NCBI RefSeq assembly: GCF_014204895.1
Contig: NZ_JACHMF010000001.1
Span: 4,402,001-4,466,000 of the forward strand
Direction of reading: 5' to 3'
DNA from: Paractinoplanes abujensis
Lineage (GTDB): Bacteria; Actinomycetota; Actinomycetes; Mycobacteriales; Micromonosporaceae
DNA length: 64,000 bases
Positions 1 to 64,000 of this stretch are shown here, piece after piece; the stretch's first letter is position 1, and the number at the start of each line of letters is the position of its first letter. The notes beneath the pieces were generated by a model. That model saw nothing but the letters and a program-made list of their open reading frames with translations, searched no databases and was not told the origin of the DNA. Made by a program: the position numbers and the translations under genes.

Positions 1-277
1 AGCTCTTAGCAAGACGAGCCCGTGCCATGTGACGGCGGCGAACGTCGACTGTTGCCGGCGGCGAACGCTCGGCGGGGTCTGTGCAGCCCAGCCGTGCTTC
101 CGCGGCGATGCCAGCCGGTGATGTGGTCATTCACGACGTGCTGGCGACCGTGTGCTGCACGTGCACCACATCGTCAACCGAGGCGGGAAGCCCTGACCCC
201 GCTCACCCGTCGTGACGAGGCAACACGCATCGCGCTGTGGTCGCTCCGGCCGTGTAGTCGCGCGCTAGGTTTCAGTC
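1..277. other. no convincing gene
   Basis: I see no convincing gene here. A short rightward frame and a short leftward frame that runs off the left edge are open, but neither has a recognisable domain, a ribosome-binding site or a typical actinomycete protein composition. It may be the intergenic end of a gene outside the window or decayed DNA. Confidence 0.4.
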
Positions 278-565
278 ATGACTCCTCGCCGGTCGTGCCC
301 TGAGTGCGGCCAGGACTGGGTTCGACTTCTCCGTTTCAAGGATGATGGTTCGCGGTTCTTCGTTTGTCCGGAGTGCGACTCGCTGTGGTGGTCCGAGCGG
401 TCAGTCGGGGTCGAGCGTCCCTTCGATCTGGATGAGGTCCTGGCCGGACGGTTGAACGTCGTGGGCAACCCCTGGGTGGACCGCGTCTGGGACGACGTGA
501 TGGAGCCCGTTCCGGCGTCCGGCTCCACCCACGGCGGAGCCGCAGGGCCTTCCTCGCATCCGTGA
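278..565 (+). CDS. small zinc-ribbon protein
   Basis: This encodes a 95-aa protein with two CPEC knuckles (about residues 8-11 and 31-34) spaced as in a rubredoxin-like zinc ribbon, so it probably binds one structural zinc. The region between them (RLLRFKDDGSRFFVC) and the following WWSER stretch look like a compact beta-rich fold. The last 20 residues are low complexity. No catalytic residues are visible and I know no specific function. Such free-standing zinc ribbons are often annotated as hypothetical proteins. The ATG at 278 is preceded by a weak AGG about 7 nt upstream. The gene stands alone, facing the cyclic-di-GMP gene at 703-1965. Confidence 0.7.
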   Translation: MTPRRSCPECGQDWVRLLRFKDDGSRFFVCPECDSLWWSERSVGVERPFDLDEVLAGRLNVVGNPWVDRVWDDVMEPVPASGSTHGGAAGPSSHP

Positions 566-702
566 TCTGAGGACCGGTCCGCGATGGCGCCGGCACTGCC
601 GCTCGGTTCGCGGCACATCCGGAGAATGGGCGAACGTGACCCCATCCATGCCGGTCTCGCGCAGGTGAGGCCCGGGGTTTCTGACCCCCGCCGCGCCGGC
701 CG

Positions 703-1965
703 TCAGCCCGCCGGGGTCAGCAGGGCCTCGTTCGCGAGGAACAGCGGGATCGCGCGGGCCGGCTGGGGGACGGCGTAGTGGAAGCCCATGCCCTGCCGGT
801 AACCGAGGTCGTGCAGCTTCTCGGCCTGCGCGGCGCTCTCCACCGCCTTGGCCACGGCCACGACGCCCAGCTCGGCGGCGAGCGCGGCGACGGCCCGGGC
901 CACAGCGGCCTGCCGCGGCGAGGTGATGATCTGCTCGGTCATCGAGCCGTGCAGCTTGATCACGTCGATCGGCGCGTTCGCCAGCGCGGGCAGCGACCCC
1001 GGACCGGAGCCGAAATCGTCGAGCGACACCCGTACGCCCTGGGCCCGCACCGCGCGCAGCGTCTCGAGCACGGTCGCCTCGGCCAGCGCGTCCTCGGTCA
1101 CCTCGACGATCAGCCGGTCCGGCTCGGGCACCGTACGGGCCACCTCGTCGGCGAAACCGGGCTCGCGCAGCTGGTGGGCGCTGACGTTGACGTACGTCTC
1201 GGGCCAGTCGGGGCCCTGCTGGCGGCACGCCTCGGCCAGCATCCAGCGGCCCAGCGGCACGATCAGCCCGCTGCGCTCGGCGACCGGGATGAAATCGCCC
1301 GGCATGATCGGCCCCCGGTCGGGGTGCTGCCAGCGGGCGAGCGCCTCCAGACCGGTCAGGCTGCCCTCGCCCTGGCTTCTTTCACCGAGGCGCACGATGG
1401 GCTGGTAGACCAGCTCCAGCTGACCACCCTCGACAGCTTCGTGCAGCCCGTCGAGCAGGGCCGCCTGGTCGCCGAAGCGGCGCTTCAAGCCCGACTCGTA
1501 GTGCGACGGCCGGCCCCGGCCGCGCGTCTTGGCCACCCGCACCGCCATGTCGGCCTTGCTCAACAGGTCGCCACCGGTGTCACCGGGCACCCCGCAGGCC
1601 ACACCGAGCGCGGCCCGCGCCGACACCGGGCGGCCGTCGACGTCGATCGGGCTGTCCAGCGCGACCTGGACACGGTCGGCCAGCTCCTCCAGCGCGGACC
1701 CGGCGATCTCGGGCGCGAGCACTGCGAACTGGTCACCGCCGAGCCGCCCGACCACGTCACCCTCGCGCACACTGTCGCGCAGCGTCCCCACCACAGCGGC
1801 CAGGATGCGGTCGCCCACGACGTAGCCGAGCACGTCGTTGACGCCGCTGAAGTTGCGAAGGTCGACCACGAGCACGGCGGGCGGATGGCCCCGCTCGAAC
1901 CCGGCGGCGACCTCGTCCAGGCGACGGATGAACTCCACGCGGCCGAGCACGCTTTCGTCTCCCAC
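703..1965 (-). CDS. degenerate GGDEF-EAL protein (cyclic-di-GMP effector?)
   Basis: A soluble protein of about 420 aa with an N-terminal GGDEF domain and a C-terminal EAL domain, and no transmembrane or PAS segment. The cyclase signature is RLGGDQF, with Gln replacing a metal-binding Glu. The inhibitory RxxD site (REGD, five residues before it) is kept. In the EAL half, LEALARW, NVSAHQL, EVTEDAL and LDDFGSG are present. The usual AEGVE is AKAVE and the usual K-I-D is K-L-H. The cyclase is therefore probably dead and the phosphodiesterase weak or dead. A receptor role for cyclic-di-GMP is inferred. The GTG at 1965 is chosen because the frame upstream reads into low-complexity DNA. The start is uncertain. 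Confidence 0.85.
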   Translation of the reverse strand: MGDESVLGRVEFIRRLDEVAAGFERGHPPAVLVVDLRNFSGVNDVLGYVVGDRILAAVVGTLRDSVREGDVVGRLGGDQFAVLAPEIAGSALEELADRVQVALDSPIDVDGRPVSARAALGVACGVPGDTGGDLLSKADMAVRVAKTRGRGRPSHYESGLKRRFGDQAALLDGLHEAVEGGQLELVYQPIVRLGERSQGEGSLTGLEALARWQHPDRGPIMPGDFIPVAERSGLIVPLGRWMLAEACRQQGPDWPETYVNVSAHQLREPGFADEVARTVPEPDRLIVEVTEDALAEATVLETLRAVRAQGVRVSLDDFGSGPGSLPALANAPIDVIKLHGSMTEQIITSPRQAAVARAVAALAAELGVVAVAKAVESAAQAEKLHDLGYRQGMGFHYAVPQPARAIPLFLANEALLTPAG

Positions 1966-2109
1966 AGCGCGTAGTATCGCCCGCTCCCCCGCCACCGGTG
2001 GCCGGAACGGGCCGATCCCGCCGCCGTCACGGCCGCTCCACCATCCCGCGACCACTCCACGCTCCGCTATTCCGCCCCCTGGACGCCTCGCCCCGCCCCG
2101 CCTACCGCG

Positions 2110-2576
2110 CCCTCACGCCGCGCCCCGGGCTGCCGCGCCACCATCCCGCTGTGCCCCCGGCCCGCCGCGCCACCATCGCGCCGCACCCTCGGCCCACCGC
2201 GCCGCCATCCCGCCCCTGTCAACGCCGCGCCCCCGGCCTGCCGGGCCGCGATCCCGCCGCGCCGCCGACCCACCGCGCCACCATCCCGCCCTCTTAACGC
2301 CGCGCCCCCGACCCACCGCGCCGCCATCCGCCGCACCCCCGGCCCACCGCGCCGCCATCCCGCCCTCCTGACGCCGCACCCCCGACCCACCGCGCCACCA
2401 TCCCGCCCTCCTGACGCCGCACCCCCGACCCACCGCGCCACCATCCCGCCCCCTTGACGCCGCACCCCCGACCCACCGCGCCACCATCCCGCCCCCTTGA
2501 CGCGCACCCCGGCCCACCGCGCCGCCATCCCGCCCTCTTAACGCCGCGCCCCGCCACCTCGCCGCCATCCCGCCAT
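2110..2576. repeat. tandem minisatellite, 31- and 43-bp units
   Basis: Twelve copies of a core resembling CCACCATCCCGCC recur. The ATCC starts are at 2143, 2174, 2207, 2251, 2283, 2326, 2357, 2400, 2443, 2486, 2527 and 2567. Spacings are therefore about 31 or about 43 bp, and three consecutive units at 2357-2486 are exactly 43 bp apart. The linker reads GACGCCGCACCCCCGACC or close variants. Because 43 is not a multiple of three, the array stays open in several frames on both strands (Ala/Pro/Arg- or Gly/Arg-rich). I read this as a consequence of the repeat, not as coding. The stretch from 1966 to 2777 holds no other feature I can support. Confidence 0.85.
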
Positions 2577-2795
2577 CGCCCCGTCGGCCCCACCCGCTTT
2601 ACGCCCCCGCCATCCGTGCCCACCACCACGCCGTCCCGCTCGCCAATGAACGCGCCTACACCAATTGCATCAAGGCCGCCGTTCAGTGCCGAACATGAAT
2701 GATCGAACGGCTTTTTCAAATGCCGCCACGAAGGGCTGGAGATCAGCGTGATCGACTACTGACATTGTGCTGAGGGGGTGCGGGATAATCGTTGC

Positions 2796-3479
2796 ATGGG
2801 CCGTCAGATGTCTTTGTTTGGCCGGGCCGAAATTGCGGAAATGCGAGATCGGACCAAGGCGCGCAACTATTCGCCGAGCAGTGACGATTTTCGGCGTGAG
2901 CATGCGCGCCGCCGGGCGTGGGGATTGCGGCGGCGCCATGAGGAGAAGCTGCGTTGGGTGCGGAGCAGTGGCCGGGCCACGTTCACTGACCTCGCGGATC
3001 CGGTATGGCCCTCGGAGTCGGCGCAGCCCGCGCCTCCCGAAGCTCCAGCGCAGCCCACGCCCGCAACAGTTCCAGCGCAAGTCACGCCTCCCGAAGCTCC
3101 AGCGCGGCCCACGCCCGCAGCAATTCAGCGCGGGTCGCGGTTCCCCAAACTTCAGCACAGCCCACGCCTGCAACAGCTCCAGCGCGGGTTGCTCCTCCCG
3201 AAACTCCAGCGCCGCCTGCAACAGCTCCAGCTCATGTCTTCCGAAACCCCGGGGCAGACCGCACCTGCAGCGGCTCCAGCTCAGCCCACATCCCCGGAGC
3301 TGCGGCGCAGCACGCACCGGCAGCGCCATCGGCTACGACTCCACGGGCCGCAACTCGGCGCTGCTGCATTCGCGGCATGTGTTCGACGGTGGCGGGGTGT
3401 TCGCGCAGCCAGCGCAGCGTGGTGGTCAAACCCGTGGCGGATCGCGCAGTGTTCGGAGCTTGCGCGCGGCGGGTTTTGA
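2796..3479 (+). CDS. hypothetical protein, basic N-terminus then Pro-rich repeats; frame probably broken
   Basis: The first 60 residues look like a real protein: a conserved-looking MSLFGRAEIAEMRDRTKARN segment followed by an Arg-rich helix. A proline/alanine repeat (PPEAPAQPTPAT type) then starts near 3025. Near 3130 the repeat continues in another frame (VPQTSAQPTPATAP...). Comparing repeat units (ttccagcgc against ttcagcgc) suggests loss of one C. The original protein was probably longer and this reading is truncated or scrambled after about residue 110. Starts at GTG 2778, ATG 2796 and ATG 2808 are all possible. I do not recognise a function. The stretch from 3480 to 3755 may hold the rest of the decayed gene, but I can assign nothing there. 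Confidence 0.45.
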   Translation: MGRQMSLFGRAEIAEMRDRTKARNYSPSSDDFRREHARRRAWGLRRRHEEKLRWVRSSGRATFTDLADPVWPSESAQPAPPEAPAQPTPATVPAQVTPPEAPARPTPAAIQRGSRFPKLQHSPRLQQLQRGLLLPKLQRRLQQLQLMSSETPGQTAPAAAPAQPTSPELRRSTHRQRHRLRLHGPQLGAAAFAACVRRWRGVRAASAAWWSNPWRIAQCSELARGGF

Positions 3480-3755
3480 TTTCGTGGTGGTCAAGGTGGC
3501 ACTCGATGCCCTTGTCAGGCGGCGGGCTGGTGCAACTCATCATGCTTTGATCAGGGCCGCAAGAACGAAGAAGCGACCATGGGGTGGAGGAGTGCAGGCC
3601 ATTTCGCTGCGTCGAGGCCCGGAAGATGAAGAAAGCGAACAGGCGGATGAGCGCCACTCATTGTGCTGTGCTCGAGGCCGGGACAGAAAGAAATTCATTG
3701 GGCTGCCGTGAAATGAGGGGTGAGCCGGCGGGGCGGGTGGCGGGAGTTGAACAGG

Positions 3756-6044
3756 TCAGGCGACCGGGGCCGGGAGCATGCGGGATTCGATCTCGGTGGC
3801 GGTGGCGGGGCGGCCGAAGAGGTAGCCCTGGGCCAGGGAGTAGCCGGCGGCGTGCAGGCGGTTGGCCTGGTCCTCGGTTTCGACGCCTTCGGCGACGGCT
3901 TCGATGCGCAGGCCGTTGGTGAAGCCGATCAGGTGTTCCACGATCACCGCGCCGGCGTGGTCGGCTGCGGCGCCGCTGACGAACGACTTGTCGACCTTGA
4001 GGACGTCGACGGGGACCGTGAGCAGCAGGCTGAGCGACGACTGGCCGGTGCCGAAGTCGTCCAGCGCCACCCGCAGGCCCCGTTCGCGCAGTTCGCGGAC
4101 TGCTTCGAGGGGGGCGCCGGCCTCCAGCACGGCTGTCTCGGTGACCTCCAGCAGCAGCGCGGCGCGGTCCACGCCCGTACGGGCCAGGATGTCCTCGACC
4201 TCGGCCACGAAACCGGGCTCGGCGAGCTGGCGGGCGGAGACATTGATGCTGATCTTCGCGGGGGCCTGCGCCCCGAAGCGGCGCTGCCACTCGGCGGCCT
4301 GACGGCAGGCGGATTCGAGCACCCAGCGGCCGATCTCGACGATCCGGGCGTTGCGTTCGGCCAGCGGGATGAAGACGTCCGGCGAGACCAGGCCGTGCTC
4401 GGGGTGACGCCAGCGCAGCAGCACCTCGACGCCCGCGGCGCGGCCGTGCGGCAGCTCCACGATCGGCTGGAACAGCAGGAAGAATTCGTCGCGGTCGAGG
4501 GCGCCCAGCAGGTCGGTGCTGAGCCGGGCGGTCCGCTGGGCCTGCTCGTCCATCTCGGCGTCGAACCAGTGCCGCCGGTCACCGCCGCGGGCCTTCGCCT
4601 CGTACATGGCCACGTCGGCCCGGCGCAGCAGGTCGGAACCTTCGTCGCCGGGGCGGGCGGTGGTCACGCCGATGCTGGCCACGCTGCGCACCCCGGCGCC
4701 GAGCCGCGGCGACTCGCGCAGGCCGGTCAGCACCCGGTCGAGGATCTCGTCGACGCCGCGGTCGGTGACGTCGCGCAGCACGATCGTGAACTCGTCGCCG
4801 CCGAGCCGCGCCACCACGCCTTCGCTGCCCACGGCGGCCCGCAGGCGGCGGCTGACCACCATCAGCAGCGCATCGCCGGTGGTGTGGCCGAGCCGGTCGT
4901 TGACGCTTTTGAAGTCGTCCATGTCGAGCAGCGCCACGTGGAACTCGGCCCGCGTGGCCAGCAGCACGTCGACGGTCTCCTCGAACAGCGCGCGGTTGCC
5001 GACACCGGTCAGCGGGTCGTGGGTCGCCTGGTACGAAAGCTGGTCCTGGGTTTCACGCAGACGGTTGAGGCTGGTGTCGACGGTGGTCCACAGGCGGCGG
5101 TTCTCGCGCAGCGCGTACAGCTGGCGCAGCATGACCAGCACCGTGAGGACGGCCGTGCTGATCCGTACGCCGGTGCTGTCGCCCGCCGAGAGCAGCAGCG
5201 CGTCCATGGCGGCCACGGCGATGTACGGCACCACGCTGATCCGCCGGGCCTGGCGGGGCCGCGGCGCCCGGGCCCGGCTCCGCGCCTGGATCTCGGCCGC
5301 GAGCACCAGGCCCAGCGAGCCGACCGGGATGGCGATGAAACTGGAGGACAGGTACGGATGGCCGGCCAGGAACGGGGACAGGCCGCCGAACACGCCGCTG
5401 AGGGCGCTGCCCGCCGACAGCACGTGCAGGGCGCGGCGGTCGAGCCGGCCCGCACCGGCGAACGCCACCTTGACCAGCGTGACCACGGCGACGAACCCGA
5501 CCGACACCATGATCAGTACGGGTTCGGCCGACCGGGACTCGGCGATCCACTCCTGGTGGTCACGGATCGAGAACTGCCAGACGAACGCGCCCCCGGCCAC
5601 CAGCACGACGCACGAGTCGAGCAGGAACCGCACCCAGTCGCCGCGGGTCCGCTGCCAGGACGGCAACCGCAGCAGCGCCCAGATGACCATGCCCATGGTG
5701 GCCAGGTACCAGCTCAGCGTGACCAGCCCGATGCGCTGGGACGGCTGCGGACCGCCCAGCGCGTCGAAAGCGTTGGAGACCACGCCGCCGACGTAGAACG
5801 AGGCGGCCAGGGCGAGATGCCGCCAGAAGCGGCGCGTGCCGGCGTCGAGGGTTTCCGAACCGGAGACCTTCCAGCTCGCGTACGCGGCCAGGGCCGCGCT
5901 GGCCACCGGCGGGAGCCAGCCCAGGATCGGCACCGACCATTCGTGCCCGAGGCCGATGAGCAGCCACGCGACACCGGCCAGCACGAGCAGCGCACCGGCC
6001 GCCCCGAGGGCGTTCCGGCGCAGCCCCAGCCTCGCCTGCTCCAA
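3756..6044 (-). CDS. membrane GGDEF-EAL (EVL) bifunctional cyclic-di-GMP protein
   Basis: A 762-aa membrane protein with about eight hydrophobic segments in residues 1-330, a short linker, a GGDEF domain (RLGGDEF intact, residues about 350-505) and an EAL-type domain (about 520-760). The EAL signature reads EVLLRW, but NVSARQL, EVTETAV, LDDFGTG, LKVDKSF and AEGVETEDQ are intact, so phosphodiesterase activity is plausible. The RxxD inhibitory site is absent. The start is TTG at 6044, supported by GGAGGA six bases upstream. It is divergent from the PAS-GGDEF gene at 6165 across only 120 bp. The membrane part probably senses an extracellular or membrane signal, but I recognise no known sensor family. 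Confidence 0.92.
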   Translation of the reverse strand: MEQARLGLRRNALGAAGALLVLAGVAWLLIGLGHEWSVPILGWLPPVASAALAAYASWKVSGSETLDAGTRRFWRHLALAASFYVGGVVSNAFDALGGPQPSQRIGLVTLSWYLATMGMVIWALLRLPSWQRTRGDWVRFLLDSCVVLVAGGAFVWQFSIRDHQEWIAESRSAEPVLIMVSVGFVAVVTLVKVAFAGAGRLDRRALHVLSAGSALSGVFGGLSPFLAGHPYLSSSFIAIPVGSLGLVLAAEIQARSRARAPRPRQARRISVVPYIAVAAMDALLLSAGDSTGVRISTAVLTVLVMLRQLYALRENRRLWTTVDTSLNRLRETQDQLSYQATHDPLTGVGNRALFEETVDVLLATRAEFHVALLDMDDFKSVNDRLGHTTGDALLMVVSRRLRAAVGSEGVVARLGGDEFTIVLRDVTDRGVDEILDRVLTGLRESPRLGAGVRSVASIGVTTARPGDEGSDLLRRADVAMYEAKARGGDRRHWFDAEMDEQAQRTARLSTDLLGALDRDEFFLLFQPIVELPHGRAAGVEVLLRWRHPEHGLVSPDVFIPLAERNARIVEIGRWVLESACRQAAEWQRRFGAQAPAKISINVSARQLAEPGFVAEVEDILARTGVDRAALLLEVTETAVLEAGAPLEAVRELRERGLRVALDDFGTGQSSLSLLLTVPVDVLKVDKSFVSGAAADHAGAVIVEHLIGFTNGLRIEAVAEGVETEDQANRLHAAGYSLAQGYLFGRPATATEIESRMLPAPVA

Positions 6045-6164
6045 TGTCGTTCCTCCGGATCCCGTACGGCGGTGGTTCGAGAGTCCTCATCGGCGCGGCG
6101 CGGGGGTTCCTGCAGCAAAGTTTCCTGCAAACCTCGTCGGCTCACCTGTGGGGGAAGGCTGCCG

Positions 6165-8000
6165 ATGAGAGCCTGTATGAGAGACCTCGCCCGCAGGTCC
6201 GACCCCGTCCTGGCCGGGCTCGCGGCGGTCAGCGTCGCCATCGTGCTCTGGTTCCTGGCCGGCCCCGGCGGCGCGACCACGTCGTGGGGGGTGCAGACCT
6301 GCCTCGACCTGCTCATGGCGGTCTTCGCGGGGCGGATGGTCCGGGCCACCGCCGGTCAGCGGCACGCGCGCCGGTTCTGGCGGGCCGTGCTGTTCGCCGG
6401 CGTGACGTGCGGGCTCGGCGACGGCTACCAGACCGTCCTCACCGTTGTCCACGGCGCGAACCACCAGCCCAGCCCCGTCCAGACCGGCCTGGTCGTGCTG
6501 GGGATGGTCACCGTGGTGTTCACGATGCTGTTCCACCCGCTCGGCGGCACCGGACGCCGGCGTCTGCGGCTGTGGCTCGACGCGACGACCGTGCTCACCG
6601 CGGTCATCGTCTTCCTCTGGTACTTCGTGCTGGCCCGGGTCGTGACCGACGGCGACACCACCGAGCTGATCGGCGCGGTCGCCACCTCCGCGGTCATGGT
6701 GCTGATCACCGTCGGCCTGCTCAAGCTCCTGCTCAGCGGCACCGCCCCGTTCGACCGCGGCCCCGGCCTCGTGGCCAGCCTGGGTGTGGCCGGCACGGCC
6801 GTCGCGGCCTCCACCGTCACCCTGCTCACCGGCACCGACGACCCCGGCGTCATCTACGCCGCCCAGCTCGTGCCGTGCCTGCTCATGCCGGTCGGCATGC
6901 GCTACCAGGAGCTGCGGATGCGCCGGCGCAGCGCCGAGGCCCGCGACTCCGGGCGGCGGGCCAGCCGGCTCCCGTACGTGGCCGTCGCCGCCGTCCAGCT
7001 GCTCCTGCTGGCCGCCCTGGCCGGCCGCGGTGGCGACCTGCAGATGTGGGGCGTCACGATCGGCGCGGTGGCCATCACCGCGCTGGTGCTGAGCCGGCAG
7101 AGCGCCGCCTTCACCGACATCGAACGGCTGACCGACGAGATCGACCGCAGCCGCGAATGGTTCCGGTCGCTGCTGCAGCACTCCTCCGACGTCACGCTCG
7201 CGGTGGGCCGGGACGGTTCGGTGGGCTTCACCACCCCGGCCGTGCACAAGGTGCTGGGCATCGAGTCCGCGGAGCTCTACGGCACGGCGCTGGCCGACCT
7301 GGTGCACCCCGACGACGTGCCGACCCTGCGCGAGCTGCTGGCCCGGCTGGCCGCGCAGCCCGGCGCCGAGGCCGACGCGCAGATGCGGCTGCGGCACACC
7401 GACGGGTCGTACCGGTGGTTGCAGGTTGTCGGCGTCGACCTCACCGGTAACCCCCGTGTGAACGCGATCGTCTTCAACGCCCGCGACGTCACCGAGGCCC
7501 GGGCCCTGCACGACGAGCTGCGCCACCAGGCCACCCACGACGCGCTGACCGGGCTGGCCGACCGCAGCCTGCTCGAGCAGCGGCTCGCCGGGCTGCCCGA
7601 CGGCCAGGTCAGCGTGCTGCTGATCGACCTCGACGGGTTCAAGCCGATCAACGACCGGTACGGCCACCACGCCGGCGACCAGGTGCTGATGGCCGTGGCC
7701 GAGCGGCTCACCACATGGACCCCCGGGCACGGCCTGGCGGTGCGTCTCGGTGGTGACGAGTTCGCCGTGCTGCTGCCCGGTTCCGACGGTGCGGCGGCGG
7801 CTGACCGGGCCGAGCAGATCGCGCTGGCCGTGGCGGAACCCGTACGGCTGCCGGACGGCCGGGAGGTGACGGTCGGCGCCAGTGTCGGCGTGGCCACGGG
7901 CGCCCCCGGCGACGCGACGCAGCTGCTCAAGGACGCCGATGCCGCGATGTACCGCAGGAAGGCCCGCCGCACCGGATCGGCGCTGGCCCCGGTCCGCTGA
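6165..8000 (+). CDS. membrane PAS-GGDEF diguanylate cyclase
   Basis: A 611-aa protein with eight to nine predicted membrane segments in the first about 310 residues, a PAS domain (about 325-435, with HPDDVPTLRELL and a PAC-like YRWLQVVGVDLTG) and a C-terminal GGDEF domain (RLGGDEFAVLL intact). There is no RxxD inhibitory site and no EAL domain, so it is probably a cyclase that makes cyclic-di-GMP in response to a signal read by the membrane or PAS part. The ATG at 6165 follows GGGGGAAGG with good spacing. The membrane halves of this protein and of the divergent neighbour at 3756-6044 look alike in layout (segment, loop and PYVAVAA-type motif before the last helices), which suggests related sensor modules. 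Confidence 0.92.
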   Translation: MRACMRDLARRSDPVLAGLAAVSVAIVLWFLAGPGGATTSWGVQTCLDLLMAVFAGRMVRATAGQRHARRFWRAVLFAGVTCGLGDGYQTVLTVVHGANHQPSPVQTGLVVLGMVTVVFTMLFHPLGGTGRRRLRLWLDATTVLTAVIVFLWYFVLARVVTDGDTTELIGAVATSAVMVLITVGLLKLLLSGTAPFDRGPGLVASLGVAGTAVAASTVTLLTGTDDPGVIYAAQLVPCLLMPVGMRYQELRMRRRSAEARDSGRRASRLPYVAVAAVQLLLLAALAGRGGDLQMWGVTIGAVAITALVLSRQSAAFTDIERLTDEIDRSREWFRSLLQHSSDVTLAVGRDGSVGFTTPAVHKVLGIESAELYGTALADLVHPDDVPTLRELLARLAAQPGAEADAQMRLRHTDGSYRWLQVVGVDLTGNPRVNAIVFNARDVTEARALHDELRHQATHDALTGLADRSLLEQRLAGLPDGQVSVLLIDLDGFKPINDRYGHHAGDQVLMAVAERLTTWTPGHGLAVRLGGDEFAVLLPGSDGAAAADRAEQIALAVAEPVRLPDGREVTVGASVGVATGAPGDATQLLKDADAAMYRRKARRTGSALAPVR

Positions 8001-8113
8001 ACTGCCGAAAGACTCAGCCGTACGCCCTGAATCCCCCGTTCGGAGGGCCCTGCGGCGCGCGGATCCCCGGTAGCGTCGGCCCGGAACCTCGCCCCACCTG
8101 CAGGAAGAGCACC

Positions 8114-11100
8114 GTGCACATCTCTGTTCTCGGCCCCACCCGGGCCACGGTGCAGGGCTCGGTGGCCGACCTGGGCGGCCCCCGGCAGCGCGCGGTGCTG
8201 GCCCGCCTGGCCGTCGCGGGCGGCGAAGTGGTCTCGGCCGACCGGCTCGTCGACGACCTGTGGGGCAACGCCGACGTGCCCGCCAAAGCCCTGGCCACGC
8301 TGCAGGTGCACGTCTCCCACCTGCGGCGCGCGCTCGAACCGGGCCGGGCCCGCCGCACCCCGGCGACCGTGCTGGTCAGCGCGCCCCCCGGCTACGCTCT
8401 GCGGCTGCCCTCGTCCGGCGTCGACGCCTGGCACTTCGACGACCTCGTACGCCGGGCCGCCGCCGCCGGCCCGTCGTCGCGGGAGCGGTTGCTGACCGAG
8501 GCGCTGGCTTGCTGGTCGGGTGAGGCGTACGCCGAAGTCGCGGCCGAACCGTGGGCCGTGCCCGAAGTGGCCCGCCTGGCCGAACTGCGCCTGCTGGCCG
8601 TGGAGTCGCTGGCCGAGGCCCGGCTCGACCTGGGGCGGGCGCCGATCGTGGTGGCTGCCCTGGAACGTCATCTGCACGACCACCCGGGACGCGAGGGGGC
8701 GGTGCGGCTGCTGGCGCTGGCCCTCTACCGGGCCGGTCGGCAGGGTGAGGCTCTGGGGGTGTTGCGTCGCACCCGGGAGCATTTGGCCGACGAGCTGGGG
8801 GTTGATCCGGGGCCCGCGCTGCGCGCTTTGGAGGCGGACATTCTGGCGCAGTCGCCCGGGCTGGACGGTCCCGCTTCGGCGGGACCGGCCGCGCTCGTCG
8901 GTGGCCCGGGGCCGGCAAGCCGCCCCGAAGCCGACGTCGCTGGTGGCCCCGCACCGACTGCCGGCCCGGAGCCTGTCGTCAGCATGGGCCGCGCGTCGAC
9001 AACCGGGGCGAGATCCGCGAACCACGCGGCTCCCGACACTGCGCCAACAACCGGTGCCGCGGGTGCCGCCGGTACGGCGGGTGCCGCAGGTACCACGGGT
9101 GCCGCGGGTGCCGCGGGTGCTGCGGGTGCTGCGGGTGCTGCGGGTGCTGCGGGTGCTGCGGGTGCTGCGGGTGCTGCGCCGAGGATCGGCGACGCAGGCG
9201 AGAACGGACTGCGGCCCGGGCAGAGGGTGGGATTCGGGCATTCGGCGACGACTTGGGGCCGGGAAACGGAACTGGCGGCGATCACCAAGGCTGCGCAGGA
9301 GGCCGCCCGGGAGGGGGCCCGGGTCGTGCTGGTCGGCGGGGAACCCGGCGTGGGTAAGACGACCCTGGCCGAGGCCGCTCTGGTGCGGCTGGCCGGCGAG
9401 GGCTGGCGGGCCCGGCGTGGCCGTTGCCCCGAAGTGGAAGGCGCCCCACCGGGCTGGGCGTGGACGGAAGCGGTCGGCGACGTCGGCGGCAGACGCGGCA
9501 ACGACAGCGAAAGCCGCCGGGACGGCAACGACAGCGAAAGCAGAAGGGGCAGCAACGACAGCGAAAGCGGAAGAGGCGGCAACGGCAGCGCCAGGAGCCA
9601 GGACGGCAACGAGAACGGCGGCAGCGGCAGCGGCCGGGACGGCGGCAAAGGTAAGGACGGCAGGGGCAGGAGCGGCGGCACGCTGAACCCGTTCGAGCTG
9701 GGCCGCGACATCGCGCTGGGTCTGGACGGCGGCCCGACGGTGGTGCTGCTCGACGACGTGCACCGGGCCGATGACCTGACGCTGCAGCTTCTCCGGCAAG
9801 TGGTGGCTCAGCAAGCCGGCCGCCCGCTGCTGGTCGTCGTCACCTACCGCATCGGTGACCGCGGGGACGAGCTGGAGGCGACGATCGGGGCACTGCTCGG
9901 TTCGACGGCGTTGCACCTCGAGCTGCGCGGTCTGGACGGCACGGCGGTGGCCGAGCTGGCCCGGCGGCACGGGCTGGCCGAGGCGGGGCCGGAGCTGCTG
10001 ACGATGGTGGCCGAGCGGACCAACGGCAACCCTTTGTTCGTACGGGAACTGGCTCGTCTCATCGCCGCCGAGGGGACGCACGCGGCGGGGTCGGGGGTGC
10101 CGGCGGGGGTGCGGGAGGTGTTGCGGCGGCGGGTGGCGCGGCTGCCGGACGCGGCGGCGACGACGTTGCGGCAGCTGGCCGTGCTGGGGCGCGAGGCCGA
10201 CCTGGACACGCTGGCCGAGGTGGCCGGGCGTGACCCGGACGACCTGGTCGACGCGGTGGAGACGGCGGTGCTGGCGGGGTTGCTGGACGAGCCCGCGCCG
10301 GGGCAGGTGCGGTTCACGCATGCGCTGGTGCGGGACACGCTGTACGAGGACACGCCGTTGCTGCGCCGGGCCCGGCTGCACACGCGGGCGCTGAAGGTGC
10401 TGGACGGGCACGCTGACGCGGCGACGCTGGCCCGGCACGCGGCCGCGGCGGCGGGTCCGGCCACGGCGCAGGAGGCGATCCCGTACGCGGTGGCCGCCGC
10501 CCGCGCGGCTGAGCGGGCCGGGTCGTGGCGGGAGGCGGCCGGTGAGTGGCGGCAGGCGTTGCGGCTGCGGGGGCTGGCCGGCAGCCGTGCGACCGGGGCG
10601 GCGGCCGAGTTGCTGGCGCCGGCGGTGAACGCGCACGCCCGCGCGGGCGACATCATGCGGGCGCGGCGGATCTACGTGGAGGCGGCGGCCGGGGCGGACC
10701 TCGCCGTGCTGACGGCCTGGGACGCGCCGTTGATCTGGACGACGCGGGACGGGCGGGAGCCGTCCGCCGTGGCGGTGGCGGCCATCCGGCGGCACCTCGC
10801 GACCGACGTCGCAGGTCCGTCCCGCGTACGGCTTCTGCTCGCGCTGTTCCGGGAGCTGGAGGGTTTCGACGAGCCCGAGGCGCAGCGGGTCAGCGCCGAG
10901 GCCCTGGCCCTGGCCCGTACGGCGGGTGACGCGCGGCTGTTGTGCGCGGCGCTCAACGTGCGGGCGTACGCGGCTCTCGGTCCGGATCTGCGCGACGAAC
11001 GCCGGGCGGTCGCCGAGGAGTATCTGGCCTGCGCGACCGGGCACGGCGAGATCGATCATGAGGCGGTCGCGCACTGGCTGCTGTTCCTGGAGTCGGCCGC

Positions 11101-11746
11101 CCGCACCGACCTGGACCGGGCCCGGGCCGAGATGGGGCTGGCCGTCGCCCGCTCGACGACGGGGCAGCTGAGCGGGCTGCTGGCCGTGGTCGGCATCTTC
11201 GAGGCGCTGCTGGAGCTGCTGGCCGGGCGGGTCGAGGCCGCGCTGGAACGGTACGCGGACGTGAGCCGCCGGCTGGCCGAGCACGGCGCGCTCAACGGGG
11301 CCGCGATGGCCACCGTGGGGCGGGTCGGGGCGGCCATGGCCCGCGACGAGTGGGCGCCGCTGCTCGGCGAGCTGACCGCGGTGGAGGCGGCGTATCCGGG
11401 CCGGGTCACCGATCCGCTCGTGCTGGCCCTGCTCGACGCGGGTGACGAGGCCGAGGCGCGACGGGTGTGGGCGGGGCGGTTGCCGGTCGAACGCAACTAC
11501 TACTGGCTGGGGTTCACCGCGCTGCGCGGGCACGCGGCGGCCCGGCTCGGCGACGTGGAGACGGGCCGGCTCATCGCCGCCGAGCTGCTGCCGTTCGCCG
11601 GCCGGGTCGCCGGGCTCGACTCGGGCACCCTTTACGCCGGGCCGGTCGACGCGGCCCTGTACGCGCTGACGGGTGACGAGGCGTACGGGAAATCGGCCGC
11701 CGCCCTCACCGAGCGCCTCCGAACACCAGGTTCTCCCGCCGCTTGA
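8114..11746 (+). CDS. BTAD (SARP/AfsR-like) regulator with AAA ATPase and TPR-like C-terminus
   Basis: A 1210-aa regulator. Residues about 1-90 form an OmpR-type winged helix (MHISVLGPTRATVQG, then PRQRAVLARLAV). Residues 95-240 form the BTAD helical repeat domain ending GVDPGPALRALEADIL. An Ala/Gly linker follows, then an ATPase domain with Walker A GGEPGVGKTTL (near 409) and Walker B VVLLDDVH (near 543). The rest is a long helical region. SARP-type proteins usually activate secondary-metabolite or developmental genes, but no biosynthetic cluster adjoins this one. Between Walker A and B there is an about 65-residue Asn/Asp/Ser/Gly-rich insertion that is unusual for the fold. The GTG start at 8114 follows AGGAAG seven bases upstream. 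The 3' end overlaps the convergent hemerythrin gene by 41 bp. Confidence 0.9.
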   Translation: MHISVLGPTRATVQGSVADLGGPRQRAVLARLAVAGGEVVSADRLVDDLWGNADVPAKALATLQVHVSHLRRALEPGRARRTPATVLVSAPPGYALRLPSSGVDAWHFDDLVRRAAAAGPSSRERLLTEALACWSGEAYAEVAAEPWAVPEVARLAELRLLAVESLAEARLDLGRAPIVVAALERHLHDHPGREGAVRLLALALYRAGRQGEALGVLRRTREHLADELGVDPGPALRALEADILAQSPGLDGPASAGPAALVGGPGPASRPEADVAGGPAPTAGPEPVVSMGRASTTGARSANHAAPDTAPTTGAAGAAGTAGAAGTTGAAGAAGAAGAAGAAGAAGAAGAAGAAPRIGDAGENGLRPGQRVGFGHSATTWGRETELAAITKAAQEAAREGARVVLVGGEPGVGKTTLAEAALVRLAGEGWRARRGRCPEVEGAPPGWAWTEAVGDVGGRRGNDSESRRDGNDSESRRGSNDSESGRGGNGSARSQDGNENGGSGSGRDGGKGKDGRGRSGGTLNPFELGRDIALGLDGGPTVVLLDDVHRADDLTLQLLRQVVAQQAGRPLLVVVTYRIGDRGDELEATIGALLGSTALHLELRGLDGTAVAELARRHGLAEAGPELLTMVAERTNGNPLFVRELARLIAAEGTHAAGSGVPAGVREVLRRRVARLPDAAATTLRQLAVLGREADLDTLAEVAGRDPDDLVDAVETAVLAGLLDEPAPGQVRFTHALVRDTLYEDTPLLRRARLHTRALKVLDGHADAATLARHAAAAAGPATAQEAIPYAVAAARAAERAGSWREAAGEWRQALRLRGLAGSRATGAAAELLAPAVNAHARAGDIMRARRIYVEAAAGADLAVLTAWDAPLIWTTRDGREPSAVAVAAIRRHLATDVAGPSRVRLLLALFRELEGFDEPEAQRVSAEALALARTAGDARLLCAALNVRAYAALGPDLRDERRAVAEEYLACATGHGEIDHEAVAHWLLFLESAARTDLDRARAEMGLAVARSTTGQLSGLLAVVGIFEALLELLAGRVEAALERYADVSRRLAEHGALNGAAMATVGRVGAAMARDEWAPLLGELTAVEAAYPGRVTDPLVLALLDAGDEAEARRVWAGRLPVERNYYWLGFTALRGHAAARLGDVETGRLIAAELLPFAGRVAGLDSGTLYAGPVDAALYALTGDEAYGKSAAALTERLRTPGSPAA
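9116..9178 (+). repeat. 9-bp coding microsatellite (Ala-Ala-Gly)
   Basis: Seven identical 9-bp units (GGTGCTGCG) run head to tail inside the BTAD regulator gene, preceded by about six degenerate units from about 9056. They encode an Ala-Ala-Gly linker between the BTAD and ATPase domains. The units preserve frame, so copy-number change would only alter linker length. Confidence 0.9.
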
Positions 11747-12347
11747 ACGGCAGCGGCAACAGTTTGATCATGATGGCGACCGGGATGCCGCCCTCCTTAC
11801 GGGTCTCGGCCAGCTCCGCCTCGGTGGCCACGGCCAGGATGCGCGGCACCTCGAAGGTCATCTTGGCGCCCCGCTTGCGGATCGCCGCCTCCACGCGGTT
11901 CCACTCGTCGTCCGAGACGTACTGCTTGATCAGCGGGACGATCGTGCGTTCCTCGTCGGCGATGTGCTCGTGCAGGGTGTCGCGCAGGTCGGCCAGGTCG
12001 GCGGCGAGTTCGGCGGGCACGATGTGGCCGGCCTTGAGCGCGGCCGCGCCGGAGCGGATCCGGGTCAGTTTGGGGTCGAGCACGGCGTGGTCGTCGGTGA
12101 GCTCGGTCAGGTCGACGTGCGCGCCCGCGGAGCGTTCGAGCACCGGCCACAACACGTCGTCCTCGGCGCTGTGATGGTGGTGGATGCTGTCGCAGAGGTC
12201 GGTCAGGTAGTCGGCGATGGCGGCGGCGCGCTTGCGGTCGAGGCGCGGGCTGTTGCGGGCCAGGTCGGCGGTGAGGCCGGCGCAGCGGTCGAGGTCGCGC
12301 AGCATGGCCCGGTGGGCGAGGAGCAGTCCGCTCGGTTCGTTGTTCAT
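11706..12347 (-). CDS. hemerythrin HHE-domain protein
   Basis: A 213-aa mostly helical protein. The first about 150 residues carry the pattern of an HHE cation-binding four-helix bundle: HRAMLRDLD, HHHHSAEDDVLWPVL, DDHAVLDPKL and LHEHIADEERTIVPLI supply the His and Glu ligands of a di-iron site. Members bind oxygen or nitric oxide or act as iron sensors. The precise role here is unknown. The ATG at 12347 (MNNEPSG) is preferred to an upstream GTG at 12392 because the extra 15 residues are not domain-like, although no strong ribosome-binding site is seen. It lies 45 bp downstream of the PucR gene on the same strand and may be co-transcribed. It overlaps the 3' end of the regulator at 8114-11746. 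Confidence 0.88.
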   Translation of the reverse strand: MNNEPSGLLLAHRAMLRDLDRCAGLTADLARNSPRLDRKRAAAIADYLTDLCDSIHHHHSAEDDVLWPVLERSAGAHVDLTELTDDHAVLDPKLTRIRSGAAALKAGHIVPAELAADLADLRDTLHEHIADEERTIVPLIKQYVSDDEWNRVEAAIRKRGAKMTFEVPRILAVATEAELAETRKEGGIPVAIMIKLLPLPFKRRENLVFGGAR

Positions 12348-12392
12348 GGGAACACCGTGCCGGTGACCACCTGCGAGCGACCTAAAGCCCAC

Positions 12393-13367
12393 TTAACGCT
12401 GGTTGTTGTGCAACCGGCGCAGGGCCAGGGCGAGGTGCAGGCGCAGGCGGCCCTGCGGGTCCCGGACGTCCCAGCCGAGCACGGGCAGGGTGTGCGCGAG
12501 CCGGTCCTGCAGGGTGGAGTGGTGCACGCGCAGGGCGGTGGCGGCGGCGCGCAGGCTGGCCGAGCGGGCCACGGCGTCCAGCGTGGCCAGCACCCAGGGC
12601 GCGGTGGCGGCGGCCCGGTCGAGGGCGCGCTGGTCGGGCACGGGTTCGGTGCCGGGTCCCACGGCCGCCGCCAGCAGGGCCAGGCCGCCCAGCTCGTCGG
12701 CGTGCACGACGCGCGGACCGGGGTCGGATTCGGTGCCCTCGGCGGTGAAACGCAAGGCCAGAACCGCTCCCTCGTACGAGGCGGGCAGCCGCACCACCGG
12801 GCCGGCCGGGCCCACTCCGGCCCGGCCTTCCGGGAGGCCGCCCGGCTCGGGCAGCAGGCGCACCGCTCCGCTTCCGAGGGCGACCACCCGTACGGGATCG
12901 TCGGGGTTGAAGCCCAGCCGGGCGGCCGCCTGCAGGCGCAGCGGTTCGGCCGCACCCGCGTCGATCACCAGCTCGACCAGCGCCGGGTCGGCCTGCGCGG
13001 CATGCCCGCGGGTGCGTTCGAGCACAGCCCGGGCCGCGGCCGCCGCCCGCTCGAGCACCATCGCGTCGACCGGACCGGGCGGCCCACTCCGTTCCAGCCA
13101 CAGCGTCGCGCTGCCCGCCGCGGCCGAGATCCAATCCTTGTCCCGTACGCCGGACGGGGTGGACGCGCCGTCCGGTTCGACACGGATCCGGACGCGGCGT
13201 TCGTCGTCGACCAGCCGGGCCGCACAGCCCGAGAGCACGGCCGCCCCGCGCACGATCGTGTGCAGACCGGCCCGCGCCTCGGCGAGCCGGTCGAAATACG
13301 CGATCACGTGCAGGGCGGCGCCGGCGTCGGGGTCCAGCGCCGCCAAGCGGACGGCGAGATCCTTCAC
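12393..13367 (-). CDS. PucR-type helix-turn-helix regulator
   Basis: A 324-aa transcription regulator. The C-terminal about 70 residues carry the PucR/CdaR helix-turn-helix (ASLRAAATALRVHHSTLQDRL, then LGWDVRDPQGRLRLHLALALRRL). The N-terminal half is a putative sensory domain without a recognisable ligand motif. The GTG at 13367 shares its first base with the TAG stop of the upstream esterase gene (TAGTG), with GGGGAT just upstream, so the two are translationally coupled. This suggests that it regulates the esterase or its substrate pathway, which is inference. Proteins of this family often control use of amino acids, purines or small carbon sources. Confidence 0.85.
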   Translation of the reverse strand: MKDLAVRLAALDPDAGAALHVIAYFDRLAEARAGLHTIVRGAAVLSGCAARLVDDERRVRIRVEPDGASTPSGVRDKDWISAAAGSATLWLERSGPPGPVDAMVLERAAAAARAVLERTRGHAAQADPALVELVIDAGAAEPLRLQAAARLGFNPDDPVRVVALGSGAVRLLPEPGGLPEGRAGVGPAGPVVRLPASYEGAVLALRFTAEGTESDPGPRVVHADELGGLALLAAAVGPGTEPVPDQRALDRAAATAPWVLATLDAVARSASLRAAATALRVHHSTLQDRLAHTLPVLGWDVRDPQGRLRLHLALALRRLHNNQR

Positions 13368-14359
13368 TACATCCCCATCAACCTCGAAAGCCAGCGCACC
13401 CGGGCCGCGCGCGCGTCCTGCGACACGGCCGCCTGCGGCACCATCATGTCGAAGCCGTGGAAGCCGCCGGGCCACACGTGCAGCTCGGCCTGGCCGCCGG
13501 ACCGCCAGATCGCGCTCGCGTAGGCCACGTCCTCGTCGCGGAACGTCTCGGCCGAGCCGACGTCGACGAACGCGGGCGGCAGGCCGGACAGGTCCGTGGC
13601 GCGGGCCGGAGCCGCGTACGGGGAGACGTCGGCGCCGCCGCGGGCCTCGCCGAGCAGGGCCGTCCAGCCGGTGTCGTTGGCCGTCCGGTCCCAGACGCCG
13701 CGACCGGCCATCTGGATCGCCGACACGGTGTCGTTGCGGTCGTCGATCATCGGGCAGAGCAGCATCTGACCGAGCAGGGCGGGGCCGCCGCGGTCACGGG
13801 CCATCAGCGCGACGCCCGCGGCCAGGCCGCCACCCGCGCTGGCGCCCGCGATGACGATGCGCTCGGGGTCGATGCCCAGCTCGGCGGCGTGCTCGGCGGT
13901 CCAGACCAGGCCCGCGTAGCAGTCCTCGACCGGCGCCGGGTGCGGGTGCTCGGGGGCGAGACGGTACTCGACCGACACGATCACCGACGGCACCTCGGCC
14001 GCCCAGTCCTGCACCACCTCGACACCCGTACGGTTGTTGCCGACGACCATGCCGCCGCCGTGGGTGTGGTAGATCGCCGGCAGCGGGGTCGTCGCGCCGG
14101 TCGGGGTCAGGATCAGCAGCTCGACGTCGGGGTCGCCGGCCGGCCCGGGCACCTGGCGGCGGGTCACGGTGAAGGCGCCGGCGCGGGCCAGGTCGTCGTC
14201 GGTGAGGTCGGCCAGCAGGGCACCCTCGCGCATCGGCTGGATCATGTCGGCGGTCAGTGCGGGCGGCATCTGCTCGCCGATGACCGCGAGGGCGGCGCCC
14301 AGCTCGGGGTCGAACGGCGGCGGCGGGCCGGCAGCGGTCTCGGGCAACACATTCGTCAC
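13367..14359 (-). CDS. HSL-family alpha/beta hydrolase (esterase)
   Basis: A 330-aa hormone-sensitive-lipase type esterase. The oxyanion motif HGGG (YHTHGGGMVVG), nucleophile elbow GASAGGG, acid in FVDVGSAETFRDED and histidine in PGGFHGFD are all present in order, so it should be an active carboxylesterase on short acyl esters. There is no signal peptide, so it is cytoplasmic. The GTG at 14359 follows AAGGGGG five bases upstream and is preferred to longer in-frame readings. Its stop overlaps the start of the PucR regulator by one base, so the two form a coupled pair. Confidence 0.92.
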   Translation of the reverse strand: MTNVLPETAAGPPPPFDPELGAALAVIGEQMPPALTADMIQPMREGALLADLTDDDLARAGAFTVTRRQVPGPAGDPDVELLILTPTGATTPLPAIYHTHGGGMVVGNNRTGVEVVQDWAAEVPSVIVSVEYRLAPEHPHPAPVEDCYAGLVWTAEHAAELGIDPERIVIAGASAGGGLAAGVALMARDRGGPALLGQMLLCPMIDDRNDTVSAIQMAGRGVWDRTANDTGWTALLGEARGGADVSPYAAPARATDLSGLPPAFVDVGSAETFRDEDVAYASAIWRSGGQAELHVWPGGFHGFDMMVPQAAVSQDARAARVRWLSRLMGM

Positions 14360-14447
14360 GGGAACCCCCTTGTTACAAGAAGATTTCGGCGGTGTGACCC
14401 ATTCTGTTGTCCCAGCCTGCCACGAGCCGAGCGCCGTACGGCGGAAC

Positions 14448-14774
14448 TTACCCGCCGGATGGCGGGGCCAGCCCTCGCAGGCGGGCCAGGGCCGTCGACC
14501 AGTACGCCTCATATTTGACCAGCCACGGGGCGAAGACCCGGGACATCGCCTCGGCGTCGAGCTCGTAGAGCTGGTGACGGCCCCGCTTGGTCGCCGTCAC
14601 CAGACCGGCCGCGCGCAACGCCATCAGGTGCTTGGAGATGCCCGAGGCGACCAGCTCCGGGAAACAGGCGGCCAGCTCGCCCACGGTCAGCGGCCCCCGC
14701 TCGGCCAGCAGGTCGAGGACACGCCGGCGGGTGGGGTCGGCCAGGGCCCGGAACAGCGCGTCCTCGTCAGACAC
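14448..14774 (-). CDS. ArsR-family winged-helix repressor
   Basis: A 108-aa ArsR/SmtB-type regulator. The recognition helix region reads LVASGISKHLMALRAAGLV and the N-terminus LFRALADPTRRRVLDLLAERG is the classic dimer/winged-helix start. No Cys metal site is visible, so it belongs to the non-metal subgroup that accompanies SRPBCC (AHSA1) proteins. It begins with GTG, overlapping the end of the SRPBCC gene by 8 bp, so the pair is one operon. It probably binds the two palindromes at 15217-15248 and autoregulates. The C-terminal YWSTALARLRG helix is typical of the subgroup. Confidence 0.92.
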   Translation of the reverse strand: MSDEDALFRALADPTRRRVLDLLAERGPLTVGELAACFPELVASGISKHLMALRAAGLVTATKRGRHQLYELDAEAMSRVFAPWLVKYEAYWSTALARLRGLAPPSGG

Positions 14775-15198
14775 CGGCCGCCGTCACCACGCCGGCCAGG
14801 CGCTGGAGCACCTGGTGCCGGTCGGCGCCCCGCTCGTACGCCTCGGCGGTCTGCTCCCACCCCGGCTTGCCGATGCCCGCGAAGCCGTCGTGCACCAGGT
14901 GGACCAGGGTGCCCCGCGCGGCCGGCTCCAGCGTGATGACGAGGCGACCGGGATGCACCCAGCCCGCGTCCTCCTCGAGCCACGACAGCACGAGCCGGCC
15001 CTCGGGCACCAGCTCCAGCACGACGCCGCTGATCCAGGTCTCGCCGTCGCCGCCCGGCATCCGGTAGGCCCCGCCGACTCTCGCGTCGATCACCAGGTCG
15101 GGTGAGAGCCAGCGCCGCAGCCCGTCCTGCGTGGACAACCACCGCCAGACGACACTGGGCGGGGCAGGAATCTCCAGGGAACGGGTAACCTCCGGCAT
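14767..15198 (-). CDS. SRPBCC/AHSA1-family protein
   Basis: A 143-aa START-like (SRPBCC) fold protein of the AHSA1 type: EIPAPPSVVWRWLSTQDGLRRWL at the N-terminus, then the W-x-x-S-G-V-V-L-E-L strand and the LVHDGFAG/W-EQTAEAYERG C-terminal helix. Such proteins have a hydrophobic cavity for a small lipophilic ligand and are commonly paired with an ArsR gene, as here. The ATG at 15198 has GAGGAGG seven bases upstream. It faces the phosphotransferase gene at 15255, with both promoters lying in about 55 bp that holds two palindromes. Confidence 0.9.
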   Translation of the reverse strand: MPEVTRSLEIPAPPSVVWRWLSTQDGLRRWLSPDLVIDARVGGAYRMPGGDGETWISGVVLELVPEGRLVLSWLEEDAGWVHPGRLVITLEPAARGTLVHLVHDGFAGIGKPGWEQTAEAYERGADRHQVLQRLAGVVTAAGV

Positions 15199-15216
15199 CG
15201 TGGCCTCCTCGACGCT

Positions 15217-15248
15217 TTACCGCTTGGTAATGCATTACCGTACGGTAA
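15217..15248. promoter_or_regulatory. two tandem palindromic operators, TTACC-N4-GGTAA
   Basis: TTACCGCTTGGTAA (15217-15230) and TTACCGTACGGTAA (15235-15248) are 14-bp sites with perfect 5-bp arms, centred 18 bp apart in the divergent region between the SRPBCC-ArsR operon and the phosphotransferase gene. The second is a perfect palindrome that ends six bases before the ATG at 15255. Their number, spacing and position fit an ArsR dimer operator controlling both directions. Confidence 0.7.
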
Positions 15249-15254
15249 GACGTC

Positions 15255-16088
15255 ATGGATGACAAGCTGGCGTGGGCGGCCCGCGTCTGGCGCCCGCCCG
15301 CCGAGGTGCGCGAACTCCGCGGCGGTTACACGTCGACGATGCTGGCCCTGACCGCCGACGACGGCGAACGGGCCGTGCTGCGGCTGATGACGAAGCAACC
15401 GTGGCGGCGCCACGCGCCCGGCCTGCTCACCCGCGAGGCCTCCGTCCAGCGGCAGCTGCACGGCTCGCCGGTCCCCGCGCCCCGCAGCCTCGCCGTCGAC
15501 CTGACCGGCACGCCCGCGCACCTCATGTCGTGGCAGCCCGGCCGGCCCCGCCTCGACGACGCGCCCGTGGCGCCCGCCGCGCGGATGCTGGCCGAGATCC
15601 ACCGCTTCGACCCCGGCCCCGACCGGCCCCGCGCGTTCCAGTCCTGGGCGCCACCGGCCAAACGGGTCGTGCCTCCCTGGACGACGCGGCCCGCATTGTG
15701 GGAGGCGGCGTTCGCCGTGCTCGCCGCGCCCGCCCCGGCGTACGAAGGGGTCTTCCTGCACCGCGACTACCACCTGGGCAACCTGCTGTGGGAGGGCGAC
15801 CGGATCAGCGGCGTCGTGGACTGGGTCGAGACGTCGTGGGGACCGGCGGCCCTCGACGTCGCGCACGCCACCACGTACCTGGCGATGCTGCACGGGGTGC
15901 CGGCGGCCGAGCGGTTCGCCCGGGCCTGCGGGACGGCCGAGGTCCGGTACTGGAGCGTCATGGACGTCGTGGGCTACCTGCCCGACCCGGTCAAGGTCGC
16001 CCAGCCGTGGCGCGACGCCGGAGTGGAGATCAGCGACCGCACCGCCCGGCGCCGGCTCGAGGAGCGGCTCGAGACCGTCCTCGGCTAA
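15255..16088 (+). CDS. aminoglycoside-phosphotransferase-like kinase
   Basis: A 277-aa protein of the APH/choline-kinase fold. The catalytic loop FLHRDYHLGNLLW (Asp and Asn present) and the metal-binding ISGVVDW are intact, and the N-lobe has AVLRLMTK with a Lys for ATP. Actinomycetes hold many such kinases and the substrate cannot be told: an aminoglycoside, macrolide, hydroxylated metabolite or amino sugar are all possible. The gene is divergent from SRPBCC-ArsR. With an operator palindrome almost touching its ATG, it may be leaderless or repressed by the ArsR protein. The alternative ribosome site (GGTAAG) overlaps the palindrome. Confidence 0.88.
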   Translation: MDDKLAWAARVWRPPAEVRELRGGYTSTMLALTADDGERAVLRLMTKQPWRRHAPGLLTREASVQRQLHGSPVPAPRSLAVDLTGTPAHLMSWQPGRPRLDDAPVAPAARMLAEIHRFDPGPDRPRAFQSWAPPAKRVVPPWTTRPALWEAAFAVLAAPAPAYEGVFLHRDYHLGNLLWEGDRISGVVDWVETSWGPAALDVAHATTYLAMLHGVPAAERFARACGTAEVRYWSVMDVVGYLPDPVKVAQPWRDAGVEISDRTARRRLEERLETVLG

Positions 16089-16099
16089 GTTGCATTCTC

Positions 16100-16639
16100 A
16101 TGACGTGCATCGTCGGGATCACGGACGGGCGGACCGTCACCGTCGGCGGTGACTCCGCGGGCAGCGACGGGTGGCACGTCGCAGTCCGCTCCGACTCCAA
16201 GGTCTTCCAGGTGGGGCCGTACCTGATGGGCTTCACGACCAGCTACCGCATGGGTCAGCTGCTGCGCTACTCCCTCGACGTCGGCGAACCCGACACGTGG
16301 GACGTCGACCGGTTCATGGCCACCACGTTCATCGACGCCGTCCGCCAATGCCTCTCCGACGGCGGCTACGCCCGCACCGAGGACGGCCAGGAACAGGGCG
16401 GCCAGTTCCTCGTCGGCATCCACGGCCGCCTCTACGTGATCGGCGACGACTACCAGATCGGCCACACGATCTCGGGTTACGCCGCGGTCGGCTCGGGCTA
16501 CCTGGTCGCCCTGGGCTCACTGCACTCCACGGCCAAGACCCCGATCAACAGCCACGACCGCGCCGTGCTGGCCCTGGAAGCAGCGGCCGAGCTCACCGAG
16601 GGCGTCCGCCCGCCCTTCACCGTCGTCCAGTCCGAATAG
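16100..16639 (+). CDS. small proteasome-like Ntn hydrolase
   Basis: A 179-aa protein whose N-terminus (MTCIVGI, then VGGDSAG, then RSDSKVFQVG) matches the proteasome beta/HslV fold. After removal of Met the key residues fall at Thr1, Asp17 and Lys33, the catalytic numbering of HslV and proteasome subunits. Later segments (GGQFLVGIHGRLYVIGDDYQIG, then YAAVGSGYLVALGSL) fit the remaining strands and the G-S-G loop. It is therefore probably a self-processing N-terminal hydrolase or a fold relative. Its substrate is unknown. No HslU-like ATPase is nearby. It starts 12 bp after the kinase gene and may be co-transcribed. Confidence 0.7.
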   Translation: MTCIVGITDGRTVTVGGDSAGSDGWHVAVRSDSKVFQVGPYLMGFTTSYRMGQLLRYSLDVGEPDTWDVDRFMATTFIDAVRQCLSDGGYARTEDGQEQGGQFLVGIHGRLYVIGDDYQIGHTISGYAAVGSGYLVALGSLHSTAKTPINSHDRAVLALEAAAELTEGVRPPFTVVQSE

Positions 16640-16701
16640 CGCCCGCCCGGCCAGTACGGTCAAGACGAACAGTGATGCCATCGAGGGGCGGGGGCCCGAC
16701 C

Positions 16702-16926
16702 ATGGACGAGCGAATCACGGTGACCGGAGCCAACGGCCGATCGGTCACCGTCACGAGGGGCCAGCGCTACTGGAAGTCCGGCGGCGAGGCCAACATCCGC
16801 GCCGAGTCAGCGGACGACATCCGCTACCAGGACCGCCGCGGGGACGAGCGCCGGGAGAGCGTCGCCTTCTTCGTCCGCAAATACGACATCGAGGGCTACA
16901 ACAGCCCTTTCCCTTTCGGCTCCTGA
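16702..16926 (+). CDS. small hypothetical protein
   Basis: A 74-aa hydrophilic protein rich in charged residues (GQRYWKSGGEANIRAESADD, then YQDRRGDERRESVAFFVRKYD). I recognise no family. The ATG at 16702 is preceded by GGGGCGGGGG about 6 bp upstream. It follows the Ntn hydrolase gene by 62 bp, and a GC hairpin lies just past its stop. Coding potential is supported by strong third-position GC and a sensible composition only. Confidence 0.6.
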   Translation: MDERITVTGANGRSVTVTRGQRYWKSGGEANIRAESADDIRYQDRRGDERRESVAFFVRKYDIEGYNSPFPFGS

Positions 16927-16934
16927 CCCCGCCG

Positions 16935-16950
16935 GGCCGCCATTGCGGCC
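16935..16950 (+). terminator. GC hairpin downstream of small gene
   Basis: GGCCGC-CATT-GCGGCC forms a perfect 6-bp stem with a four-base loop, 8 bp after the stop of the 74-aa gene. There is no clear U tract, as is common in actinomycete terminators. Confidence 0.4.
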
Positions 16951-17104
16951 GTGCTGTGTCATTTTCCGATTCCTTGATCAACGAGACGAGTGGGCCATGG
17001 TGGGGCGCGGGCCGTCTCGGTGCTCGAGCTCGACCGGGTGCTGGACGCCTCCCCGCGGGAGCTGGAGCGAACACTTCGGGCGCGGGCGGCGAAGTATCGA
17101 TGTG

Positions 17105-17698
17105 ATGCAACCTGGGATGAGGCCGGGCACGACAACCGGCTTGGTCACCGACGCCGAGCTCGTCGAGCAGGCGCGGCGGGCGCCTGAGCGGTTCGCGGCG
17201 ATCTTCGACCGCCACTATCCGGACATCTACGCGTACGTGGCGAAGCGGCTCGGGCCCGACCTCGCCGAGGACGTGGCGTCCGAGACCTTCCTGGTCGCCT
17301 TCGACCGGCGGCGCAGCTTCGATCCGGCACGTGGTGAGGTGCGGCCCTGGCTGTTCGGGATCGCGTCGAACCTGGCGGCGCGGCACGTGCGGGCGGAGAC
17401 GCGGCGGTACCGGGCGCTGGCCCGGGCCGGCGGGCAACCGGACGAGCAGTCGGGCCATGCCGACGCCGTCGCGGGGCGGCTGGACGCGGCCGCGGTCCGG
17501 GGCCGGCTGGCCGAGGCGCTGCGGCGGCTGCCCGAGCCCGTACGGGCGGTGCTGCTGCTCGTGGCGTGGGCGGGCCTGAACCAGCAGGAGGCCGCGGTGG
17601 CGCTGGGGATTCCGGCCGGCACGGCCCGGTCCCGGCTGCATCGCGCGCGACAGGAGATGCGGCAGGCATTGGACTTCGAGATCGAGGCGGACGAGTGA
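17105..17698 (+). CDS. ECF-type RNA polymerase sigma factor
   Basis: A protein of about 197 aa with sigma region 2 (FAAIFDRHYPDIYAYVAKRLG, then DLAEDVASETFLVAFDRR) and region 4 (LRRLPEPVRAVLLLVAWAGL, then QQEAAVALGIPAGTARSRLHRARQ). It should direct RNA polymerase to a small regulon in response to a signal. Its stop overlaps the ATG of the next gene by one base (TGATG), so they are coupled. That neighbour is a membrane-anchored CU044_5270 protein, a common partner of this sigma group. GTG 17102, ATG 17105 and ATG 17120 are all possible starts. Confidence 0.92.
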   Translation: MQPGMRPGTTTGLVTDAELVEQARRAPERFAAIFDRHYPDIYAYVAKRLGPDLAEDVASETFLVAFDRRRSFDPARGEVRPWLFGIASNLAARHVRAETRRYRALARAGGQPDEQSGHADAVAGRLDAAAVRGRLAEALRRLPEPVRAVLLLVAWAGLNQQEAAVALGIPAGTARSRLHRARQEMRQALDFEIEADE

Positions 17699-18675
17699 TG
17701 GACGAGATGAGCATGCTGCGGGAGACCTTCGAGACCGGCGAGGCGCCCCCGGCGGCAGCACAGCAGCGCGCCCGCGCCGCCCTGCAGAGCCGGATCGTTG
17801 CGCCGGCCGGACGCCGCCGGTGGTGGCGGGTGGCCGTGCCGATCGGGGCCGGCGTGGCCACCGCGGCGGCCGTCGTCGCCGCGTTCAGCCTCAACGGCGC
17901 CGACCGGCCCGACGTGACCACCCCGCCGCAAGCGCGGCAACCAGTGGCGGCGGTGCCCTACCTCAAGCCGGTCAGCGCCCAGCAGTACTTCGAGAACGCG
18001 GCGTGGACGGCCGAGCGGAAGCAGTGGACCGACCCCACGCCCGAGCAGTTCATGTATGTCGAGACGCGGGAACTGCGCAACCCGCCGTCAGTGGAGAACC
18101 GCCGGCCCAACGGCGCGCTGGTTCCCGGTAAGGCGAAATACCGCACGGTCCAGCTGTGGGACCGGGTCGACGGCCAGGTGCAGGGGACCATCAAGAACGG
18201 CAAGCTCGTCGTCGCGAAGCAGGGCGACGGGGGAGGTTACTGGGGCCGGCTCACCTGGTCGCAGATCGCCGGGTTGACCACTCCGGCGGCGGTGCGGAAG
18301 TTCACCGTCGACCCCGGCGGGCCGGTCGGCATGGACGTCGACGCGCTGGCCGGCCAGTACGTGCTGCCCCCGGCCGTGCAGGCGGCGATCTTCCGCTACC
18401 TCGCGCAGCAGCCCGGCATGAGGGTCAACGCGAACGCCACCAACCTCGACGGCCGGCCCGCGATCGGCCTGGGCCGGGTCCTCGAGGGCTACCTGTCCCA
18501 GGAACTGCTGTTCGACAAGCAGACCTACGCCCTGATCGGCGAGCGCATGATCGCGGTGGCCGACCACGTGAACCGCGCCGACGACGGCACCTCGTACACG
18601 AAGGAGGGCGACTTGTTCCGGCAGGTGATGTATCGCAAGGCCGTCATCGTCGACAAGCCGGGCGAGACCTCCTGA
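17698..18675 (+). CDS. CU044_5270-family membrane-anchored protein (sigma partner)
   Basis: A 325-aa protein with a cytoplasmic N-terminus of about 40 residues, one membrane helix (about 43-65, RVAVPIGAGVATAAAVVAAF) and an about 260-residue extracellular domain. It fits the CU044_5270 family, which is encoded directly after ECF sigma factors in many actinomycetes. By position it may restrain the sigma factor or sense an envelope signal. No zinc-binding anti-sigma motif is seen, so the anti-sigma role is inference. The start overlaps the sigma stop by one base. Confidence 0.8.
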   Translation: MDEMSMLRETFETGEAPPAAAQQRARAALQSRIVAPAGRRRWWRVAVPIGAGVATAAAVVAAFSLNGADRPDVTTPPQARQPVAAVPYLKPVSAQQYFENAAWTAERKQWTDPTPEQFMYVETRELRNPPSVENRRPNGALVPGKAKYRTVQLWDRVDGQVQGTIKNGKLVVAKQGDGGGYWGRLTWSQIAGLTTPAAVRKFTVDPGGPVGMDVDALAGQYVLPPAVQAAIFRYLAQQPGMRVNANATNLDGRPAIGLGRVLEGYLSQELLFDKQTYALIGERMIAVADHVNRADDGTSYTKEGDLFRQVMYRKAVIVDKPGETS

Positions 18676-18788
18676 CGCGACTGTCGACGCCGAGGCCACG
18701 ATCACCGGGGAGGTCGTGTCAGCGCCGTGTCAGGGCGGTGACGGTGACCCGGGCGAGTCTTGCCGGGTCACCACCGTCAGGAGGAACC

Positions 18789-19463
18789 TTGAACACCATT
18801 CGTCAGGCCCGCAGCGCCGGGGCGGCCCTGGTCACCAGCGGTGCCGTCTACTTCGTGGCCGAGTTCATCGCGGCCGCGGCGTGGACGGACCCGCCGTACA
18901 GCTACACCCACCACTTCATCAGCAACCTCGGCGTGCACGGCCCGATCACCGTGTTCGATCAGTTCATCTTCTCGCCGCTGGCGTGGGTGATGAACCTCGG
19001 CTTCCTGGTGTCGGGTCTCGCCGCGCTGGCCGGCGTGGTCCTGCTGCGGGGGTTGCCCGGTCGCCGCCGAGGGCCGCTGGTCGCGACCGCGCTGGTGCTG
19101 GCGGCCGGGATGGGCCTGGTGGCGCTCTTCCCGGGAACAGGCGACGACGGCACCACCGACTATCACGGATTCGGCGCCCTCGCGGCTTTCGTCTCCGGCA
19201 ACGTGCTCGTCGCCCTGCTCGGCCGGGCGCACCGGCTTCTCGACGTCTCGCCCGGAATCGGCCGGGCCCTGGTGGTGCTGGGCACGGCCGGCCCGGTCTC
19301 GCTGGTCGCCTTCGGCGCCGTCCTCGCCTCGGACGCGGGTGTCCTCATCGGCCTGTTCGAGCGCGGCATCATCTATCCCTTCCTGATCGGCTTCATCCTC
19401 CTGGGGTCGGCCTTGCGCCGGGAGCCGGCCCGTTCCGCGCCGCGAAGCAGCCGAGCGGTGTAG
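18789..19463 (+). CDS. DUF998-family membrane protein
   Basis: A 224-aa integral membrane protein with about six hydrophobic helices and the family-like N-terminus (GAVYFVAEFIAAAAWTDPPYSYTHHFISNLG) and FPGTGDDGTTDYHGFGALAAF loop that resemble DUF998 proteins. The function of the family is unknown. The start is TTG at 18789 with AGGAGG five bases upstream. It is not coupled to the sigma operon (113 bp gap) and is convergent with the beta-lactamase-like gene. Confidence 0.82.
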   Translation: MNTIRQARSAGAALVTSGAVYFVAEFIAAAAWTDPPYSYTHHFISNLGVHGPITVFDQFIFSPLAWVMNLGFLVSGLAALAGVVLLRGLPGRRRGPLVATALVLAAGMGLVALFPGTGDDGTTDYHGFGALAAFVSGNVLVALLGRAHRLLDVSPGIGRALVVLGTAGPVSLVAFGAVLASDAGVLIGLFERGIIYPFLIGFILLGSALRREPARSAPRSSRAV

Positions 19464-19476
19464 CGGCCGCCCTGGT

Positions 19477-20781
19477 TCATGACCGCGAGACAGCCCGCCG
19501 CACGCGGTGGTGCGCGATGCGAGCCGCGGCGAGGATCGCCAGGATCGCGACGACGACAGCGGCCCAGCCGAGGTCGGGCGCCCACAGCAGGGCCAGGCCG
19601 AGGTCACCGCCGAGCAGTACGGGCAGCCCCAGCGTGACGGCGCCGGCCAGCCCGAGGCATCCGACGACGGCCAGGACACTCGCGACCGGGCGCACCAGGA
19701 GGGCCACCAGCAGCACGGCCACCACCACCAGCACGAGCAGCGTGAGGCCGAACAGGGGGTCGCCACCGGCCGGTTGCACGGCTTTGCCCTGGATCATCCG
19801 GGCCACGTTGAAGCCCAGGCCGGTCAGCGCGCCGTCCCGAGCCAGGCTGTAGCTGTCGGCCAGCACCACCACGGCGAGGTCGGCGTCCGGCAGCAGCACG
19901 ACGTGCGCGAAGAAGCCGGGGGTGGCGCCGGCATGCCACACCGTTCGGGTGCCGTCCGTCCGGGTGTCGCGCCAGCCCAGGCCGTATCCGCCCGCGGTCT
20001 GCCCGGTGTGCATCTCGCTGTGCCGTCCGCCCAGGTGGTCCCGTGCGAACCGGGCCATGTCGTCCAGGCTCGCCGCGACATAGCCGTACGGGACCCCGGA
20101 CGTGTCGTAACCACGGTCGAAGGGGCGCGGGTGGCCGAACCAGTAGCGATGCCCGGCGGGCAGCCCCACCCGCTCGGCGTCGGCCTCGGTGGCGGCGGCG
20201 TGGGTCATGCCGAGCGGCTGGAAGATCTCCGAGCGCAGGAATTCCCCGTACGGCTTCCCGGACACGGTTTCCACGAGCGCACCCAGCACCATGTAGTTCG
20301 CGTCGCTGTACTCGTGGGCCGTGCCGGGCGGGCGGGCCGGTTCGACGCCGGCCAGGTCGCGCACCGATCGGGCCAGGCCGTCGGCGCTGTTGTCGAACCG
20401 GTCGGTGCGACTCGCCCACTGGGCCAGCCCGCTGGTGTGGGTGAGCAGGTGCCGCACGGTGATCCGGGCCGCGGCGTCGTCGTCGGCCAGGTCGAACCAG
20501 GGCACGTGCCGCCGTACGGGATCGTCGAGATCGACCCGGCCCGACTCGACCAGCCGCATGACCGCCTGCGCGGTGATCGGCTTGGACACCGACCCGATCA
20601 GGAAGGGCGTGCCGGTCCCGACGCCCCAGGCACCCTGCTCGATCACCCCATGCGGGCTGACCACCGCATACGCCAGCCCGGGTATGCGCAGTCCGGCCTG
20701 CTCGCGGCGGAGATAGTCCTCGATCCCGCTGGGTGGAGCCGGCACCAGCGCGAAGGCCGCCAGGAGAGCCGTCAGGAACAT
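19477..20781 (-). CDS. class C beta-lactamase-family serine hydrolase with C-terminal membrane helices
   Basis: A protein of about 434 aa with an N-terminal hydrophobic signal (MFLTALLAAFALVP), a serine beta-lactamase/DD-peptidase fold with the SxxK motif SVSK (LIGSVSKPITAQAV) and a YSD tyrosine motif (HEYSDANYMVLG). A WHAG stretch (TVWHAGATPGFFAH) stands in place of the usual KTG/HTG. Three to four C-terminal transmembrane helices follow. Such proteins hydrolyse peptides or esters at the membrane exterior. True beta-lactam resistance is not implied. The start is ATG 20781 or GTG 20787. It is divergent from a TetR gene, with palindromes between, so regulation by that TetR is likely. Confidence 0.88.
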   Translation of the reverse strand: MFLTALLAAFALVPAPPSGIEDYLRREQAGLRIPGLAYAVVSPHGVIEQGAWGVGTGTPFLIGSVSKPITAQAVMRLVESGRVDLDDPVRRHVPWFDLADDDAAARITVRHLLTHTSGLAQWASRTDRFDNSADGLARSVRDLAGVEPARPPGTAHEYSDANYMVLGALVETVSGKPYGEFLRSEIFQPLGMTHAAATEADAERVGLPAGHRYWFGHPRPFDRGYDTSGVPYGYVAASLDDMARFARDHLGGRHSEMHTGQTAGGYGLGWRDTRTDGTRTVWHAGATPGFFAHVVLLPDADLAVVVLADSYSLARDGALTGLGFNVARMIQGKAVQPAGGDPLFGLTLLVLVVVAVLLVALLVRPVASVLAVVGCLGLAGAVTLGLPVLLGGDLGLALLWAPDLGWAAVVVAILAILAAARIAHHRVRRAVSRS

Positions 20782-20805
20782 CGGCACATCATCACCCCAA
20801 TAATC

Positions 20806-20852
20806 GTATGGCTGTATGGTTATCGAGGTATACCGTATCGCGATATGGTTAT
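20806..20852. promoter_or_regulatory. AT-rich TetR operator region
   Basis: Between the divergent serine-hydrolase and TetR genes there is an island of unusually AT-rich sequence. It has perfect palindromes GGTATACC (20827-20834) and TATCGCGATA (20836-20845), and three direct copies of rTATGGyTrT (20806-20815, 20814-20823, 20843-20852). It probably holds both promoters and the operator of the adjacent TetR protein. Confidence 0.6.
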
Positions 20853-20855
20853 GCA

Positions 20856-21482
20856 ATGGCACGCACCGCTGATCACGACGCCCGCCGGCAGCAAGTGGCC
20901 GAGGCGGTCGAGCGTCTAGTCGCGTCCGAGGGCTACGACGCCGTCACCGTGGCCAAGACCGCGGCCGCCGCGGGCATCTCGGTCGGGCTGGTGCAGCACT
21001 ACTTCCCCAGCAAGGACGACATGCTGCTGCACGCCTTCACGCACGTCCGCGAGCGCACCGAGCGCCGGGTGCTGGCCGACGCCGAGCGGGCCGACCAGGC
21101 CGGCGCGCGCATCGAGCAGATCCTGCTGGGCGCGCTGACCGAGCTGCTGCCGCTGGACGACCGCCGCCGCCGCGAGTGCCGGGTCGAGCTGGCCTTCACC
21201 GGGCGCGCGGTGGACAACCCGCGGGTCGCGGAGGCGCTCGGCCGGGGCAACGCCCACCTGCGGGCGACGCTGGCCCGGGCGATCCGCAACGGCAAGGAGT
21301 GCGGCGAGGTCCCGGCCAGCACCGACGAACAGGCCGAGGCCGCCCGTACGCTGGCCGTGCTCGACGGGCTCAAACTGCACGCCTACACCGAGCCCGCGAC
21401 CATGACCGCCGACGCCGCCCGGGCCGCGCTGGCCGGCGAGCTGGCCCGCGTGTTCACCGGCGAGTGTCATCACCGGGACTGA
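20856..21482 (+). CDS. TetR-family regulator
   Basis: A 208-aa regulator with the TetR N-terminal helix-turn-helix (ARRQQVAEAVERLVASEGYD, then AVTVAKTAAAAGISVGLVQHYFPSKDDML). The rest is the helical ligand and dimer domain. It is transcribed away from the serine hydrolase gene, and only 75 bp containing palindromes lie between, so autoregulation plus control of that hydrolase is likely. Its end overlaps the convergent antiporter gene by 29 bp. Confidence 0.93.
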   Translation: MARTADHDARRQQVAEAVERLVASEGYDAVTVAKTAAAAGISVGLVQHYFPSKDDMLLHAFTHVRERTERRVLADAERADQAGARIEQILLGALTELLPLDDRRRRECRVELAFTGRAVDNPRVAEALGRGNAHLRATLARAIRNGKECGEVPASTDEQAEAARTLAVLDGLKLHAYTEPATMTADAARAALAGELARVFTGECHHRD

Positions 21483-23046
21483 TGCTGCCGAAGGTGTGGT
21501 GGCGCAGCTGGACCTCCTCGAAGTCCAGCGTGGTCTGGATGCTCTGCAGCACCTCGTCGTCGATGACGCCCTCGTCGCGCAGCCGGACGACGGTGGCGTG
21601 CTTGTGCGCGATCGCGGCCAGCCGCAGCCGCCGGTCCTGCTCCTCGCGGCGGCGCGCGCCGTCGCCGTTGTCGGGCCCGTCGGAGCGCAGGATGCCCAGC
21701 CGCCGGCTGAACTCGTGCCGCAACTCGTCGGCCACCTCGCGGTCCGCGCCGACCTCACCCGCCAGCTCGGGCAGCGCGGCCATGGCCTCCTCGCCCGCGG
21801 TGATCTCGGCCCGGTGCCGTTCCCGCTCGGCCTCGCCGTCGTCGGCCAGCCGGGCCCAGCGCACGATCCGCGGCAGCAGCGGCGCCTGCACGACCAGCGT
21901 CACCGCGATCACCCCGGCGGTCACGAAGACGATCACGTCGCGGCCGGGCAGGCTCTCCGGCACGGCCAGCGCGGCGGCCAGCGAGACCGCGCCCCGGAAA
22001 CCGGCCGAGGCCACGACCGTACGGGGCCGGGCGCCCAGCCGCAGCTCGCGTTGCCGGGGCCTGCGGTCGATCAGGCGGATCACGTACGGGCTGGTGAACA
22101 GCCAGGCGAAGCGCACCCCGATGACCGCCGCCGACACCGCGACCACGGCCACGAGCGCCTGCGCCAGGCCGACCGTGCTCAGATCCCGTACGGCGGCTTG
22201 CACTTCCAGGCCGACCAGCACGAACAGCGCCGCGTTGGCCAGCGCGGTCAGGAAGGCCATCACGGTCTGCACGTACTGCCGGGCGTCGGCCGTGAACAGG
22301 CGGGGCGAGGCCCGGCTCACCCACAGGCCGCTGACCACCACGGCCAGCACCCCCGAGGCCCCGGCCTCCTCGGCGACCAGATACGCGGCCAGGGGCGTGG
22401 CCAGCGCGACGATGTTGTGCTGGAAGGGGTCGTCGAGCCGCTTGCGGGCCTGCACGCTGAGCCAGGCCAGCGCGAACCCGATCGCGATGCCGCCCACGTA
22501 GGCCAGCACGAACCGGCCGGACACACTGGCCAGCCCGACGTGTTCCTCGCCCAGGGTGACACCGACCGCGAGCGCGTAGATGACCAGCGCCGTGCCGTCG
22601 TTGACCAGGCTCTCGGCCCGCAGCGTGGTGGCGATCCGGCGGGGCAGCGAGCGGCCCAGCACCCCGACGGCGGTGGCGTCGGTCGGCGCGACGGCCGCGC
22701 CCAGCACCCAGGCCGGACCCCACGGCATGCCCAGCAGATGCGCGGCGGTCGCGGCGACGGCGGCCGTGGCGGCCACCAGCACCGTGCTGAGCAGCAGGAT
22801 CGCGCGCAGGTTGGTGCGGATCTCGCGCAGCGACGACGTGAAGCTCTCCCAGTAGAGCAGCACCGGCAGGAACAGCAGCAGCACGGCCTCGGGCGGCAGG
22901 TGCGCCGACCGCAGCGCCGGAATGAAGCCGAGCAGCACCCCGGCCAGGAGCAGCAGCGCGGGCGGCGCGATCCGGAACTGCCGGGCGACGCTCGTGCAGA
23001 CCAGGACGGCGACCCCGACCGAGACCGCGAGCAGCAGACTGAGCAC
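21454..23046 (-). CDS. CPA1-type Na+/H+ antiporter
   Basis: A 530-aa membrane protein with about twelve hydrophobic helices and a cytoplasmic tail of about 110 charged residues. The transport core motifs are visible: FLPVLLYWESF, LGAAVAPTDATAVGVLG and ESLVNDGTALVIYAL contain the conserved Asp/Asn pair of CPA1 exchangers. It should exchange Na+ or K+ for protons for pH or salt balance. The start is at the beginning of the first hydrophobic segment. It is convergent with TetR and followed by no gene of related function. Confidence 0.93.
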   Translation of the reverse strand: MLSLLLAVSVGVAVLVCTSVARQFRIAPPALLLLAGVLLGFIPALRSAHLPPEAVLLLFLPVLLYWESFTSSLREIRTNLRAILLLSTVLVAATAAVAATAAHLLGMPWGPAWVLGAAVAPTDATAVGVLGRSLPRRIATTLRAESLVNDGTALVIYALAVGVTLGEEHVGLASVSGRFVLAYVGGIAIGFALAWLSVQARKRLDDPFQHNIVALATPLAAYLVAEEAGASGVLAVVVSGLWVSRASPRLFTADARQYVQTVMAFLTALANAALFVLVGLEVQAAVRDLSTVGLAQALVAVVAVSAAVIGVRFAWLFTSPYVIRLIDRRPRQRELRLGARPRTVVASAGFRGAVSLAAALAVPESLPGRDVIVFVTAGVIAVTLVVQAPLLPRIVRWARLADDGEAERERHRAEITAGEEAMAALPELAGEVGADREVADELRHEFSRRLGILRSDGPDNGDGARRREEQDRRLRLAAIAHKHATVVRLRDEGVIDDEVLQSIQTTLDFEEVQLRHHTFGSISPGDDTRR

Positions 23047-23069
23047 GCGGCGACGCTACCCCGTACGGG

Positions 23070-24410
23070 TCAGCCGATAACCTTTCCCGGATTGAACAGA
23101 TTCAACGGGTCGAGCGTCTGCTTCACGGCGACCTGCATGGCCAGCACCGCGGGCGACAGCTCCTGCCGCATGCCGGCCCGCTTGAGCAGGCCGACACCGT
23201 GCTCGCCGGTGACCGTGCCGCCGAGCGCGATGGCGGCGCTCAGCATGTCCTCGAAGGCGGCCTGCGCGGCCCGCTTGGCCTGTTCGTCACCGGCCGGGGC
23301 CAGGATCAGCGGGTGCAGGTTGCCGTCGCCGGCGTGCGCGATGGTGGCGATCGTCGAACCGTGCCGGGCCGCGATCTCCTCGATCGACGCGAGCATCCGC
23401 GGCACCTTCGAGCGGGGCACACAGATGTCCTCGGTCAGCACCGGGCTCAACCGCTCCAGGGCCGGGTAGGCCAGGCGGCGCGCGGCGAACAGCGCTTCCG
23501 CCTCGACCTCGTCGGTGGACTGCTCGGCCCACAGCGCCCCCGCGGCCCGGAACACCTCGGCCACCGCGGTGGCCTCCTCGTCGCCCGGGGTGTCGAGCTG
23601 GGCCAGCAGCAGCGCCGCGGCGTCGGCCTCCAGACCCAGGTGCTTCCACTCCTCGACGGCCCGCAGACAGGTGCGGTCGAGCAGCTCCAGCGCGGCCGGC
23701 ACCAACCCGGCCCGGGTGATCGCGGCGACCGCCTCCCCCGCCGCCACCACGCTGCCGAACGCGCCGACCACGGTGCGCGGCGCCTCCTTGCGGGCGGGCC
23801 GCAGCCGTACGGTGATCTCGGTGATCACCCCGAACGTGCCCTCCGAGCCGGTGAAGAGACCGGCCAGGTCGTAGCCCGCGACGCCTTTGGTGGTCCGCCG
23901 GCCGAGCTTGACCACCGTCCCGTACGCCCCGGCGGGCCCGCCCACGACGGCTTCCAGCCCGAGCACGTAGTCACGGGTCACGCCGTACTTGAGGCAGCAC
24001 AGGCCGCCCGCGTTGGTCGACACGTTGCCGCCGATCGTCGACCAGGGCGCGCTGGCCGGGTCGGGCGGATACCACAACCCGTGCGCGGCGACGGCCTTCT
24101 TCAGATCGTCGTTGATCACCCCCGGCTGCACGGTGGCGGTCAGGTTCTCGGTGTCGATCTCCACGATCCGGTTCATCTTCGACAGGTCGAGGATCATCGC
24201 CCCGTCGACCGCGTTGGCCCCGCCCGACAACCCGGTGCCGGCGCCACGCGGCACGATCGGGATGCCCCGCTCGGCGCAGTGGGCCACCACCTCCTGCACG
24301 TCCGCCGTGGTCAGCGGGCGCACCGCGCCGACCGGCCGCCCGTACGGGGCCCACTCCGCGTCGTCGTGGCTGAGGCTCTCCAGCACATCGGGGTCGTCGA
24401 TGACGTTCAC
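23070..24410 (-). CDS. FAD-linked oxidase, GlcD/D-lactate dehydrogenase-like
   Basis: A 446-aa flavoprotein of the VAO fold. The FAD-binding region has PRGAGTGLSGGANAVDGAM and GGNVSTNAGGLCCLKYGVTRDYVLG, the middle has the family's GSEGTFGVITEITVRL, and the C-terminus has HAGDGNLHP and TGEHGVGLLKR with the catalytic His. It probably oxidises a 2-hydroxy acid such as glycolate or D-lactate and passes electrons to quinone or another carrier. No GlcE/GlcF partner is adjacent. The start is GTG 24410 with GGAG about 8 nt upstream. The cleanly conserved N-terminus begins VNVIDDPDVLESLSHDDAEW. Confidence 0.92.
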   Translation of the reverse strand: MNVIDDPDVLESLSHDDAEWAPYGRPVGAVRPLTTADVQEVVAHCAERGIPIVPRGAGTGLSGGANAVDGAMILDLSKMNRIVEIDTENLTATVQPGVINDDLKKAVAAHGLWYPPDPASAPWSTIGGNVSTNAGGLCCLKYGVTRDYVLGLEAVVGGPAGAYGTVVKLGRRTTKGVAGYDLAGLFTGSEGTFGVITEITVRLRPARKEAPRTVVGAFGSVVAAGEAVAAITRAGLVPAALELLDRTCLRAVEEWKHLGLEADAAALLLAQLDTPGDEEATAVAEVFRAAGALWAEQSTDEVEAEALFAARRLAYPALERLSPVLTEDICVPRSKVPRMLASIEEIAARHGSTIATIAHAGDGNLHPLILAPAGDEQAKRAAQAAFEDMLSAAIALGGTVTGEHGVGLLKRAGMRQELSPAVLAMQVAVKQTLDPLNLFNPGKVIG

Positions 24411-24574
24411 TTGAGGAACTCCAGGATCGCGGCGTCGGTCAGTACCAGCGACCCTACGCCCGCCCCGACCGCCGGCCCTGCCGCACGACTCCCACGACTC
24501 CCGGCTCGCGCGAACCGTCCGGCCGGCGCCCACCCGGGCTGTCACAAACTGGCGTGGCCGGCTGTCACTGTGGC

Positions 24575-25060
24575 ATGAACCTCGAATCGGCCCGCCGGTG
24601 GTTGCGGGGTGGCCTGTACACGCTGGCCGCCCTGCAGACGTTTGTCTCGCTCTGGCAGTACTTCCTGCCGCGCTCGTTCTTCGACGACTTTCCGACCGTG
24701 AAGCTCGACCCGCCGTACAACGAGCACCTTCTGACCGACGTCGGTGGGCTCGGGCTGGCCCTGGCCGCGACGCTGGCGATCGCCGCCTGGCTGGTCGACA
24801 CCAGGGTGGCCCTGGCCGCGCTGACCGGCTATCTGGTCTACGCGGCCACGCATTTCGCCTATCACGTGACGCATTTCGCCGACTTCTCGCTGGGTGAGGC
24901 CCTGGGCGTCGGCACCGGCCTGGGCCTGGAGGTGGTGCTCGCTCTGCTGCTGCTCCACACCGCCCGGCTGCTGTTGCGGGCCGGGCGGGCGATGGCCGGC
25001 GTGGACGGCCCGGGCCGCTCAGACGGGGAACGTCACGCCGGTGAGGGTTTCGGAGACTGA
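24575..25060 (+). CDS. four-helix membrane protein, unknown function
   Basis: A 161-aa integral membrane protein with four predicted helices and the loop LPRSFFDDFPTVKLDPPYNEHLLTDVG between helices 1 and 2. It resembles small uncharacterised actinomycete membrane proteins, but I cannot name a family. The ATG at 24575 is chosen because it precedes the first helix. No clear Shine-Dalgarno is seen, so it may be leaderless. The last 42 bp overlap the convergent SDR gene. Confidence 0.75.
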   Translation: MNLESARRWLRGGLYTLAALQTFVSLWQYFLPRSFFDDFPTVKLDPPYNEHLLTDVGGLGLALAATLAIAAWLVDTRVALAALTGYLVYAATHFAYHVTHFADFSLGEALGVGTGLGLEVVLALLLLHTARLLLRAGRAMAGVDGPGRSDGERHAGEGFGD

Positions 25061-25921
25061 CCACAGGCGTCGCTGGACGTCGGTGTCGTGGGAGGCGGGG
25101 CTGGAGGCGACGAGGCGCGGGTAGCCGCGTGCCTCGGCGCGGCCGTCGGGGCCGTAGTACTGAGCGCCGAGCACCTCGGGGCCGGTGGCGGCGCGCAGCG
25201 TCGGCAGGGCGCCCATCGCGGGTGGCTGGGTGAGCAGCGGCGCGAGCAGGCCCAGCGGCAGGCGGAGCCAGGCGGGGGTGTTGCGGGCCAGCTCGGTGTT
25301 CGCCGTGCCGGGGTGCGCGGCGACCGCGATCGGGGTGGTGCCGCGGGCCGCGAGGCGGCGTTGCAGCTCGTACGTGAACATCAGGTTGGCCAGTTTGGAC
25401 TGCCCGTAAGCGCCGGCCCGGCTGTACGACCGCTCCCACTGCAGGTCGTCGAAGTGGATCGCGGCCTGGATGCGGTGGCCGGTGCTGCTGACCGTCACCA
25501 CCCGCGCGCCGGGGACGGGCAGGATCAGGTCGAGCAGCAGGCCGGTGAGCGCGAAGTGGCCGAGGTGGTTGGTGCCGAACTGCAGCTCGAAGCCGTCGCG
25601 GGTGGTCAGCTTCGGGGTGTACATGACACCCGCGTTGTTGATCAGCAGGTCGATGCGCGGGTGGGTGACGTGCAGCGTGGCGGCGGCGGCGCGCACCGAG
25701 TCCAGCGAGCTCAGGTCGAGTTCCTGCACGGTCACGTCGCCGGCGATCCGGTTCGCGGCCTGCTTGCCTTTCTCCACGTCGCGCACGGCCATGACCACCG
25801 TCGCTCCGTGCTCGGCCAGCGCCCGGGCGGTCTCGTAGCCCAGCCCGGTGTTGGCGCCGGTCACCACCGCGACCCGCCCCCGCTGGCTGGGGATGTTCCG
25901 TTCGGTCCAGTTCTCGCTCAT
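25019..25921 (-). CDS. short-chain dehydrogenase/reductase
   Basis: A 300-aa SDR of the retinol-dehydrogenase-like type. It has the cofactor motif TGANTGLG, NNAG (LLINNAGVMYTPK), catalytic Ser (TVSSTGHR) and YxxxK (YGQSK). NRxxD-like signatures and the Arg in MAVRDVEKG suggest NADP(H) preference. The substrate is unknown. The ATG at 25921 has GGAGAG upstream. It faces a TetR gene across about 100 bp with three operator-like repeats, so it is very likely the TetR target. Confidence 0.92.
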   Translation of the reverse strand: MSENWTERNIPSQRGRVAVVTGANTGLGYETARALAEHGATVVMAVRDVEKGKQAANRIAGDVTVQELDLSSLDSVRAAAATLHVTHPRIDLLINNAGVMYTPKLTTRDGFELQFGTNHLGHFALTGLLLDLILPVPGARVVTVSSTGHRIQAAIHFDDLQWERSYSRAGAYGQSKLANLMFTYELQRRLAARGTTPIAVAAHPGTANTELARNTPAWLRLPLGLLAPLLTQPPAMGALPTLRAATGPEVLGAQYYGPDGRAEARGYPRLVASSPASHDTDVQRRLWSVSETLTGVTFPV

Positions 25922-25936
25922 GTCGCTCTCCTCTAA

Positions 25937-26003
25937 AGTACCGCCGGTCTTTTACTGCGCCAACGCTAAGAGACCGCCGGTCTGATGTCAAGAGACCGGT
26001 GGT
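25937..26003. promoter_or_regulatory. triple TetR operator, AGACCGCCGGTCT-type
   Basis: Three related sites lie in the divergent SDR/TetR region. AGTACCGCCGGTCT (25937-25950) is nearly palindromic, AGACCGCCGGTCT (25971-25983) is a perfect inverted repeat with 6-bp arms, and AGACCGGTGGT (25993-26003) is a variant. The repeated AGACCG half-site is consistent with several TetR dimers repressing both promoters. Confidence 0.7.
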
Positions 26004-26023
26004 TCGTAATGTAGGATCCGACC

Positions 26024-26689
26024 GTGACGTTCCAACGAGCCCGGAGCGAGGAGCAGCGGGAGATCCGCCGCCGCGCGATCCTGGACACCGCCGCGGCGAT
26101 GCTCGACGAGATGCCCGTGGCCGAGATCAGCCTCAACGAGCTGAGCCGTCGCGTCGGCCTGGCCAAGTCGAACGTGCTGCGATATTTCGAGACGCGCGAG
26201 GCGGTGCTGCTCGAGCTGCTCAACCGGTTCATCCGGGAATGGCTGACCGCGCTGGCCGAGGAGCTGGAGGCCGGTGTCGACCCGCGTCTGCCCGCCGCCG
26301 ATCGGGCCCGCCTGCTGACCGGCGTCCTCAGCCGCTCCCTGGCCGACCGGCCGGTGCTGTGCGGCCTGTTCAACGCGCAGGGCAGCGTCCTGGAGCAGAA
26401 CGTCTCGTACGAGGTGGTCCGGCAGCACAAACGGGAATCGCTCGACAGCCTGGCCGTCGCGACCACGCTGATCCGCAAGCACCTGCCCGAGCTCGGCGAC
26501 AGCGCCCGGGCGTACTGCCTGCAGGTGCTGGTGCTGGCGGGCGCGCTGGCGGCCTACCTTCCGGCGCCACCGAGCGTGCTCGCGGTCTACGAGGCCGAAC
26601 CGGAGCTGGCCGCCATGCGGGCCACCCTGCACGAGGCGCTGCACCTCGCCGTCACGATGACGACGGTGGGCGCGCTGCCCCGCGACTGA
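26024..26689 (+). CDS. TetR-family regulator
   Basis: A 221-aa TetR-type repressor. Its N-terminal DNA-binding part is EQREIRRRAILDTAAAMLDE followed by ISLNELSRRVGLAKSNVLRYFETREAVLLELL. The remainder is helical (TetR_C). It begins with GTG at 26024, immediately after three operator copies, and faces the SDR gene. It probably represses that gene and itself and responds to a small hydrophobic inducer, which is inference from layout and family. Confidence 0.93.
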   Translation: MTFQRARSEEQREIRRRAILDTAAAMLDEMPVAEISLNELSRRVGLAKSNVLRYFETREAVLLELLNRFIREWLTALAEELEAGVDPRLPAADRARLLTGVLSRSLADRPVLCGLFNAQGSVLEQNVSYEVVRQHKRESLDSLAVATTLIRKHLPELGDSARAYCLQVLVLAGALAAYLPAPPSVLAVYEAEPELAAMRATLHEALHLAVTMTTVGALPRD

Positions 26690-26817
26690 CGTGCGCTGAC
26701 CCGTACGGGTGGGGGCCGCCGACCGCAAGGCCCGGTCTGCTCCGGCGGCAGCGGGCGGCCCTCGACCATGGCAGCACCGGTCCACGACGCCCGGCGGTGA
26801 CCCTTTACGCTCGGCCC

Positions 26818-27342
26818 GTGTACGAATCTTCGCGGATCTGCCGCTGCGTCATCTGCCACGACTACGGCGACCGCGACGAGTACGACGCCGCCGACCGGGG
26901 TGTGCTCGGCAACGTCGAGACGTTCGAGTGGAGCGTCACCGGTGTGCCCGCCGACGACAAGGGCCCCGGCTGGGCCTACACGATCGGCCGCTGGCACAGC
27001 CGGGGCGAGCCGGAGCTGGCCATGTTCGGGCTCAGGGACCTCGCCGTCATGCAGTCCTGCCTCAACATCCTGGGCAAACGCGACGGCCTGGCCGACGGCC
27101 AGTCGCACGACGACGTCGTCAACGGCTATCCCGTCCGGCTGCGGACCGTTCAGCCGGGCTGGTACAAGGCGTTCTTCGGCCACGGCATCTGGTTCTACCG
27201 CCGCCCGCCGATCCCGTTCCTCGAAGTGGTCTGGCCGGACCGCGACGGCACGTTCCCGTGGGAGAACGGCAGCCTCGCCCAGCCCCACCTGTGGCTGGAG
27301 CCGGGCGAGCACGTCCCGGGCGTCTGGACCCAGGACGTGTAG
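26818..27342 (+). CDS. DUF4262-like protein
   Basis: A protein of about 174 aa resembling DUF4262 proteins: a Cys pair near the start (SRICRCVICHDYGD), GWAYTIGRWHSRGEPELAMFGL in the middle and a Trp/Tyr-rich end (WYKAFFGHGIWFYRRPPIPFLEVVWPD). The biochemical role of the family is not known to me. GTG 26797 or 26818 are both possible. I took 26818, which starts just before the conserved Cys region. It is convergent with the xylosidase gene 7 bp away. Confidence 0.75.
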   Translation: MYESSRICRCVICHDYGDRDEYDAADRGVLGNVETFEWSVTGVPADDKGPGWAYTIGRWHSRGEPELAMFGLRDLAVMQSCLNILGKRDGLADGQSHDDVVNGYPVRLRTVQPGWYKAFFGHGIWFYRRPPIPFLEVVWPDRDGTFPWENGSLAQPHLWLEPGEHVPGVWTQDV

Positions 27343-27349
27343 ACCCGGG

Positions 27350-29317
27350 CTACCAGATGCGGGTGCGGGACTCGCCGGACGTCAGGGTGGCGATCGGGCC
27401 CGCGGTGAACCGGCCGTCGGCGGCCTTCCGCGCGCCCAGCAGGTCGACGTCGATGATCGCGGGGGTGCCGTCGCGCTCCTCGAACTCGGCGTCGGCGAAG
27501 CGGACCCGTTCCAGGTCGCGGCCCGTGACGGGGGCCAGGCGGGCGTCGTCGAACTCCGGGGGCAGGTCGGTCACCAGGTAGACGCCGTCGCCCTCGTCGG
27601 TCACGGTGGCCGTCGCCGTGGCCGTGACGAGCGGGTCGGTCTCGCCGTCGAAGGGGCGGGCGCCCGCCGTGTAGACGTTGCCCCGGGCGTAGACGGCCTG
27701 CACCACGTCGAGGTAGCGCTGGTGGTCGCCCGGCGGCTGGGACTGGATGCGCTCGATGTAGGCCTCGAACGAGGACGGGTAGCCGTCGTAGGCCGAGGTG
27801 CCCGGAAGCGCCGGGGCTTCGCCTTCGGCGCCGGGCCCGTACGCGCGGGCGGGGTCACCGCCGACGAACAGGTTGCTGACCCAGCGGTCGTCGCCGGCCC
27901 GGATGTACGCGTAGCCGGCGACCTGGGTGCTGTGCGGGCGGTGGTACGGGGTGGCCCGGTCCATGACGGCCTCGACGCGGACGGTGCCGCCGATCAGGTT
28001 GCTGACGAAAGCGCCGCCCTGGCTGAACAGCTCGATCGCGGCGGGCGAGGCGAAGACGTTGTGCTCGACCAGGTAGGGCCCGTGGGAGACCTCGATGAAG
28101 ATGTCGCGGCTGTTGTTGTAGAAGACGTTGCGCGAGATCCGGGTGCCCTGCGTCTGCCAGTCCAGCCAGGTGCCGAGCGAGCAGTCGTGGATGCGGTTGT
28201 GCCGGATCTCCACGTCGATCGCCGCGTGCAGCTTGATGCCGCCGATCTCGTAGCCGTAGAACTCGCGCTTGAGGGCGATGTTGTAGATGTGGTTGTCCTC
28301 GATGGTGGAGAACACGCAGCCCAGGTGACCGACGATGCCGTTCTGCCCGCAGTCGAAGATGGTGTTGCGGCGGATCACGTGCGAGCCGATGTGCTCCTTG
28401 TCCCACCCGATCTGCAGCGCCGAGAAGACCGACTCCAACTGATATTGGTAGCCCGGCTTGTCACCGCGCTCGGTGGCGTAGTTGTGGCCGGTCGAGGCCT
28501 CCTTGCCGATCGAGACGGCCGAGGTCTTGGCGTCGTGGATGACGTTGTCCTCGATGATCCAGCCCTTCGACCAGTTGGGCCCGATGAGGCCGGGCTGGTC
28601 GGCGGTCGGCGGCGTCCACGGCGTGGCGGCCTGGGCGAGCTCGAAGCCGCGCACGGTGATGTAGTCGAGGTGCGGCACGAGGGGGTAGAAGACCGACCGG
28701 CGTACGTTGATCTCGACCAGCTCGGCGTTGGGGTCGGCGCCTTGGAAGTTGGCCCGGATCGTGGTCGTGTCCGCGCCGACCGACGCGTGCCACACGAGCT
28801 TCGTCTGCTCGACGTTGCGGACCCGATCGGTCGTCCTGGTCCAGTTGTCGACGACCTCCGTACGGGCCTCGGGGGCGGCGACGGCTTCCGGCGAGTCGGC
28901 CTCGTAGAAGCTCAAGCCGTTGAGGTAGACGTCGCCCAGGTGCTTGTGCGCGGCACCCTCCGGATAGACGATCCAGTCGCCGCCGACCTCTTCCGCGTAC
29001 GGGTTGAAGTCGCCGAACAGCGAGTTGGGCACCTCGGCCCGCCACACCGTTCCCGATTCCTGCACCCAGCCGGTGATGCGCTCGGAGCCCTTGATGACGA
29101 CGTGCTCGCCCTCGGCGGCCTGGTAGGTGATGCGGCGCGCGTCGCTGAGCCCGCCGCGCCGGGGCTTGACCCACTCGCGGTACTCCCCCGCGTGCACGAT
29201 CACGGTGTCGCCCGCCTGCGCGACGGCGGCCGCGCGGTTGATCGTACGGAAGGGCTGGTCCTTCGACCCTGCGGCGGTGTCGGAGCCGGTGGTCGCCACA
29301 TGGAACTCGGAGGTCAT
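27350..29317 (-). CDS. GH120 beta-xylosidase (right-handed beta-helix)
   Basis: A 655-aa glycosidase. The sequence follows the GH120 beta-xylosidase of Thermoanaerobacterium (XylC) closely over its whole length, from memory of that protein: EFHVATTGSD at the start, RGGLSDARRITYQAAEGE, ATPWTPPTADQPGLIGPNWS and IVGHLGCVFSTIEDN, and so on to the end. The catalytic pair is Asp386 (GTWLDWQ) as nucleophile and Glu409 (FIEVSHGPY) as acid/base, 23 residues apart as in XylC (382/405). No signal peptide is seen, so it would cleave imported xylo-oligosaccharides in the cytoplasm. ATG 29317 is preferred to a longer reading. The neighbouring LacI gene and operator-like sites suggest substrate induction. 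Confidence 0.93.
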   Translation of the reverse strand: MTSEFHVATTGSDTAAGSKDQPFRTINRAAAVAQAGDTVIVHAGEYREWVKPRRGGLSDARRITYQAAEGEHVVIKGSERITGWVQESGTVWRAEVPNSLFGDFNPYAEEVGGDWIVYPEGAAHKHLGDVYLNGLSFYEADSPEAVAAPEARTEVVDNWTRTTDRVRNVEQTKLVWHASVGADTTTIRANFQGADPNAELVEINVRRSVFYPLVPHLDYITVRGFELAQAATPWTPPTADQPGLIGPNWSKGWIIEDNVIHDAKTSAVSIGKEASTGHNYATERGDKPGYQYQLESVFSALQIGWDKEHIGSHVIRRNTIFDCGQNGIVGHLGCVFSTIEDNHIYNIALKREFYGYEIGGIKLHAAIDVEIRHNRIHDCSLGTWLDWQTQGTRISRNVFYNNSRDIFIEVSHGPYLVEHNVFASPAAIELFSQGGAFVSNLIGGTVRVEAVMDRATPYHRPHSTQVAGYAYIRAGDDRWVSNLFVGGDPARAYGPGAEGEAPALPGTSAYDGYPSSFEAYIERIQSQPPGDHQRYLDVVQAVYARGNVYTAGARPFDGETDPLVTATATATVTDEGDGVYLVTDLPPEFDDARLAPVTGRDLERVRFADAEFEERDGTPAIIDVDLLGARKAADGRFTAGPIATLTSGESRTRIW

Positions 29318-29360
29318 CAGCGCAAGCCTTTCGACGAGGGGCGGAAGCGGGCCGGCCTCA

Positions 29361-29406
29361 ACGTTAGATTGCGAAAACATCATGTCAAGATGTCGAAAGT
29401 TTTCGA
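29361..29406 (-). promoter_or_regulatory. xylosidase promoter with LacI-type operator
   Basis: On the minus strand TTGACA (29388-29383) and TAACGT (29366-29361) are separated by 16 bp and could be the -35 and -10 boxes. Just upstream, TCGAAAGTTTTCGA (plus strand, 29393-29406) is a LacI/CcpA-like palindrome (TCGAAA arms), and a second half-site TTGCGAAAAC falls in the spacer. Binding by the adjacent LacI protein would block this promoter. Confidence 0.55.
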
Positions 29407-29429
29407 GGACTCCGGGGCCCGTCGCATTC

Positions 29430-30452
29430 TTATAGCCCAGGATCAGCGGCCGCGGTCGACTTCCGGACGATCAGCTGCGTGGCCAGCTCGACCCGGGGCG
29501 AGGCCAGTTCCTCCCCCGCGACCAGCCGGAGCAGGCGGCGCAGGGCGACCCGGCCCATCTCGGCGAACGGCTGGCGCACGGTGGTCAGCGGCGGCGCCGA
29601 CCACTGGGCCGCGGTGATGTCGTCGAAGCCCACCACGCTGACGTCCTCGGGCACCCGCAGGCCGAGCGTGCGGGCCGCCTCTATCGCGCCCAGCGCCTGC
29701 CCGTCGTTGGAGGCGAACAGCGCGGTGGGCCGGGGCGTACGCCCGAGCAGCTCGAGCGCCGCCGCGAAGCCGGCCTCGAAGGTGAACGGCCCTTCCGCCA
29801 TCAGCGCAGGGTCGCTGGTCAGGCCGCGCTGGGCCAGGGCGGCGTGATAGCCGTGCAGGCGGGCGATCGCCACCATCGCGCCCGCCGGGCCCTCGATGAA
29901 GCCGATCCGCCGGTGCCCCAGGTCGAGCAGGTGCTCGGTGGCCGCCATGCCGCCGTTGAAGTTGGTGGCGCCCACACTGGGCACGTCGGGACCGGGCAGG
30001 TTGATCGGATCGATCGTCACCACCGGGATCCGCTGCTCGGCGAACTGCCGCCACTGCCGGCTGTTGATCTCGGAGGTGACCAGGATCAGGCCCTCCCGGC
30101 GGGCCGTGGCCATCCGCCGGGCCCAGGCCGCGCCCAGCGGGTCCTCCGGGACGGTGCCCACCACGACCTCGACCCCGCCGGCGTCCGCGACCTCCAGCGC
30201 GCCGAACAGGATGTCGAGGTTGTTGGGCGTGCGCATGGCATCGAAGACCACTTCCACCGTACGGGTCTCCGGCTGCGCGCCGCCCAGGCCGCGCGCGACG
30301 TAGCCGTGCCGCACCAGCAGCGCCTCGATGCGGCGGCGGGTCTCCGCGGCCACGTCGGTGCGGCCGTTGACCACCTTGGAGACGGTCGGCACGGACACCC
30401 CGGCCTCCCGCGCGACGACGGCCAGCGTCGCGCGCTGCGGCTCACGAGTCAC
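29430..30452 (-). CDS. LacI-family regulator of the xylosidase gene
   Basis: A 340-aa LacI/GalR-type regulator. The N-terminal helix-turn-helix and hinge read [22 protein letters not shown], then [17 protein letters not shown]. Residues 65-340 are the periplasmic-binding-like sugar sensor ([26 protein letters not shown]). GTG 30452 follows GGGAGGGGG. It lies immediately upstream of the GH120 gene on the same strand, with that gene's promoter between them, which argues that it controls xylosidase expression in response to xylose or xylobiose. The ligand is inferred. Motifs AACGTT and TTGCGA also occur upstream of its own start (30485-30515). Confidence 0.92.
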
Positions 30453-30587
30453 GGCGCCCCCTCCCAGAGCTTCGGCGAAAGCCAGTATCGCAACGTTCTC
30501 GCAACCGCAGGGTTCCTGATGGCCGGGCCGGCAGCCGCCGATCTTGCGGCCGACCGCTCGAACCGCGACCGCACCACGGAGATGCCA

Positions 30588-32192
30588 GTGAGCCCACGTA
30601 TCAAGCGCCTGCTCACCGACCGGCGCGTCGGCACCAAGATCATGGCCGCCGTCGGCGTGGTCTCCGTTCTCGGCGTGGGCAACGGCCTGTACGCGCTGAG
30701 CAGCCTCAGCGAGACCAATGATCAGGTCCGGCACGGCTTCACGCAGAACCAGGAGCTGAACAGCATCGGCAACCTGCGCGCCGCCGTCAACCGCACCTGG
30801 CTCGCCGTGGACGCTCACATGCTCTCCGGCAACGACACCGAGCGCGCCACCGCCGAGGCGGCCATCGCCAAGGCCGAGGTCGAGGTCGTGAAGTACTCCA
30901 AAGAGTTCCAGGCCTATCCGGTGGGTGCGGCCGCGCTGGCCACGGCGGCCGGCTTCGACAAGAACTGGGCCGAGTTCACCGAGATCGTCTCCGGTCAGGT
31001 GCTGCCGCTGTCCGAGCGCAACGCTCAGGCCCAGCTCAACACGTTGCGCGACGGCACGCTGGCCAAGGAGATGGCCGACGTCCGCACCGACCTGACTGCA
31101 CTGTCCGACATGACCGTCGCGGCCGGCGCCGAGCAGGCAGCGCGCGCCCAGTCGACCTACGAGTCCACCCGGACGCTGGTGATCGGCCTGCTCGCGGGCA
31201 GCCTGCTGATCGGCCTGGCCCTGGCGTACGCGATCGCCCGCATGATCGTCAAGCCGCTGGGCCGTAACGTCGACGCGCTCGAGCGCATCGCCCAGGGCGA
31301 CCTCACCGCCCGCGTCGAGGTGGAGAGCGACGACGAGGTCGGCCACATGTCGGAGACGCTGAACCGCACCGCCGTCGCCATGGGCGAGATGGTCGAGCGC
31401 ATCCAGAACAGCTCGACGCTGCTGGCCTCGGCCTCCGAGGAGCTGTCGGCCGTGTCGTCGGAGCTGTCGGCGTCCGCCGAGGAGACGTCGGCCCAGGTGT
31501 CCACGGTGTCGGAGTCGGCCTCCATGGTCTCGGCCAGCGTCACCACGGTGTCCGCGGGCGCCGAGGAGATGGGCGTGTCGATCCGCGAGATCTCCAACAA
31601 CGCCAACGAGGCGGCCGGGGTCGCGGCCGACGCGGCCCGTGCCGCCGAGAGCACCAACGCCAGCGTGGCCCGCCTCGTCGCAGCGTCCGGGCAGATCGGC
31701 TCGGTCGTCGCGCTGATCACCTCGATCGCCGAGCAGACCAACCTGCTCGCGCTCAACGCCACCATCGAGGCCGCGCGGGCCGGTGAGGCCGGCAAGGGCT
31801 TCGCCGTGGTGGCCAGCGAGGTCAAGGATCTGGCCCAGGAGACCGCCCGGGCCACCCAGGAGATCACCACCCAGGTCGGCGCGATCCAGGCCGAGAGCAA
31901 CGCCGCGGTCATCGCGATCCAGCAGATCGGCGAGGTCATCGGGACCATCAACGACTACACCACGACGATCGCGGCCGCCGTCGAGGAGCAGACCGCCACC
32001 ACGGCCGAGATCTCGCGCAGCGTCAACGAGGCCGCCATGGGCTCGACCAGCATCGCCGACACGATCGCGGGCGTCTCCGAGGCCGCCGCGCACGTCACCT
32101 CGGGCGCCTCGGACACGCAGCAGACCGCGGCCAGCCTGGCCCGGACGGCGGCCGAGCTGCAGGCCACGGTCTCGGTCTACCGCCTGGTCTGA
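30588..32192 (+). CDS. methyl-accepting chemotaxis protein
   Basis: A 534-aa chemoreceptor with a TM helix at about 18-40, a four-helix-bundle type periplasmic domain, a second TM helix at about 205-225, a HAMP domain ([21 protein letters not shown]) and a signalling coiled coil with the invariant tip ([32 protein letters not shown]). It should signal through CheA/CheW encoded elsewhere. The presence of an MCP implies motility, perhaps of spores. GTG 30588 with GGAG upstream is preferred to ATG 30582. It lies between the LacI and HxlR genes. A link to xylan sensing is conjecture. Its end overlaps the HxlR gene by 16 bp. Confidence 0.93.
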
Positions 32193-32689
32193 CTGTGTGC
32201 GGCCACCGCCGCCTCGTACGCCGCTTGCAGTTCGGCGAAGACCGACGGGGTGCCCGGTGGCCGCGCCACGCCCAGGTGTTGTTCGCGCAGCTCGTCCATG
32301 AAGCGGTCCCACAGCTCGGGGCCGCCGCGTTCGAGCAGCTCGGCCCGGACGGAAAGCTCATGGCCGGCCGGCATGTGCCGGCGGCCCCACGAGCCGAGGG
32401 CGGCCATCACCGGCACGAGCTGCACGCCGGCCTCGGTCAGGCTGTACCGAATCTTCTGCTTGTGGGTCTCGTCGTCCGTGCGCCACAGCAAGCCGTGCGC
32501 GACCAGCCGGCGCAGCCGGTCGGCCAGGATGTTGGAGGCGATCCCCTCCTGCGAGCCGGTGAGCAGCTCGCGGAAGTAGTGCCGGTTGCCGAACATCATG
32601 TCCCGCAGCACGACCAGCGACCACCGGTCGCCCAGCACCTCGACGGCCAGGTTGATCGGGCAGCCCGACCGGTGCGTCTCCTCGTCCAT
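32177..32689 (-). CDS. HxlR-family regulator
   Basis: A 170-aa winged-helix protein of the HxlR type: [49 protein letters not shown] and [21 protein letters not shown] are diagnostic, and the Cys near the N-terminus is the redox or effector-sensing residue seen in some members. The C-terminal about 45 residues extend beyond the usual family length. ATG 32689 (MDEETHRSG) is chosen at the family start. It is divergent from the S51-like peptidase gene and may control it. Confidence 0.9.
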
Positions 32690-32768
32690 CGCGACCGATA
32701 GTACTTCGCAACCGGTGCTGCTACCGTCGTCCCACCTGGTTTCATTCTGCAATCAGTTGGAGACGCGC

Positions 32769-33437
32769 ATGAAGCTTCTGCTCACCTCCGGCGGCGTCCG
32801 GAACAAGAGCATCCACGACGCCCTGCTCGACCTGCTGGGCAAGCCGATCGGCGAGGCGACCGCCCTGTGCATCCCGACCGCGGGCTACGCCAACCCGGGC
32901 GGCATCAACCGGGCCTGGACCTTCATCGCCGGCGGGCCGCAGAACGAGTGCCCCATGACCGAACTGGGCTGGAAGTCCGTGGGCGTGCTCGAGCTGAGCG
33001 TCCTGCCCAGCCTCGATCCGGAACTCTGGACGCCGGCCGTCCGCGCGGCCGACGTGCTGCTGGTCAACGGCGGCGACCCGCTGTTCCTGCACCATTGGGT
33101 GCGCGAGTCGGGGCTGGCCGCCCTGCTGCCCGCGCTGGACGACACGGTCTGGGTGGGCCTGAGCGCCGGCAGCATGATCATGGCGCCGCGGATCGGCGAG
33201 GACTTCGTCGGCTGGCGCCCGCCCACCGGCGACGACAGCACACTCGGGATCGTCGACTTCTCGATCTTTCCGCACCTCGGCCACCCCGGCCTGCCCGAGA
33301 ACCACATGGGCGCCGCCGAGAAGTGGGCCGCCTCGCTCCCCGGCCCGTCGTACGCGATGGACGACGACACCGCCATCAAGATTGTCGGCGACACCGTCGA
33401 GGTCGTCTCGGAGGGCAACTGGACCTTCTTCGACTAG
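32769..33437 (+). CDS. peptidase E-like (S51) type 1 glutamine-amidotransferase-fold protein
   Basis: A 222-aa protein of the S51/class I GATase-like fold. VLLVNGGDPLFLHHWV and WVGLSAGSMIMAPRIGEDF contain the nucleophile Ser in the GxSAGS elbow, followed by the FSIFPHLGHP region that supplies the His. Such proteins hydrolyse Asp-X dipeptides or act as relatives with other amide substrates. ATG 32769 has GGAG seven bases upstream. It faces the HxlR gene across about 80 bp. Confidence 0.85.
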   Translation: MKLLLTSGGVRNKSIHDALLDLLGKPIGEATALCIPTAGYANPGGINRAWTFIAGGPQNECPMTELGWKSVGVLELSVLPSLDPELWTPAVRAADVLLVNGGDPLFLHHWVRESGLAALLPALDDTVWVGLSAGSMIMAPRIGEDFVGWRPPTGDDSTLGIVDFSIFPHLGHPGLPENHMGAAEKWAASLPGPSYAMDDDTAIKIVGDTVEVVSEGNWTFFD

Positions 33438-33529
33438 CAGACCGCTGCGAGCCGCGCGCGGGCCCCTCTCTCCGCCGTGACCTGCGCCCTTTTCGTATTT
33501 CGGCGACTGACTCCGGTTCCGGGGCGCTG

Positions 33530-33548
33530 TTAGGTTAGGCATCCCTTA
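33530..33548 (+). promoter_or_regulatory. IdeR/DtxR-type iron box
   Basis: TTAGGTTAGGCATCCCTTA matches 15 of 19 positions of the iron-box consensus (TTAGGTTAGGCTAACCTAA), with the left half perfect. It ends 16 bp before the ATG of the siderophore-binding protein, so iron-loaded IdeR/DmdR would repress the operon. Confidence 0.75.
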
Positions 33549-33564
33549 TTGAAGGAGTCCGCGC

Positions 33565-34605
33565 ATGCGCGCCCCCCGTTTGCTGGCCGCGGCCGTCGCC
33601 GCTGCCGCCGCCCTGGCTCTCACCGCCTGCGGTGGCGCCGACGAGTCCGACGAGACCCCCGCGGCCGGTGGCAGCTCCGCCGCCGCGCAGTTCCCGATCA
33701 CCATCAAGCACAAGCTCGGCACGACCACGATCGAGAAGAAGCCCGAGCGGGTCGCCACCGTGCAGTGGGAGAACCACGAGGTGCCGCTGGCGCTGGGCAT
33801 CGTGCCGGTCGGCATGGCCAAGGCCAACTTCGGCGACGACGACGGCGACGGCATGCTGCCCTGGGTCGGCGACAAGATCAAGGAGCTCGGCGGCCAGACC
33901 CCGGTCATGTTCGACGAGACCGACGGCATCGCGTTCGAGGCGGTCGCCGACACGAAGCCGGACGTCATCCTGGCCACCTACTCGGGCCTGACCCAGCAGG
34001 ACTACGACACCCTCAGCAAGATCGCGCCGGTGGTGGCGTACCCGGACGCGCCCTGGGCCACCCCGTGGCGCGACATCGTGAAGCTGAGCAGCCAGGCCCT
34101 GGGCCTCGCGGCCGAGGGCGACGCGCTGATCGCAAGCACCGAGAAGGCCATGAAGGACGCGGCCGCCACCAAGCCGCAGCTCGCGGGCAAGCAGACGATG
34201 TTCGTGACGCACATCGACCCGACCGACCTCAGCAAGATCGGCTACTACACGAGCCACGACACCCGTACCCAGTTCTTCAGCGACCTCGGTCTCACGATCG
34301 CCGACGTGGTGGAGAAGGACTCGGCCGGCACCGAGGCGTTCACGCTCGACAAGAGCTCCGAGCAGATCCAGGCGTTCGACGACGTGGACGTGATCGTGAT
34401 GTACTCCGACACCGAGGACCAGCTGGCCAAGCTGCAGGCCGACCCGCTGCTGTCGAAGATCCCGGCGGTCAAGCGCGGCTCGGTGGTGCAGCTCGTCGGC
34501 AGCACCCCGCTCGCCACCGCGGCCAACCCGACGGTGCTGGCCATCCCGTTCGTGCTCGACGACTACGTCAACCTGCTCGCGACCGCCGCCGACAAGGTGT
34601 CATGA
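33565..34605 (+). CDS. Fe3+-siderophore ABC transporter binding lipoprotein
   Basis: A 346-aa lipoprotein. The signal peptide ends with the lipobox LTAC (residues about 18-21), and a Ser/Ala/Asp-rich linker and a class III substrate-binding fold follow (IEKKPERVATVQWENHEVPLALG, then DVILATYSGLTQQDYDTLSKIAPVVAYP). It captures ferric siderophore outside the membrane and delivers it to the two permeases. RBS GAAGGAG. It is the first gene of a four-gene operon coupled by 4-bp overlaps and lies behind an iron box. No siderophore synthesis gene is visible, so uptake of an exogenous or unlinked siderophore is likely. Confidence 0.94.
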   Translation: MRAPRLLAAAVAAAAALALTACGGADESDETPAAGGSSAAAQFPITIKHKLGTTTIEKKPERVATVQWENHEVPLALGIVPVGMAKANFGDDDGDGMLPWVGDKIKELGGQTPVMFDETDGIAFEAVADTKPDVILATYSGLTQQDYDTLSKIAPVVAYPDAPWATPWRDIVKLSSQALGLAAEGDALIASTEKAMKDAAATKPQLAGKQTMFVTHIDPTDLSKIGYYTSHDTRTQFFSDLGLTIADVVEKDSAGTEAFTLDKSSEQIQAFDDVDVIVMYSDTEDQLAKLQADPLLSKIPAVKRGSVVQLVGSTPLATAANPTVLAIPFVLDDYVNLLATAADKVS

Positions 34606-35645
34606 CGCAGCTCGGCAACCGTCCCGTGCCGGGTCCCGCCGTCCGGCGGCGCCCGGCACGGGTGCGCACGCTCTGGCTCCTGGCCGCGCTGGTCGTGCTG
34701 GCCCTGCTCCTGGTGGCGTCGGTCGCGTTCGGCTCGCGCATCGTGCCGTGGTCCGACATCGTCGCCGGCGTGCAGGGCGGCGACGACAACCTGGGCCAGG
34801 CCGCCGTGGTCAAACGCCTTCCCCGTACGCTGCTGGCGCTCGTCGTCGGGGCCGCGCTCGGCCTGGCCGGCGCGGTCATGCAGGGCGTCACCCGCAACCC
34901 CCTGGCCGACCCGGGCATCCTCGGCGTGAACATGGGCGCCTCGCTGGCCGTCGTCACCGGCATCGTGACGTTCGGCCTCAGCTCGGCCACCTCCTACATC
35001 TGGGTGGCCATCGCGGGGGCAGCGGTCACGGCGATCTTCGTGTACGCCGTGGGCTCGCTCGGCCGCGGCGGCGCCACCCCGCTCAAGCTGGCCCTGGCCG
35101 GCGCGGCCATCTCGGCCGCCCTGGCCTCCCTGATCAGCGCGTTCGTGCTGCCCCGGAGCGACATCGCCACCGGGTTCCAGTCGTGGCAGATCGGCGGGGT
35201 CGGCGGCGCCTCCTACGACAGCCTGCGCCAGGCCGGGCCGTTCCTGCTCGCCGGCTTCGCGATCGCGCTGCTCTCGGCCAGGTCGCTCAACTCGCTCGCG
35301 CTCGGCGACGACCTCGCGGCCGGGCTGGGCGAACGCGTGGCCCTGGCCCGGGCCGTGGCGGCGCTGGGCGCGGTGCTGCTGTGCGGCGCGTCGACCGCGG
35401 TGGCCGGGCCCATCGCCTTCGTCGGGCTGGTCGTGCCGCACCTGTGCCGCCTGCTGATCGGGCTCGACCACCGCTGGCTGCTGCCGTTCTCGGCGGTCAC
35501 CGGCGCGGCCCTGCTGATCGCGGCCGACGTGGTGGGCCGGGTGGTGGCGCGGCCGCAGGAGATCGACGTCGGCATCATCACGGCGCTGATCGGCGCCCCG
35601 TTCTTCATCTCCATCGTCCGCCGGCAGAAGGTGCGCGAGCTGTGA
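34602..35645 (+). CDS. FecCD-family siderophore ABC permease (first)
   Basis: A 347-aa integral membrane protein of the FecCD/BtuC fold with about ten helices. The landmarks QGVTRNPLADPGILGVNMGASLAVV and GPIAFVGLVVPHLCRLL (coupling helix to the ATPase) are intact. It forms half of the translocation channel. ATG overlaps the upstream stop by four bases (ATGA), so the genes are translationally coupled. Confidence 0.95.
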   Translation: MTQLGNRPVPGPAVRRRPARVRTLWLLAALVVLALLLVASVAFGSRIVPWSDIVAGVQGGDDNLGQAAVVKRLPRTLLALVVGAALGLAGAVMQGVTRNPLADPGILGVNMGASLAVVTGIVTFGLSSATSYIWVAIAGAAVTAIFVYAVGSLGRGGATPLKLALAGAAISAALASLISAFVLPRSDIATGFQSWQIGGVGGASYDSLRQAGPFLLAGFAIALLSARSLNSLALGDDLAAGLGERVALARAVAALGAVLLCGASTAVAGPIAFVGLVVPHLCRLLIGLDHRWLLPFSAVTGAALLIAADVVGRVVARPQEIDVGIITALIGAPFFISIVRRQKVREL

Positions 35646-36667
35646 CATTGCCCGCCGTCATCCACAGCCGGGTTCGCCGCTCGCGCCGCCGTGCTCTCAT
35701 CATCGGCGTCCTGGTCGCGCTCATCGTCGCTCTCTACACGCTCAGCCTCATGGTCGGCGAGACCTTCTACCCGCTGTCCGACGTGTTCCGCGTGATCGCC
35801 GGCGAGACCGTGCCCGGCGCCTCGTTCACGGTCGGCGAGCTGCGGCTGCCCCGGGCCACGCTGGCCGCGCTGGCCGGGTTCTGCTTCGGCCTGGGCGGCG
35901 TGACGTTCCAGACCATGCTGCGCAACCCACTGGCCAGCCCCGACGTCATCGGCATCACCTCCGGCGCGAGCGCCGCGGCCGCGTTCGCCATCGTCATCCT
36001 CGGCCTGAGCGAGACCGGCGTGTCCGCGTTCGCCATCGCGGCCGGGCTCGGCGTGGCGATCATCGTCTACGTGCTGTCGTTCCGCGACGGGGTGGTGGGC
36101 ACCCGGCTCATCCTGATCGGCATCGGCATCGCCGCCATGCTGGACAGCGCCACCGCGTACGTGCTCAGCCAGGCCGCCCAGTGGGACCTGCAGCAGGCCG
36201 TACGGTGGCTGACCGGCAGCCTCAACGGCGCCACCTGGGACGAGACGGTGCCGGTGCTGATCGCGCTGCTCGTGCTGGGGCCGGTGCTGCTCGCGCAGGC
36301 CCGCAATCTGATCATGCTCCAGCTCGGCGACGACACCGCCGCGGCCCTCGGCGTACGGCTGGAAAGAACCCGGATCCTGGTGATCGTGGCCGCCGTCGGC
36401 CTGCTCGCGTTCGCCACCGCGGCCACCGGCCCGATCGCGTTCGTGGCCTTCCTGTCCGGCCCCATCGCGGCCCGCATCATCGGCCCGGCCGGCTCCCTGC
36501 TCGTGCCGGCCGGTCTGGTCGGCGCGCTGCTGGTGCTGGTGGCCGACCTGATCGGGCAGTACGCGTTCGACATCCGCTACCCGGTCGGCGTCATCACCGG
36601 CGTGCTGGGCGCGCCCTACCTCGTCTACCTGCTCATCCGCACCAACCGCGCGGGAGGCTCCCTGTGA
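35642..36667 (+). CDS. FecCD-family siderophore ABC permease (second)
   Basis: A 341-aa integral membrane protein, paralogous to the preceding permease (FQTMLRNPLASPDVIGITSGAS, then GPIAFVAFLSGPIAARIIG, with the PHLCRL of the first replaced by SGPIAARI). The two should form a heterodimeric channel. The start is GTG in a GTGA overlap with the upstream stop. Confidence 0.95.
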   Translation: MTLPAVIHSRVRRSRRRALIIGVLVALIVALYTLSLMVGETFYPLSDVFRVIAGETVPGASFTVGELRLPRATLAALAGFCFGLGGVTFQTMLRNPLASPDVIGITSGASAAAAFAIVILGLSETGVSAFAIAAGLGVAIIVYVLSFRDGVVGTRLILIGIGIAAMLDSATAYVLSQAAQWDLQQAVRWLTGSLNGATWDETVPVLIALLVLGPVLLAQARNLIMLQLGDDTAAALGVRLERTRILVIVAAVGLLAFATAATGPIAFVAFLSGPIAARIIGPAGSLLVPAGLVGALLVLVADLIGQYAFDIRYPVGVITGVLGAPYLVYLLIRTNRAGGSL

Positions 36668-37473
36668 CCGCTGACCATTCCCTGGCCGTGTCGTCCCTGT
36701 CGCTCGGCTACGGCGACCGTACGGTCATCGCATCGCTCGACCTCGTCGTGCCGCCCGGCCGGATCACGGCGATCGTGGGCGCCAACGCCTGCGGCAAGTC
36801 GACCCTGCTGCGCTCGATGTCGCGCCTGCTCGCCCCCCGCCACGGACACGTGCTGCTCGACGGCCGCGAAGTGCACCGCATGCCGGCCAAGGAACTCGCC
36901 CGTACGCTCGGGCTCCTCCCGCAATCCCCCATCGCGCCCGAAGGCATCACCGTCAGCGACCTCGTCGGCCGCGGCCGCAACCCGCACCAGCGCCTGCTGT
37001 CCCGCTGGAGCCACGACGACGACGTGGCCGTGGCGGCCGCCCTCGACGCCACCCGCACCGCCGACCTGGCCGACCGCTCCGTCGACGAACTCTCCGGCGG
37101 CCAGCGACAACGCGTGTGGATCGCGATGGCCCTGGCCCAGCAGACCGACGTGCTGCTGCTCGACGAACCGACGACGTTCCTCGACGTCAGCCACCAGGTC
37201 GAAGTGCTGGACCTGCTGACCGACCTCAACCGCGACCGCGGCACCACGGTCGTGATGGTGCTGCACGACCTGAACATGGCCGCCCGCTACGCGGACCACC
37301 TGATCGCCCTGGCCGGTGGCAAGCTGCACGCCGCCGGAGAACCCGCGACGGTGCTGACCGAAGACTGCGTGCGGGCGGTGTTCGGCTTGGACAGCCAGGT
37401 GATCACGGACCCGACGTCGGGCAAGCCGCTGATGCTGCCGCTGGGCCGGCACCACGTGGTCACCGCGGGCTGA
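36664..37473 (+). CDS. siderophore ABC transporter ATPase
   Basis: A 269-aa ABC ATPase of the FecE/FepC type. Walker A is GANACGKST, the Q-loop is LLPQSPI, the signature is LSGGQRQR, Walker B is VLLLDEPT and the switch is VLHDL. It energises ferric-siderophore import with the two permeases. The start is GTG within a GTGA overlap. A GC hairpin follows the stop by about 20 bp. Confidence 0.96.
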   Translation: MTADHSLAVSSLSLGYGDRTVIASLDLVVPPGRITAIVGANACGKSTLLRSMSRLLAPRHGHVLLDGREVHRMPAKELARTLGLLPQSPIAPEGITVSDLVGRGRNPHQRLLSRWSHDDDVAVAAALDATRTADLADRSVDELSGGQRQRVWIAMALAQQTDVLLLDEPTTFLDVSHQVEVLDLLTDLNRDRGTTVVMVLHDLNMAARYADHLIALAGGKLHAAGEPATVLTEDCVRAVFGLDSQVITDPTSGKPLMLPLGRHHVVTAG

Positions 37474-37493
37474 CCGCCGCCGCAACGGCCCCC

Positions 37494-37506
37494 GGCCCGG
37501 CGGGCC
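37494..37506 (+). terminator. GC hairpin after siderophore operon
   Basis: GGCCC-GGC-GGGCC gives a short GC-only stem about 20 bp after the ATPase stop, without a U run. It is a weak terminator candidate. Confidence 0.35.
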
Positions 37507-37527
37507 GCCACGTGATGGGATAGGGGC

Positions 37528-38364
37528 ATGTCTGTCGCGCGCCGGATGTGGGCGCTCTTCGAGCCGTTGCACGCCGTTGTCTACTTCGCTCCGCAGGGGG
37601 CGGTGGCTTTCGAGCAGGCGGGGGTGACCGGCTTCTGGCGACGCTACTTCGCCGGACGGGCCGCGGCCCTGGGCGCCGTGGGGCCGGGCCCGGTGACGGC
37701 GGCCTTCTTCGGGTTCGCGCCGGTCATGGTGGCGCGGGCGCTGCCCGACGTCTGGACCCGGATCACCCCGGAGGCGGCCCTGGCCGCCCGCACGTCCGGG
37801 GCCACCGCCGCATTGACCGATCTCTTCACCGGCCTGCCCGCCGCGACGATCGCCGAGGCCGCCGACGTGCTGACCGAGGCCGCCCGCGCCGCCGACATGC
37901 CCGGGCGGGTGCTGGCCGCCGCCCACGCCGACCTGCCCTGGCCGGCGGACCCGGTCGGCCGGCTCTGGCACGCCGCCACCATCCTGCGCGAACACCGCGG
38001 CGACGGCCACGTGGCCGCCCTGCTCACGGCCGGGATCGACGGCTGCGAGTCGCTGGCCTGGCGAGCCGCCCTCGACGGCGGCCGCCTGCGCGAGGTCACC
38101 CAGCCCGCCCGCGGCTGGACCGACGAGCAGTGGCAGGCCGCCGTCGGACGCCTCGAGGAACGCGGCTGGATCGCCCCGGACGGCACCGCCACCGGCAAGG
38201 GCCGGGACGCCTACGACTGGGTCGAGCAACTGACCGACCAGCTGGCCGCGGGCCCGTGGGACAACCTGGACAAGGCGGCCATCCAGCTTCTCGAACCCCT
38301 GGCCGACCGGGCCTGGCGGGTGGTCCCCGACGACAACCCGATCCCGCTGCGCCGCTCCCGGTAA
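37528..38364 (+). CDS. SCO6745-family protein
   Basis: A 278-aa helical protein that matches the actinomycete SCO6745 family pattern: RRMWALFEPLHAVVYFAPQG, GFWRRYFAGRAAALGAVGPGPVTAAFFGF, MVARALPDVW and a late winged-helix-like part (EEQWQAAVGRLEERGWIAP-type). Some members are annotated as HTH-containing, but the function is not established. ATG 37528 follows GATAGGGGC. It lies 54 bp after the siderophore operon on the same strand and is possibly separated from it by a hairpin. Confidence 0.85.
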   Translation: MSVARRMWALFEPLHAVVYFAPQGAVAFEQAGVTGFWRRYFAGRAAALGAVGPGPVTAAFFGFAPVMVARALPDVWTRITPEAALAARTSGATAALTDLFTGLPAATIAEAADVLTEAARAADMPGRVLAAAHADLPWPADPVGRLWHAATILREHRGDGHVAALLTAGIDGCESLAWRAALDGGRLREVTQPARGWTDEQWQAAVGRLEERGWIAPDGTATGKGRDAYDWVEQLTDQLAAGPWDNLDKAAIQLLEPLADRAWRVVPDDNPIPLRRSR

Positions 38365-38686
38365 CCGGTTTTGACACCAGCCTCGTCGAGTTGCGAACCG
38401 AGCTGGGCAAGGCCCGGCCGGCCGTCCTCCCTCTCGCGGCGCACGTCGACTTCGGCGCGATGTATTCAGCTGACCGACGAGCAGGCGCGGACGTTCGCCA
38501 CGCTGCTCTGCCGCCGGCTTTGCCCGGCTGCCCCACCGGGCCCGCCTTCGACGACGCCCCCTTGGCGGTCACGACCCGCTGGCCGGGCCCGGCGGTGCCG
38601 TACCGCGTCGGCGACACCCCACGGCCGGGAGGCTGCCGCCGGCTGAGCTGGGTGGTGAGCGGCGGGGCGCCGGGACGGTACTGGCC
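38365..38686. other. gene-free stretch, possibly decayed coding sequence
   Basis: The region between the SCO6745-family gene and the leftward hypothetical gene at 38687. Short protein-like pieces (TSLVELRTELGKARPAVLPL in one frame and LTDEQARTFATLLCRRL in another) suggest a decayed gene, but no frame is continuous and I recognise no family. Confidence 0.35.
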
Positions 38687-39325
38687 TCAGCCGTATGCGG
38701 GCTGGGGCTGGGCCGGGTCGGCGGGGACCACGTCGATGCGAGGGTCGGCGATCAGCTCGGCGATCGCCGTGGTGGGGGCGCCGATGCCGGCCCAGTGCGG
38801 GTCGACGTCGCGGGCGATGCACCACGCGTGGTCGGCGGGCCACATGAACGCCGGGTCCGGCATGCCGAAACGGGGCTGGCCGGGCCACATGTCGGCCGCG
38901 CCCCACTGGGCGAAGTCGGTCAGCGGGCCGCGGAACAGGAAGTACGAGCGGTGCGGGAGCTCCACGCGGGGGCCGTTCAGCACGGCCGGCGGGAAGGCGG
39001 GGGCGATGCGGTGGTCGCCCCAGATGTCGGTGCCCCACCCTTCCCACAGGCAGTAGTAGCAGTCGCCGGGGGTGGTCGTGTAGCGGGCCAGCGTTTCGAG
39101 GACCGTGCGCAGCTGGTCGGTCTCCGACGGCCCGTCTTCGTCGGTGTCGGTGTCGGTGTCGGCGTCGGTTTCGCTCTGCCCGGCGTACGCGGGGTCGGGG
39201 ATGAACCGGAGCCGGGCGTACGCGGGCAGCCCGCCCGGGCCGAAGGTCACCTGCTCGTGCCAGGGGCGCGCGTCGGTCGTGAGCCAGGTCGCCGGGGACA
39301 GGTCGGATTGGGGAACGAGAGCCAC
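38687..39325 (-). CDS. hypothetical protein with Asp-Thr repeat
   Basis: A 212-aa protein I do not recognise. It is Trp/Tyr/Pro-rich with DCYYCLWEGWGTDIWGDHR and FLFRGPLTDFAQWG in the middle, suggesting a folded domain. A short acidic ESETDADTDTDTDED-like run (about residues 51-65) is encoded by imperfect 6-bp tandem repeats near 39135-39170. It starts with GTG at 39325, 6 bp after the stop of the LacI-GGDEF gene on the same strand, so it probably is the last gene of that operon. A role in the same signalling is only suggested by position. Confidence 0.8.
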   Translation of the reverse strand: MALVPQSDLSPATWLTTDARPWHEQVTFGPGGLPAYARLRFIPDPAYAGQSETDADTDTDTDEDGPSETDQLRTVLETLARYTTTPGDCYYCLWEGWGTDIWGDHRIAPAFPPAVLNGPRVELPHRSYFLFRGPLTDFAQWGAADMWPGQPRFGMPDPAFMWPADHAWCIARDVDPHWAGIGAPTTAIAELIADPRIDVVPADPAQPQPAYG

Positions 39326-39331
39326 ACCTGA

Positions 39332-41416
39332 TTATCGGTGAACCGGGGTGCGTCCGCGAGCGGCCTTGACGGCGTACATCGATGTGTCGGCGTCGCGGAG
39401 CAGTTGGTCGGCGCTGGTGCCGGTGGCACAGTCGGCCACGCCGATGCTGACGCCGATCCGGGCCGTGCGGTCGCCCAGGCGGTACGGGGCGCTGATCGTG
39501 GTCCGGAGGCGTTCGAGCAGGCGGTCCTGGTCGGGGCCGGGCACGCTGCCGGCCAGCAGGACCACGAATTCGTCGCCGCCGAAGCGGGCGGCCAGGTCGC
39601 CTTCACGCAGGCATTGGCGGAGGCGGTCGGCCACGCGAATGAGCAGTTCGTCGCCGGCGTGGTGGCCCAGGGTGTCGTTGACTTTCTTGAAGCCGTCGAG
39701 GTCGAGGAAGAGCACGGCGCCGGGGTGGCCGACCATCAGGGGCAGGGCGGCGGTGAACGAGGAGCGGTTGGGCAGGCCGGTGAGCCGGTCCGACTGGGCC
39801 GCCCAGAGCAGCTGGGCCTCCTGTTCGCGCAGGTCGAGGGCGACGGTGAGCAGGGCCGCGCACTGGTTGACGAGTTCCCGGCCGTCCTCGACCCGGTTCT
39901 CGACCTTGTCGGCCAGGGCCAGCCAGCCGCGGTCGCTCTCACCGACCTTGGCCCGTACGACGAAGACGGGATCGCCGGGGCCGACGAGCTCGGCCGGCGG
40001 GAAGGCCTCGACCGTGGTGGGGCCGGCCGGGATGGGCGGGCCGTGGTGCCGCCGCCAGCCGGGGGTGCGGACGAGGGCGCCGGCCCGGTCCCGCAGCGCG
40101 ATCGAACCGGCGGTGGCGGGGGTCAGCGACAGCCAGGCCGGGTCGCGCGGGTCGGCGTCGCGGCGGTGCAGCAGCACCATGCTCAGGTCGTAGTTGACGC
40201 TGATCAGTGAGCGCAGGTGCAGCTGGTCGCCCAGCTGCAGCCAGTTGTAGGAGCGGCCCAGGAACATCACGATGTCCTGGACGTCGCGCGGGTCGACCGC
40301 GGCGGACCCGGCGTACTCCTGGACCGCGCGGCAGATCACCCGCAGCGTCTCCTGGGTCGGGCTGGTGGCGAGCAGCGTGTTCAGGGCCTCGGCGGCGGCC
40401 CCGGCCGAGCCGGCTTCGAGGGCGTCGGCGACGACGGTGGCGGTCGCGTCGGGGTCGACGTCGGTGCCGAAGACGACCATGGCGGCCAGCCGGTGAGCCA
40501 GGCGGCGGCGCGGGTTGCCGGCGGTCAGGGGCGGCAGCCGTTCCGCGAAGGCGGTGCAACCGCAGGACGTCCGGGGAACGAAACGGGTCGGCAGCCGGTG
40601 CGCGACCGCCGGCACTTTCTCCCCGCCCAGTTCGCGCACGAGCAGGTCGACCCCGAGGCGGCTCATCGCGTCCAGCGGCTGGCCGGCGCTGGCCAGTTCG
40701 GGGCGTACGTAGGCGGCCAGGTCGAGGTTGTCGAAACCGGTCATCAGGTAGTCGGCGGGGCAGTCCAGTCCGGCCGCGGCCAGCACCCGCTGGGCGCCGA
40801 TGGCGTTGCGGTCGGTCGCGGCCACCAGGGCGTCCGGTTTGCCGTCGCGGACGAAGTCCCGGGCGGTCCAGGCGATGCCGTTCTCGACGTTGGTGGTCGC
40901 GGGCAGCAGCGGGCCCGGGGTCAGGCCGTGCTCGCGCAGCACGTCCAGGTACGCCTCGTGCCGTTCGCGGATGTCGGTCGAGGCCAGGAAGCCGGTGAAC
41001 GCGATCCGGGCACAGCCGTGCTCCTGGATCAGGTGGGTGACGGCGGCCCGGACGCCGTTGCCGTTGTCGGCCAGCACGGTGGGCCGCTGCAGCCCGGCGA
41101 CCGTGTGACCGACGAGCACGACCGGTTTGCCGGCCTCGTGCAGGCGGCGCAGGTAGCCCACATTGACGGCGTCGGCGAGCACCACGAACCCGGCGATGTG
41201 GTCCCAGGCCACGGGCGCGTCGAAGGCCGGGTTGCCGCCGCTGACGCTGAGTTCGGCCGCCGCGTCCAGCGTCTGGATGGCGATCAGGGGCCGGCCGTGG
41301 GCGGCCGCCGCGGCGGCCGTGCCCGCGACGAGACTGCCGTAGTAGGTGCCTCCGACGAACGGCGACAGCACCCCGACGCTGTCCCCGACCCCCATATCGG
41401 CTCCATCGGCCGCCAT
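39332..41416 (-). CDS. LacI-type sensor fused to GGDEF diguanylate cyclase
   Basis: A 694-aa cytoplasmic protein with an unusual layout. Residues about 10-290 look like the ligand-binding domain of LacI/GalR regulators (VGVLSPFVGGTYYGSLVAGT, ATDRNAIGAQRVLAAAG, ADYLMTGFDNLDLAAYVRPEL) without the DNA-binding helix-turn-helix. A CGCTAF Cys pair and a middle helical region follow, then a C-terminal GGDEF domain with RFGGDEF and an intact inhibitory site REGD five residues earlier. It should be an active, product-inhibited diguanylate cyclase sensing a soluble sugar-like ligand. ATG 41416 has AAGGA seven bases upstream and lies 2 bp after the membrane protein gene's stop, so it is in the aldehyde dehydrogenase operon. 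Confidence 0.9.
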   Translation of the reverse strand: MAADGADMGVGDSVGVLSPFVGGTYYGSLVAGTAAAAAAHGRPLIAIQTLDAAAELSVSGGNPAFDAPVAWDHIAGFVVLADAVNVGYLRRLHEAGKPVVLVGHTVAGLQRPTVLADNGNGVRAAVTHLIQEHGCARIAFTGFLASTDIRERHEAYLDVLREHGLTPGPLLPATTNVENGIAWTARDFVRDGKPDALVAATDRNAIGAQRVLAAAGLDCPADYLMTGFDNLDLAAYVRPELASAGQPLDAMSRLGVDLLVRELGGEKVPAVAHRLPTRFVPRTSCGCTAFAERLPPLTAGNPRRRLAHRLAAMVVFGTDVDPDATATVVADALEAGSAGAAAEALNTLLATSPTQETLRVICRAVQEYAGSAAVDPRDVQDIVMFLGRSYNWLQLGDQLHLRSLISVNYDLSMVLLHRRDADPRDPAWLSLTPATAGSIALRDRAGALVRTPGWRRHHGPPIPAGPTTVEAFPPAELVGPGDPVFVVRAKVGESDRGWLALADKVENRVEDGRELVNQCAALLTVALDLREQEAQLLWAAQSDRLTGLPNRSSFTAALPLMVGHPGAVLFLDLDGFKKVNDTLGHHAGDELLIRVADRLRQCLREGDLAARFGGDEFVVLLAGSVPGPDQDRLLERLRTTISAPYRLGDRTARIGVSIGVADCATGTSADQLLRDADTSMYAVKAARGRTPVHR

Positions 41417-41418
41417 GA

Positions 41419-42003
41419 TCAGTTCCTTAGCCACCCCGCGGTCAGCAGGGCGGCCCCGGCCAGCGGGGTCAGGACGGCGAGGGCGAAGCCGGCGTCGAAG
41501 CGAGGGATGGGCTCCACCCGGACCGCGATCGCGACATCGGCCTGGCCGGCCGGGAACGTGGGCATGGTCCAGAACGCCCGGACCGGGTCGGCGGCCTGCA
41601 CGATCGCCGCGAGCAGCAGCAGCGCGGCCACGGCGACGAGCCCGGCCCGCGCGGGTGTCCAGGGGGTGGGCAGGCGGGTGACGGACACGGTGAGACAGAG
41701 ACCGGCCCACACCACCAGCGCGACCTGCGCCATGGCCCAGAGCGGAGGCTGCGGGTCACGGATGGCGGCCAGCAACTCCTCCGTACCGGCGTGCTGGAAA
41801 GCGTCGCGGGCCTGCTGATCGGCGAGCCGCGCCCCGAGGCCGCCGGCGAGCAGCACCAACCCTGCCCGCAACCACCAGGACCTCGCCCGGACGCCGAGCG
41901 CGCCCAGCGCGACCAGGCCGGCCACGCCGCACACCATTGTCGCGTGGAGCAGCGCCGCCCCGCCCGCGACCAGCGTGGCCGCAAGAAACAGGCCGGTCAG
42001 CAC
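41419..42003 (-). CDS. five-helix membrane protein, unknown function
   Basis: A 194-aa integral membrane protein with about five hydrophobic helices and an exposed TFPAGQADVAIAVRVEPIPRFDAG stretch. I do not recognise a family. It starts with GTG at 42003, 9 bp after the aldehyde dehydrogenase stop, and is followed by the LacI-GGDEF gene after 2 bp. It is therefore in the middle of an operon and could be a partner of the signalling protein. Confidence 0.75.
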   Translation of the reverse strand: MLTGLFLAATLVAGGAALLHATMVCGVAGLVALGALGVRARSWWLRAGLVLLAGGLGARLADQQARDAFQHAGTEELLAAIRDPQPPLWAMAQVALVVWAGLCLTVSVTRLPTPWTPARAGLVAVAALLLLAAIVQAADPVRAFWTMPTFPAGQADVAIAVRVEPIPRFDAGFALAVLTPLAGAALLTAGWLRN

Positions 42004-42012
42004 ATGATCAGG

Positions 42013-43491
42013 CTAGCCCCAGAGAGAGAACCGGGGAGCGCCCAAGTCGATGTTGACGGTCTTGGGGGCGCTGTATTCGAGCATCGTCTCCCAGGACAGT
42101 TCACGGCCGAACCCGCTGTCCTTGACGCCGCCCATGGGCGCGCCCGCGGGCAGGTCGAACCACTTGTTGACCCACACGATGCCGGCCTCCAGCGCGCCCG
42201 CGACGGTGTGGGCGCGGGCCAGGTCGGTCGTCCACACGCCGGCGGCCAGGCCGTAGCGGGTGCTGTTGGCCCGGGCGACCACCTCGTCGTAGTCGGTGAA
42301 CGTCTCGGCCACGGTCACCGGCCCGAACACCTCGCTGGTCACGATGTCGGCCTGGCCGGTGGGGTCGTGCAGCACGGTCGGCCGCAGGAAGAAGCCGTTC
42401 TTGTTGGCGGGCTCCAGAAGAAGGTCCTCGTCGCCGGCGAGAACGCGCACACCCTGGTCGCGCGCGGTGGAGAGAACACCGGAGACCCGGTCGAAGTGCG
42501 GCCGCGACACCAACGGCCCCACCTGGGTGGCGGGGTCGAGCGCATCGCCCACCTTGATCGAGGCGGCCAGCGCGGCGAACCGGGAGAGGAAGTCGTCGGC
42601 GATCGAGGCGTGCAGCAGCAGCCGCGACGACGCGATGCAGGCCTCGCCGTTGGCCAGGTAGATGCCCATGGCGGCGTCGGCCACGGCCCGGTCCAGGTCG
42701 GCGTCCTCGGCCACGATCATCGCGCTCTTGCCGCCCAGCTCCATGATCGTCGGGGTCAGCACGGCGGCCGTCGCCGTCATCACGGCGCGGGCGGTCGGGC
42801 CGCCGCCGGTCAGCGTCACTTTGGCCACGTCGGGGTGCCCGGCCAGGGTGGCCCCGACGACCGGCCCGCCGGTGACGACGTTGAGCACACCCGGGGGCAG
42901 CAGGTCGGCGATCAGCTTCACGAATTCGAGCACGCTGGCCGAGGCGAACTCGCTGGGCTTCAGCACGACGGTGTTGCCGCAGGCCAGCGCGGGCGCGAGC
43001 TTGTTGGCGGTGGTGATCAGCGGGGAGTTCCAGGGCAGGATGGCGGCGATCACGCCGAGCGGTTCGCGCACGGTGTAGACGAGGCTGTGCGGGTCCTCGA
43101 CGGGGATCTGGTCGCCGCGGTGCGAGCGCACGATCCCGGCGTAGTAGCGGTAGATCGCCGCGCTGGCCGGCACGTCGGCGATGGCCACCTCCCGTACGGG
43201 ACGGCCGTTCTCGGTCGGCAGCAGCCGTGCGAACAGGTCGGCGTTGGCCTCGATCCGCTCGGCGATCTTGCTGAGCAGCGCCTGCCGGGTCGCCACCGAC
43301 GACTTGCGCCACGACGGGAACGCCTTGCGGGCCGCTTCGACCGCGGCCTCGGCGTCGGCCGCGGTGCCGTCCGCGACGGCCGCCCACGGGCTGCCCAGGC
43401 TGGGGTCGACGGCCTCGAAGGAGCTCGAACCGGCCACCCAGTCGCCGCCCACGAACATCCGGTAGTCCGCGCCGGGACGGAAACGCTCCAT
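42013..43491 (-). CDS. NAD(P)+-dependent aldehyde dehydrogenase
   Basis: A 492-aa aldehyde dehydrogenase. The cofactor and catalytic features are present: PWNSPL, NTVVLKPSE, ELGGKSAM with the general-base Glu, and GEACIASSRLLLH with the nucleophile Cys. The C-terminal PMGGVKDSGFGRE is typical. It should oxidise an aldehyde to the acid, the natural next step after an alcohol oxidase such as the GMC proteins at 55-63 kb. ATG 43491 has GAGGAG upstream. It is divergent from an IclR gene, and a GTTCCG-N5-CGGACC operator lies between them, so IclR control is likely. It heads an operon with the next two or three leftward genes. Confidence 0.93.
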   Translation of the reverse strand: MERFRPGADYRMFVGGDWVAGSSSFEAVDPSLGSPWAAVADGTAADAEAAVEAARKAFPSWRKSSVATRQALLSKIAERIEANADLFARLLPTENGRPVREVAIADVPASAAIYRYYAGIVRSHRGDQIPVEDPHSLVYTVREPLGVIAAILPWNSPLITTANKLAPALACGNTVVLKPSEFASASVLEFVKLIADLLPPGVLNVVTGGPVVGATLAGHPDVAKVTLTGGGPTARAVMTATAAVLTPTIMELGGKSAMIVAEDADLDRAVADAAMGIYLANGEACIASSRLLLHASIADDFLSRFAALAASIKVGDALDPATQVGPLVSRPHFDRVSGVLSTARDQGVRVLAGDEDLLLEPANKNGFFLRPTVLHDPTGQADIVTSEVFGPVTVAETFTDYDEVVARANSTRYGLAAGVWTTDLARAHTVAGALEAGIVWVNKWFDLPAGAPMGGVKDSGFGRELSWETMLEYSAPKTVNIDLGAPRFSLWG

Positions 43492-43560
43492 GCCAACTCC
43501 TCAGGGTTCGCCGCTGAAAAAAGAGCGTCGCCGGGCCCGGCATCCCACAGCAACCAGCGC

Positions 43561-43577
43561 GTTCCGGTCACCGGACC
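43561..43577. promoter_or_regulatory. IclR-type operator between aldehyde dehydrogenase and IclR genes
   Basis: GTTCCG-GTCAC-CGGACC is a 17-bp inverted repeat located between the divergent genes at 42013-43491 and 43683-44489. It matches sites at 48175, 59769, 59822, 63435 and 63454. Confidence 0.65.
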
Positions 43578-43682
43578 CGGCCCGAACGGGCGGAAATTAC
43601 TGTCTGCCCGGCAGCGGCAACCCTACGCGACACAGGGCTATCGTCGGGAAGGCAAGATCCACAGACGTGGAGGGAGCCGCCC

Positions 43683-44489
43683 GTGACCGACCTAGCTTTC
43701 CGCATCCCGCCCGACGTCGAGCTCGATGACGAGACCGGCACCCCGAAGTCCGTGCTGGGCAAGGCGCAGCTGCTGCTGGCCGCGTTCGGCGCCGGCGCCG
43801 TCCAGCTCCGGCTGACCGAGCTCAGCCGCCGCTCGGGGGTCCCGAAGGCCTCGGCCTACCGGCTCGCCCAGGAACTCGTCCAGTGGGGGCTGCTGGAACG
43901 GGTCGGCCAGAGCTACCAGCTGGGCCTGCGGGTCTTCGAGCTGGGCCAGCGGGTGCCGGTGGCGGCCATCCTGCGCCGCGTCTCCCGGCCCGCCCTGGTC
44001 GACCTGTACGCGGCCACCCGGGCCACGGTGCATCTGATCGTCCCCGACGGCACCCACGTGCTGTTCCTCGAGAAGATCGCGGGCGCGGCCAACGTGCTCA
44101 CCCACTCCGAGGTCGGCGGGCGGCTCCCGGCCAGCTGCTCGGCCTCGGGCAAGCTGTTCCTGGCGCTGCGCCCCGACGGGCGGGCCACGCTGGCCGAGCT
44201 GAGCCGGCACGAGCTGATGCGCCCGACCACGCGCAGCGTGCCCACGCTGGAGGCGCTCGGGGCGCAGCTGGCCGAGGTGCGCAAACGCGGGCACTCCGTC
44301 GAACTGGAGGAGATGCTGGTCGGGCACAGTTCGCTGGCCGTGCCGGTCGTCGACGCGTACGGGGAGATCTATGCCGCCGTGTCGATCACCATGCCCACGT
44401 CGCAACTGGTCGTGCCCCGCCTGCTGCCGATCGTGCAGGCCACGGCGGGGCTGATCCACCGGGCGGTCGAGGCGCGGACGGCGGCCTGA
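43683..44489 (+). CDS. IclR-family regulator (first)
   Basis: A 268-aa IclR-type regulator with an N-terminal winged helix (LTELSRRSGVPKASAYRLAQELVQWGLLER) and a C-terminal effector domain (HVLFLEKIAGAANVLTHSEVGGRLPASCSASGKLFLA, then SLAVPVVDAYGEIYAAVSIT). It is paralogous to the IclR at 62587-63393: both have an ELVQWGLLER segment and a SVLGK lead-in. GTG 43683 follows GGAGGGAG. It faces the aldehyde dehydrogenase operon across a shared operator and probably controls it and itself. The inducer is probably a catabolic intermediate. Confidence 0.93.
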   Translation: MTDLAFRIPPDVELDDETGTPKSVLGKAQLLLAAFGAGAVQLRLTELSRRSGVPKASAYRLAQELVQWGLLERVGQSYQLGLRVFELGQRVPVAAILRRVSRPALVDLYAATRATVHLIVPDGTHVLFLEKIAGAANVLTHSEVGGRLPASCSASGKLFLALRPDGRATLAELSRHELMRPTTRSVPTLEALGAQLAEVRKRGHSVELEEMLVGHSSLAVPVVDAYGEIYAAVSITMPTSQLVVPRLLPIVQATAGLIHRAVEARTAA

Positions 44490-45968
44490 TCAGACCAGCG
44501 GGCCGTGCGTGGTCTCCCACGGGATGGTCACGACGCGGCGGGTGCGGGCGCGCTCGTTGAGCCGGCGCACGACCAGCGCGACGGCCGGCACGACGAGCGC
44601 GCCGACGCCCACTCTGAGCCACCACCAGGGGCCGATGAGAAACGGCGACTTCCCTTCCCGTACGGCACCCGAGTCGATCGCGGCGTCGGCCAGGTCCAGG
44701 TAGTTGGTCTGCCCGGGCAGGGCCATCGCGGGCCCCGGCCGGTCCGCGCCGGGGGTCAGGGTCAGCAGCCGGGGCTCGTCGCCGAGGACGAAGACCAGGG
44801 CGCTGCCGTCCGGTCGCCAGCCCAGCCACTGGCTGCGATAGATCGTGCCGTCGACCGCCGGCAGGTCCGGGCCGCTCACCTCGCGGCCGGTGGCCGGGTC
44901 GAACCAGCGCGGCGGCCGGTCGTCCTGCTCGCGGACGGCCACGGCCCGGCCGTCGGGCGTCCACGCGCCCTTGCCCACCAGGACCCCGTCGAAGCCCAGA
45001 CCGAATGACGTGGGGCCGGCGCCGACCACCGTCAACCGGCCCTGGTTCGTGTATGCCAGCCGGGTGCCGTCCGGCGACCAGGCCGCGGACGTCTGGCCGG
45101 GCGCGGTGGCCAGATCGGTCGCGGCGCCGGTGGTCACGTCGACGATCCGCACCGTCCCGTCGTCGGTCACCAGCCGGCGCCCGTCCGGCGACCACGCCAA
45201 GGGGAAGCCGGGCAGCGGGCGTTCGGCCCCGGTGTCCAAGTCGATCAGCCGGTCGGCACGGCCAGGCCGGCGCCGTCCGGGGCGAGCAGCACCCCGTCGT
45301 CGACCAGGCCGGTGTGCACCTTGCGGTAGTCCTCTTTCGTCGCGCCGACCAGCCCGTACGTGTCGTGGTCGTCGAACCAGGGCCCGAACCGCGGACCGTA
45401 GCCCGAGAAGACCACCGACGCCGCGCCCAGCCCCGACACACCGCGAGCCCCGTACGCGGGCAGGCCCAGACGGTCGGGCAACGAGATGACGCCGCGGTCC
45501 GCCGCCGGGGTCGTCGCCGGCCGTGGCGCGAACGGGACGGCCAGCGCCAGCGCCGCCACGACCAGCGCCCACACCGCCGCCGTACGCCGGCGCCCCCGCC
45601 GGGCCGCGCGCAGGCTCCCCGCGCACGACCACCGCGCGCTGCTTGGGGCTGAGCGTGGCCAGCGCCCGGGCCAGGCTCAGCCGCAGGGCCGTGGCGCCGG
45701 CCGGGTCGTCCCGGGCCCGTTCCGGCGGCGCGCCCGTCAGGTGCTCGGGCACGCGGCGCCGCCGCCACCAGCTGACGTGCTGGTGATAGATGGCGCGGCG
45801 CAGGTACGCCTCGGGGTTGTCGTCGCGCACGCGCCGCCAATGCCGGTAGACGCTCGCCAGCGCGCTCTGCAGCAGGTCCTCGGCGAGCTGGTGGTCCCCG
45901 GTGAGCAGGTACGCGTGGCGCGACAACACCGGTGAGCGCTCCCGCACGAAGTCCCGGAAGTCGTCCAT
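44490..45968 (-). pseudogene. fused remnant: SigE-type sigma factor 5' part and beta-propeller membrane protein 3' part
   Basis: The first about 115 residues are a SigE-type sigma factor (FVRERSPVLSRHAYLLTGD, region 2, up to LSPKQRAVVV near 45624), but region 4 is missing. Sequence of a different gene follows in another frame: a membrane anchor (AAVWALVVAALALAV, about 45595-45530) and the start of a beta-propeller, ending at a stop near 45245. The first frame then resumes with that propeller (LAWSPDGRRLVTDDGTVR, AAWSPDGTRLAYTN) and a final TM helix. The simplest reading is a deletion joining a sigma gene to its downstream partner, plus a one-base frameshift near 45245. Neither gene is likely to be functional, unless the sequence contains errors. 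Confidence 0.75.
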
Positions 45969-46026
45969 CCCTCACCCCCTTCACCTGCCCTGACGACGGC
46001 CGGGTGACTGATGGCGGGGGCCGTGG

Positions 46027-48132
46027 TCAGAAGGTCAGCTTGTCCTCGGTCAGGAACGCGCGCAGCACGTTACCGGTGAGGATCGAGACGTCGTTGCGGC
46101 GGTCGTCGGCGAGCAGGGAGCCGCACCAGGCGATGCTGCCGGTGGAGAAGACCGCGCCGCCGTTGGGCTTGGGCACCAGCACCAGGTCGCAGCGGACCTT
46201 GTCGCTGGTCGTGCCGTCGTAACACCCGTCGGGCAGCTGCACCTCGATCGGGTCCAGCCCGTACGCCCGGGAGAAGCCCGTCGCCGTGGCCAGCACGATC
46301 GTGCCGTCGGGGGTGCCCAGCGCGCGGTCGGCCCGGTCGATCTCGACGCCGGCCGCGCCGTGCCCGTTCACCAGCGACGGGAAGTCGCCGATGGTCTCGG
46401 CGTTCTCGATCCCGGCGAAGACGAACGGCACCTTCGTGACCACGTCGTACGGGCGGTTGGTGTCGAAGCCCTGCGAGGCCATGCCCACGCCGAGCATCTT
46501 CTGCGGCGCCTTGCCGCGCAGCCGCCACAGCCCGCCCAGCTCGCCGGTGGTCGCGTGATGCCACTCGCCGGGCTCGGGCTGCCAGGCGCGGATGCCCGCC
46601 GTGCGCCGGATCTCGATGGTGTGCTCGCGCTCCGGGTCGATCGAGGTGACCCAGTAGAAGCCGTTGCCGCCCAGATACATGAGCCGGCCGCCCTGATCCA
46701 GGTACGTCTCGTAGGCGGTCATCATCGCGGTGGTCGGATACTCGGGGTGACTGCCGGTCAGGACCACACGGTAAGGGGCCAGCGCGGCCAGTCCCTCCCG
46801 GTGCACCTCCTCGTCGGTGATCACGTCGATGTCGTAGCCCTCCGCGTCGAGCCAGGCGATCAGGTGCAGGTCGGCGCTGAACTGGTGGGCCGAGGTCGCG
46901 CCGCCCGCCACGGCCGCCCAGCGGTGATCCGGCCGCACGTTGGGCAGGGGCTTCCGCGTGCTCGTGAAACACACGCCGGTGCCGTCGGTGTGCACGTCGT
47001 AGAGGCTGCGCAGGCCGTTCGTGAGCAGGTAGGTGTCGTGCTTGTTGCCACCGAACTCCGGGGGCTCACCGACCCCCACCCCGCGCAGGTAGTCGCGGGC
47101 GCCCGGGTCGGCCATCACGTGCTCGCAGCTGTACGCGAGGTAGCTGAACGTGGGCAACACGACGAGGGCGCTCTTGCGCGGATTGTCACCCGGCGTGACC
47201 ACGAACGGGACCGTGTCCTCGGTGCCGTCGGCTGCCGTGACGTGCACACCGTAGACACCACTGGGCAGATCCGCGGGCACCTGCAGCGTCAGGTCGTCGT
47301 GCCAGCCGGCGTCGTCGAGATCGTCGTCGTGGAAGTGGATCGCCTGGTAGGCCTCGGGCGCAAGCCGCGGATCCACGTCGTCGGCCGCGCCGTCGATGCC
47401 GAGACACGCGCGCAGCGGGAAGTTGACCGTCTCGGCGTGGAAGCCGGGGCCGACGCGGTTGGCGACCTGCCGCAGCGTCCGGCTGGGCCCGAAGTCCCAC
47501 TCCGCGATCAGGGCGTCGCCGGCGTGCAGCGTGGGCCGATCGATGCGGCCGTTGAAGTGGTTCTCCCCGGCGCCGTCGGCCGCGAACGTCACCGCCAGCG
47601 CCCGCGAACCCGCCACCGTCACGTCGACCGTCGTCGTCACGTCCGACAGCACCACACTCGCGGTCGGCCCGGTCACGGTCAGCGCGAGCCGATACCAGCG
47701 GCCGGTCACCACTTCGCCGGCCCGGGCCGACCCCTTCCCCGTACGGAGAAAGGCTTGCCCGTCATCGATGACAACCGACGCCACCAGCGTGTCACCGCTG
47801 GTCAGAGTCACGATCGTCTGCGGGTGGCCGGCTCCGGTGGCGAGCGTCGGCTGGAACGCCAACCGCAGGTCGAGGCGGCCCGCCGGGACCGGTGCCTCCG
47901 CCGTACGGGCGAAGGAACCGGCACGGATCGGCTGCACCCGGCCCGGGAAGCTCAGCCCGTCGAGCGCGGAGGGCACGGCTCGGATGTCGGCGCCCGGCCC
48001 GAGCGGATGCGCATCGCCGTTGATCAGCCGCACCAGCCGCGCGGTGAAGCCGGCCGCGGGCGTGCTGAACTTGGCGTGCACGGTGGCACCGGGCGCGTAG
48101 CTGAGCCGGTCGAGATACCCGATGATGTTCAT
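46027..48132 (-). CDS. N,N-dimethylformamidase large-subunit-like protein
   Basis: A 701-aa protein resembling the large subunit of N,N-dimethylformamidase. The start NIIGYLDRLSYAPGATVHAKF is typical, a LamG-like beta-sandwich occupies about residues 90-240, and the C-terminal catalytic part contains RVVLTGSHPEYPTT. The His and Glu of GSHPEY correspond to two ligands of the mononuclear iron centre reported for that enzyme. A tyrosine about 80 residues upstream (LYDVH) could be the third. The known enzyme also has a small subunit, and no such gene is seen here. It may hydrolyse another small amide. ATG 48132 is preferred. An IclR-type operator lies 43 bp upstream. Confidence 0.82.
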   Translation of the reverse strand: MNIIGYLDRLSYAPGATVHAKFSTPAAGFTARLVRLINGDAHPLGPGADIRAVPSALDGLSFPGRVQPIRAGSFARTAEAPVPAGRLDLRLAFQPTLATGAGHPQTIVTLTSGDTLVASVVIDDGQAFLRTGKGSARAGEVVTGRWYRLALTVTGPTASVVLSDVTTTVDVTVAGSRALAVTFAADGAGENHFNGRIDRPTLHAGDALIAEWDFGPSRTLRQVANRVGPGFHAETVNFPLRACLGIDGAADDVDPRLAPEAYQAIHFHDDDLDDAGWHDDLTLQVPADLPSGVYGVHVTAADGTEDTVPFVVTPGDNPRKSALVVLPTFSYLAYSCEHVMADPGARDYLRGVGVGEPPEFGGNKHDTYLLTNGLRSLYDVHTDGTGVCFTSTRKPLPNVRPDHRWAAVAGGATSAHQFSADLHLIAWLDAEGYDIDVITDEEVHREGLAALAPYRVVLTGSHPEYPTTAMMTAYETYLDQGGRLMYLGGNGFYWVTSIDPEREHTIEIRRTAGIRAWQPEPGEWHHATTGELGGLWRLRGKAPQKMLGVGMASQGFDTNRPYDVVTKVPFVFAGIENAETIGDFPSLVNGHGAAGVEIDRADRALGTPDGTIVLATATGFSRAYGLDPIEVQLPDGCYDGTTSDKVRCDLVLVPKPNGGAVFSTGSIAWCGSLLADDRRNDVSILTGNVLRAFLTEDKLTF

Positions 48133-48174
48133 CCCCGCACGATCGCAGCGCGACGACGGCCGCGCAGGCGCTCG

Positions 48175-48191
48175 GGTCCGGTCAACGGACC
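48175..48191. promoter_or_regulatory. IclR-type operator upstream of dimethylformamidase-like gene
   Basis: GGTCCG-GTCAA-CGGACC has perfect 6-bp arms around a 5-bp centre, 43 bp upstream of the ATG at 48132. It belongs to the same motif family as the sites flanking the IclR genes. Confidence 0.65.
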
Positions 48192-48266
48192 GCCTCGTCG
48201 GCACTCAGCGACAGCACCGCCCGGAGCCCGAACCCTCCGTCCGCCGCCGGTGGAGAAAACCTCCTT

Positions 48267-48335
48267 CCGGCGGCGGACCGCGGCGTGCGTGCCGGCCGAA
48301 CCGCCGCCCAGCACACAGACGTCGCGCCGGATCAC
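48267..48335 (-). pseudogene. 5' remnant of an FAD/NAD(P) flavoprotein gene
   Basis: Minus-strand codons read VIRRDVCVLGGGSAGTHAAV, the classic N-terminal dinucleotide-binding loop (GGGSAG) of a flavin monooxygenase or FAD oxidoreductase. The expected remainder is gone: after about 22 residues the frame becomes Arg/Gly-rich nonsense. It lies between the LysR gene and the dimethylformamidase-like gene, which suggests that an oxidoreductase gene was deleted here. Confidence 0.5.
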
Positions 48336-48388
48336 CCGCGGCTCGCCCGCCCCCGGCCACCAGCGGTGCGGCCCCGTCCTCTCGGACT

Positions 48389-49318
48389 TCATCGATCACG
48401 GAGGTCCGCGTCGGCCTCCGGCATCCAGGTGTCGCGGCGCGAGGGCGGCCCCGCGGCGAACCCCATCGCGGCCACGAGTTCCGCCACGGTCGCGTCGTCG
48501 ATGTCGCTGCGCCACAACAGCCACCACGGGAACACCGGGGTCGGGTCGCTCAGGGGCACGCTGCGCATCCGTTCGTCCGGCAGCCGCATCGCCTCCCCGA
48601 TCAGCGACGGCGGCGCGACCCCCGCCGTGACGTCCTCGGCCCAGTTCGCGAACCCGAACGTCGACCCGCGCGTGTCGATGCCGGCCCCCGTCGACGCGGC
48701 GAATTCGGCGACGTAGTCCTGCCACTCGACCGGCGCCCCCGCCATCGGGAACCACAGCCGCGCCCCGGCCAGCTCGGCCAGCGGCAGCCGCTCGCGTGCC
48801 GCCCAGCGGTGCGTCGCCGGCACGAGCACCGCCAGGGGTTCGAGCATCACCAGCCGCCGCCGCAGGTCCGCGGGCCACGGGCCGGGCACGGCGCCGGCCC
48901 GCCCGAACGCCAGCTCGGCCCGCCCCGCCATCAGCAGATGCTCGGCCGTGGCGGCGGGTGGCCGCTCGGTCACCTCGACCGGGACCGTCACCGACGCCCG
49001 CCGCAGCCAGGCCATCGGGGCGAGGTGGTCGCCCATGGCGTCGACCCGTAACCGCTCCGGCGGCCGCCCCGCGCCGAGCCGATCCACAGCTCGGATCACC
49101 GCCACGGCCTGCGGCAGCACCCGCTGCCCGTCCGCGGTCAGCCGGATCGACCGCCGGTCGTCCCGGTCCACCAGGGCGGCGCCGAGGTCGGTTTCGAGCC
49201 GCCGGATCCGTTTCGACAACGCCTGCTGGCTGACCCCGAGCCGGGCGGCGGCCCGCCCGAAGTGCAGCTCCGCGGCCACCGTGACGAACGCCCGCAGCGT
49301 CGCGGTGTCCAGGTCCAC
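48389..49318 (-). CDS. LysR-family regulator
   Basis: A 309-aa LysR-type regulator: TLRAFVTVAAELHFGRAAARLGVSQQALSKRIRRLETDLG is the winged helix, with QALSKRI instead of the common QPALSRQI. The C-terminal part is the two-lobe effector domain. GTG 49318 (VDLDTATLRAF) is the family start. It is divergent from the small membrane protein gene at 49408, and a 17-bp inverted repeat lies between, so it probably controls that gene and itself. Confidence 0.92.
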   Translation of the reverse strand: MDLDTATLRAFVTVAAELHFGRAAARLGVSQQALSKRIRRLETDLGAALVDRDDRRSIRLTADGQRVLPQAVAVIRAVDRLGAGRPPERLRVDAMGDHLAPMAWLRRASVTVPVEVTERPPAATAEHLLMAGRAELAFGRAGAVPGPWPADLRRRLVMLEPLAVLVPATHRWAARERLPLAELAGARLWFPMAGAPVEWQDYVAEFAASTGAGIDTRGSTFGFANWAEDVTAGVAPPSLIGEAMRLPDERMRSVPLSDPTPVFPWWLLWRSDIDDATVAELVAAMGFAAGPPSRRDTWMPEADADLRDR

Positions 49319-49335
49319 CGGCTGAGTACAACTTC

Positions 49336-49352
49336 GACAACCACCGGTTGTC
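49336..49352. promoter_or_regulatory. palindrome in the LysR/membrane-protein divergent region
   Basis: GACAACC-ACC-GGTTGTC has perfect 7-bp arms. A further GGTTGTT half-site is at about 49366. It is 18 bp upstream of the LysR start and probably is its operator. Confidence 0.6.
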
Positions 49353-49407
49353 AATCCGGCTCCGCGGTTGTTGGACCACCGCCGGCCACCGGCCGTGTAC
49401 TGCTCTC

Positions 49408-49914
49408 ATGGACCCGCATCTCGCGTTCGTCACCGCCCATGCGCTCGCCGCGGCCGTCGCCCTGGTCAGCGCGCTTCTCGCCGTGCGCAGGCCTCGGTTC
49501 GCCGGCATCCACGCGGTGTCCACGATCGCCATGACCGTGTTTCTGATCCCGGCGGTGTGGCTCGGCGACGCCTCGGGCATGACGCTGATCGTCTTCCTCG
49601 GGCTGCTGGTCCTCGCCGCCGTGATGAGCTTCCGCGCCGTTACCGCCCGGCGGCTCGGCGGCGGCGGCGCCTACGTCGAGGCCCTCGGGTTCAACGCCAT
49701 CTCGCTGGTCACCGGCCTGGTCGCGGTCAGCGTGTTCCGGCTCGGCTGGGGCCTGCCGCTACTGATCCCGGTGGCCGTGGGCGCGATCGCCCTGCCGGCA
49801 CTGATCGGCCGGAGGCTGATCACGCGGGCCAAGGCGGCCACGCCGTCCGGCGCTCCCACGCGGAACGCCGCGGCCGCCAGGCGACATGATCGCCTGGCGG
49901 CCAAGGATGTGTAA
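49408..49914 (+). CDS. four-helix membrane protein, unknown function
   Basis: A 168-aa integral membrane protein with four hydrophobic helices and a basic C-terminal tail (RNAAAARRHDRLAAKDV). I recognise no specific family. It may resemble small DUF2306-like proteins. ATG 49408 is chosen because it precedes the first helix. It is divergent from LysR, separated from it by a palindrome, and probably under LysR control. Confidence 0.75.
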   Translation: MDPHLAFVTAHALAAAVALVSALLAVRRPRFAGIHAVSTIAMTVFLIPAVWLGDASGMTLIVFLGLLVLAAVMSFRAVTARRLGGGGAYVEALGFNAISLVTGLVAVSVFRLGWGLPLLIPVAVGAIALPALIGRRLITRAKAATPSGAPTRNAAAARRHDRLAAKDV

Positions 49915-49967
49915 GTCACCTATCGGCATGGGGATCGCGCGATAAATGCATCCCTTGTGCGTTGTCA

Positions 49968-49986
49968 AGTGGCGTCTGACGCCACT
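49968..49986. terminator. bidirectional hairpin between convergent genes
   Basis: AGTGGCGT-CTG-ACGCCACT, 8-bp perfect arms, lies in the 117-bp gap between the convergent genes ending at 49914 and 50032. It could end transcription from both sides. Confidence 0.5.
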
Positions 49987-50031
49987 CCGAACGACCCGGG
50001 CGTGACGCCGCCCGAGGTCGTGCTCGTGGGG

Positions 50032-50673
50032 TCAGTGGTTGCCGCGCGGGCCGTGACCCTGGTCGCCGCGCGGGCCGTTGCCCTGGTTGCCACGGCCGTC
50101 GTTGTCCCGGCCACGGCCGTCGTTGTCCCGGCCACGGCCGTCGTTGCGGTCCCAGCCACCGTGGTGACGGTCCCGGTCCCAGCCACCGTGGCGACGGTCC
50201 CGGTCCCGCATCCAGTCGGACCGGTGCGAACCCGGGCGGAAGTGCCGGAACTGGCCCGGGCGAACCTGGCGGAACTGGCCCGCCCAGACGGGACGGAACT
50301 GAGCCGGGAAGCCGCGGACGACCTGGAACGGCCGGCCGAAGCCGAACGAGCCCCAGTTGTCGTAGTCAGCGACGTCGAGGGCCCAGGCACCCCGCCGGGG
50401 GCCGACGCGAACGACGTAGCAGTCGAAGTCGTCCCAGGCACCGCTCCGCTCGCCGTACATGCCGGCCAGCTGGCAGGCCCGCAACGAGCGGTAGAAGCCG
50501 ACGATCTGGCTCTCGCCCCGCCACATGTTCTGGCTGGCCGTGATCTTGCTGTCCGCAGTCGCCGGTCCGGCCGGGGCGGCCGGGGCGGCCTGAGCCGGCC
50601 CCATGCCAACGGTCAAAGCGGTGAGAACGCCGAACCCTCCCAGGGTCAGGGCGCGGGTGAGCTTATTCATCAT
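50032..50673 (-). CDS. secreted protein with Arg/Gly/Asp-rich repeats
   Basis: A 213-aa protein with a signal peptide (NKLTRALTLGGFGVLTALTV, cleavage after about AQAAPA), a mature part of about 75 residues containing a single Cys pair (RACQLAG and DDFDCYVVRVG) and an intrinsically disordered tail with repeats of FRPGxFR and RGRDNDG. The tail has a 15-bp tandem DNA repeat (RDNDG) near 50090-50140. The function is unknown. The Cys pair suggests a small secreted or cell-wall domain. ATG 50673 and ATG 50670 both follow GAGAGGATC. The gene is alone, convergent with 49408-49914. Confidence 0.78.
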   Translation of the reverse strand: MMNKLTRALTLGGFGVLTALTVGMGPAQAAPAAPAGPATADSKITASQNMWRGESQIVGFYRSLRACQLAGMYGERSGAWDDFDCYVVRVGPRRGAWALDVADYDNWGSFGFGRPFQVVRGFPAQFRPVWAGQFRQVRPGQFRHFRPGSHRSDWMRDRDRRHGGWDRDRHHGGWDRNDGRGRDNDGRGRDNDGRGNQGNGPRGDQGHGPRGNH

Positions 50674-50834
50674 GATCCTCTCGCACTGTTTCAGGGCGCC
50701 GTACGGGAGGACAAACTGGATTTAACCGACACCGGATGTCGAGCTGACGGCTACCTTCGAGTGCTGAACAGGTCGTCGGCGGGTCAGCCGGTCGGTGGAC
50801 CCCGTACGGGTCGGCAAGTTCCCGCCGGCCTCGG

Positions 50835-50952
50835 CGCGGAACGCTTCGACCTGCGCGTCGAGGTGCCGGGCCGTCTCGGAGTCCTGGCTCTTGGACAGCT
50901 GTGCGACGCCGAGCTGCTCGACCAGCTCCTCGACGTCGTCATCGAGAACGCG
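50835..50952 (-). mobile_element. relic of an IS256-family (Mutator) transposase
   Basis: Minus-strand translation gives VLDDDVEELVEQLGVAQLSK followed by SQDSETARHLDAQVEAFR, which closely matches the conserved N-terminal part of IS256/Mutator transposases (usually VDDLVEQLGV-x-LSKSQVSEM-x-x-LD-x-QVEAFR). Only about 40 codons remain, with both flanks unrelated, and I see no intact terminal repeats. It marks a former IS insertion upstream of the secreted-protein gene. Confidence 0.7.
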
Positions 50953-51009
50953 ACCTGATTCCGAGTGGGCAGCGGGGCGCGTGCACGTGAACGGGGATGT
51001 CAGCGTGAG

Positions 51010-51043
51010 AGCGGGCCCCGGTCGCCGTTGACCGGGGCCCGCT
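51010..51043 (-). terminator. strong hairpin terminator of the six-gene operon
   Basis: A perfect 14-bp stem (AGCGGGCCCCGGTC with its complement) with a 6-base loop. It begins three bases after the stop of the last amidase gene of the leftward operon. Confidence 0.85.
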
Positions 51044-51046
51044 GGT

Positions 51047-52588
51047 TCAGGGCCGGTGGGGTGCCACCGCGTCGCTCCGCCATTCTCGCCAGTCGCCGGA
51101 GCGTTCGAGGACGCCGGCGGCCCGGTAGAGGGTCGCCTCGTCCCAATGGCGGCCGACCAGCATCAGGCCGGCGGGCAGCCCCTCGCTGAGGCCGCACGGC
51201 ACGGAGAGGGCGGGGTGGCCGGTGCAGTCGAAGGGCGCAGTGTTGACCACGGGGTCGAAGCCGGGGGCGGACATCTCGGCCCGGCTGGTGCCCACGGGTA
51301 GCGGCGGCGCGACGAACGGCACGGTGGGCAGCGCGAGCACGTCGACGTCGTTCAGGGCGGTGTCGTAGGCCTGCCGCGCGGCGCGGACGAGGTTCTGGGC
51401 CTTGGCGTAGTAGACGCCGCCGTAGACCTCGCGCAGGTAATGGCCCGCGATCAGGCCGGTCTTGATGGGCTCGGACAGCAGGTGGGCCCGGTGGCGCCAG
51501 GCCGAGTGGGCCCGCATCAGCGCGGTCGGGTTGAGGCCGGTGATGCCCGTCCAGGCGCCGTTGCCGTGCATGGCCACCTGAACGGTGCCCTCCAGGATGA
51601 TCGCCGCCCAGACGTTCATCATCGTGCGGTGCTCGGGCACCGACACCTCGACGACCGTGGCTCCGGCCGCGGCCAGCCGGTCGGCGGCCGACCGGACGAG
51701 CCGTTCGACGCCCGGCTCGGCCAGCGGCTGCCCGAAACCCTCGGTGAGCAGGCCGACGCGCAGGCCCTTGACACCGCCGGTCACCGCGCCGAGGTAGTCG
51801 CCTTTGCGGACGCCGACTTGGCGCGGGTCGAGCCCGTCGGGACCGGCCAGCACGTCGAGCAGCAGCGCGTTGTCGGCCACGGTGGCGGTCATCGGTCCGA
51901 CGTGGTCGATCGACGGGTCGACCGGCATGACACCCGTGTACGGCACGAGCCCGTGGGTCGGCTTGAGCCCGTAGATTCCGCAGTGGGCGGCGGGCACCCG
52001 GATGGAGCCGCCCTGGTCACCGCCCACGGCCATCGGCACCGCGCCCGAGGCGACCAGCACCGCGCTGCCCGACGAGGAGCCGCCGGCCGTGCGGGCCGGG
52101 TCCCACGGGTTGCGTACGGGCCCGTTCGCGCTGGTGTGGCTGCCCGCGCCGTAGCAGAAGTACTCGCAGTTCGCCTTGCCGGCCAGGTTTCCGCCCGCGT
52201 CGAGGATGCGGGTCACGATCGTGGCGTCGAAGTCGGGCGCGAAACCCTGCAACGTGGCCGATCCGGCGGTCATCGGCACCCCGGCCACGCCGACCGTGTC
52301 CTTGACGGCGATCCGATGCCCGGCCAGCGGCCCGGATGCGGCGCCGGCGATGTCGGTGCGGACGGCCCAGCCGTTGTACGGGTCGTCGGCCGGGGCCGGA
52401 CGGTGGCCCGGGGTGCGCGGATACCGCACCGGGGGCAGCGGCTCGGCCAGGGCGTCGAGCCCGCCCAGCAGCTCGATGATGGGCGCGATGTCGGCCCGTA
52501 CGGCGGCGACGCCGGCGTCGGTCAGCGGCAGCCCCAGGTGGTCGGCGGCGGCCCGGACGTGCCGGTCGGACGGTCCGGTGATAGTCAT
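51047..52588 (-). CDS. amidase-signature hydrolase (second amidase)
   Basis: A 513-aa amidase of the signature family. The catalytic Lys is in HRIAVKDTVGV and the Ser-cisSer-Lys motif in AGGSSSGSAVLVASG. GGDQGGSIRVPAAHCGIYGLKPTHG is the conserved core. The closest layout is to the branched, longer amidases that act on amides, ureas or carbamates, but the substrate cannot be told. ATG 52588 overlaps the previous stop by 4 bp (ATGA), so it is coupled to the first amidase. It is the last gene of the operon, followed by a strong hairpin. Confidence 0.92.
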   Translation of the reverse strand: MTITGPSDRHVRAAADHLGLPLTDAGVAAVRADIAPIIELLGGLDALAEPLPPVRYPRTPGHRPAPADDPYNGWAVRTDIAGAASGPLAGHRIAVKDTVGVAGVPMTAGSATLQGFAPDFDATIVTRILDAGGNLAGKANCEYFCYGAGSHTSANGPVRNPWDPARTAGGSSSGSAVLVASGAVPMAVGGDQGGSIRVPAAHCGIYGLKPTHGLVPYTGVMPVDPSIDHVGPMTATVADNALLLDVLAGPDGLDPRQVGVRKGDYLGAVTGGVKGLRVGLLTEGFGQPLAEPGVERLVRSAADRLAAAGATVVEVSVPEHRTMMNVWAAIILEGTVQVAMHGNGAWTGITGLNPTALMRAHSAWRHRAHLLSEPIKTGLIAGHYLREVYGGVYYAKAQNLVRAARQAYDTALNDVDVLALPTVPFVAPPLPVGTSRAEMSAPGFDPVVNTAPFDCTGHPALSVPCGLSEGLPAGLMLVGRHWDEATLYRAAGVLERSGDWREWRSDAVAPHRP

Positions 52589-53982
52589 GCGGTGACCCCG
52601 CTCCACGGGTGCGCCGCCTCGAGCTGCCCGGCCAGCGCGAACAGCGTTTCCTCCCGGCCGTAGGCGGCCGCGAACTGCACCCCGATCGGAAGGCCCTCCG
52701 CAGACAGTGCGGCCGGCACCGCCATGGCCGGCTGGCCGGTGGTGTTGAACTGCGGCGTGAAGCAGAGGATGTCGATGGAGCGCTGAACGCCGTCCGGCCC
52801 GTCGAACAGCCCCAGCTCAGGCGGCGGGTTGGGCACGACCGGGCTGAGCAGCAGGTCGTGGCCGCCGGTCCACCACGAGGCCATGCGGCGGCGGAAGTCG
52901 TCGCGCCAGACCTCGTGCCGTACGTATTCGGCCGCCGACACCTTGGCTCCCTGCTCGGCCCACCACCACGTCACCTCCTCGCACTCGTCGCGGCGCAGCG
53001 GCCGTCCGGCCATGGCGGCCAGGTCGTCCATCAGCACGGTGACGCTGGGGCTGAGCAGACCCAGCCAGTGCTCGAGGTAGGCGGGGTCGGTCATCGCCGC
53101 CGGGTACGCCTCCTCGACGTGGTGGCCGAGCGCGGTCAGCCGGTCGGCCATCCGCCGCACGACCGCGTTCACCTGCGGGTCGACCGGGTAACCGTGCACG
53201 TCGTCGACGAGCATCACGCCGATCCGCAGCGAGCCGGGATCGGCAGTCACGGCGTCGAGGAAGGTCGTGGCCGGCCGCGGCGCCACCACCGGGTCGCCGG
53301 ACTGATAGCCGGAGATGGCGTCGAGGGCGGCCGCGCTGTCGCGCACGCTGCGGGTGATGACGCCGTAGATGTTGTGTGCGGCCAGCGCGTCGCCCTCGTC
53401 GGGTCCGGCGCTGACCCGGCCCCGGCTGCTCTTGAAACCGAACACTCCGCAGTGCGACGACGGCATGCGCAGCGAGCCGCCGCCGTCGGTGCCCTGGGCC
53501 ACGGGCACCATGCCGGTGGCGACCGCGACGGCCGAGCCGCCCGAGGAGCCGCCGGGCGACCGGGTGAGGTCCCACGGGTTGCGGGTGGGGCCGGTGGCGC
53601 GCGGCTCGGTCGTGGACACCAGGCCGAACTCGGGGGTGTTGGTGCGTCCGAGCACGATGAAGCCGGCCCGGCGCAGCAGCGCCGTCACGTGCGCGTCGTG
53701 GGTTGCGCGGTGGCCGAGGCCGCGCAGGAAGGCGTTGCCCTGATGGTCGGGGTCGCCGGCGCTGCCGCTGCGCAGGTCCTTGAGCAGGATGGGGACGCCG
53801 CGGAACGGTCCGTCCGGCAGCGGGCCCGCGGCCTCGTCGAGGGCCTGCTCGAAGCGGCGGTGCACGACCGCGTTGACCCGGCCGTCGAGCTCCTCGATCC
53901 GGCGGATCGCCGCGCTCACCAGCTCGGCCGGGCTGGCCTCGCCGGAGGTGATGAGCGCGGCCATCGCCGTAGCGTCGATCAC
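52585..53982 (-). CDS. amidase-signature hydrolase (first amidase)
   Basis: A 465-aa amidase of the signature family, only distantly like its neighbour. VPILLKDL holds the catalytic Lys, PGGSSGGSAVAVATG the Ser pair, and GTDGGGSLRMPSSHCGVFGFKSSRG the core. The C-terminal LPIGVQFAAAYGREETL is typical of aryl- or acyl-amidases. It starts with GTG 3 bp after the binding-protein gene's stop and overlaps the second amidase by 4 bp. Two different amidases in series suggest two amide bonds in the substrate, or two related substrates, which is inference. Confidence 0.92.
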   Translation of the reverse strand: MIDATAMAALITSGEASPAELVSAAIRRIEELDGRVNAVVHRRFEQALDEAAGPLPDGPFRGVPILLKDLRSGSAGDPDHQGNAFLRGLGHRATHDAHVTALLRRAGFIVLGRTNTPEFGLVSTTEPRATGPTRNPWDLTRSPGGSSGGSAVAVATGMVPVAQGTDGGGSLRMPSSHCGVFGFKSSRGRVSAGPDEGDALAAHNIYGVITRSVRDSAAALDAISGYQSGDPVVAPRPATTFLDAVTADPGSLRIGVMLVDDVHGYPVDPQVNAVVRRMADRLTALGHHVEEAYPAAMTDPAYLEHWLGLLSPSVTVLMDDLAAMAGRPLRRDECEEVTWWWAEQGAKVSAAEYVRHEVWRDDFRRRMASWWTGGHDLLLSPVVPNPPPELGLFDGPDGVQRSIDILCFTPQFNTTGQPAMAVPAALSAEGLPIGVQFAAAYGREETLFALAGQLEAAHPWSGVTA

Positions 53983-53985
53983 GTC

Positions 53986-55011
53986 TTACTTCTCGGTGAC
54001 CGGGATGGTGGCCAGCGTGTAGCCGAGGGTCGCGGTGTCCTTGTACTCGGCGATGTTGGCCTGGCTCCAGTACTTCGCCGTCACCACGTAGTTCTTGCCG
54101 GTCACGCCCTTCTTGGCGTCGTCCATGGCCTTGATGACGGCCATGCCGGTGGCGTACGAGTCCGGGTCCCACGTGCCGCTGAGCCGGCCCTGCTTGATCG
54201 CCTCGATCGCGTCCGGGTCACCGTTCGAGCCCTGGATGATGATGCCCTCGGTGGTGCCGTCGGAGATCTTGCGCCCGGCCCGGGTGGCCGAGGTCGACGC
54301 GCCGATGGCCGACGAGTCGTTGTACGACCAGACCGCGTCCACGTCCGGGTACTTGGTGAACGTGTCGGCGGTCAGCGACGCCGCGTTGGCCGAGGTGTCC
54401 TTGGTGTTGTCGATCTGGGCCAGGATGGTCAGCCCGGCCGCCTTGGCCGCGTCGCTGAAGCACTTCACGTTGGCCTGGATCGACGGCACCGGCGGGCCGC
54501 CCATGACGATCACTTTGCCGCCGGGGCGGGCGTCGGCGATCTGCTTGGCCGCCTGCCGGTACGGCGACTGGTCGTCGTCACAGCGGTTGACGCCCCACCA
54601 CACGGTCGAGGAGACGTTCGCGCCTTCCGAGTTGACGCCGATGACCGGGATGTTGGCCGCCTTGGCCTGGGCGTAGGTGCCCTCCATGGCGCCGGAGTCG
54701 AGCGCCCAGAGCCCGATCGCGGCGGCCTGCTGCTGGATCATCGTCTGCACGTTGGAGACCTGCTGGTCGGCCGAGAGGTTGGCGTCGATGACGTTGACCT
54801 CCCAGCCCAGTTCCTTGGCCCCGGCGTTGAGGCCGTTGGTGACGATCTGCTGGCCGGGCTGCGAGGCCACCGGGCTGGAGTAGGCGACCTTGAGACCGCC
54901 GGTGCTGCCGGAGGCCGAGGCGTCGTCGCCCCCGCCGCAGGCGGTGGTGCCGAGCAGGGCGGCGACGCCCATAAGCGAACAAGAGGTAATTTTCCACCGG
55001 GAAATGGGCAT
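53986..55011 (-). CDS. ABC transporter substrate-binding lipoprotein (sugar type, RbsB-like)
   Basis: A 341-aa lipoprotein: a signal peptide with a lipobox (TTAC at about residues 22-25), then a type I periplasmic binding fold (LKVAYSSPVASQPGQQIVTNGL, NVIDANLSADQQVSNVQTMI and DAVWSYNDSSAIGASTSATR). It should deliver the imported compound to the permease at 57113. Family members bind ribose, xylose, autoinducers and other small polar molecules. Here the neighbours suggest a hydroxylated amide. ATG 55011 has GGAGGA upstream. It lies 38 bp after the first GMC gene. Confidence 0.92.
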   Translation of the reverse strand: MPISRWKITSCSLMGVAALLGTTACGGGDDASASGSTGGLKVAYSSPVASQPGQQIVTNGLNAGAKELGWEVNVIDANLSADQQVSNVQTMIQQQAAAIGLWALDSGAMEGTYAQAKAANIPVIGVNSEGANVSSTVWWGVNRCDDDQSPYRQAAKQIADARPGGKVIVMGGPPVPSIQANVKCFSDAAKAAGLTILAQIDNTKDTSANAASLTADTFTKYPDVDAVWSYNDSSAIGASTSATRAGRKISDGTTEGIIIQGSNGDPDAIEAIKQGRLSGTWDPDSYATGMAVIKAMDDAKKGVTGKNYVVTAKYWSQANIAEYKDTATLGYTLATIPVTEK

Positions 55012-55049
55012 GACGGTTCCTCCGAGGGGTGAGGGCACGAGCGCGAGCT

Positions 55050-56978
55050 TTAGAGAGACTTGACGAGGGCCGAGGCGGTCCGCTCGGCCAGCGCCATGAC
55101 GGTGATCATGGGGTTGACGCCGGGCGCGGTCGGCAACGCGGACGCGTCCCCGATCCAGACGCCCGCGACGTCGTGAAGCTGTCCCCAGCCGTCGGCCACC
55201 GAGGTGGCCGGGTCGGCGCCGAGCCGGCAGGAGCCCATCTGATGGGCGGAGAAAGCGGTGTGGTCGTTGATCGGCGAGTCGGTCAGCTGCTGCAGATAGG
55301 CGTCGAAGTCCTCACCGCTGCGCCAGCGCTGGTCGCTCCAGTGGAACGTGAAGATCTCGGTGGCGCCGGCCTCGCGGTGCATCCGGGCCAGTTCGGTGTG
55401 CGCCCGTACGGCGATGCGGTGATCGACGTCGTCGTCGAGGTTCCAGTGCACGGCGGCCCGCCCGTCGGCGTCGAGGTAGACCTCGCCGCTGCCGTGGTCG
55501 TGCGAAACCCCGTGCCAGGTCGCGAAGTAGGGCAGCCTGCGCAGCTGGTCGCGGGTCGTGCGGCCGTCGGTGAACGGGGACTGCCCGGCCCACGTGCCGG
55601 GGTTGAGAGCGAGGCTTTCGACCAGGAAACCGCCGCCGTCGACGACCCGGGTCAGGTCGAAGCTGACGGCGGACTGGATCTGACCGTGCCACGCCTCGAC
55701 CGGCTCCTCGTAGACGCCGGTGACGATCCAGGCCGGGTGCAGCGTGAGGTTCTTGCCGACCGCGGGGCCGCCGATGCCGGAGCGCAGCAGCACCGCGGGC
55801 GATTCGATGCCACCGGCCGCGACGACGACGTGGCCCGCCGAGACGGACAGCGACGTGGAACCGTCGACGGTGGCCAGCACACCCGTGGCGCGCCCGTCCG
55901 CGGTGACGATCCGGTCGACGTGCGCACCGACCACGACCCGCGCGCCCGCGTCCACGGCGTCCTGCAGGTACGTGTGCAGGGTGGAGCGCTTCTTGCCCTG
56001 CTGACAGCCGGCGTTGCAGTAGCCGCACATCGTCGCGTCGTCGTCCGGCGCGGCGTTGCGGGGCAGCCGTTCGTGCCGGTACCCCAGCGAGGCCAGGCCG
56101 GTGATCATGGCCCGGGTGTTGGCGTTGTACTGGGTGGCGTCGGTGTTGACCCCGATCCGGTCCCACACCATGTCGGTGAACTTGTCGAAGTCGGGTCCGT
56201 CCAGACCTTCGAGCCCGTACGAGGTCCAGAGCTCGCGGATGTGCTGCGGCGTGCGCAGGCACACCATCGAGTTGATCACCGTGCCGCCGCCCAGGGTCGC
56301 GCCGGCCAGCACGCCCATCTGCCCCGAGGACGACCACAGCGAGCCGCCCCGCAGGAACATCGTGGCCGCGCCGATCGAGTCGATCTGCCGGAAGTCGGCC
56401 TCGTTGCGATACTGCGCGGCCTCCAGGACGAGCACCGACAGCCCGGCCTGGGCCGCGCGGGCCGCGATGATCGCGCCGCCCGCACCCGAACCGATCACCA
56501 CGACGTCGGCCTCCAGCTGGGCCTCGCCGGCGGGCAGCGACACGAGCGGGAAGTTCTTGGGCGCGGCCGGGGGCTTGGTGGCCGGGCCGGGATAGCCCAG
56601 CGCCGGCCACGCCGGGTTGGTCCCGGTCTCGTCCACGGCTCCGACCAGCGTCGCGAGGGTCATGGCCTTGAGCTGCCGTACGCCGAGACGCAGCCGCATG
56701 GACTCGTCGGCCACCGCCAGCAGCGTCGCCGTACGGGAATCGAGGTCGGCCGTCACGAAGTCCGGCCCGAGCCGATCCAGCAGCTCGGCGATGGCCCCGC
56801 GAGTAAGCACGTCGAGCGACCCGACCGCGCCGGCCACGGCGACGTCGATGCCCCGGGCTCGGGCGCCGTCGCGGTAGAACGCAGCAGTGGCCTCGTCGAC
56901 GCCTTCAGGGGCGCTCAGGGACGGCGCGAACGTGTCGCAAACCGCCTGGATGATCGCCTGGTCCTGCACTTGCGGCAT
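55050..56978 (-). CDS. GMC-family FAD oxidoreductase with N-terminal extension (first)
   Basis: A 642-aa flavoprotein. The first about 150 residues are an extra helical domain (QVQDQAIIQAVCDTFAPSLS...) similar to the gluconate dehydrogenase subunit 3 type extension. The FAD motif GSGAGGAIIAARAAQAG, a Cys-rich loop MCGYCNAGCQQGKKRST and the GMC C-terminus with His (SAHQMGSCRLG) and DASALPTAPGVNPM follow. It oxidises an alcohol group to an aldehyde or ketone. The electron acceptor is unknown. ATG 56978 has GGAGG upstream. It is paralogous to the protein at 60705-62606 and sits between the permease and binding-protein genes. Confidence 0.92.
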   Translation of the reverse strand: MPQVQDQAIIQAVCDTFAPSLSAPEGVDEATAAFYRDGARARGIDVAVAGAVGSLDVLTRGAIAELLDRLGPDFVTADLDSRTATLLAVADESMRLRLGVRQLKAMTLATLVGAVDETGTNPAWPALGYPGPATKPPAAPKNFPLVSLPAGEAQLEADVVVIGSGAGGAIIAARAAQAGLSVLVLEAAQYRNEADFRQIDSIGAATMFLRGGSLWSSSGQMGVLAGATLGGGTVINSMVCLRTPQHIRELWTSYGLEGLDGPDFDKFTDMVWDRIGVNTDATQYNANTRAMITGLASLGYRHERLPRNAAPDDDATMCGYCNAGCQQGKKRSTLHTYLQDAVDAGARVVVGAHVDRIVTADGRATGVLATVDGSTSLSVSAGHVVVAAGGIESPAVLLRSGIGGPAVGKNLTLHPAWIVTGVYEEPVEAWHGQIQSAVSFDLTRVVDGGGFLVESLALNPGTWAGQSPFTDGRTTRDQLRRLPYFATWHGVSHDHGSGEVYLDADGRAAVHWNLDDDVDHRIAVRAHTELARMHREAGATEIFTFHWSDQRWRSGEDFDAYLQQLTDSPINDHTAFSAHQMGSCRLGADPATSVADGWGQLHDVAGVWIGDASALPTAPGVNPMITVMALAERTASALVKSL

Positions 56979-57002
56979 GGAGTCCTCCGTCGCGTCAGCC
57001 AA

Positions 57003-57020
57003 CCGGGCCGCGAAGCCCGG
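57003..57020. terminator. intra-operon hairpin
   Basis: CCGGGC-CGCGAA-GCCCGG lies in the 134-bp gap between the permease stop (57113) and the GMC start (56978). It may lower downstream expression of the operon or mark an internal end. There is no U run. Confidence 0.35.
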
Positions 57021-57112
57021 CCGGCGGTGGGGCATTGGTGCGTGTCGCGCAAATCCGAAAGAAGCGATTCGGGCGGATGAAGAAAGGGCGGAAGGGGCAG
57101 GTCGGCGGCGGT

Positions 57113-58162
57113 TCAGGATGAGGCTGGGGTCCTGCCCCGATTGAACCGCAACCAGCCCCGGTCGCGGGCCACTCCGAGCGCGACCGCGACGATCAGGACG
57201 ACGCCGTTGACCGTGCCGCGCCAGAACGTCGACACGTCGCTCAACGTCAGACCGTTCTGGATCACGCCGAGGAACAGGACGCCGAGGACCGTTCCGCCCA
57301 CGCCGCCGTCGCCGCCGGTGTAGGCCGTGCCCCCGATCAGCACCGCGGCCACGACCGTGAGCAGCAGCGTGGAGTCGATGCCGGGGCTGGCGCCGGTGAG
57401 CCGGCCGACCTGGATCAGGCTGGCCACGGCGGCGGCCAGGCCGGCGATCAGGAACACGCTGAGCGTCGTCCGGGCCACGTTGATGCCGTTGAGCCGGGCC
57501 GCCTCGCGGTTGGAGCCGAGCGCGTAGACGCCGCGCCCGAAGGTCGTGTAACGCAGCACCAGGGCGGCCACCACGACCAGGACCACGTCGAAGATCAGCA
57601 GGTAGGGAAGCCCGGCCACCCGGCCGTTGACCAGGTTGTAGATCGGCTGGAAGCCCTCGATCGAGAACACGTTGATCGTCTTGCCCTGCGACATCACCAG
57701 CGCCGCGCTCTCGAAGATCGACAGCGTGCCCAGCGTGACGACCAGGAAGGAGATCTTCACGTACGAGATCAGGACACCGTTGACGATGCCCAGGAGCAGA
57801 CCGACGGCCAGCGCACCGGCGACCGCGACCCAGGCGCTCATCCCGTGTTGCAGCAGCATCCCGTACGACATGCCGGTGACCGCGGCCGCCGAGGCGGTGG
57901 ACAGGTCGAGCCCGCCCGAGATGATCACGAAGGTCGCGCCGACCGCGAGCACCAGCACCACGCTGTTGCTGGCCACGATGTTGGTGATGTTGCCCCAGGT
58001 CATGAAGATCGGCTGGGTGATCGACAGGTAGACGACCAGCAGGATCAGGCCGGCCAGCACACCGGTGGTCTTGCCCGACGCCCGCCACACGGTGGTGAGC
58101 AAGCCGGGCGACGAGGGCGCCTCGACCTTCGCCGGCGGACGTATTTGCGTGTCCTGACTCAT
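57113..58162 (-). CDS. ABC transporter permease (RbsC-like)
   Basis: A 349-aa membrane protein of the RbsC/BPD_transp_2 family with about nine helices. The landmarks FVIISGGLDLSTASAAAVTG and TTFGRGVYALGSNREAARLNGI are intact. It forms the translocation channel for the sugar-type importer. The ATG overlaps the ATPase stop by four bases. Downstream is a 134-bp gap before the GMC gene. Confidence 0.94.
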   Translation of the reverse strand: MSQDTQIRPPAKVEAPSSPGLLTTVWRASGKTTGVLAGLILLVVYLSITQPIFMTWGNITNIVASNSVVLVLAVGATFVIISGGLDLSTASAAAVTGMSYGMLLQHGMSAWVAVAGALAVGLLLGIVNGVLISYVKISFLVVTLGTLSIFESAALVMSQGKTINVFSIEGFQPIYNLVNGRVAGLPYLLIFDVVLVVVAALVLRYTTFGRGVYALGSNREAARLNGINVARTTLSVFLIAGLAAAVASLIQVGRLTGASPGIDSTLLLTVVAAVLIGGTAYTGGDGGVGGTVLGVLFLGVIQNGLTLSDVSTFWRGTVNGVVLIVAVALGVARDRGWLRFNRGRTPASS

Positions 58163-59676
58163 GAAGGCTCCTCGGAGTGGACGTGCCCGCTGACCGCGAT
58201 CGCGTTCAGCACCTCTTCCTGCAGCTGCTCGCCGCTGACCTCGCCGCGGACCGCGCCCTGGAAACAGACCAGGACCCGGTCGGCCAGGCCGATCAGCTCG
58301 GGCAGCTCGGAACTGATGATCACGACGGCGGCGCCGCTCTCGGTCAGCTTCTGCAACAGGGCGTAGATCTGGCTCTTGGAGCCGACGTCGACGCCGCGAG
58401 TGGGCTCGCTGAGCACGTAGACCGGGCAGTCCAGCGCGAAGATGCGTCCGAGGATCGCCTTCTGCTGGTTGCCGCCGGAGAGCTGCGTGATCAGCTTGGC
58501 CGGGGACGAGGTCTTCACGCCGTACTCGGCGATCGCCTCCCGGACCCGGCGTTTTTCCGTACGGGTGGGCACCACGCCCAGCTTCGACAGCTTGGGCAGC
58601 CACGTCAGGGTCATGTTGTGGGCGACGCTGCGGGTCGGCAGCAGGGCCGCGCGTTTGCGGTCGTCGGGCACCAGGCCGATGCCGGCGCCGAGAGCGCGGC
58701 GCGGGTCGCCCAGCGCGACGGCCGTGCCGTTGACCCGGACGTCGCCGGTGGCCGCGATGGCCCCGCCCAGGGCCATGCCGAGCTGGGCCTTGCCCGAGCC
58801 GACGAGCCCGGCGATGCCGACGATCTCGCCGCTGCGCACCTCGAACGAGGTGGGGGCGAGCGCGCCGTCGGCCGAGGCCAGATCGCGCACCTGCAGCACC
58901 ACGTCGCCGGGCACGCAGTCGCGGGAGCCGTAGTAGTCGTTGAGCTCGCGGCCGACCATCATCCGCACCAGCTGGGACTCGGGCGTCGAGGGCAGCGGGA
59001 CCGTGCCGACCAGTTTGCCGTCGCGCAGCACCGCGGCCCGGCTCGCCGTCGCGTACAGCTCGGGCATCCGGTGCGAGATCATCAGCACCGCCACGCCGCG
59101 CTCGGCCTGGTCCCGTACGAGTTCCAGCAGCCGCTCGGTGGCGTGCTCGGACAGCGAGCTGGTGGCCTCGTCGAGGATCAGCAGCCGGGCCTTGGAGGAG
59201 ACCGCGCGGGCGATCTCGACCTCCTGCTGCAGCTCCACCGACAGGTCACCCACCTTGGCGTCCACGTCGACGTGCACGTCCAGCGCGGCCAGTTCCTCGC
59301 GGGCCCGGCGGCGCGCGGTCGCCCAGTCGATCACCCGGCCGCGGCGGGGCAGCCGGCCCATGAAGACGTTCTCGGCCACGGTCAGCTGCGGGGCCAGGGT
59401 CAGCTCCTGGCTGATCATCACGATGCCCAGCTGGAGCGCGGTGGCCGGGTTGGCGATCACCGTCTCCACGCCGTCGACCAGCACGGTCCCGCCGTCCGGC
59501 TGCTCGGCCCCGCCGATGATCTTCGACAGGGTCGACTTGCCGGAGCCGTTCTCGCCGGTCAGGGCCACGATCTCGCCGGGACTGACGGTCAGGCTGGCGT
59601 TGTCCAGGGCGAGCACGCCCGGATAGCGCTTCGAGACGCCGCGTACCTCGACCAGAGGCGCCGCACTTGCGTTCAC
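58159..59676 (-). CDS. ABC transporter ATPase with two nucleotide-binding domains (RbsA-like)
   Basis: A 505-aa tandem ATPase. The first half has Walker A GENGSGKST and Walker B LLILDEATSSLS. The second half has the signature QLSGGNQQKA and a degenerate Walker A (GLVGSGKAQL). This architecture is typical of carbohydrate/autoinducer importers with RbsC permeases. It is the first gene of the leftward operon. GTG 59676 follows GGGAGG seven bases upstream. Its promoter region holds two or more IclR-type operators. Confidence 0.94.
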   Translation of the reverse strand: MNASAAPLVEVRGVSKRYPGVLALDNASLTVSPGEIVALTGENGSGKSTLSKIIGGAEQPDGGTVLVDGVETVIANPATALQLGIVMISQELTLAPQLTVAENVFMGRLPRRGRVIDWATARRRAREELAALDVHVDVDAKVGDLSVELQQEVEIARAVSSKARLLILDEATSSLSEHATERLLELVRDQAERGVAVLMISHRMPELYATASRAAVLRDGKLVGTVPLPSTPESQLVRMMVGRELNDYYGSRDCVPGDVVLQVRDLASADGALAPTSFEVRSGEIVGIAGLVGSGKAQLGMALGGAIAATGDVRVNGTAVALGDPRRALGAGIGLVPDDRKRAALLPTRSVAHNMTLTWLPKLSKLGVVPTRTEKRRVREAIAEYGVKTSSPAKLITQLSGGNQQKAILGRIFALDCPVYVLSEPTRGVDVGSKSQIYALLQKLTESGAAVVIISSELPELIGLADRVLVCFQGAVRGEVSGEQLQEEVLNAIAVSGHVHSEEPS

Positions 59677-59768
59677 CTGCGTACCTCCCTGGGGGTTTGT
59701 GAGTTCACCCACCGGCAACCGGATTGGCGCTCACCTTGGCACCGGCGCGTTACCGGCCTAAGCGACCT

Positions 59769-59838
59769 GTTCCGCTGAACGGACTGTGGCCGGAACGCGA
59801 CGTCCGGAGATTTGGAGCAGGAGTCCGGTGAACGGACC
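59769..59838. promoter_or_regulatory. two IclR-type operators in the divergent promoter region
   Basis: GTTCCG-CTGAA-CGGACT (59769-59785) and AGTCCG-GTGAA-CGGACC (59822-59838) lie between the leftward importer operon and the rightward hydrolase-GMC operon. Extra half-sites CGGAAC (59791) and GTCCGG (59802) lie between. The sites have the same shape as those at 43561, 48175 and 63435-63470. Confidence 0.7.
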
Positions 59839-59910
59839 GTCAGGAAGGCGCGCGTAACCGCGGAGGCGTGTTGTGGAGACCCAGACCACACTTCGACGGG
59901 AGAACAGCCG

Positions 59911-60708
59911 ATGACCCGTGGGTACGCGGCCACACCGTACGGCCAGATGCACTATGCCGAGCTGGGCGAGGGTCCGGTTCTGCTGCTCCTCCACCAGACA
60001 CCCCGCTCGTACGACGAGTTCCGCGAGGTGCAGCCGCTGCTGGCCGCGGGCCACCGGGTGATCGCCATGGACATGCGCGGGTTCGGGCTGAGCGCGCCGC
60101 TGCCGGCCCCGCAGACGATCGAGGCCATCGCCGAGGGCGCGTTCGCGCTGCTGGACGCGCTCGGCGTCGAGCGGGCCGCGGTGCTCGGGCATCACACCGG
60201 CGGCGCGGTCGCCATCGAGATGGCCGCGGCCGCGCCGGACCGGATCGGAGCGCTCGTGTTGTCGTCGGCGCCGTGGACCGATGCCGCCTACCGGGAGGGC
60301 CACGCCGGCGGTCCGGGGGTCGACGAGGCCGAGACGGCCGCGGACGGCACGCACCTGACCCAGCTGTGGGCGCTGCGGCAGCCGTACTACCCGGCCGGGC
60401 GGCCCGACCTGCTCGACCGCTTCGTCCGCGACGCGCTCGCGCCCGGGGTCGATCCGGCCGAGGGGCACATGGCCTGCGCCCGCTACGTCATGGAGGACCG
60501 GATCGGCCTGGTCACCGCGCCCGTGCTGCTGATCGGCGCGGCCGAGGACCCGTTCGCCCTGCCCGACGTCGAGCGCCTGCAGAAACACCTGACCAACGCC
60601 GTACGGGTCGAGACCACCGTGATCGAGGGCGGCACCATCCCGCTCATGGAGCAGAAGGCCCCCGACGTGGCGGCCGTGACCCTGAAGTTCCTCGGAGAGC
60701 ACGCATGA
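59911..60708 (+). CDS. alpha/beta-hydrolase-fold protein lacking the usual Ser-His triad
   Basis: A 265-aa alpha/beta hydrolase fold with LLLLHQTPRSYDEFREVQPLL at the oxyanion loop and VLGHHTGGAVAIEMAA at the elbow. The nucleophile position is His instead of Ser (GHHTGG), and the usual GGHxP histidine position is Thr (EGGTIPLME). Similar HQTPRS/GHHTG proteins form a known subfamily that is not a standard esterase. The reaction could be a lyase, decarboxylase or unusual hydrolase. ATG 59911 follows GGGAGAACAGCCG. Its stop overlaps the second GMC gene by 4 bp, so the two are coupled. Confidence 0.82.
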   Translation: MTRGYAATPYGQMHYAELGEGPVLLLLHQTPRSYDEFREVQPLLAAGHRVIAMDMRGFGLSAPLPAPQTIEAIAEGAFALLDALGVERAAVLGHHTGGAVAIEMAAAAPDRIGALVLSSAPWTDAAYREGHAGGPGVDEAETAADGTHLTQLWALRQPYYPAGRPDLLDRFVRDALAPGVDPAEGHMACARYVMEDRIGLVTAPVLLIGAAEDPFALPDVERLQKHLTNAVRVETTVIEGGTIPLMEQKAPDVAAVTLKFLGEHA

Positions 60709-62606
60709 ACCCGGAAATTGTGAAAGCCGTCTGCGACACCCTGGTCCCCCGTGTGCCGGCCGCCGCCGGCGACAGTCCCGAAGCGGCCACCTTGCTCGGC
60801 CTGAGCGCATCGGACCTGGGCATCGACGCGATCGCCGCTGCCGTGATCCCGATGCTCGCCCCGCACGTACAAGACAAGATCACGACGACGCTGGCCGCGC
60901 TGGGCGACGACTTCGCCGCGGCCGGCGACGAGGAGCGAGCTCTTCGCTGGCGGTCCGCCCTCGAGAACGCCGGCACCTACCCGGGCGCGATCATCCTGCA
61001 GAGCACCGTGCTCGCGATGTTCTACACCGGCCCCGACGCCGACGCCAAGAACCCGACCTGGCCCGCGATCGGCTACCCGGGCCCGCTGCTGCCCACGCCG
61101 AGCGAGGCCGAGTTCCCCAAGACGCTGCGCACCATCACCGCGGACGACGACCTGACCGCCGACGCCGTCGTGATCGGCTCCGGCGCGGGCGGCGGTGTGG
61201 CCGCGGCCCGCCTGGCCGAGGCCGGGCTGCGGGTCCTCGTCCTGGAGAAGGGTTCCTACCGCAACGAGCCCGATCTGCCGCAGCTGGAGGCGCTGTCGTT
61301 CCCCAACCTCTATCTGGGCGGCGGTTTCCTCTGGTCGACCAGCGCGTCCGTCGGGTTGCTGGCGGGCTCGACGGTCGGCGGCGGCACCACTGTCAACTCG
61401 ATGGCCTGCCTGCCCACGCCCGGCTACGTGGTCGACGAGTGGCGCGAGCGCGGCATGAAGGGGCTCGACGACTTCGACGAGCACGTGCGCGCGGTCATGG
61501 AGCGGATCAACGCGAAACCGTCGAACACCGTGCACAATCGCGTCAACGAGATCCTGATCCGCGGTTTCGAGGCGGCCGGGCTGGCCTGGGCCACGCTGGC
61601 CCGCAACGCCAAGGACGACGAGTCGCGCTACTGCGGCGAGTGCAACGCGGGCTGCCTGGTCGGGTGCAAGCAGTCGACCATGAAGACGTTCCTGCAGGAC
61701 GCCAGCGACCACGGCGCCCGCCTGCTGCCGGACTGCGACGTGCGCGAGATCCTGCACGAGGACGGGCGGGCCTCCGGCGTACGGGCAACGATCGGCGATC
61801 GCGAGGTCGAGCTGCACGCGCCGATCGTCGTCGTCGCCGCGGGTGCCCTGGCCAGCCCGGCGCTGCTGCTGGCGTCGGGGATCGGCGGCCCCGAAGCCGG
61901 CCAGAACTTGCACGTGCATCCCTCGTACTTCATGAGCGGGGTGTTCGACTCCGACGTGCGCGGCTGGGAGGGGCAGATCCTGACCAGCGTCAGCCACAAC
62001 TACGAGCACGTGGCCGGCGAGCACGGTTTCGTCGTGGAGGCGGCCCCGATGGGTCTGGGTTTCTGGACGGCGCTCACCCCGTGGCAGGGCGGCGAGTCGC
62101 ACAAGCGCGAACAGCTGCGGCTGCGGCACGTGTCGGGTGTGTGGGGTTTCGCGCGGGACCACGGCTCGGGCCGCGTCGAGCTGGGCCCGGACGGCATGCC
62201 GCTGATCCACTGGGACCTGAACGACGACGTCGATCTGGAGGTCGTGCGGCGTTGCCACGTCGAACTGGCGAAGTTGTTGCGCGCGGCGGGCGCACGCGAG
62301 ATCTTCACGTTCCTGCCGGGTGATCCGCGATGGCGGGAGGGAGAGGACTTCCAGGCGTTCCTCGGCACCCTGGCCGCGCTGGAGGGGCCGGACGTCCTGA
62401 CGTTGTCGGCGCACCAGTCGGGCACCTGCGCCACGGGCACGGTCGTGGACGGCGAGGGTCAGCTCTTCGATGTCCGGGGCGTCTATGTGGCCGACGCTTC
62501 GGCGCTGCCCACCGCGCCCGGCGTCAACCCGATGGTCTCGATCGAGGCGTACGCGGCCAAGACCGCGGGGCACATCGTGGCGGCGCTCAGATCTCCTGCG
62601 CGCTGA
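60705..62606 (+). CDS. GMC-family FAD oxidoreductase with N-terminal extension (second)
   Basis: A 633-aa flavoprotein paralogous to the one at 55050-56978. It has the N-terminal helical extension (PEIVKAVCDTLVPRVP...), FAD motif GSGAGGGVAAARLAEAG, Cys loop YCGECNAGCLVGCKQST with four or five Cys, and GMC end SAHQSGTCATG plus DASALPTAPGVNPM. It probably oxidises a related alcohol. The substrate specificity of the two copies may differ because the region between the FAD motif and the Cys loop diverges. ATG 60705 is coupled to the hydrolase stop (ATGA). Its end overlaps the IclR gene by 20 bp. Confidence 0.92.
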   Translation: MNPEIVKAVCDTLVPRVPAAAGDSPEAATLLGLSASDLGIDAIAAAVIPMLAPHVQDKITTTLAALGDDFAAAGDEERALRWRSALENAGTYPGAIILQSTVLAMFYTGPDADAKNPTWPAIGYPGPLLPTPSEAEFPKTLRTITADDDLTADAVVIGSGAGGGVAAARLAEAGLRVLVLEKGSYRNEPDLPQLEALSFPNLYLGGGFLWSTSASVGLLAGSTVGGGTTVNSMACLPTPGYVVDEWRERGMKGLDDFDEHVRAVMERINAKPSNTVHNRVNEILIRGFEAAGLAWATLARNAKDDESRYCGECNAGCLVGCKQSTMKTFLQDASDHGARLLPDCDVREILHEDGRASGVRATIGDREVELHAPIVVVAAGALASPALLLASGIGGPEAGQNLHVHPSYFMSGVFDSDVRGWEGQILTSVSHNYEHVAGEHGFVVEAAPMGLGFWTALTPWQGGESHKREQLRLRHVSGVWGFARDHGSGRVELGPDGMPLIHWDLNDDVDLEVVRRCHVELAKLLRAAGAREIFTFLPGDPRWREGEDFQAFLGTLAALEGPDVLTLSAHQSGTCATGTVVDGEGQLFDVRGVYVADASALPTAPGVNPMVSIEAYAAKTAGHIVAALRSPAR

Positions 62607-63393
62607 GCAGCTTCGTCATCCGCCGGCCGACCAGGTTGAGCAGGCCGACGTAACGATCGACCTTGGCCCGCGTCGTCGGGGCGGTCACCGAGAGGGCCGC
62701 CACGACGGCGCCGGTCGCGCCGGTGAGCGGGATGGCCACGCTCATGTAACCGATCCGGGTCTGCTCGAACTCGGCCACGAAGCCCTGCTCGCGGGCCTTC
62801 TGCAGCTCCTGGGCGAGCAGGCCGGGGGCCACCGTGGTGCGCGGCGTGACCCGGGTCAGCGGGGCGGTCATCACCTCGTCGAGCAGGTGCCGCGAGCCGA
62901 ACGCGAGCAGCGCCTTGCCGGTCGCCGTGCAGTGCAGCGGCATCCGCCCGGCCACGCGCGAGGGCCGGCTGATCTGGGCGTGCTCCCCCGACACCTTGTC
63001 CAGGTAGAGCACTTCGAGGCCGTCGGCCACGGCCAGGTGCGCGGTCTCGTGGGTGGCCTGCACCAGATCGATCATCAGCGGGCGGGCCAGGTCGCGCAGG
63101 ATCCGCTGGCGGGGCACGCGCTGGCCGATCTCGAAGAGCCGCATGCCGAGCCGGTACTCGCCGTTGCGGCGCTCCAGCAGCCCCCACTGCACGAGCTCCT
63201 GGCTGAGCCGGTGCACCGACGCCTTCGCGAGGCCGGTGCGCCGGGCCAGTTCGCTGAGGCTGAGCGTCTCGTCGTCGAGGCCGAACACCTCGAGGATGCG
63301 GCGCACCTTGCCGAGCACGCTGTTGCTGTCGGGGGCGGGATGAGGGTCGCGAGGGTCGGGCTGAAACAGGCAGTTCGCTGCGGGGGCCTCCAT
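62587..63393 (-). CDS. IclR-family regulator (second)
   Basis: A 268-aa IclR-type regulator. LSELARRTGLAKASVHRLSQELVQWGLLER is the winged helix, and EVLYLDKVSGEHAQISRPSRVAGRMPLHCTATGKALLA begins the effector domain. The start ATG 63393 or GTG 63396 is followed by a short unordered lead. Two tandem operator copies lie about 40-80 bp upstream (63435-63470), and similar sites precede the importer, amidase and dimethylformamidase-like genes, so it is the best candidate for the regulon controller. It is convergent with the second GMC gene. Confidence 0.93.
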   Translation of the reverse strand: MEAPAANCLFQPDPRDPHPAPDSNSVLGKVRRILEVFGLDDETLSLSELARRTGLAKASVHRLSQELVQWGLLERRNGEYRLGMRLFEIGQRVPRQRILRDLARPLMIDLVQATHETAHLAVADGLEVLYLDKVSGEHAQISRPSRVAGRMPLHCTATGKALLAFGSRHLLDEVMTAPLTRVTPRTTVAPGLLAQELQKAREQGFVAEFEQTRIGYMSVAIPLTGATGAVVAALSVTAPTTRAKVDRYVGLLNLVGRRMTKLLSAQEI

Positions 63394-63434
63394 CACCTGA
63401 ATCTCGTCGCCCGCGTCACACTTATCAACGAAAC

Positions 63435-63470
63435 GGTCCGGCCAGCGGAACACGTCCCGCCAGCCGGACC
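63435..63470. promoter_or_regulatory. tandem IclR-type operators upstream of the second IclR gene
   Basis: GGTCCG-GCCAG-CGGAAC (63435-63451) and GTCCCG-CCAGC-CGGACC (63454-63470) have centres 19 bp apart, just upstream of the leftward IclR gene. This fits autoregulation by two IclR dimers on one face of the helix. Confidence 0.7.
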
Positions 63471-63478
63471 ACCCCGTC

Positions 63479-64000
63479 TCAGAACGAAAGAACCGCGCGA
63501 CCCCGTACGTGTCCCGACCGCATCCGCGCGATCGCGTCCACCGCGTCCGCCAGCGGGACGCTTTCCACCGCCACGCTCAGCTCGCCCGCCGCCAGCCGCT
63601 CGATCAGCGCGGGCGCCAGCTCCCGGGCCCGGCGCTCGTGCCGGATCATGTTGACCGGCAGCAGCGCCACGTCGTCGAGCAGCCAGCTCGGCAGGTCGAT
63701 GGTGACCTCGGTGCCGGCCACGTAACCGATCACCACGGCCCGCCCGCCCTGGCGCACCCAGCGGCTGCGCCCGACCAGGCCGTCGCCGCCGAGCGTGTCG
63801 ATCAGCAGGTCGAAGGGGCGGTCGTCGAACGCGCCCAGCACGACACCGGTGACACCGTCGGGGACGAGCGCGAGCTGATCCTCGCGGGCGACCAGGCCGG
63901 TCACCTCGGCCCCGGCCAGCCGCGCCTGCTGGGCCACGCTGGCCCCCACGGCCCCGGCCGCGCCGACCACGGCGACCTTCTCCCCCGGCTGCAGCTTGGC
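63479..64000 (-). CDS. zinc-type alcohol dehydrogenase/quinone oxidoreductase, partial at right edge
   Basis: The C-terminal part of a medium-chain dehydrogenase/reductase. The dinucleotide-binding GAAGAVGASVAQQARLAGAEVTG, then LLIDTLGGDGLVGRSRWVRQGGRAVVIGYVAGT, and the ending RMRSGHVRGRAVLSF are typical of quinone-oxidoreductase-like members. The N-terminal part, including the catalytic domain, lies beyond position 64000. It is on the same strand as the IclR gene but upstream of it, separated by about 85 bp with the tandem operators. Confidence 0.85.
   Translation of the reverse strand, partial: AKLQPGEKVAVVGAAGAVGASVAQQARLAGAEVTGLVAREDQLALVPDGVTGVVLGAFDDRPFDLLIDTLGGDGLVGRSRWVRQGGRAVVIGYVAGTEVTIDLPSWLLDDVALLPVNMIRHERRARELAPALIERLAAGELSVAVESVPLADAVDAIARMRSGHVRGRAVLSF

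Follow-up and report, generated by a model that had tools for sequence, protein, structure and literature searches.

Repeats lying in the promoters of a group of catabolic genes, within a 64,000-nucleotide stretch of Paractinoplanes abujensis DNA (the window), are probably operators of the IclR-family regulator IclR2, through which it would control a regulon for aromatic meta-cleavage; a rough probability for this reading is 0.72. The genes look like a set for taking up an aromatic compound and degrading it by meta-cleavage, the substrate possibly carrying an amide or ring nitrogen, and the likeliest mode of control would be repression that is lifted by a pathway compound. An earlier note on this DNA had proposed a candidate regulon linking these scattered genes, a proposal that is supported by the conservation of the sites and by their confinement to promoters in related genomes.

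In the proposed mechanism an IclR2 dimer would occupy each 17-bp palindrome, and at the IclR2 and Rieske promoters, where boxes lie 18–19 bp apart, two dimers would be placed on one face of the DNA, as a tetramer would need. Besides its own gene, IclR2 would target two operons, importer-GMC-amidase and hydrolase-GMC, as well as the dimethylformamidase-like gene, the aldehyde dehydrogenase (ALDH)/IclR1 pair and the Rieske oxygenase/extradiol dioxygenase/hydrolase operon next to it. A second aldehyde dehydrogenase is probably also a target, and IclR1 would be either a target or a second reader. Under such a scheme the Rieske/extradiol pathway would share a regulon with the two amidases, the sugar-type importer, the dimethylformamidase-like protein and both GMC oxidoreductases, all of which are therefore predicted to act on one aromatic substrate.

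Sequence and placement of the repeats

All six 17-mers described earlier are present in the window (Table 1), in promoters of the genes originally named, with their centres at −50 to −114 from the start codons. In five the palindrome is strong, with half-sites TCCG/CGGA about a 5-bp centre; the box at 63454 is a weaker tandem element whose left half, GTCCCG, is imperfect. The sites at 59769 and 59822 each depart at one end base from the original pattern GKYCCG-N5-CGGAMC, in which the length of the centre is right but its letters were left free, while in fact they tend to STSAS. A candidate second tandem box before the ALDH/IclR1 pair (43580-43596) was discarded, its matrix score being −12.9 bits; among the nine genomes discussed below only G019 has a tandem box above 12.5 bits in this promoter (18.1 bits). 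We infer the operon limits from gene order.

Table 1 Candidate operators and genes of the cluster, with positions in the window. Figures in brackets give the distance of the site centre from the start codon.
Feature	Coordinates	Strand	Context or sequence	Score or domain evidence
Operator	43561..43577		GTTCCGGTCACCGGACC; between divergent aldehyde dehydrogenase (−78) and IclR1 (−114) genes	24.8 bits
Operator	48175..48191		GGTCCGGTCAACGGACC; upstream of dimethylformamidase-like gene (−51)	23.6 bits
Operator	59769..59785		GTTCCGCTGAACGGACT; importer side of divergent promoter (importer ATPase, −101)	22.1 bits
Operator	59822..59838		AGTCCGGTGAACGGACC; hydrolase side of divergent promoter (hydrolase, −81)	22.1 bits
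Operator	63435..63451		GGTCCGGCCAGCGGAAC; upstream of IclR2 (−50)	20.8 bits
Weaker tandem box	63454..63470		GTCCCGCCAGCCGGACC; 19 bp from 63435 (IclR2, −69)	11.2 bits
Aldehyde dehydrogenase	42013..43491	-		PF00171, 512 bits
IclR1	43683..44489	+	IclR-family regulator	PF09339, 47.8 bits (cut-off 22); PF01614, 103.1 bits (cut-off 24)
Dimethylformamidase-like protein	46027..48132	-		PF20254 DMFA2_C, 303 bits
Amidase AMD2	51047..52588	-	scanned as 51047-52606	PF01425; NF005565 over cut-off
Amidase AMD1	52585..53982	-		PF01425
ABC importer substrate-binding protein	53986..55011	-	sugar type; scanned as 53986-55038	PF13407
GMC oxidoreductase 2	55050..56978	-		PF00732, PF05199
ABC importer permease	57113..58162	-		PF02653
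ABC importer ATPase	58159..59676	-	head of importer operon	PF00005, two stretches
Alpha/beta hydrolase	59911..60708	+		PF00561
GMC oxidoreductase 1	60705..62606	+		PF00732, PF05199
IclR2	62587..63393	-	IclR-family regulator	PF09339, 53.3 bits (cut-off 22); PF01614, 112 bits (cut-off 24)
Quinone-oxidoreductase-like protein	63479..64000	-	last gene of Rieske/extradiol operon	PF08240, PF13602

Among solved proteins GMC oxidoreductase 1 has a single relative within 1e-10, a GMC oxidoreductase described as inactivating chloramphenicol; the match, at 59 bits, is too weak for a substrate to be assigned from it.

Number of matches and the possibility of chance

One alternative is that the repeats are chance palindromes of a G+C-rich genome, and counting matches does nothing to discourage it. 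Genome-wide, GKYCCGN5CGGAMC is not enriched by count: the exact pattern gives 23 + 21 strand-hits in the 9.33-Mb genome and 31 + 35 in the reversed control, so that with a count at or below control it was rejected as too loose for a genome scan. Within the window, the loose pattern with up to one mismatch gives 23 strand-hits where 14.4 are expected, and at least 23 were reached in 6 of 100 shuffles. A symmetric version, RKTCCGN5CGGAMY, occurs exactly at 13 places in the genome (24 in the reversed control), and with one mismatch it too shows no enrichment (406 places; control, 668).

What speaks against chance is where the matches fall. Five of the 13 exact places lie within this 19.9 kb, every one in a promoter, where roughly 0.03 would be expected, although no fair p-value can be attached to this since the pattern was derived from these sites. 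The repeats are thus enriched by position, not by number of matches. Four of the eight exact matches elsewhere are inside coding-like ORFs (that at 5947360 counts as such only with the longest start) and one is in a tRNA gene; the match at 4286571 precedes a hydratase gene and overlaps the end of the IclR paralog L108, and the remaining two are at 5852855 and 7381335. Conservation is the better test, and the preservation of sites in up to nine genomes, together with the sites found in promoters that were held back from the matrix, already contradicts the chance reading, which we regard as highly improbable.

Conservation in related genomes

A weight matrix was built from 19 typed sites in eight relatives. 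Some of its training rows are letter-identical to window sites, and independent evidence comes only from the promoters left out of training, namely those with the Rieske, second-ALDH and G001-amidase sites. The matrix ranks the five strong sites first to fifth in the window (20.8–24.8 bits), followed by 63454 at 11.2 bits; the next place scores 10.4 bits, and the maximum in the reversed window is 12.6 bits. It was applied to nine Paractinoplanes/Actinoplanes genomes selected by possession of an IclR2 ortholog, a site being any match above 12.5 bits within 260 nt upstream of a gene; this line was the analyst's choice, and four matches exceed it in 470.7 kb of reversed sequence.

Relatives that keep the genes also keep the sites. 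These were found upstream of IclR2 in 9/9 cases, the importer ATPase in 6/6, the dimethylformamidase-like gene in 6/6, the aldehyde dehydrogenase in 6/6 and the hydrolase in 8/9 (the hydrolase of G030, which adjoins a run of N, has none within 260 nt), while none of 68 operon-internal genes in the nine genomes has one. In G001, where the amidases do not adjoin the importer, they have their own site at 18.6 bits. The near-absence from coding sequence expected of true operators is also seen: above 17 bits there are 48 matches in 14.9 kb of upstream zones and none in 169.6 kb of mapped genes in the nine clusters, nor any in the 470.7 kb of reversed sequence. This tally covers mapped genes and their upstream zones, with 286 kb of unmapped cluster sequence falling outside the classification, and strong sites do occur in gene-unmapped sequence (e.g. 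24.8 bits in G030 and 23.6 bits in G051).

Column by column, four of the five strong sites surpass every other window of their own spacer. Seventeen of 17 columns are invariant at 59769 (six genomes; equalled by 0/147 other windows), 14 of 17 at 43561 (five genomes; 0/142) and at 48175 (five aligned genomes; 0/79), and 11 of 17 at 63435 (0/38). The site at 59822 is no better conserved than its surroundings, with 12 of 17 columns invariant in six genomes and 26 of 147 other windows reaching that figure. At the IclR2 promoter, a partner box 18–19 bp away and scoring above 12.5 bits is present in G007, G028, G001 and G030 and in none of G000, G038, G019, G051 and G014.

Extent of the regulon

The regulon is not confined to the 20 kb suggested at the outset and continues past 63.47 kb, since the Rieske/extradiol promoter also has sites. 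Judged from these, the regulon would include the Rieske/extradiol operon, which starts 6.3 kb past IclR2, runs some 5.7 kb beyond the end of the window and adjoins IclR2 in 8/9 genomes; in G051 IclR2 and the hydrolase are present without an adjoining Rieske operon. Among the left-out promoters, sites precede the Rieske oxygenase in 8/8 cases and its divergent reductase in 8/8, and the Rieske promoter (genome positions 4471756-4471810) has tandem boxes 19 bp apart. The second aldehyde dehydrogenase (so named from a 40–41% match to ALDH) is probably a further member, having a site in 5/5 cases, weak at 14.0 bits in each; in G001 this site and the end of the amidase match overlap, and another ALDH relative in G038 has no site.

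The upper pathway for carbazole consists of the Rieske oxygenase CarAa, a class III extradiol dioxygenase and a meta-cleavage hydrolase. The operon here resembles it, by sequence relation only: the best solved relative of the Rieske protein is carbazole 1,9a-dioxygenase (CarAa, 155.6 bits), and a LigB-type dioxygenase and HsaD/BphD-like hydrolases are encoded in the same operon. Additions relative to the carbazole-type pathway are an M20 deacylase-like gene, two hydrolases, the GMC oxidoreductases and the sugar-type importer. The best model for the extradiol gene, NF009909 (MhpB-type 3-carboxyethylcatechol 2,3-dioxygenase), gives 183.2 bits, below its cut-off of 286.

Which regulator reads the operator

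An IclR-type regulator very probably binds the palindrome. An operator of another factor, such as the LysR-type gene at 48396-49322 (LysR-like as judged from its sequence) or one encoded elsewhere, seems a distant prospect: that gene adjoins the 48175 site, but it is found in only two of the nine cluster regions, in neither of which it has an upstream site, and IclR2 is common to all nine (which were, of course, chosen by its presence). The form of the operator is moreover that published for IclR proteins (PMC8222616).

As between the two IclR proteins, IclR2 is the likelier reader, because the operators persist in four genomes that have no IclR1 ortholog. In these four of the nine (at E <= 1e-60) the IclR2 site is still there, and one of them, G001, retains the ALDH site as GTTCCGGTCACCGAACC. 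The recognition helix of IclR2, GLAKASVHRL, is identical in 9/9 orthologs. A site precedes each of the two IclR genes, as originally noted, but reading by both proteins does not follow; IclR1 may instead be one of the targets.

It is nonetheless conceivable, if doubtful, that both IclR proteins recognise these operators, either as competing dimers or in mixed oligomers, the regulon then integrating two signals. Each gene has a site before it; the helices are alike, GVPKASAYRL in IclR1 sharing K28, A29, S30 and R33 with that of IclR2 (numbering from the analyst's overlay on Table 5 of PMC8222616); of the 13 other IclR proteins compared with IclR2, taken from 38 HTH matches, IclR1 has the HTH most similar to its own (55% identity); and every one of the nine regions encodes, besides IclR2, another IclR protein of its subfamily. 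Set against this, the helices differ at positions 27 (Pro/Ala) and 32 (Tyr/His), which that source links to specificity, the closest relative of IclR1 among those compared is L106 (50%) and not IclR2 (42%), and the operators are still present where an IclR1 ortholog is lacking. No site lies within 260 nt upstream of the second IclR gene in either G030 or G014.

A more speculative extension, which we consider rather unlikely, is that two IclR clades share one operator code in a split aromatic regulon, with IclR2 constant and the operators staying in place while the second IclR is exchanged. The exchanged partner might, tentatively, be IclR1, an L106-type protein or an IclR2-like paralog according to species, and the code could perhaps reach a lower meta-pathway operon through the site at 4286571, about 159 kb before the operator of IclR1 and beside L108. 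Species that have IclR1 and species that lack it form a natural series in which to ask how one operator code is divided between paralogous regulators, and the operator set can be used directly in binding tests.

Relation to known systems

Systems of this kind are already known, and this regulon seems to add a new example; a literature search found no match for the operator half-sites, nor for an IclR regulator with Rieske/extradiol genes in Actinoplanes. Suvorova and Gelfand (2021, PMC8222616) give the operator of IclR group 1 as GKTYCRYW3-4RYGRAMC, with tandem boxes 18–22 nt between centres in 94 of 181 orthologous groups, so that these are common but not required. The present sites agree in being 17-bp odd palindromes with GKTCCG/CGGAMC halves in promoters, in having tandem boxes 18–19 bp apart, and in targets of aromatic metabolism and transport; the half-sites GKTYCR...YGRAMC are fully matched at 43561, 48175 and 63435 and missed at one end base at 59769 and 59822. 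In contrast to the A+T-rich middle of that group, YW3R, the centres here (GTCAC, GTCAA, CTGAA, GTGAA and GCCAG) are richer in G+C. The tandem spacing is seen at IclR2 (19 bp, the second box being weak in the window) and at the Rieske promoter, but is absent from the importer, dimethylformamidase-like and ALDH promoters of the window, and the boxes of the importer/hydrolase promoter are 48–70 bp apart rather than 18–22.

The best NCBIfam match of both proteins is PcaR/PcaU/PobR (TIGR02431), a family of aromatic catabolism, although IclR1 and IclR2 (115.0 and 140.9 bits) are below its cut-off of 284.75 and the targets here are of meta-cleavage type. A parallel also exists in Sphingobium, which belongs to another phylum than this soil actinobacterium. 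There, PheR is likewise an IclR regulator before an aromatic-degradation operon (for phenanthrene), a repressor whose repression is lifted by substrate, but its protected region is 44 bp with a core GCAACG, and the part of its description used here includes no multi-operon palindrome set of the present sort (PMC13273656).

Occurrence in other genomes

With no more than six candidates scored in each genome, IclR1 orthologs were found in 1/397 genomes of the order and IclR2 orthologs in 2/397, and across the class IclR2 orthologs in 4/394, the source genome being included each time. A protein collection holds 867 relatives of IclR2 at 1e-50 or better, and among the 120 listed many are from other actinobacteria, some of these on contigs equal in length to ones that carry extradiol relatives. 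The IclR2-Rieske-extradiol module recurs in part in three genomes of other families, with sites of 12.6–24.2 bits before Rieske or reductase genes; in the 300 bp preceding the IclR2 homolog there is none above 12.5 bits.

The sequence GGACCGCTSAGCGGAMC, a pattern picked after its sites had been seen, occurs in 7/9 genomes that have IclR2, lying outside the cluster in G030, and in 3/58 that lack it; around these last three places (L151-L153) there is no relative of IclR1, IclR2 or L108 at 1e-12, and the surroundings of L153 contain ABC-transporter relatives only. Relatives of IclR2 are also carried by 21 plasmid records, and on two Rhodococcus plasmids the IclR gene (about 47%) adjoins genes for a hydratase-family protein, an acetaldehyde dehydrogenase and an aldolase.

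Sites and genes in the window

The genome comprises 9.33 Mb, of which the window is bases 4402001-4466000, and all six inverted repeats claimed in the earlier note are indeed present at their positions; its gene calls likewise agree with the family assignments for the genes that it named in the window. These include an aldehyde dehydrogenase (ALDH), two IclR regulators, a dimethylformamidase-like protein, a sugar-type ABC importer with a GMC oxidoreductase and two amidases, and an alpha/beta hydrolase followed by a second GMC oxidoreductase. GMC1 carries about 150 residues N-terminal of its FAD domain, and among solved proteins it has only one relative at E 1e-10 or better (59 bits), a GMC oxidoreductase described as inactivating chloramphenicol. 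In another gene, a sigma-70 region 2 domain is fused to a WD40-like beta-propeller repeat; the gene's match in the relative G028 is split into three pieces.

Coordinates of the features discussed
Feature	Numbering	Position	Strand
17-bp repeats, strong	window	43561, 48175, 59769, 59822, 63435	
17-bp repeat	window	63454	
IclR1	window	43683-44489	+
IclR2	window	62587-63393	-
Sigma-70/WD40-like gene	window	44490-45968	
GMC1	window	60705-62606	
Second conserved block	window	59717-59762	
Rieske promoter boxes	genome	4471775, 4471794	
Rieske promoter box, weaker (9.4 bits)	genome	4471756	
Altered-half sites near L106	G000:C1	2892199, 2894456	
L135	G000:C1	4285847-4288322	

Number and placement of the sites

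The degenerate motif proposed earlier is not over-represented in a genome scan. The exact symmetric pattern occurs at 13 places in the whole genome versus 24 for the reversed control, i.e. without excess by count. Five of the 13 fall in a 19.9-kb stretch, and each of these five is centred no more than about 115 bp from a start codon it could serve; it is placement, not number, that sets these matches apart. With a weight matrix derived from relatives, the five strong sites hold ranks 1-5 of the window and also outscore the other eight places in the genome (20.8-24.8 bits versus 17.7 for the next). The pattern including its centre, GKTCCGSTSASCGGAMC, is found with at most one mismatch at five genome places, four of them in the cluster (three within the window, one in the Rieske promoter past it); at up to two mismatches, 61 places versus 48 in the control represent no clear excess. 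Searches that allow mismatches may undercount slightly, because two exact matches (G000:C1:5852855 and 5947360) are absent from those that the one-mismatch search gave as exact.

Conservation in the genus

Among 67 genus genomes, IclR2 (E <= 1e-60) is present in nine, IclR1 (E <= 1e-60) in five and the dimethylformamidase-like gene (E <= 1e-100) in six, all of these five and six being among the nine; four of the relatives carrying the same IclR2 gene are Paractinoplanes and Actinoplanes species. Analysis of the surroundings of each of the nine clusters, 41-92 kb per stretch, showed that relatives keep the sites with the genes: a site precedes every mapped shared operon head except the G030 hydrolase, and none was found upstream of the 68 operon-internal genes. 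Promoter alignments place four of the five strong sites above every other 17-column window of their own spacer in conservation; the fifth, site 59822, does not stand out from its surroundings, 26 of 147 other spacer windows reaching its level. Spacing of the importer/hydrolase boxes varies (53 bp in the present genome, G000, 70 bp in G007, 48 bp in G019) while the boxes themselves are kept.

The same spacer holds a second strongly conserved block, distinct from the operator (ACCGGATTG..GCTCACC.TG.CACCGG...GTTACC...CTAAG), which may contain the promoter of the importer or a site for some other factor. Beside the hydrolase gene on G030 contig C58 (L052, L053) lies a run, CTGTCTCTTATACACATCTC, followed by N, which resembles a sequencing adaptor; the HSAD1 and extradiol matches there are each in two parts, and together these features probably reflect assembly damage.

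Promoters past the window

Upstream of IclR2, and running towards it, is an operon encoding a Rieske oxygenase, a LigB-type extradiol dioxygenase, an M20 deacylase-like protein, two HsaD/BphD-like hydrolases and a quinone-oxidoreductase-like protein, which shares its promoter with a divergent thioredoxin-reductase-like flavoprotein gene. It adjoins IclR2 in eight of nine genomes, and in all eight its promoter, whose sites were all left out of matrix training, has between one and three boxes that score above 12.5 bits. The ninth, G051, may have an extradiol relative (80%) elsewhere in its genome. A second aldehyde dehydrogenase gene, 26 kb beyond IclR2 in G000, has a 14.0-bit site upstream in each of the five genomes in which it was located, and the G001 amidases, which lie apart from the importer, have a site of their own.

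Which regulator reads the sites

IclR2, by which the nine cluster regions were selected, occurs in all of them. No IclR1 ortholog was found at 1e-60 in G001, G014, G030 or G051, all of which have operators, so that IclR1 is not required for site retention; in G001 the ALDH operator persists with one base changed. IclR1 may nevertheless read the sites too, since its recognition helix is close to that of IclR2 and a further IclR of that subfamily, albeit from differing clades, is present in all nine regions. Second IclR genes of the L106 type have upstream sites (12.5-18.0 bits) in G001, G019 and G051, and none was found upstream of the second IclR genes of G030 and G014. Of the paralogs compared, L106 itself is the one nearest to IclR1. 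Near it lie two near-operator sites with an altered half (GTGGTCC/GTGGGCC), which may be a divergent form of that operator code; a search of L136, which holds 2894456, gave two matches, no more than chance (97 of 200 shuffles reach as many).

Mechanism, substrate and precedent

IclR proteins are able to bind palindromes of this kind as dimers, and as tetramers where two stand in tandem (PMC8222616); the operator type, tandem spacing and link to aromatic genes are already described for the family. This regulon was not found in searches of openly licensed PubMed Central papers, and the view that it is a further, itself new, case of that operator type is well supported. Site centres lie at -50 to -118 relative to start codons, so that both repression and activation are possible; judging from known IclR regulators that control aromatic breakdown, repression relieved by a pathway compound would be the likeliest mode. 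To go by its Rieske and extradiol enzymes, the pathway would act on an aromatic substrate. The Rieske protein resembles carbazole and 2-oxoquinoline oxygenases, a likeness that, with the amidases and dimethylformamidase-like protein, may point to a nitrogen-containing ring or an amide.

Distant genomes and lower-pathway genes

Parts of the module recur in three genomes of other families (G226, G707, G755), with hydratase and acetaldehyde dehydrogenase relatives nearby in the first two and a hydratase relative in G755; sites there precede Rieske or reductase genes or, in G226, a hydratase gene. The lower-pathway genes of G000 lie at 4.286 Mb behind an IclR paralog, L108, with an exact symmetric match, GTTCCGCATAACGGAAC. 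At this locus (L135), L108 stands directly before the 2-keto-4-pentenoate hydratase and acetaldehyde dehydrogenase genes, with this exact operator-like palindrome between.
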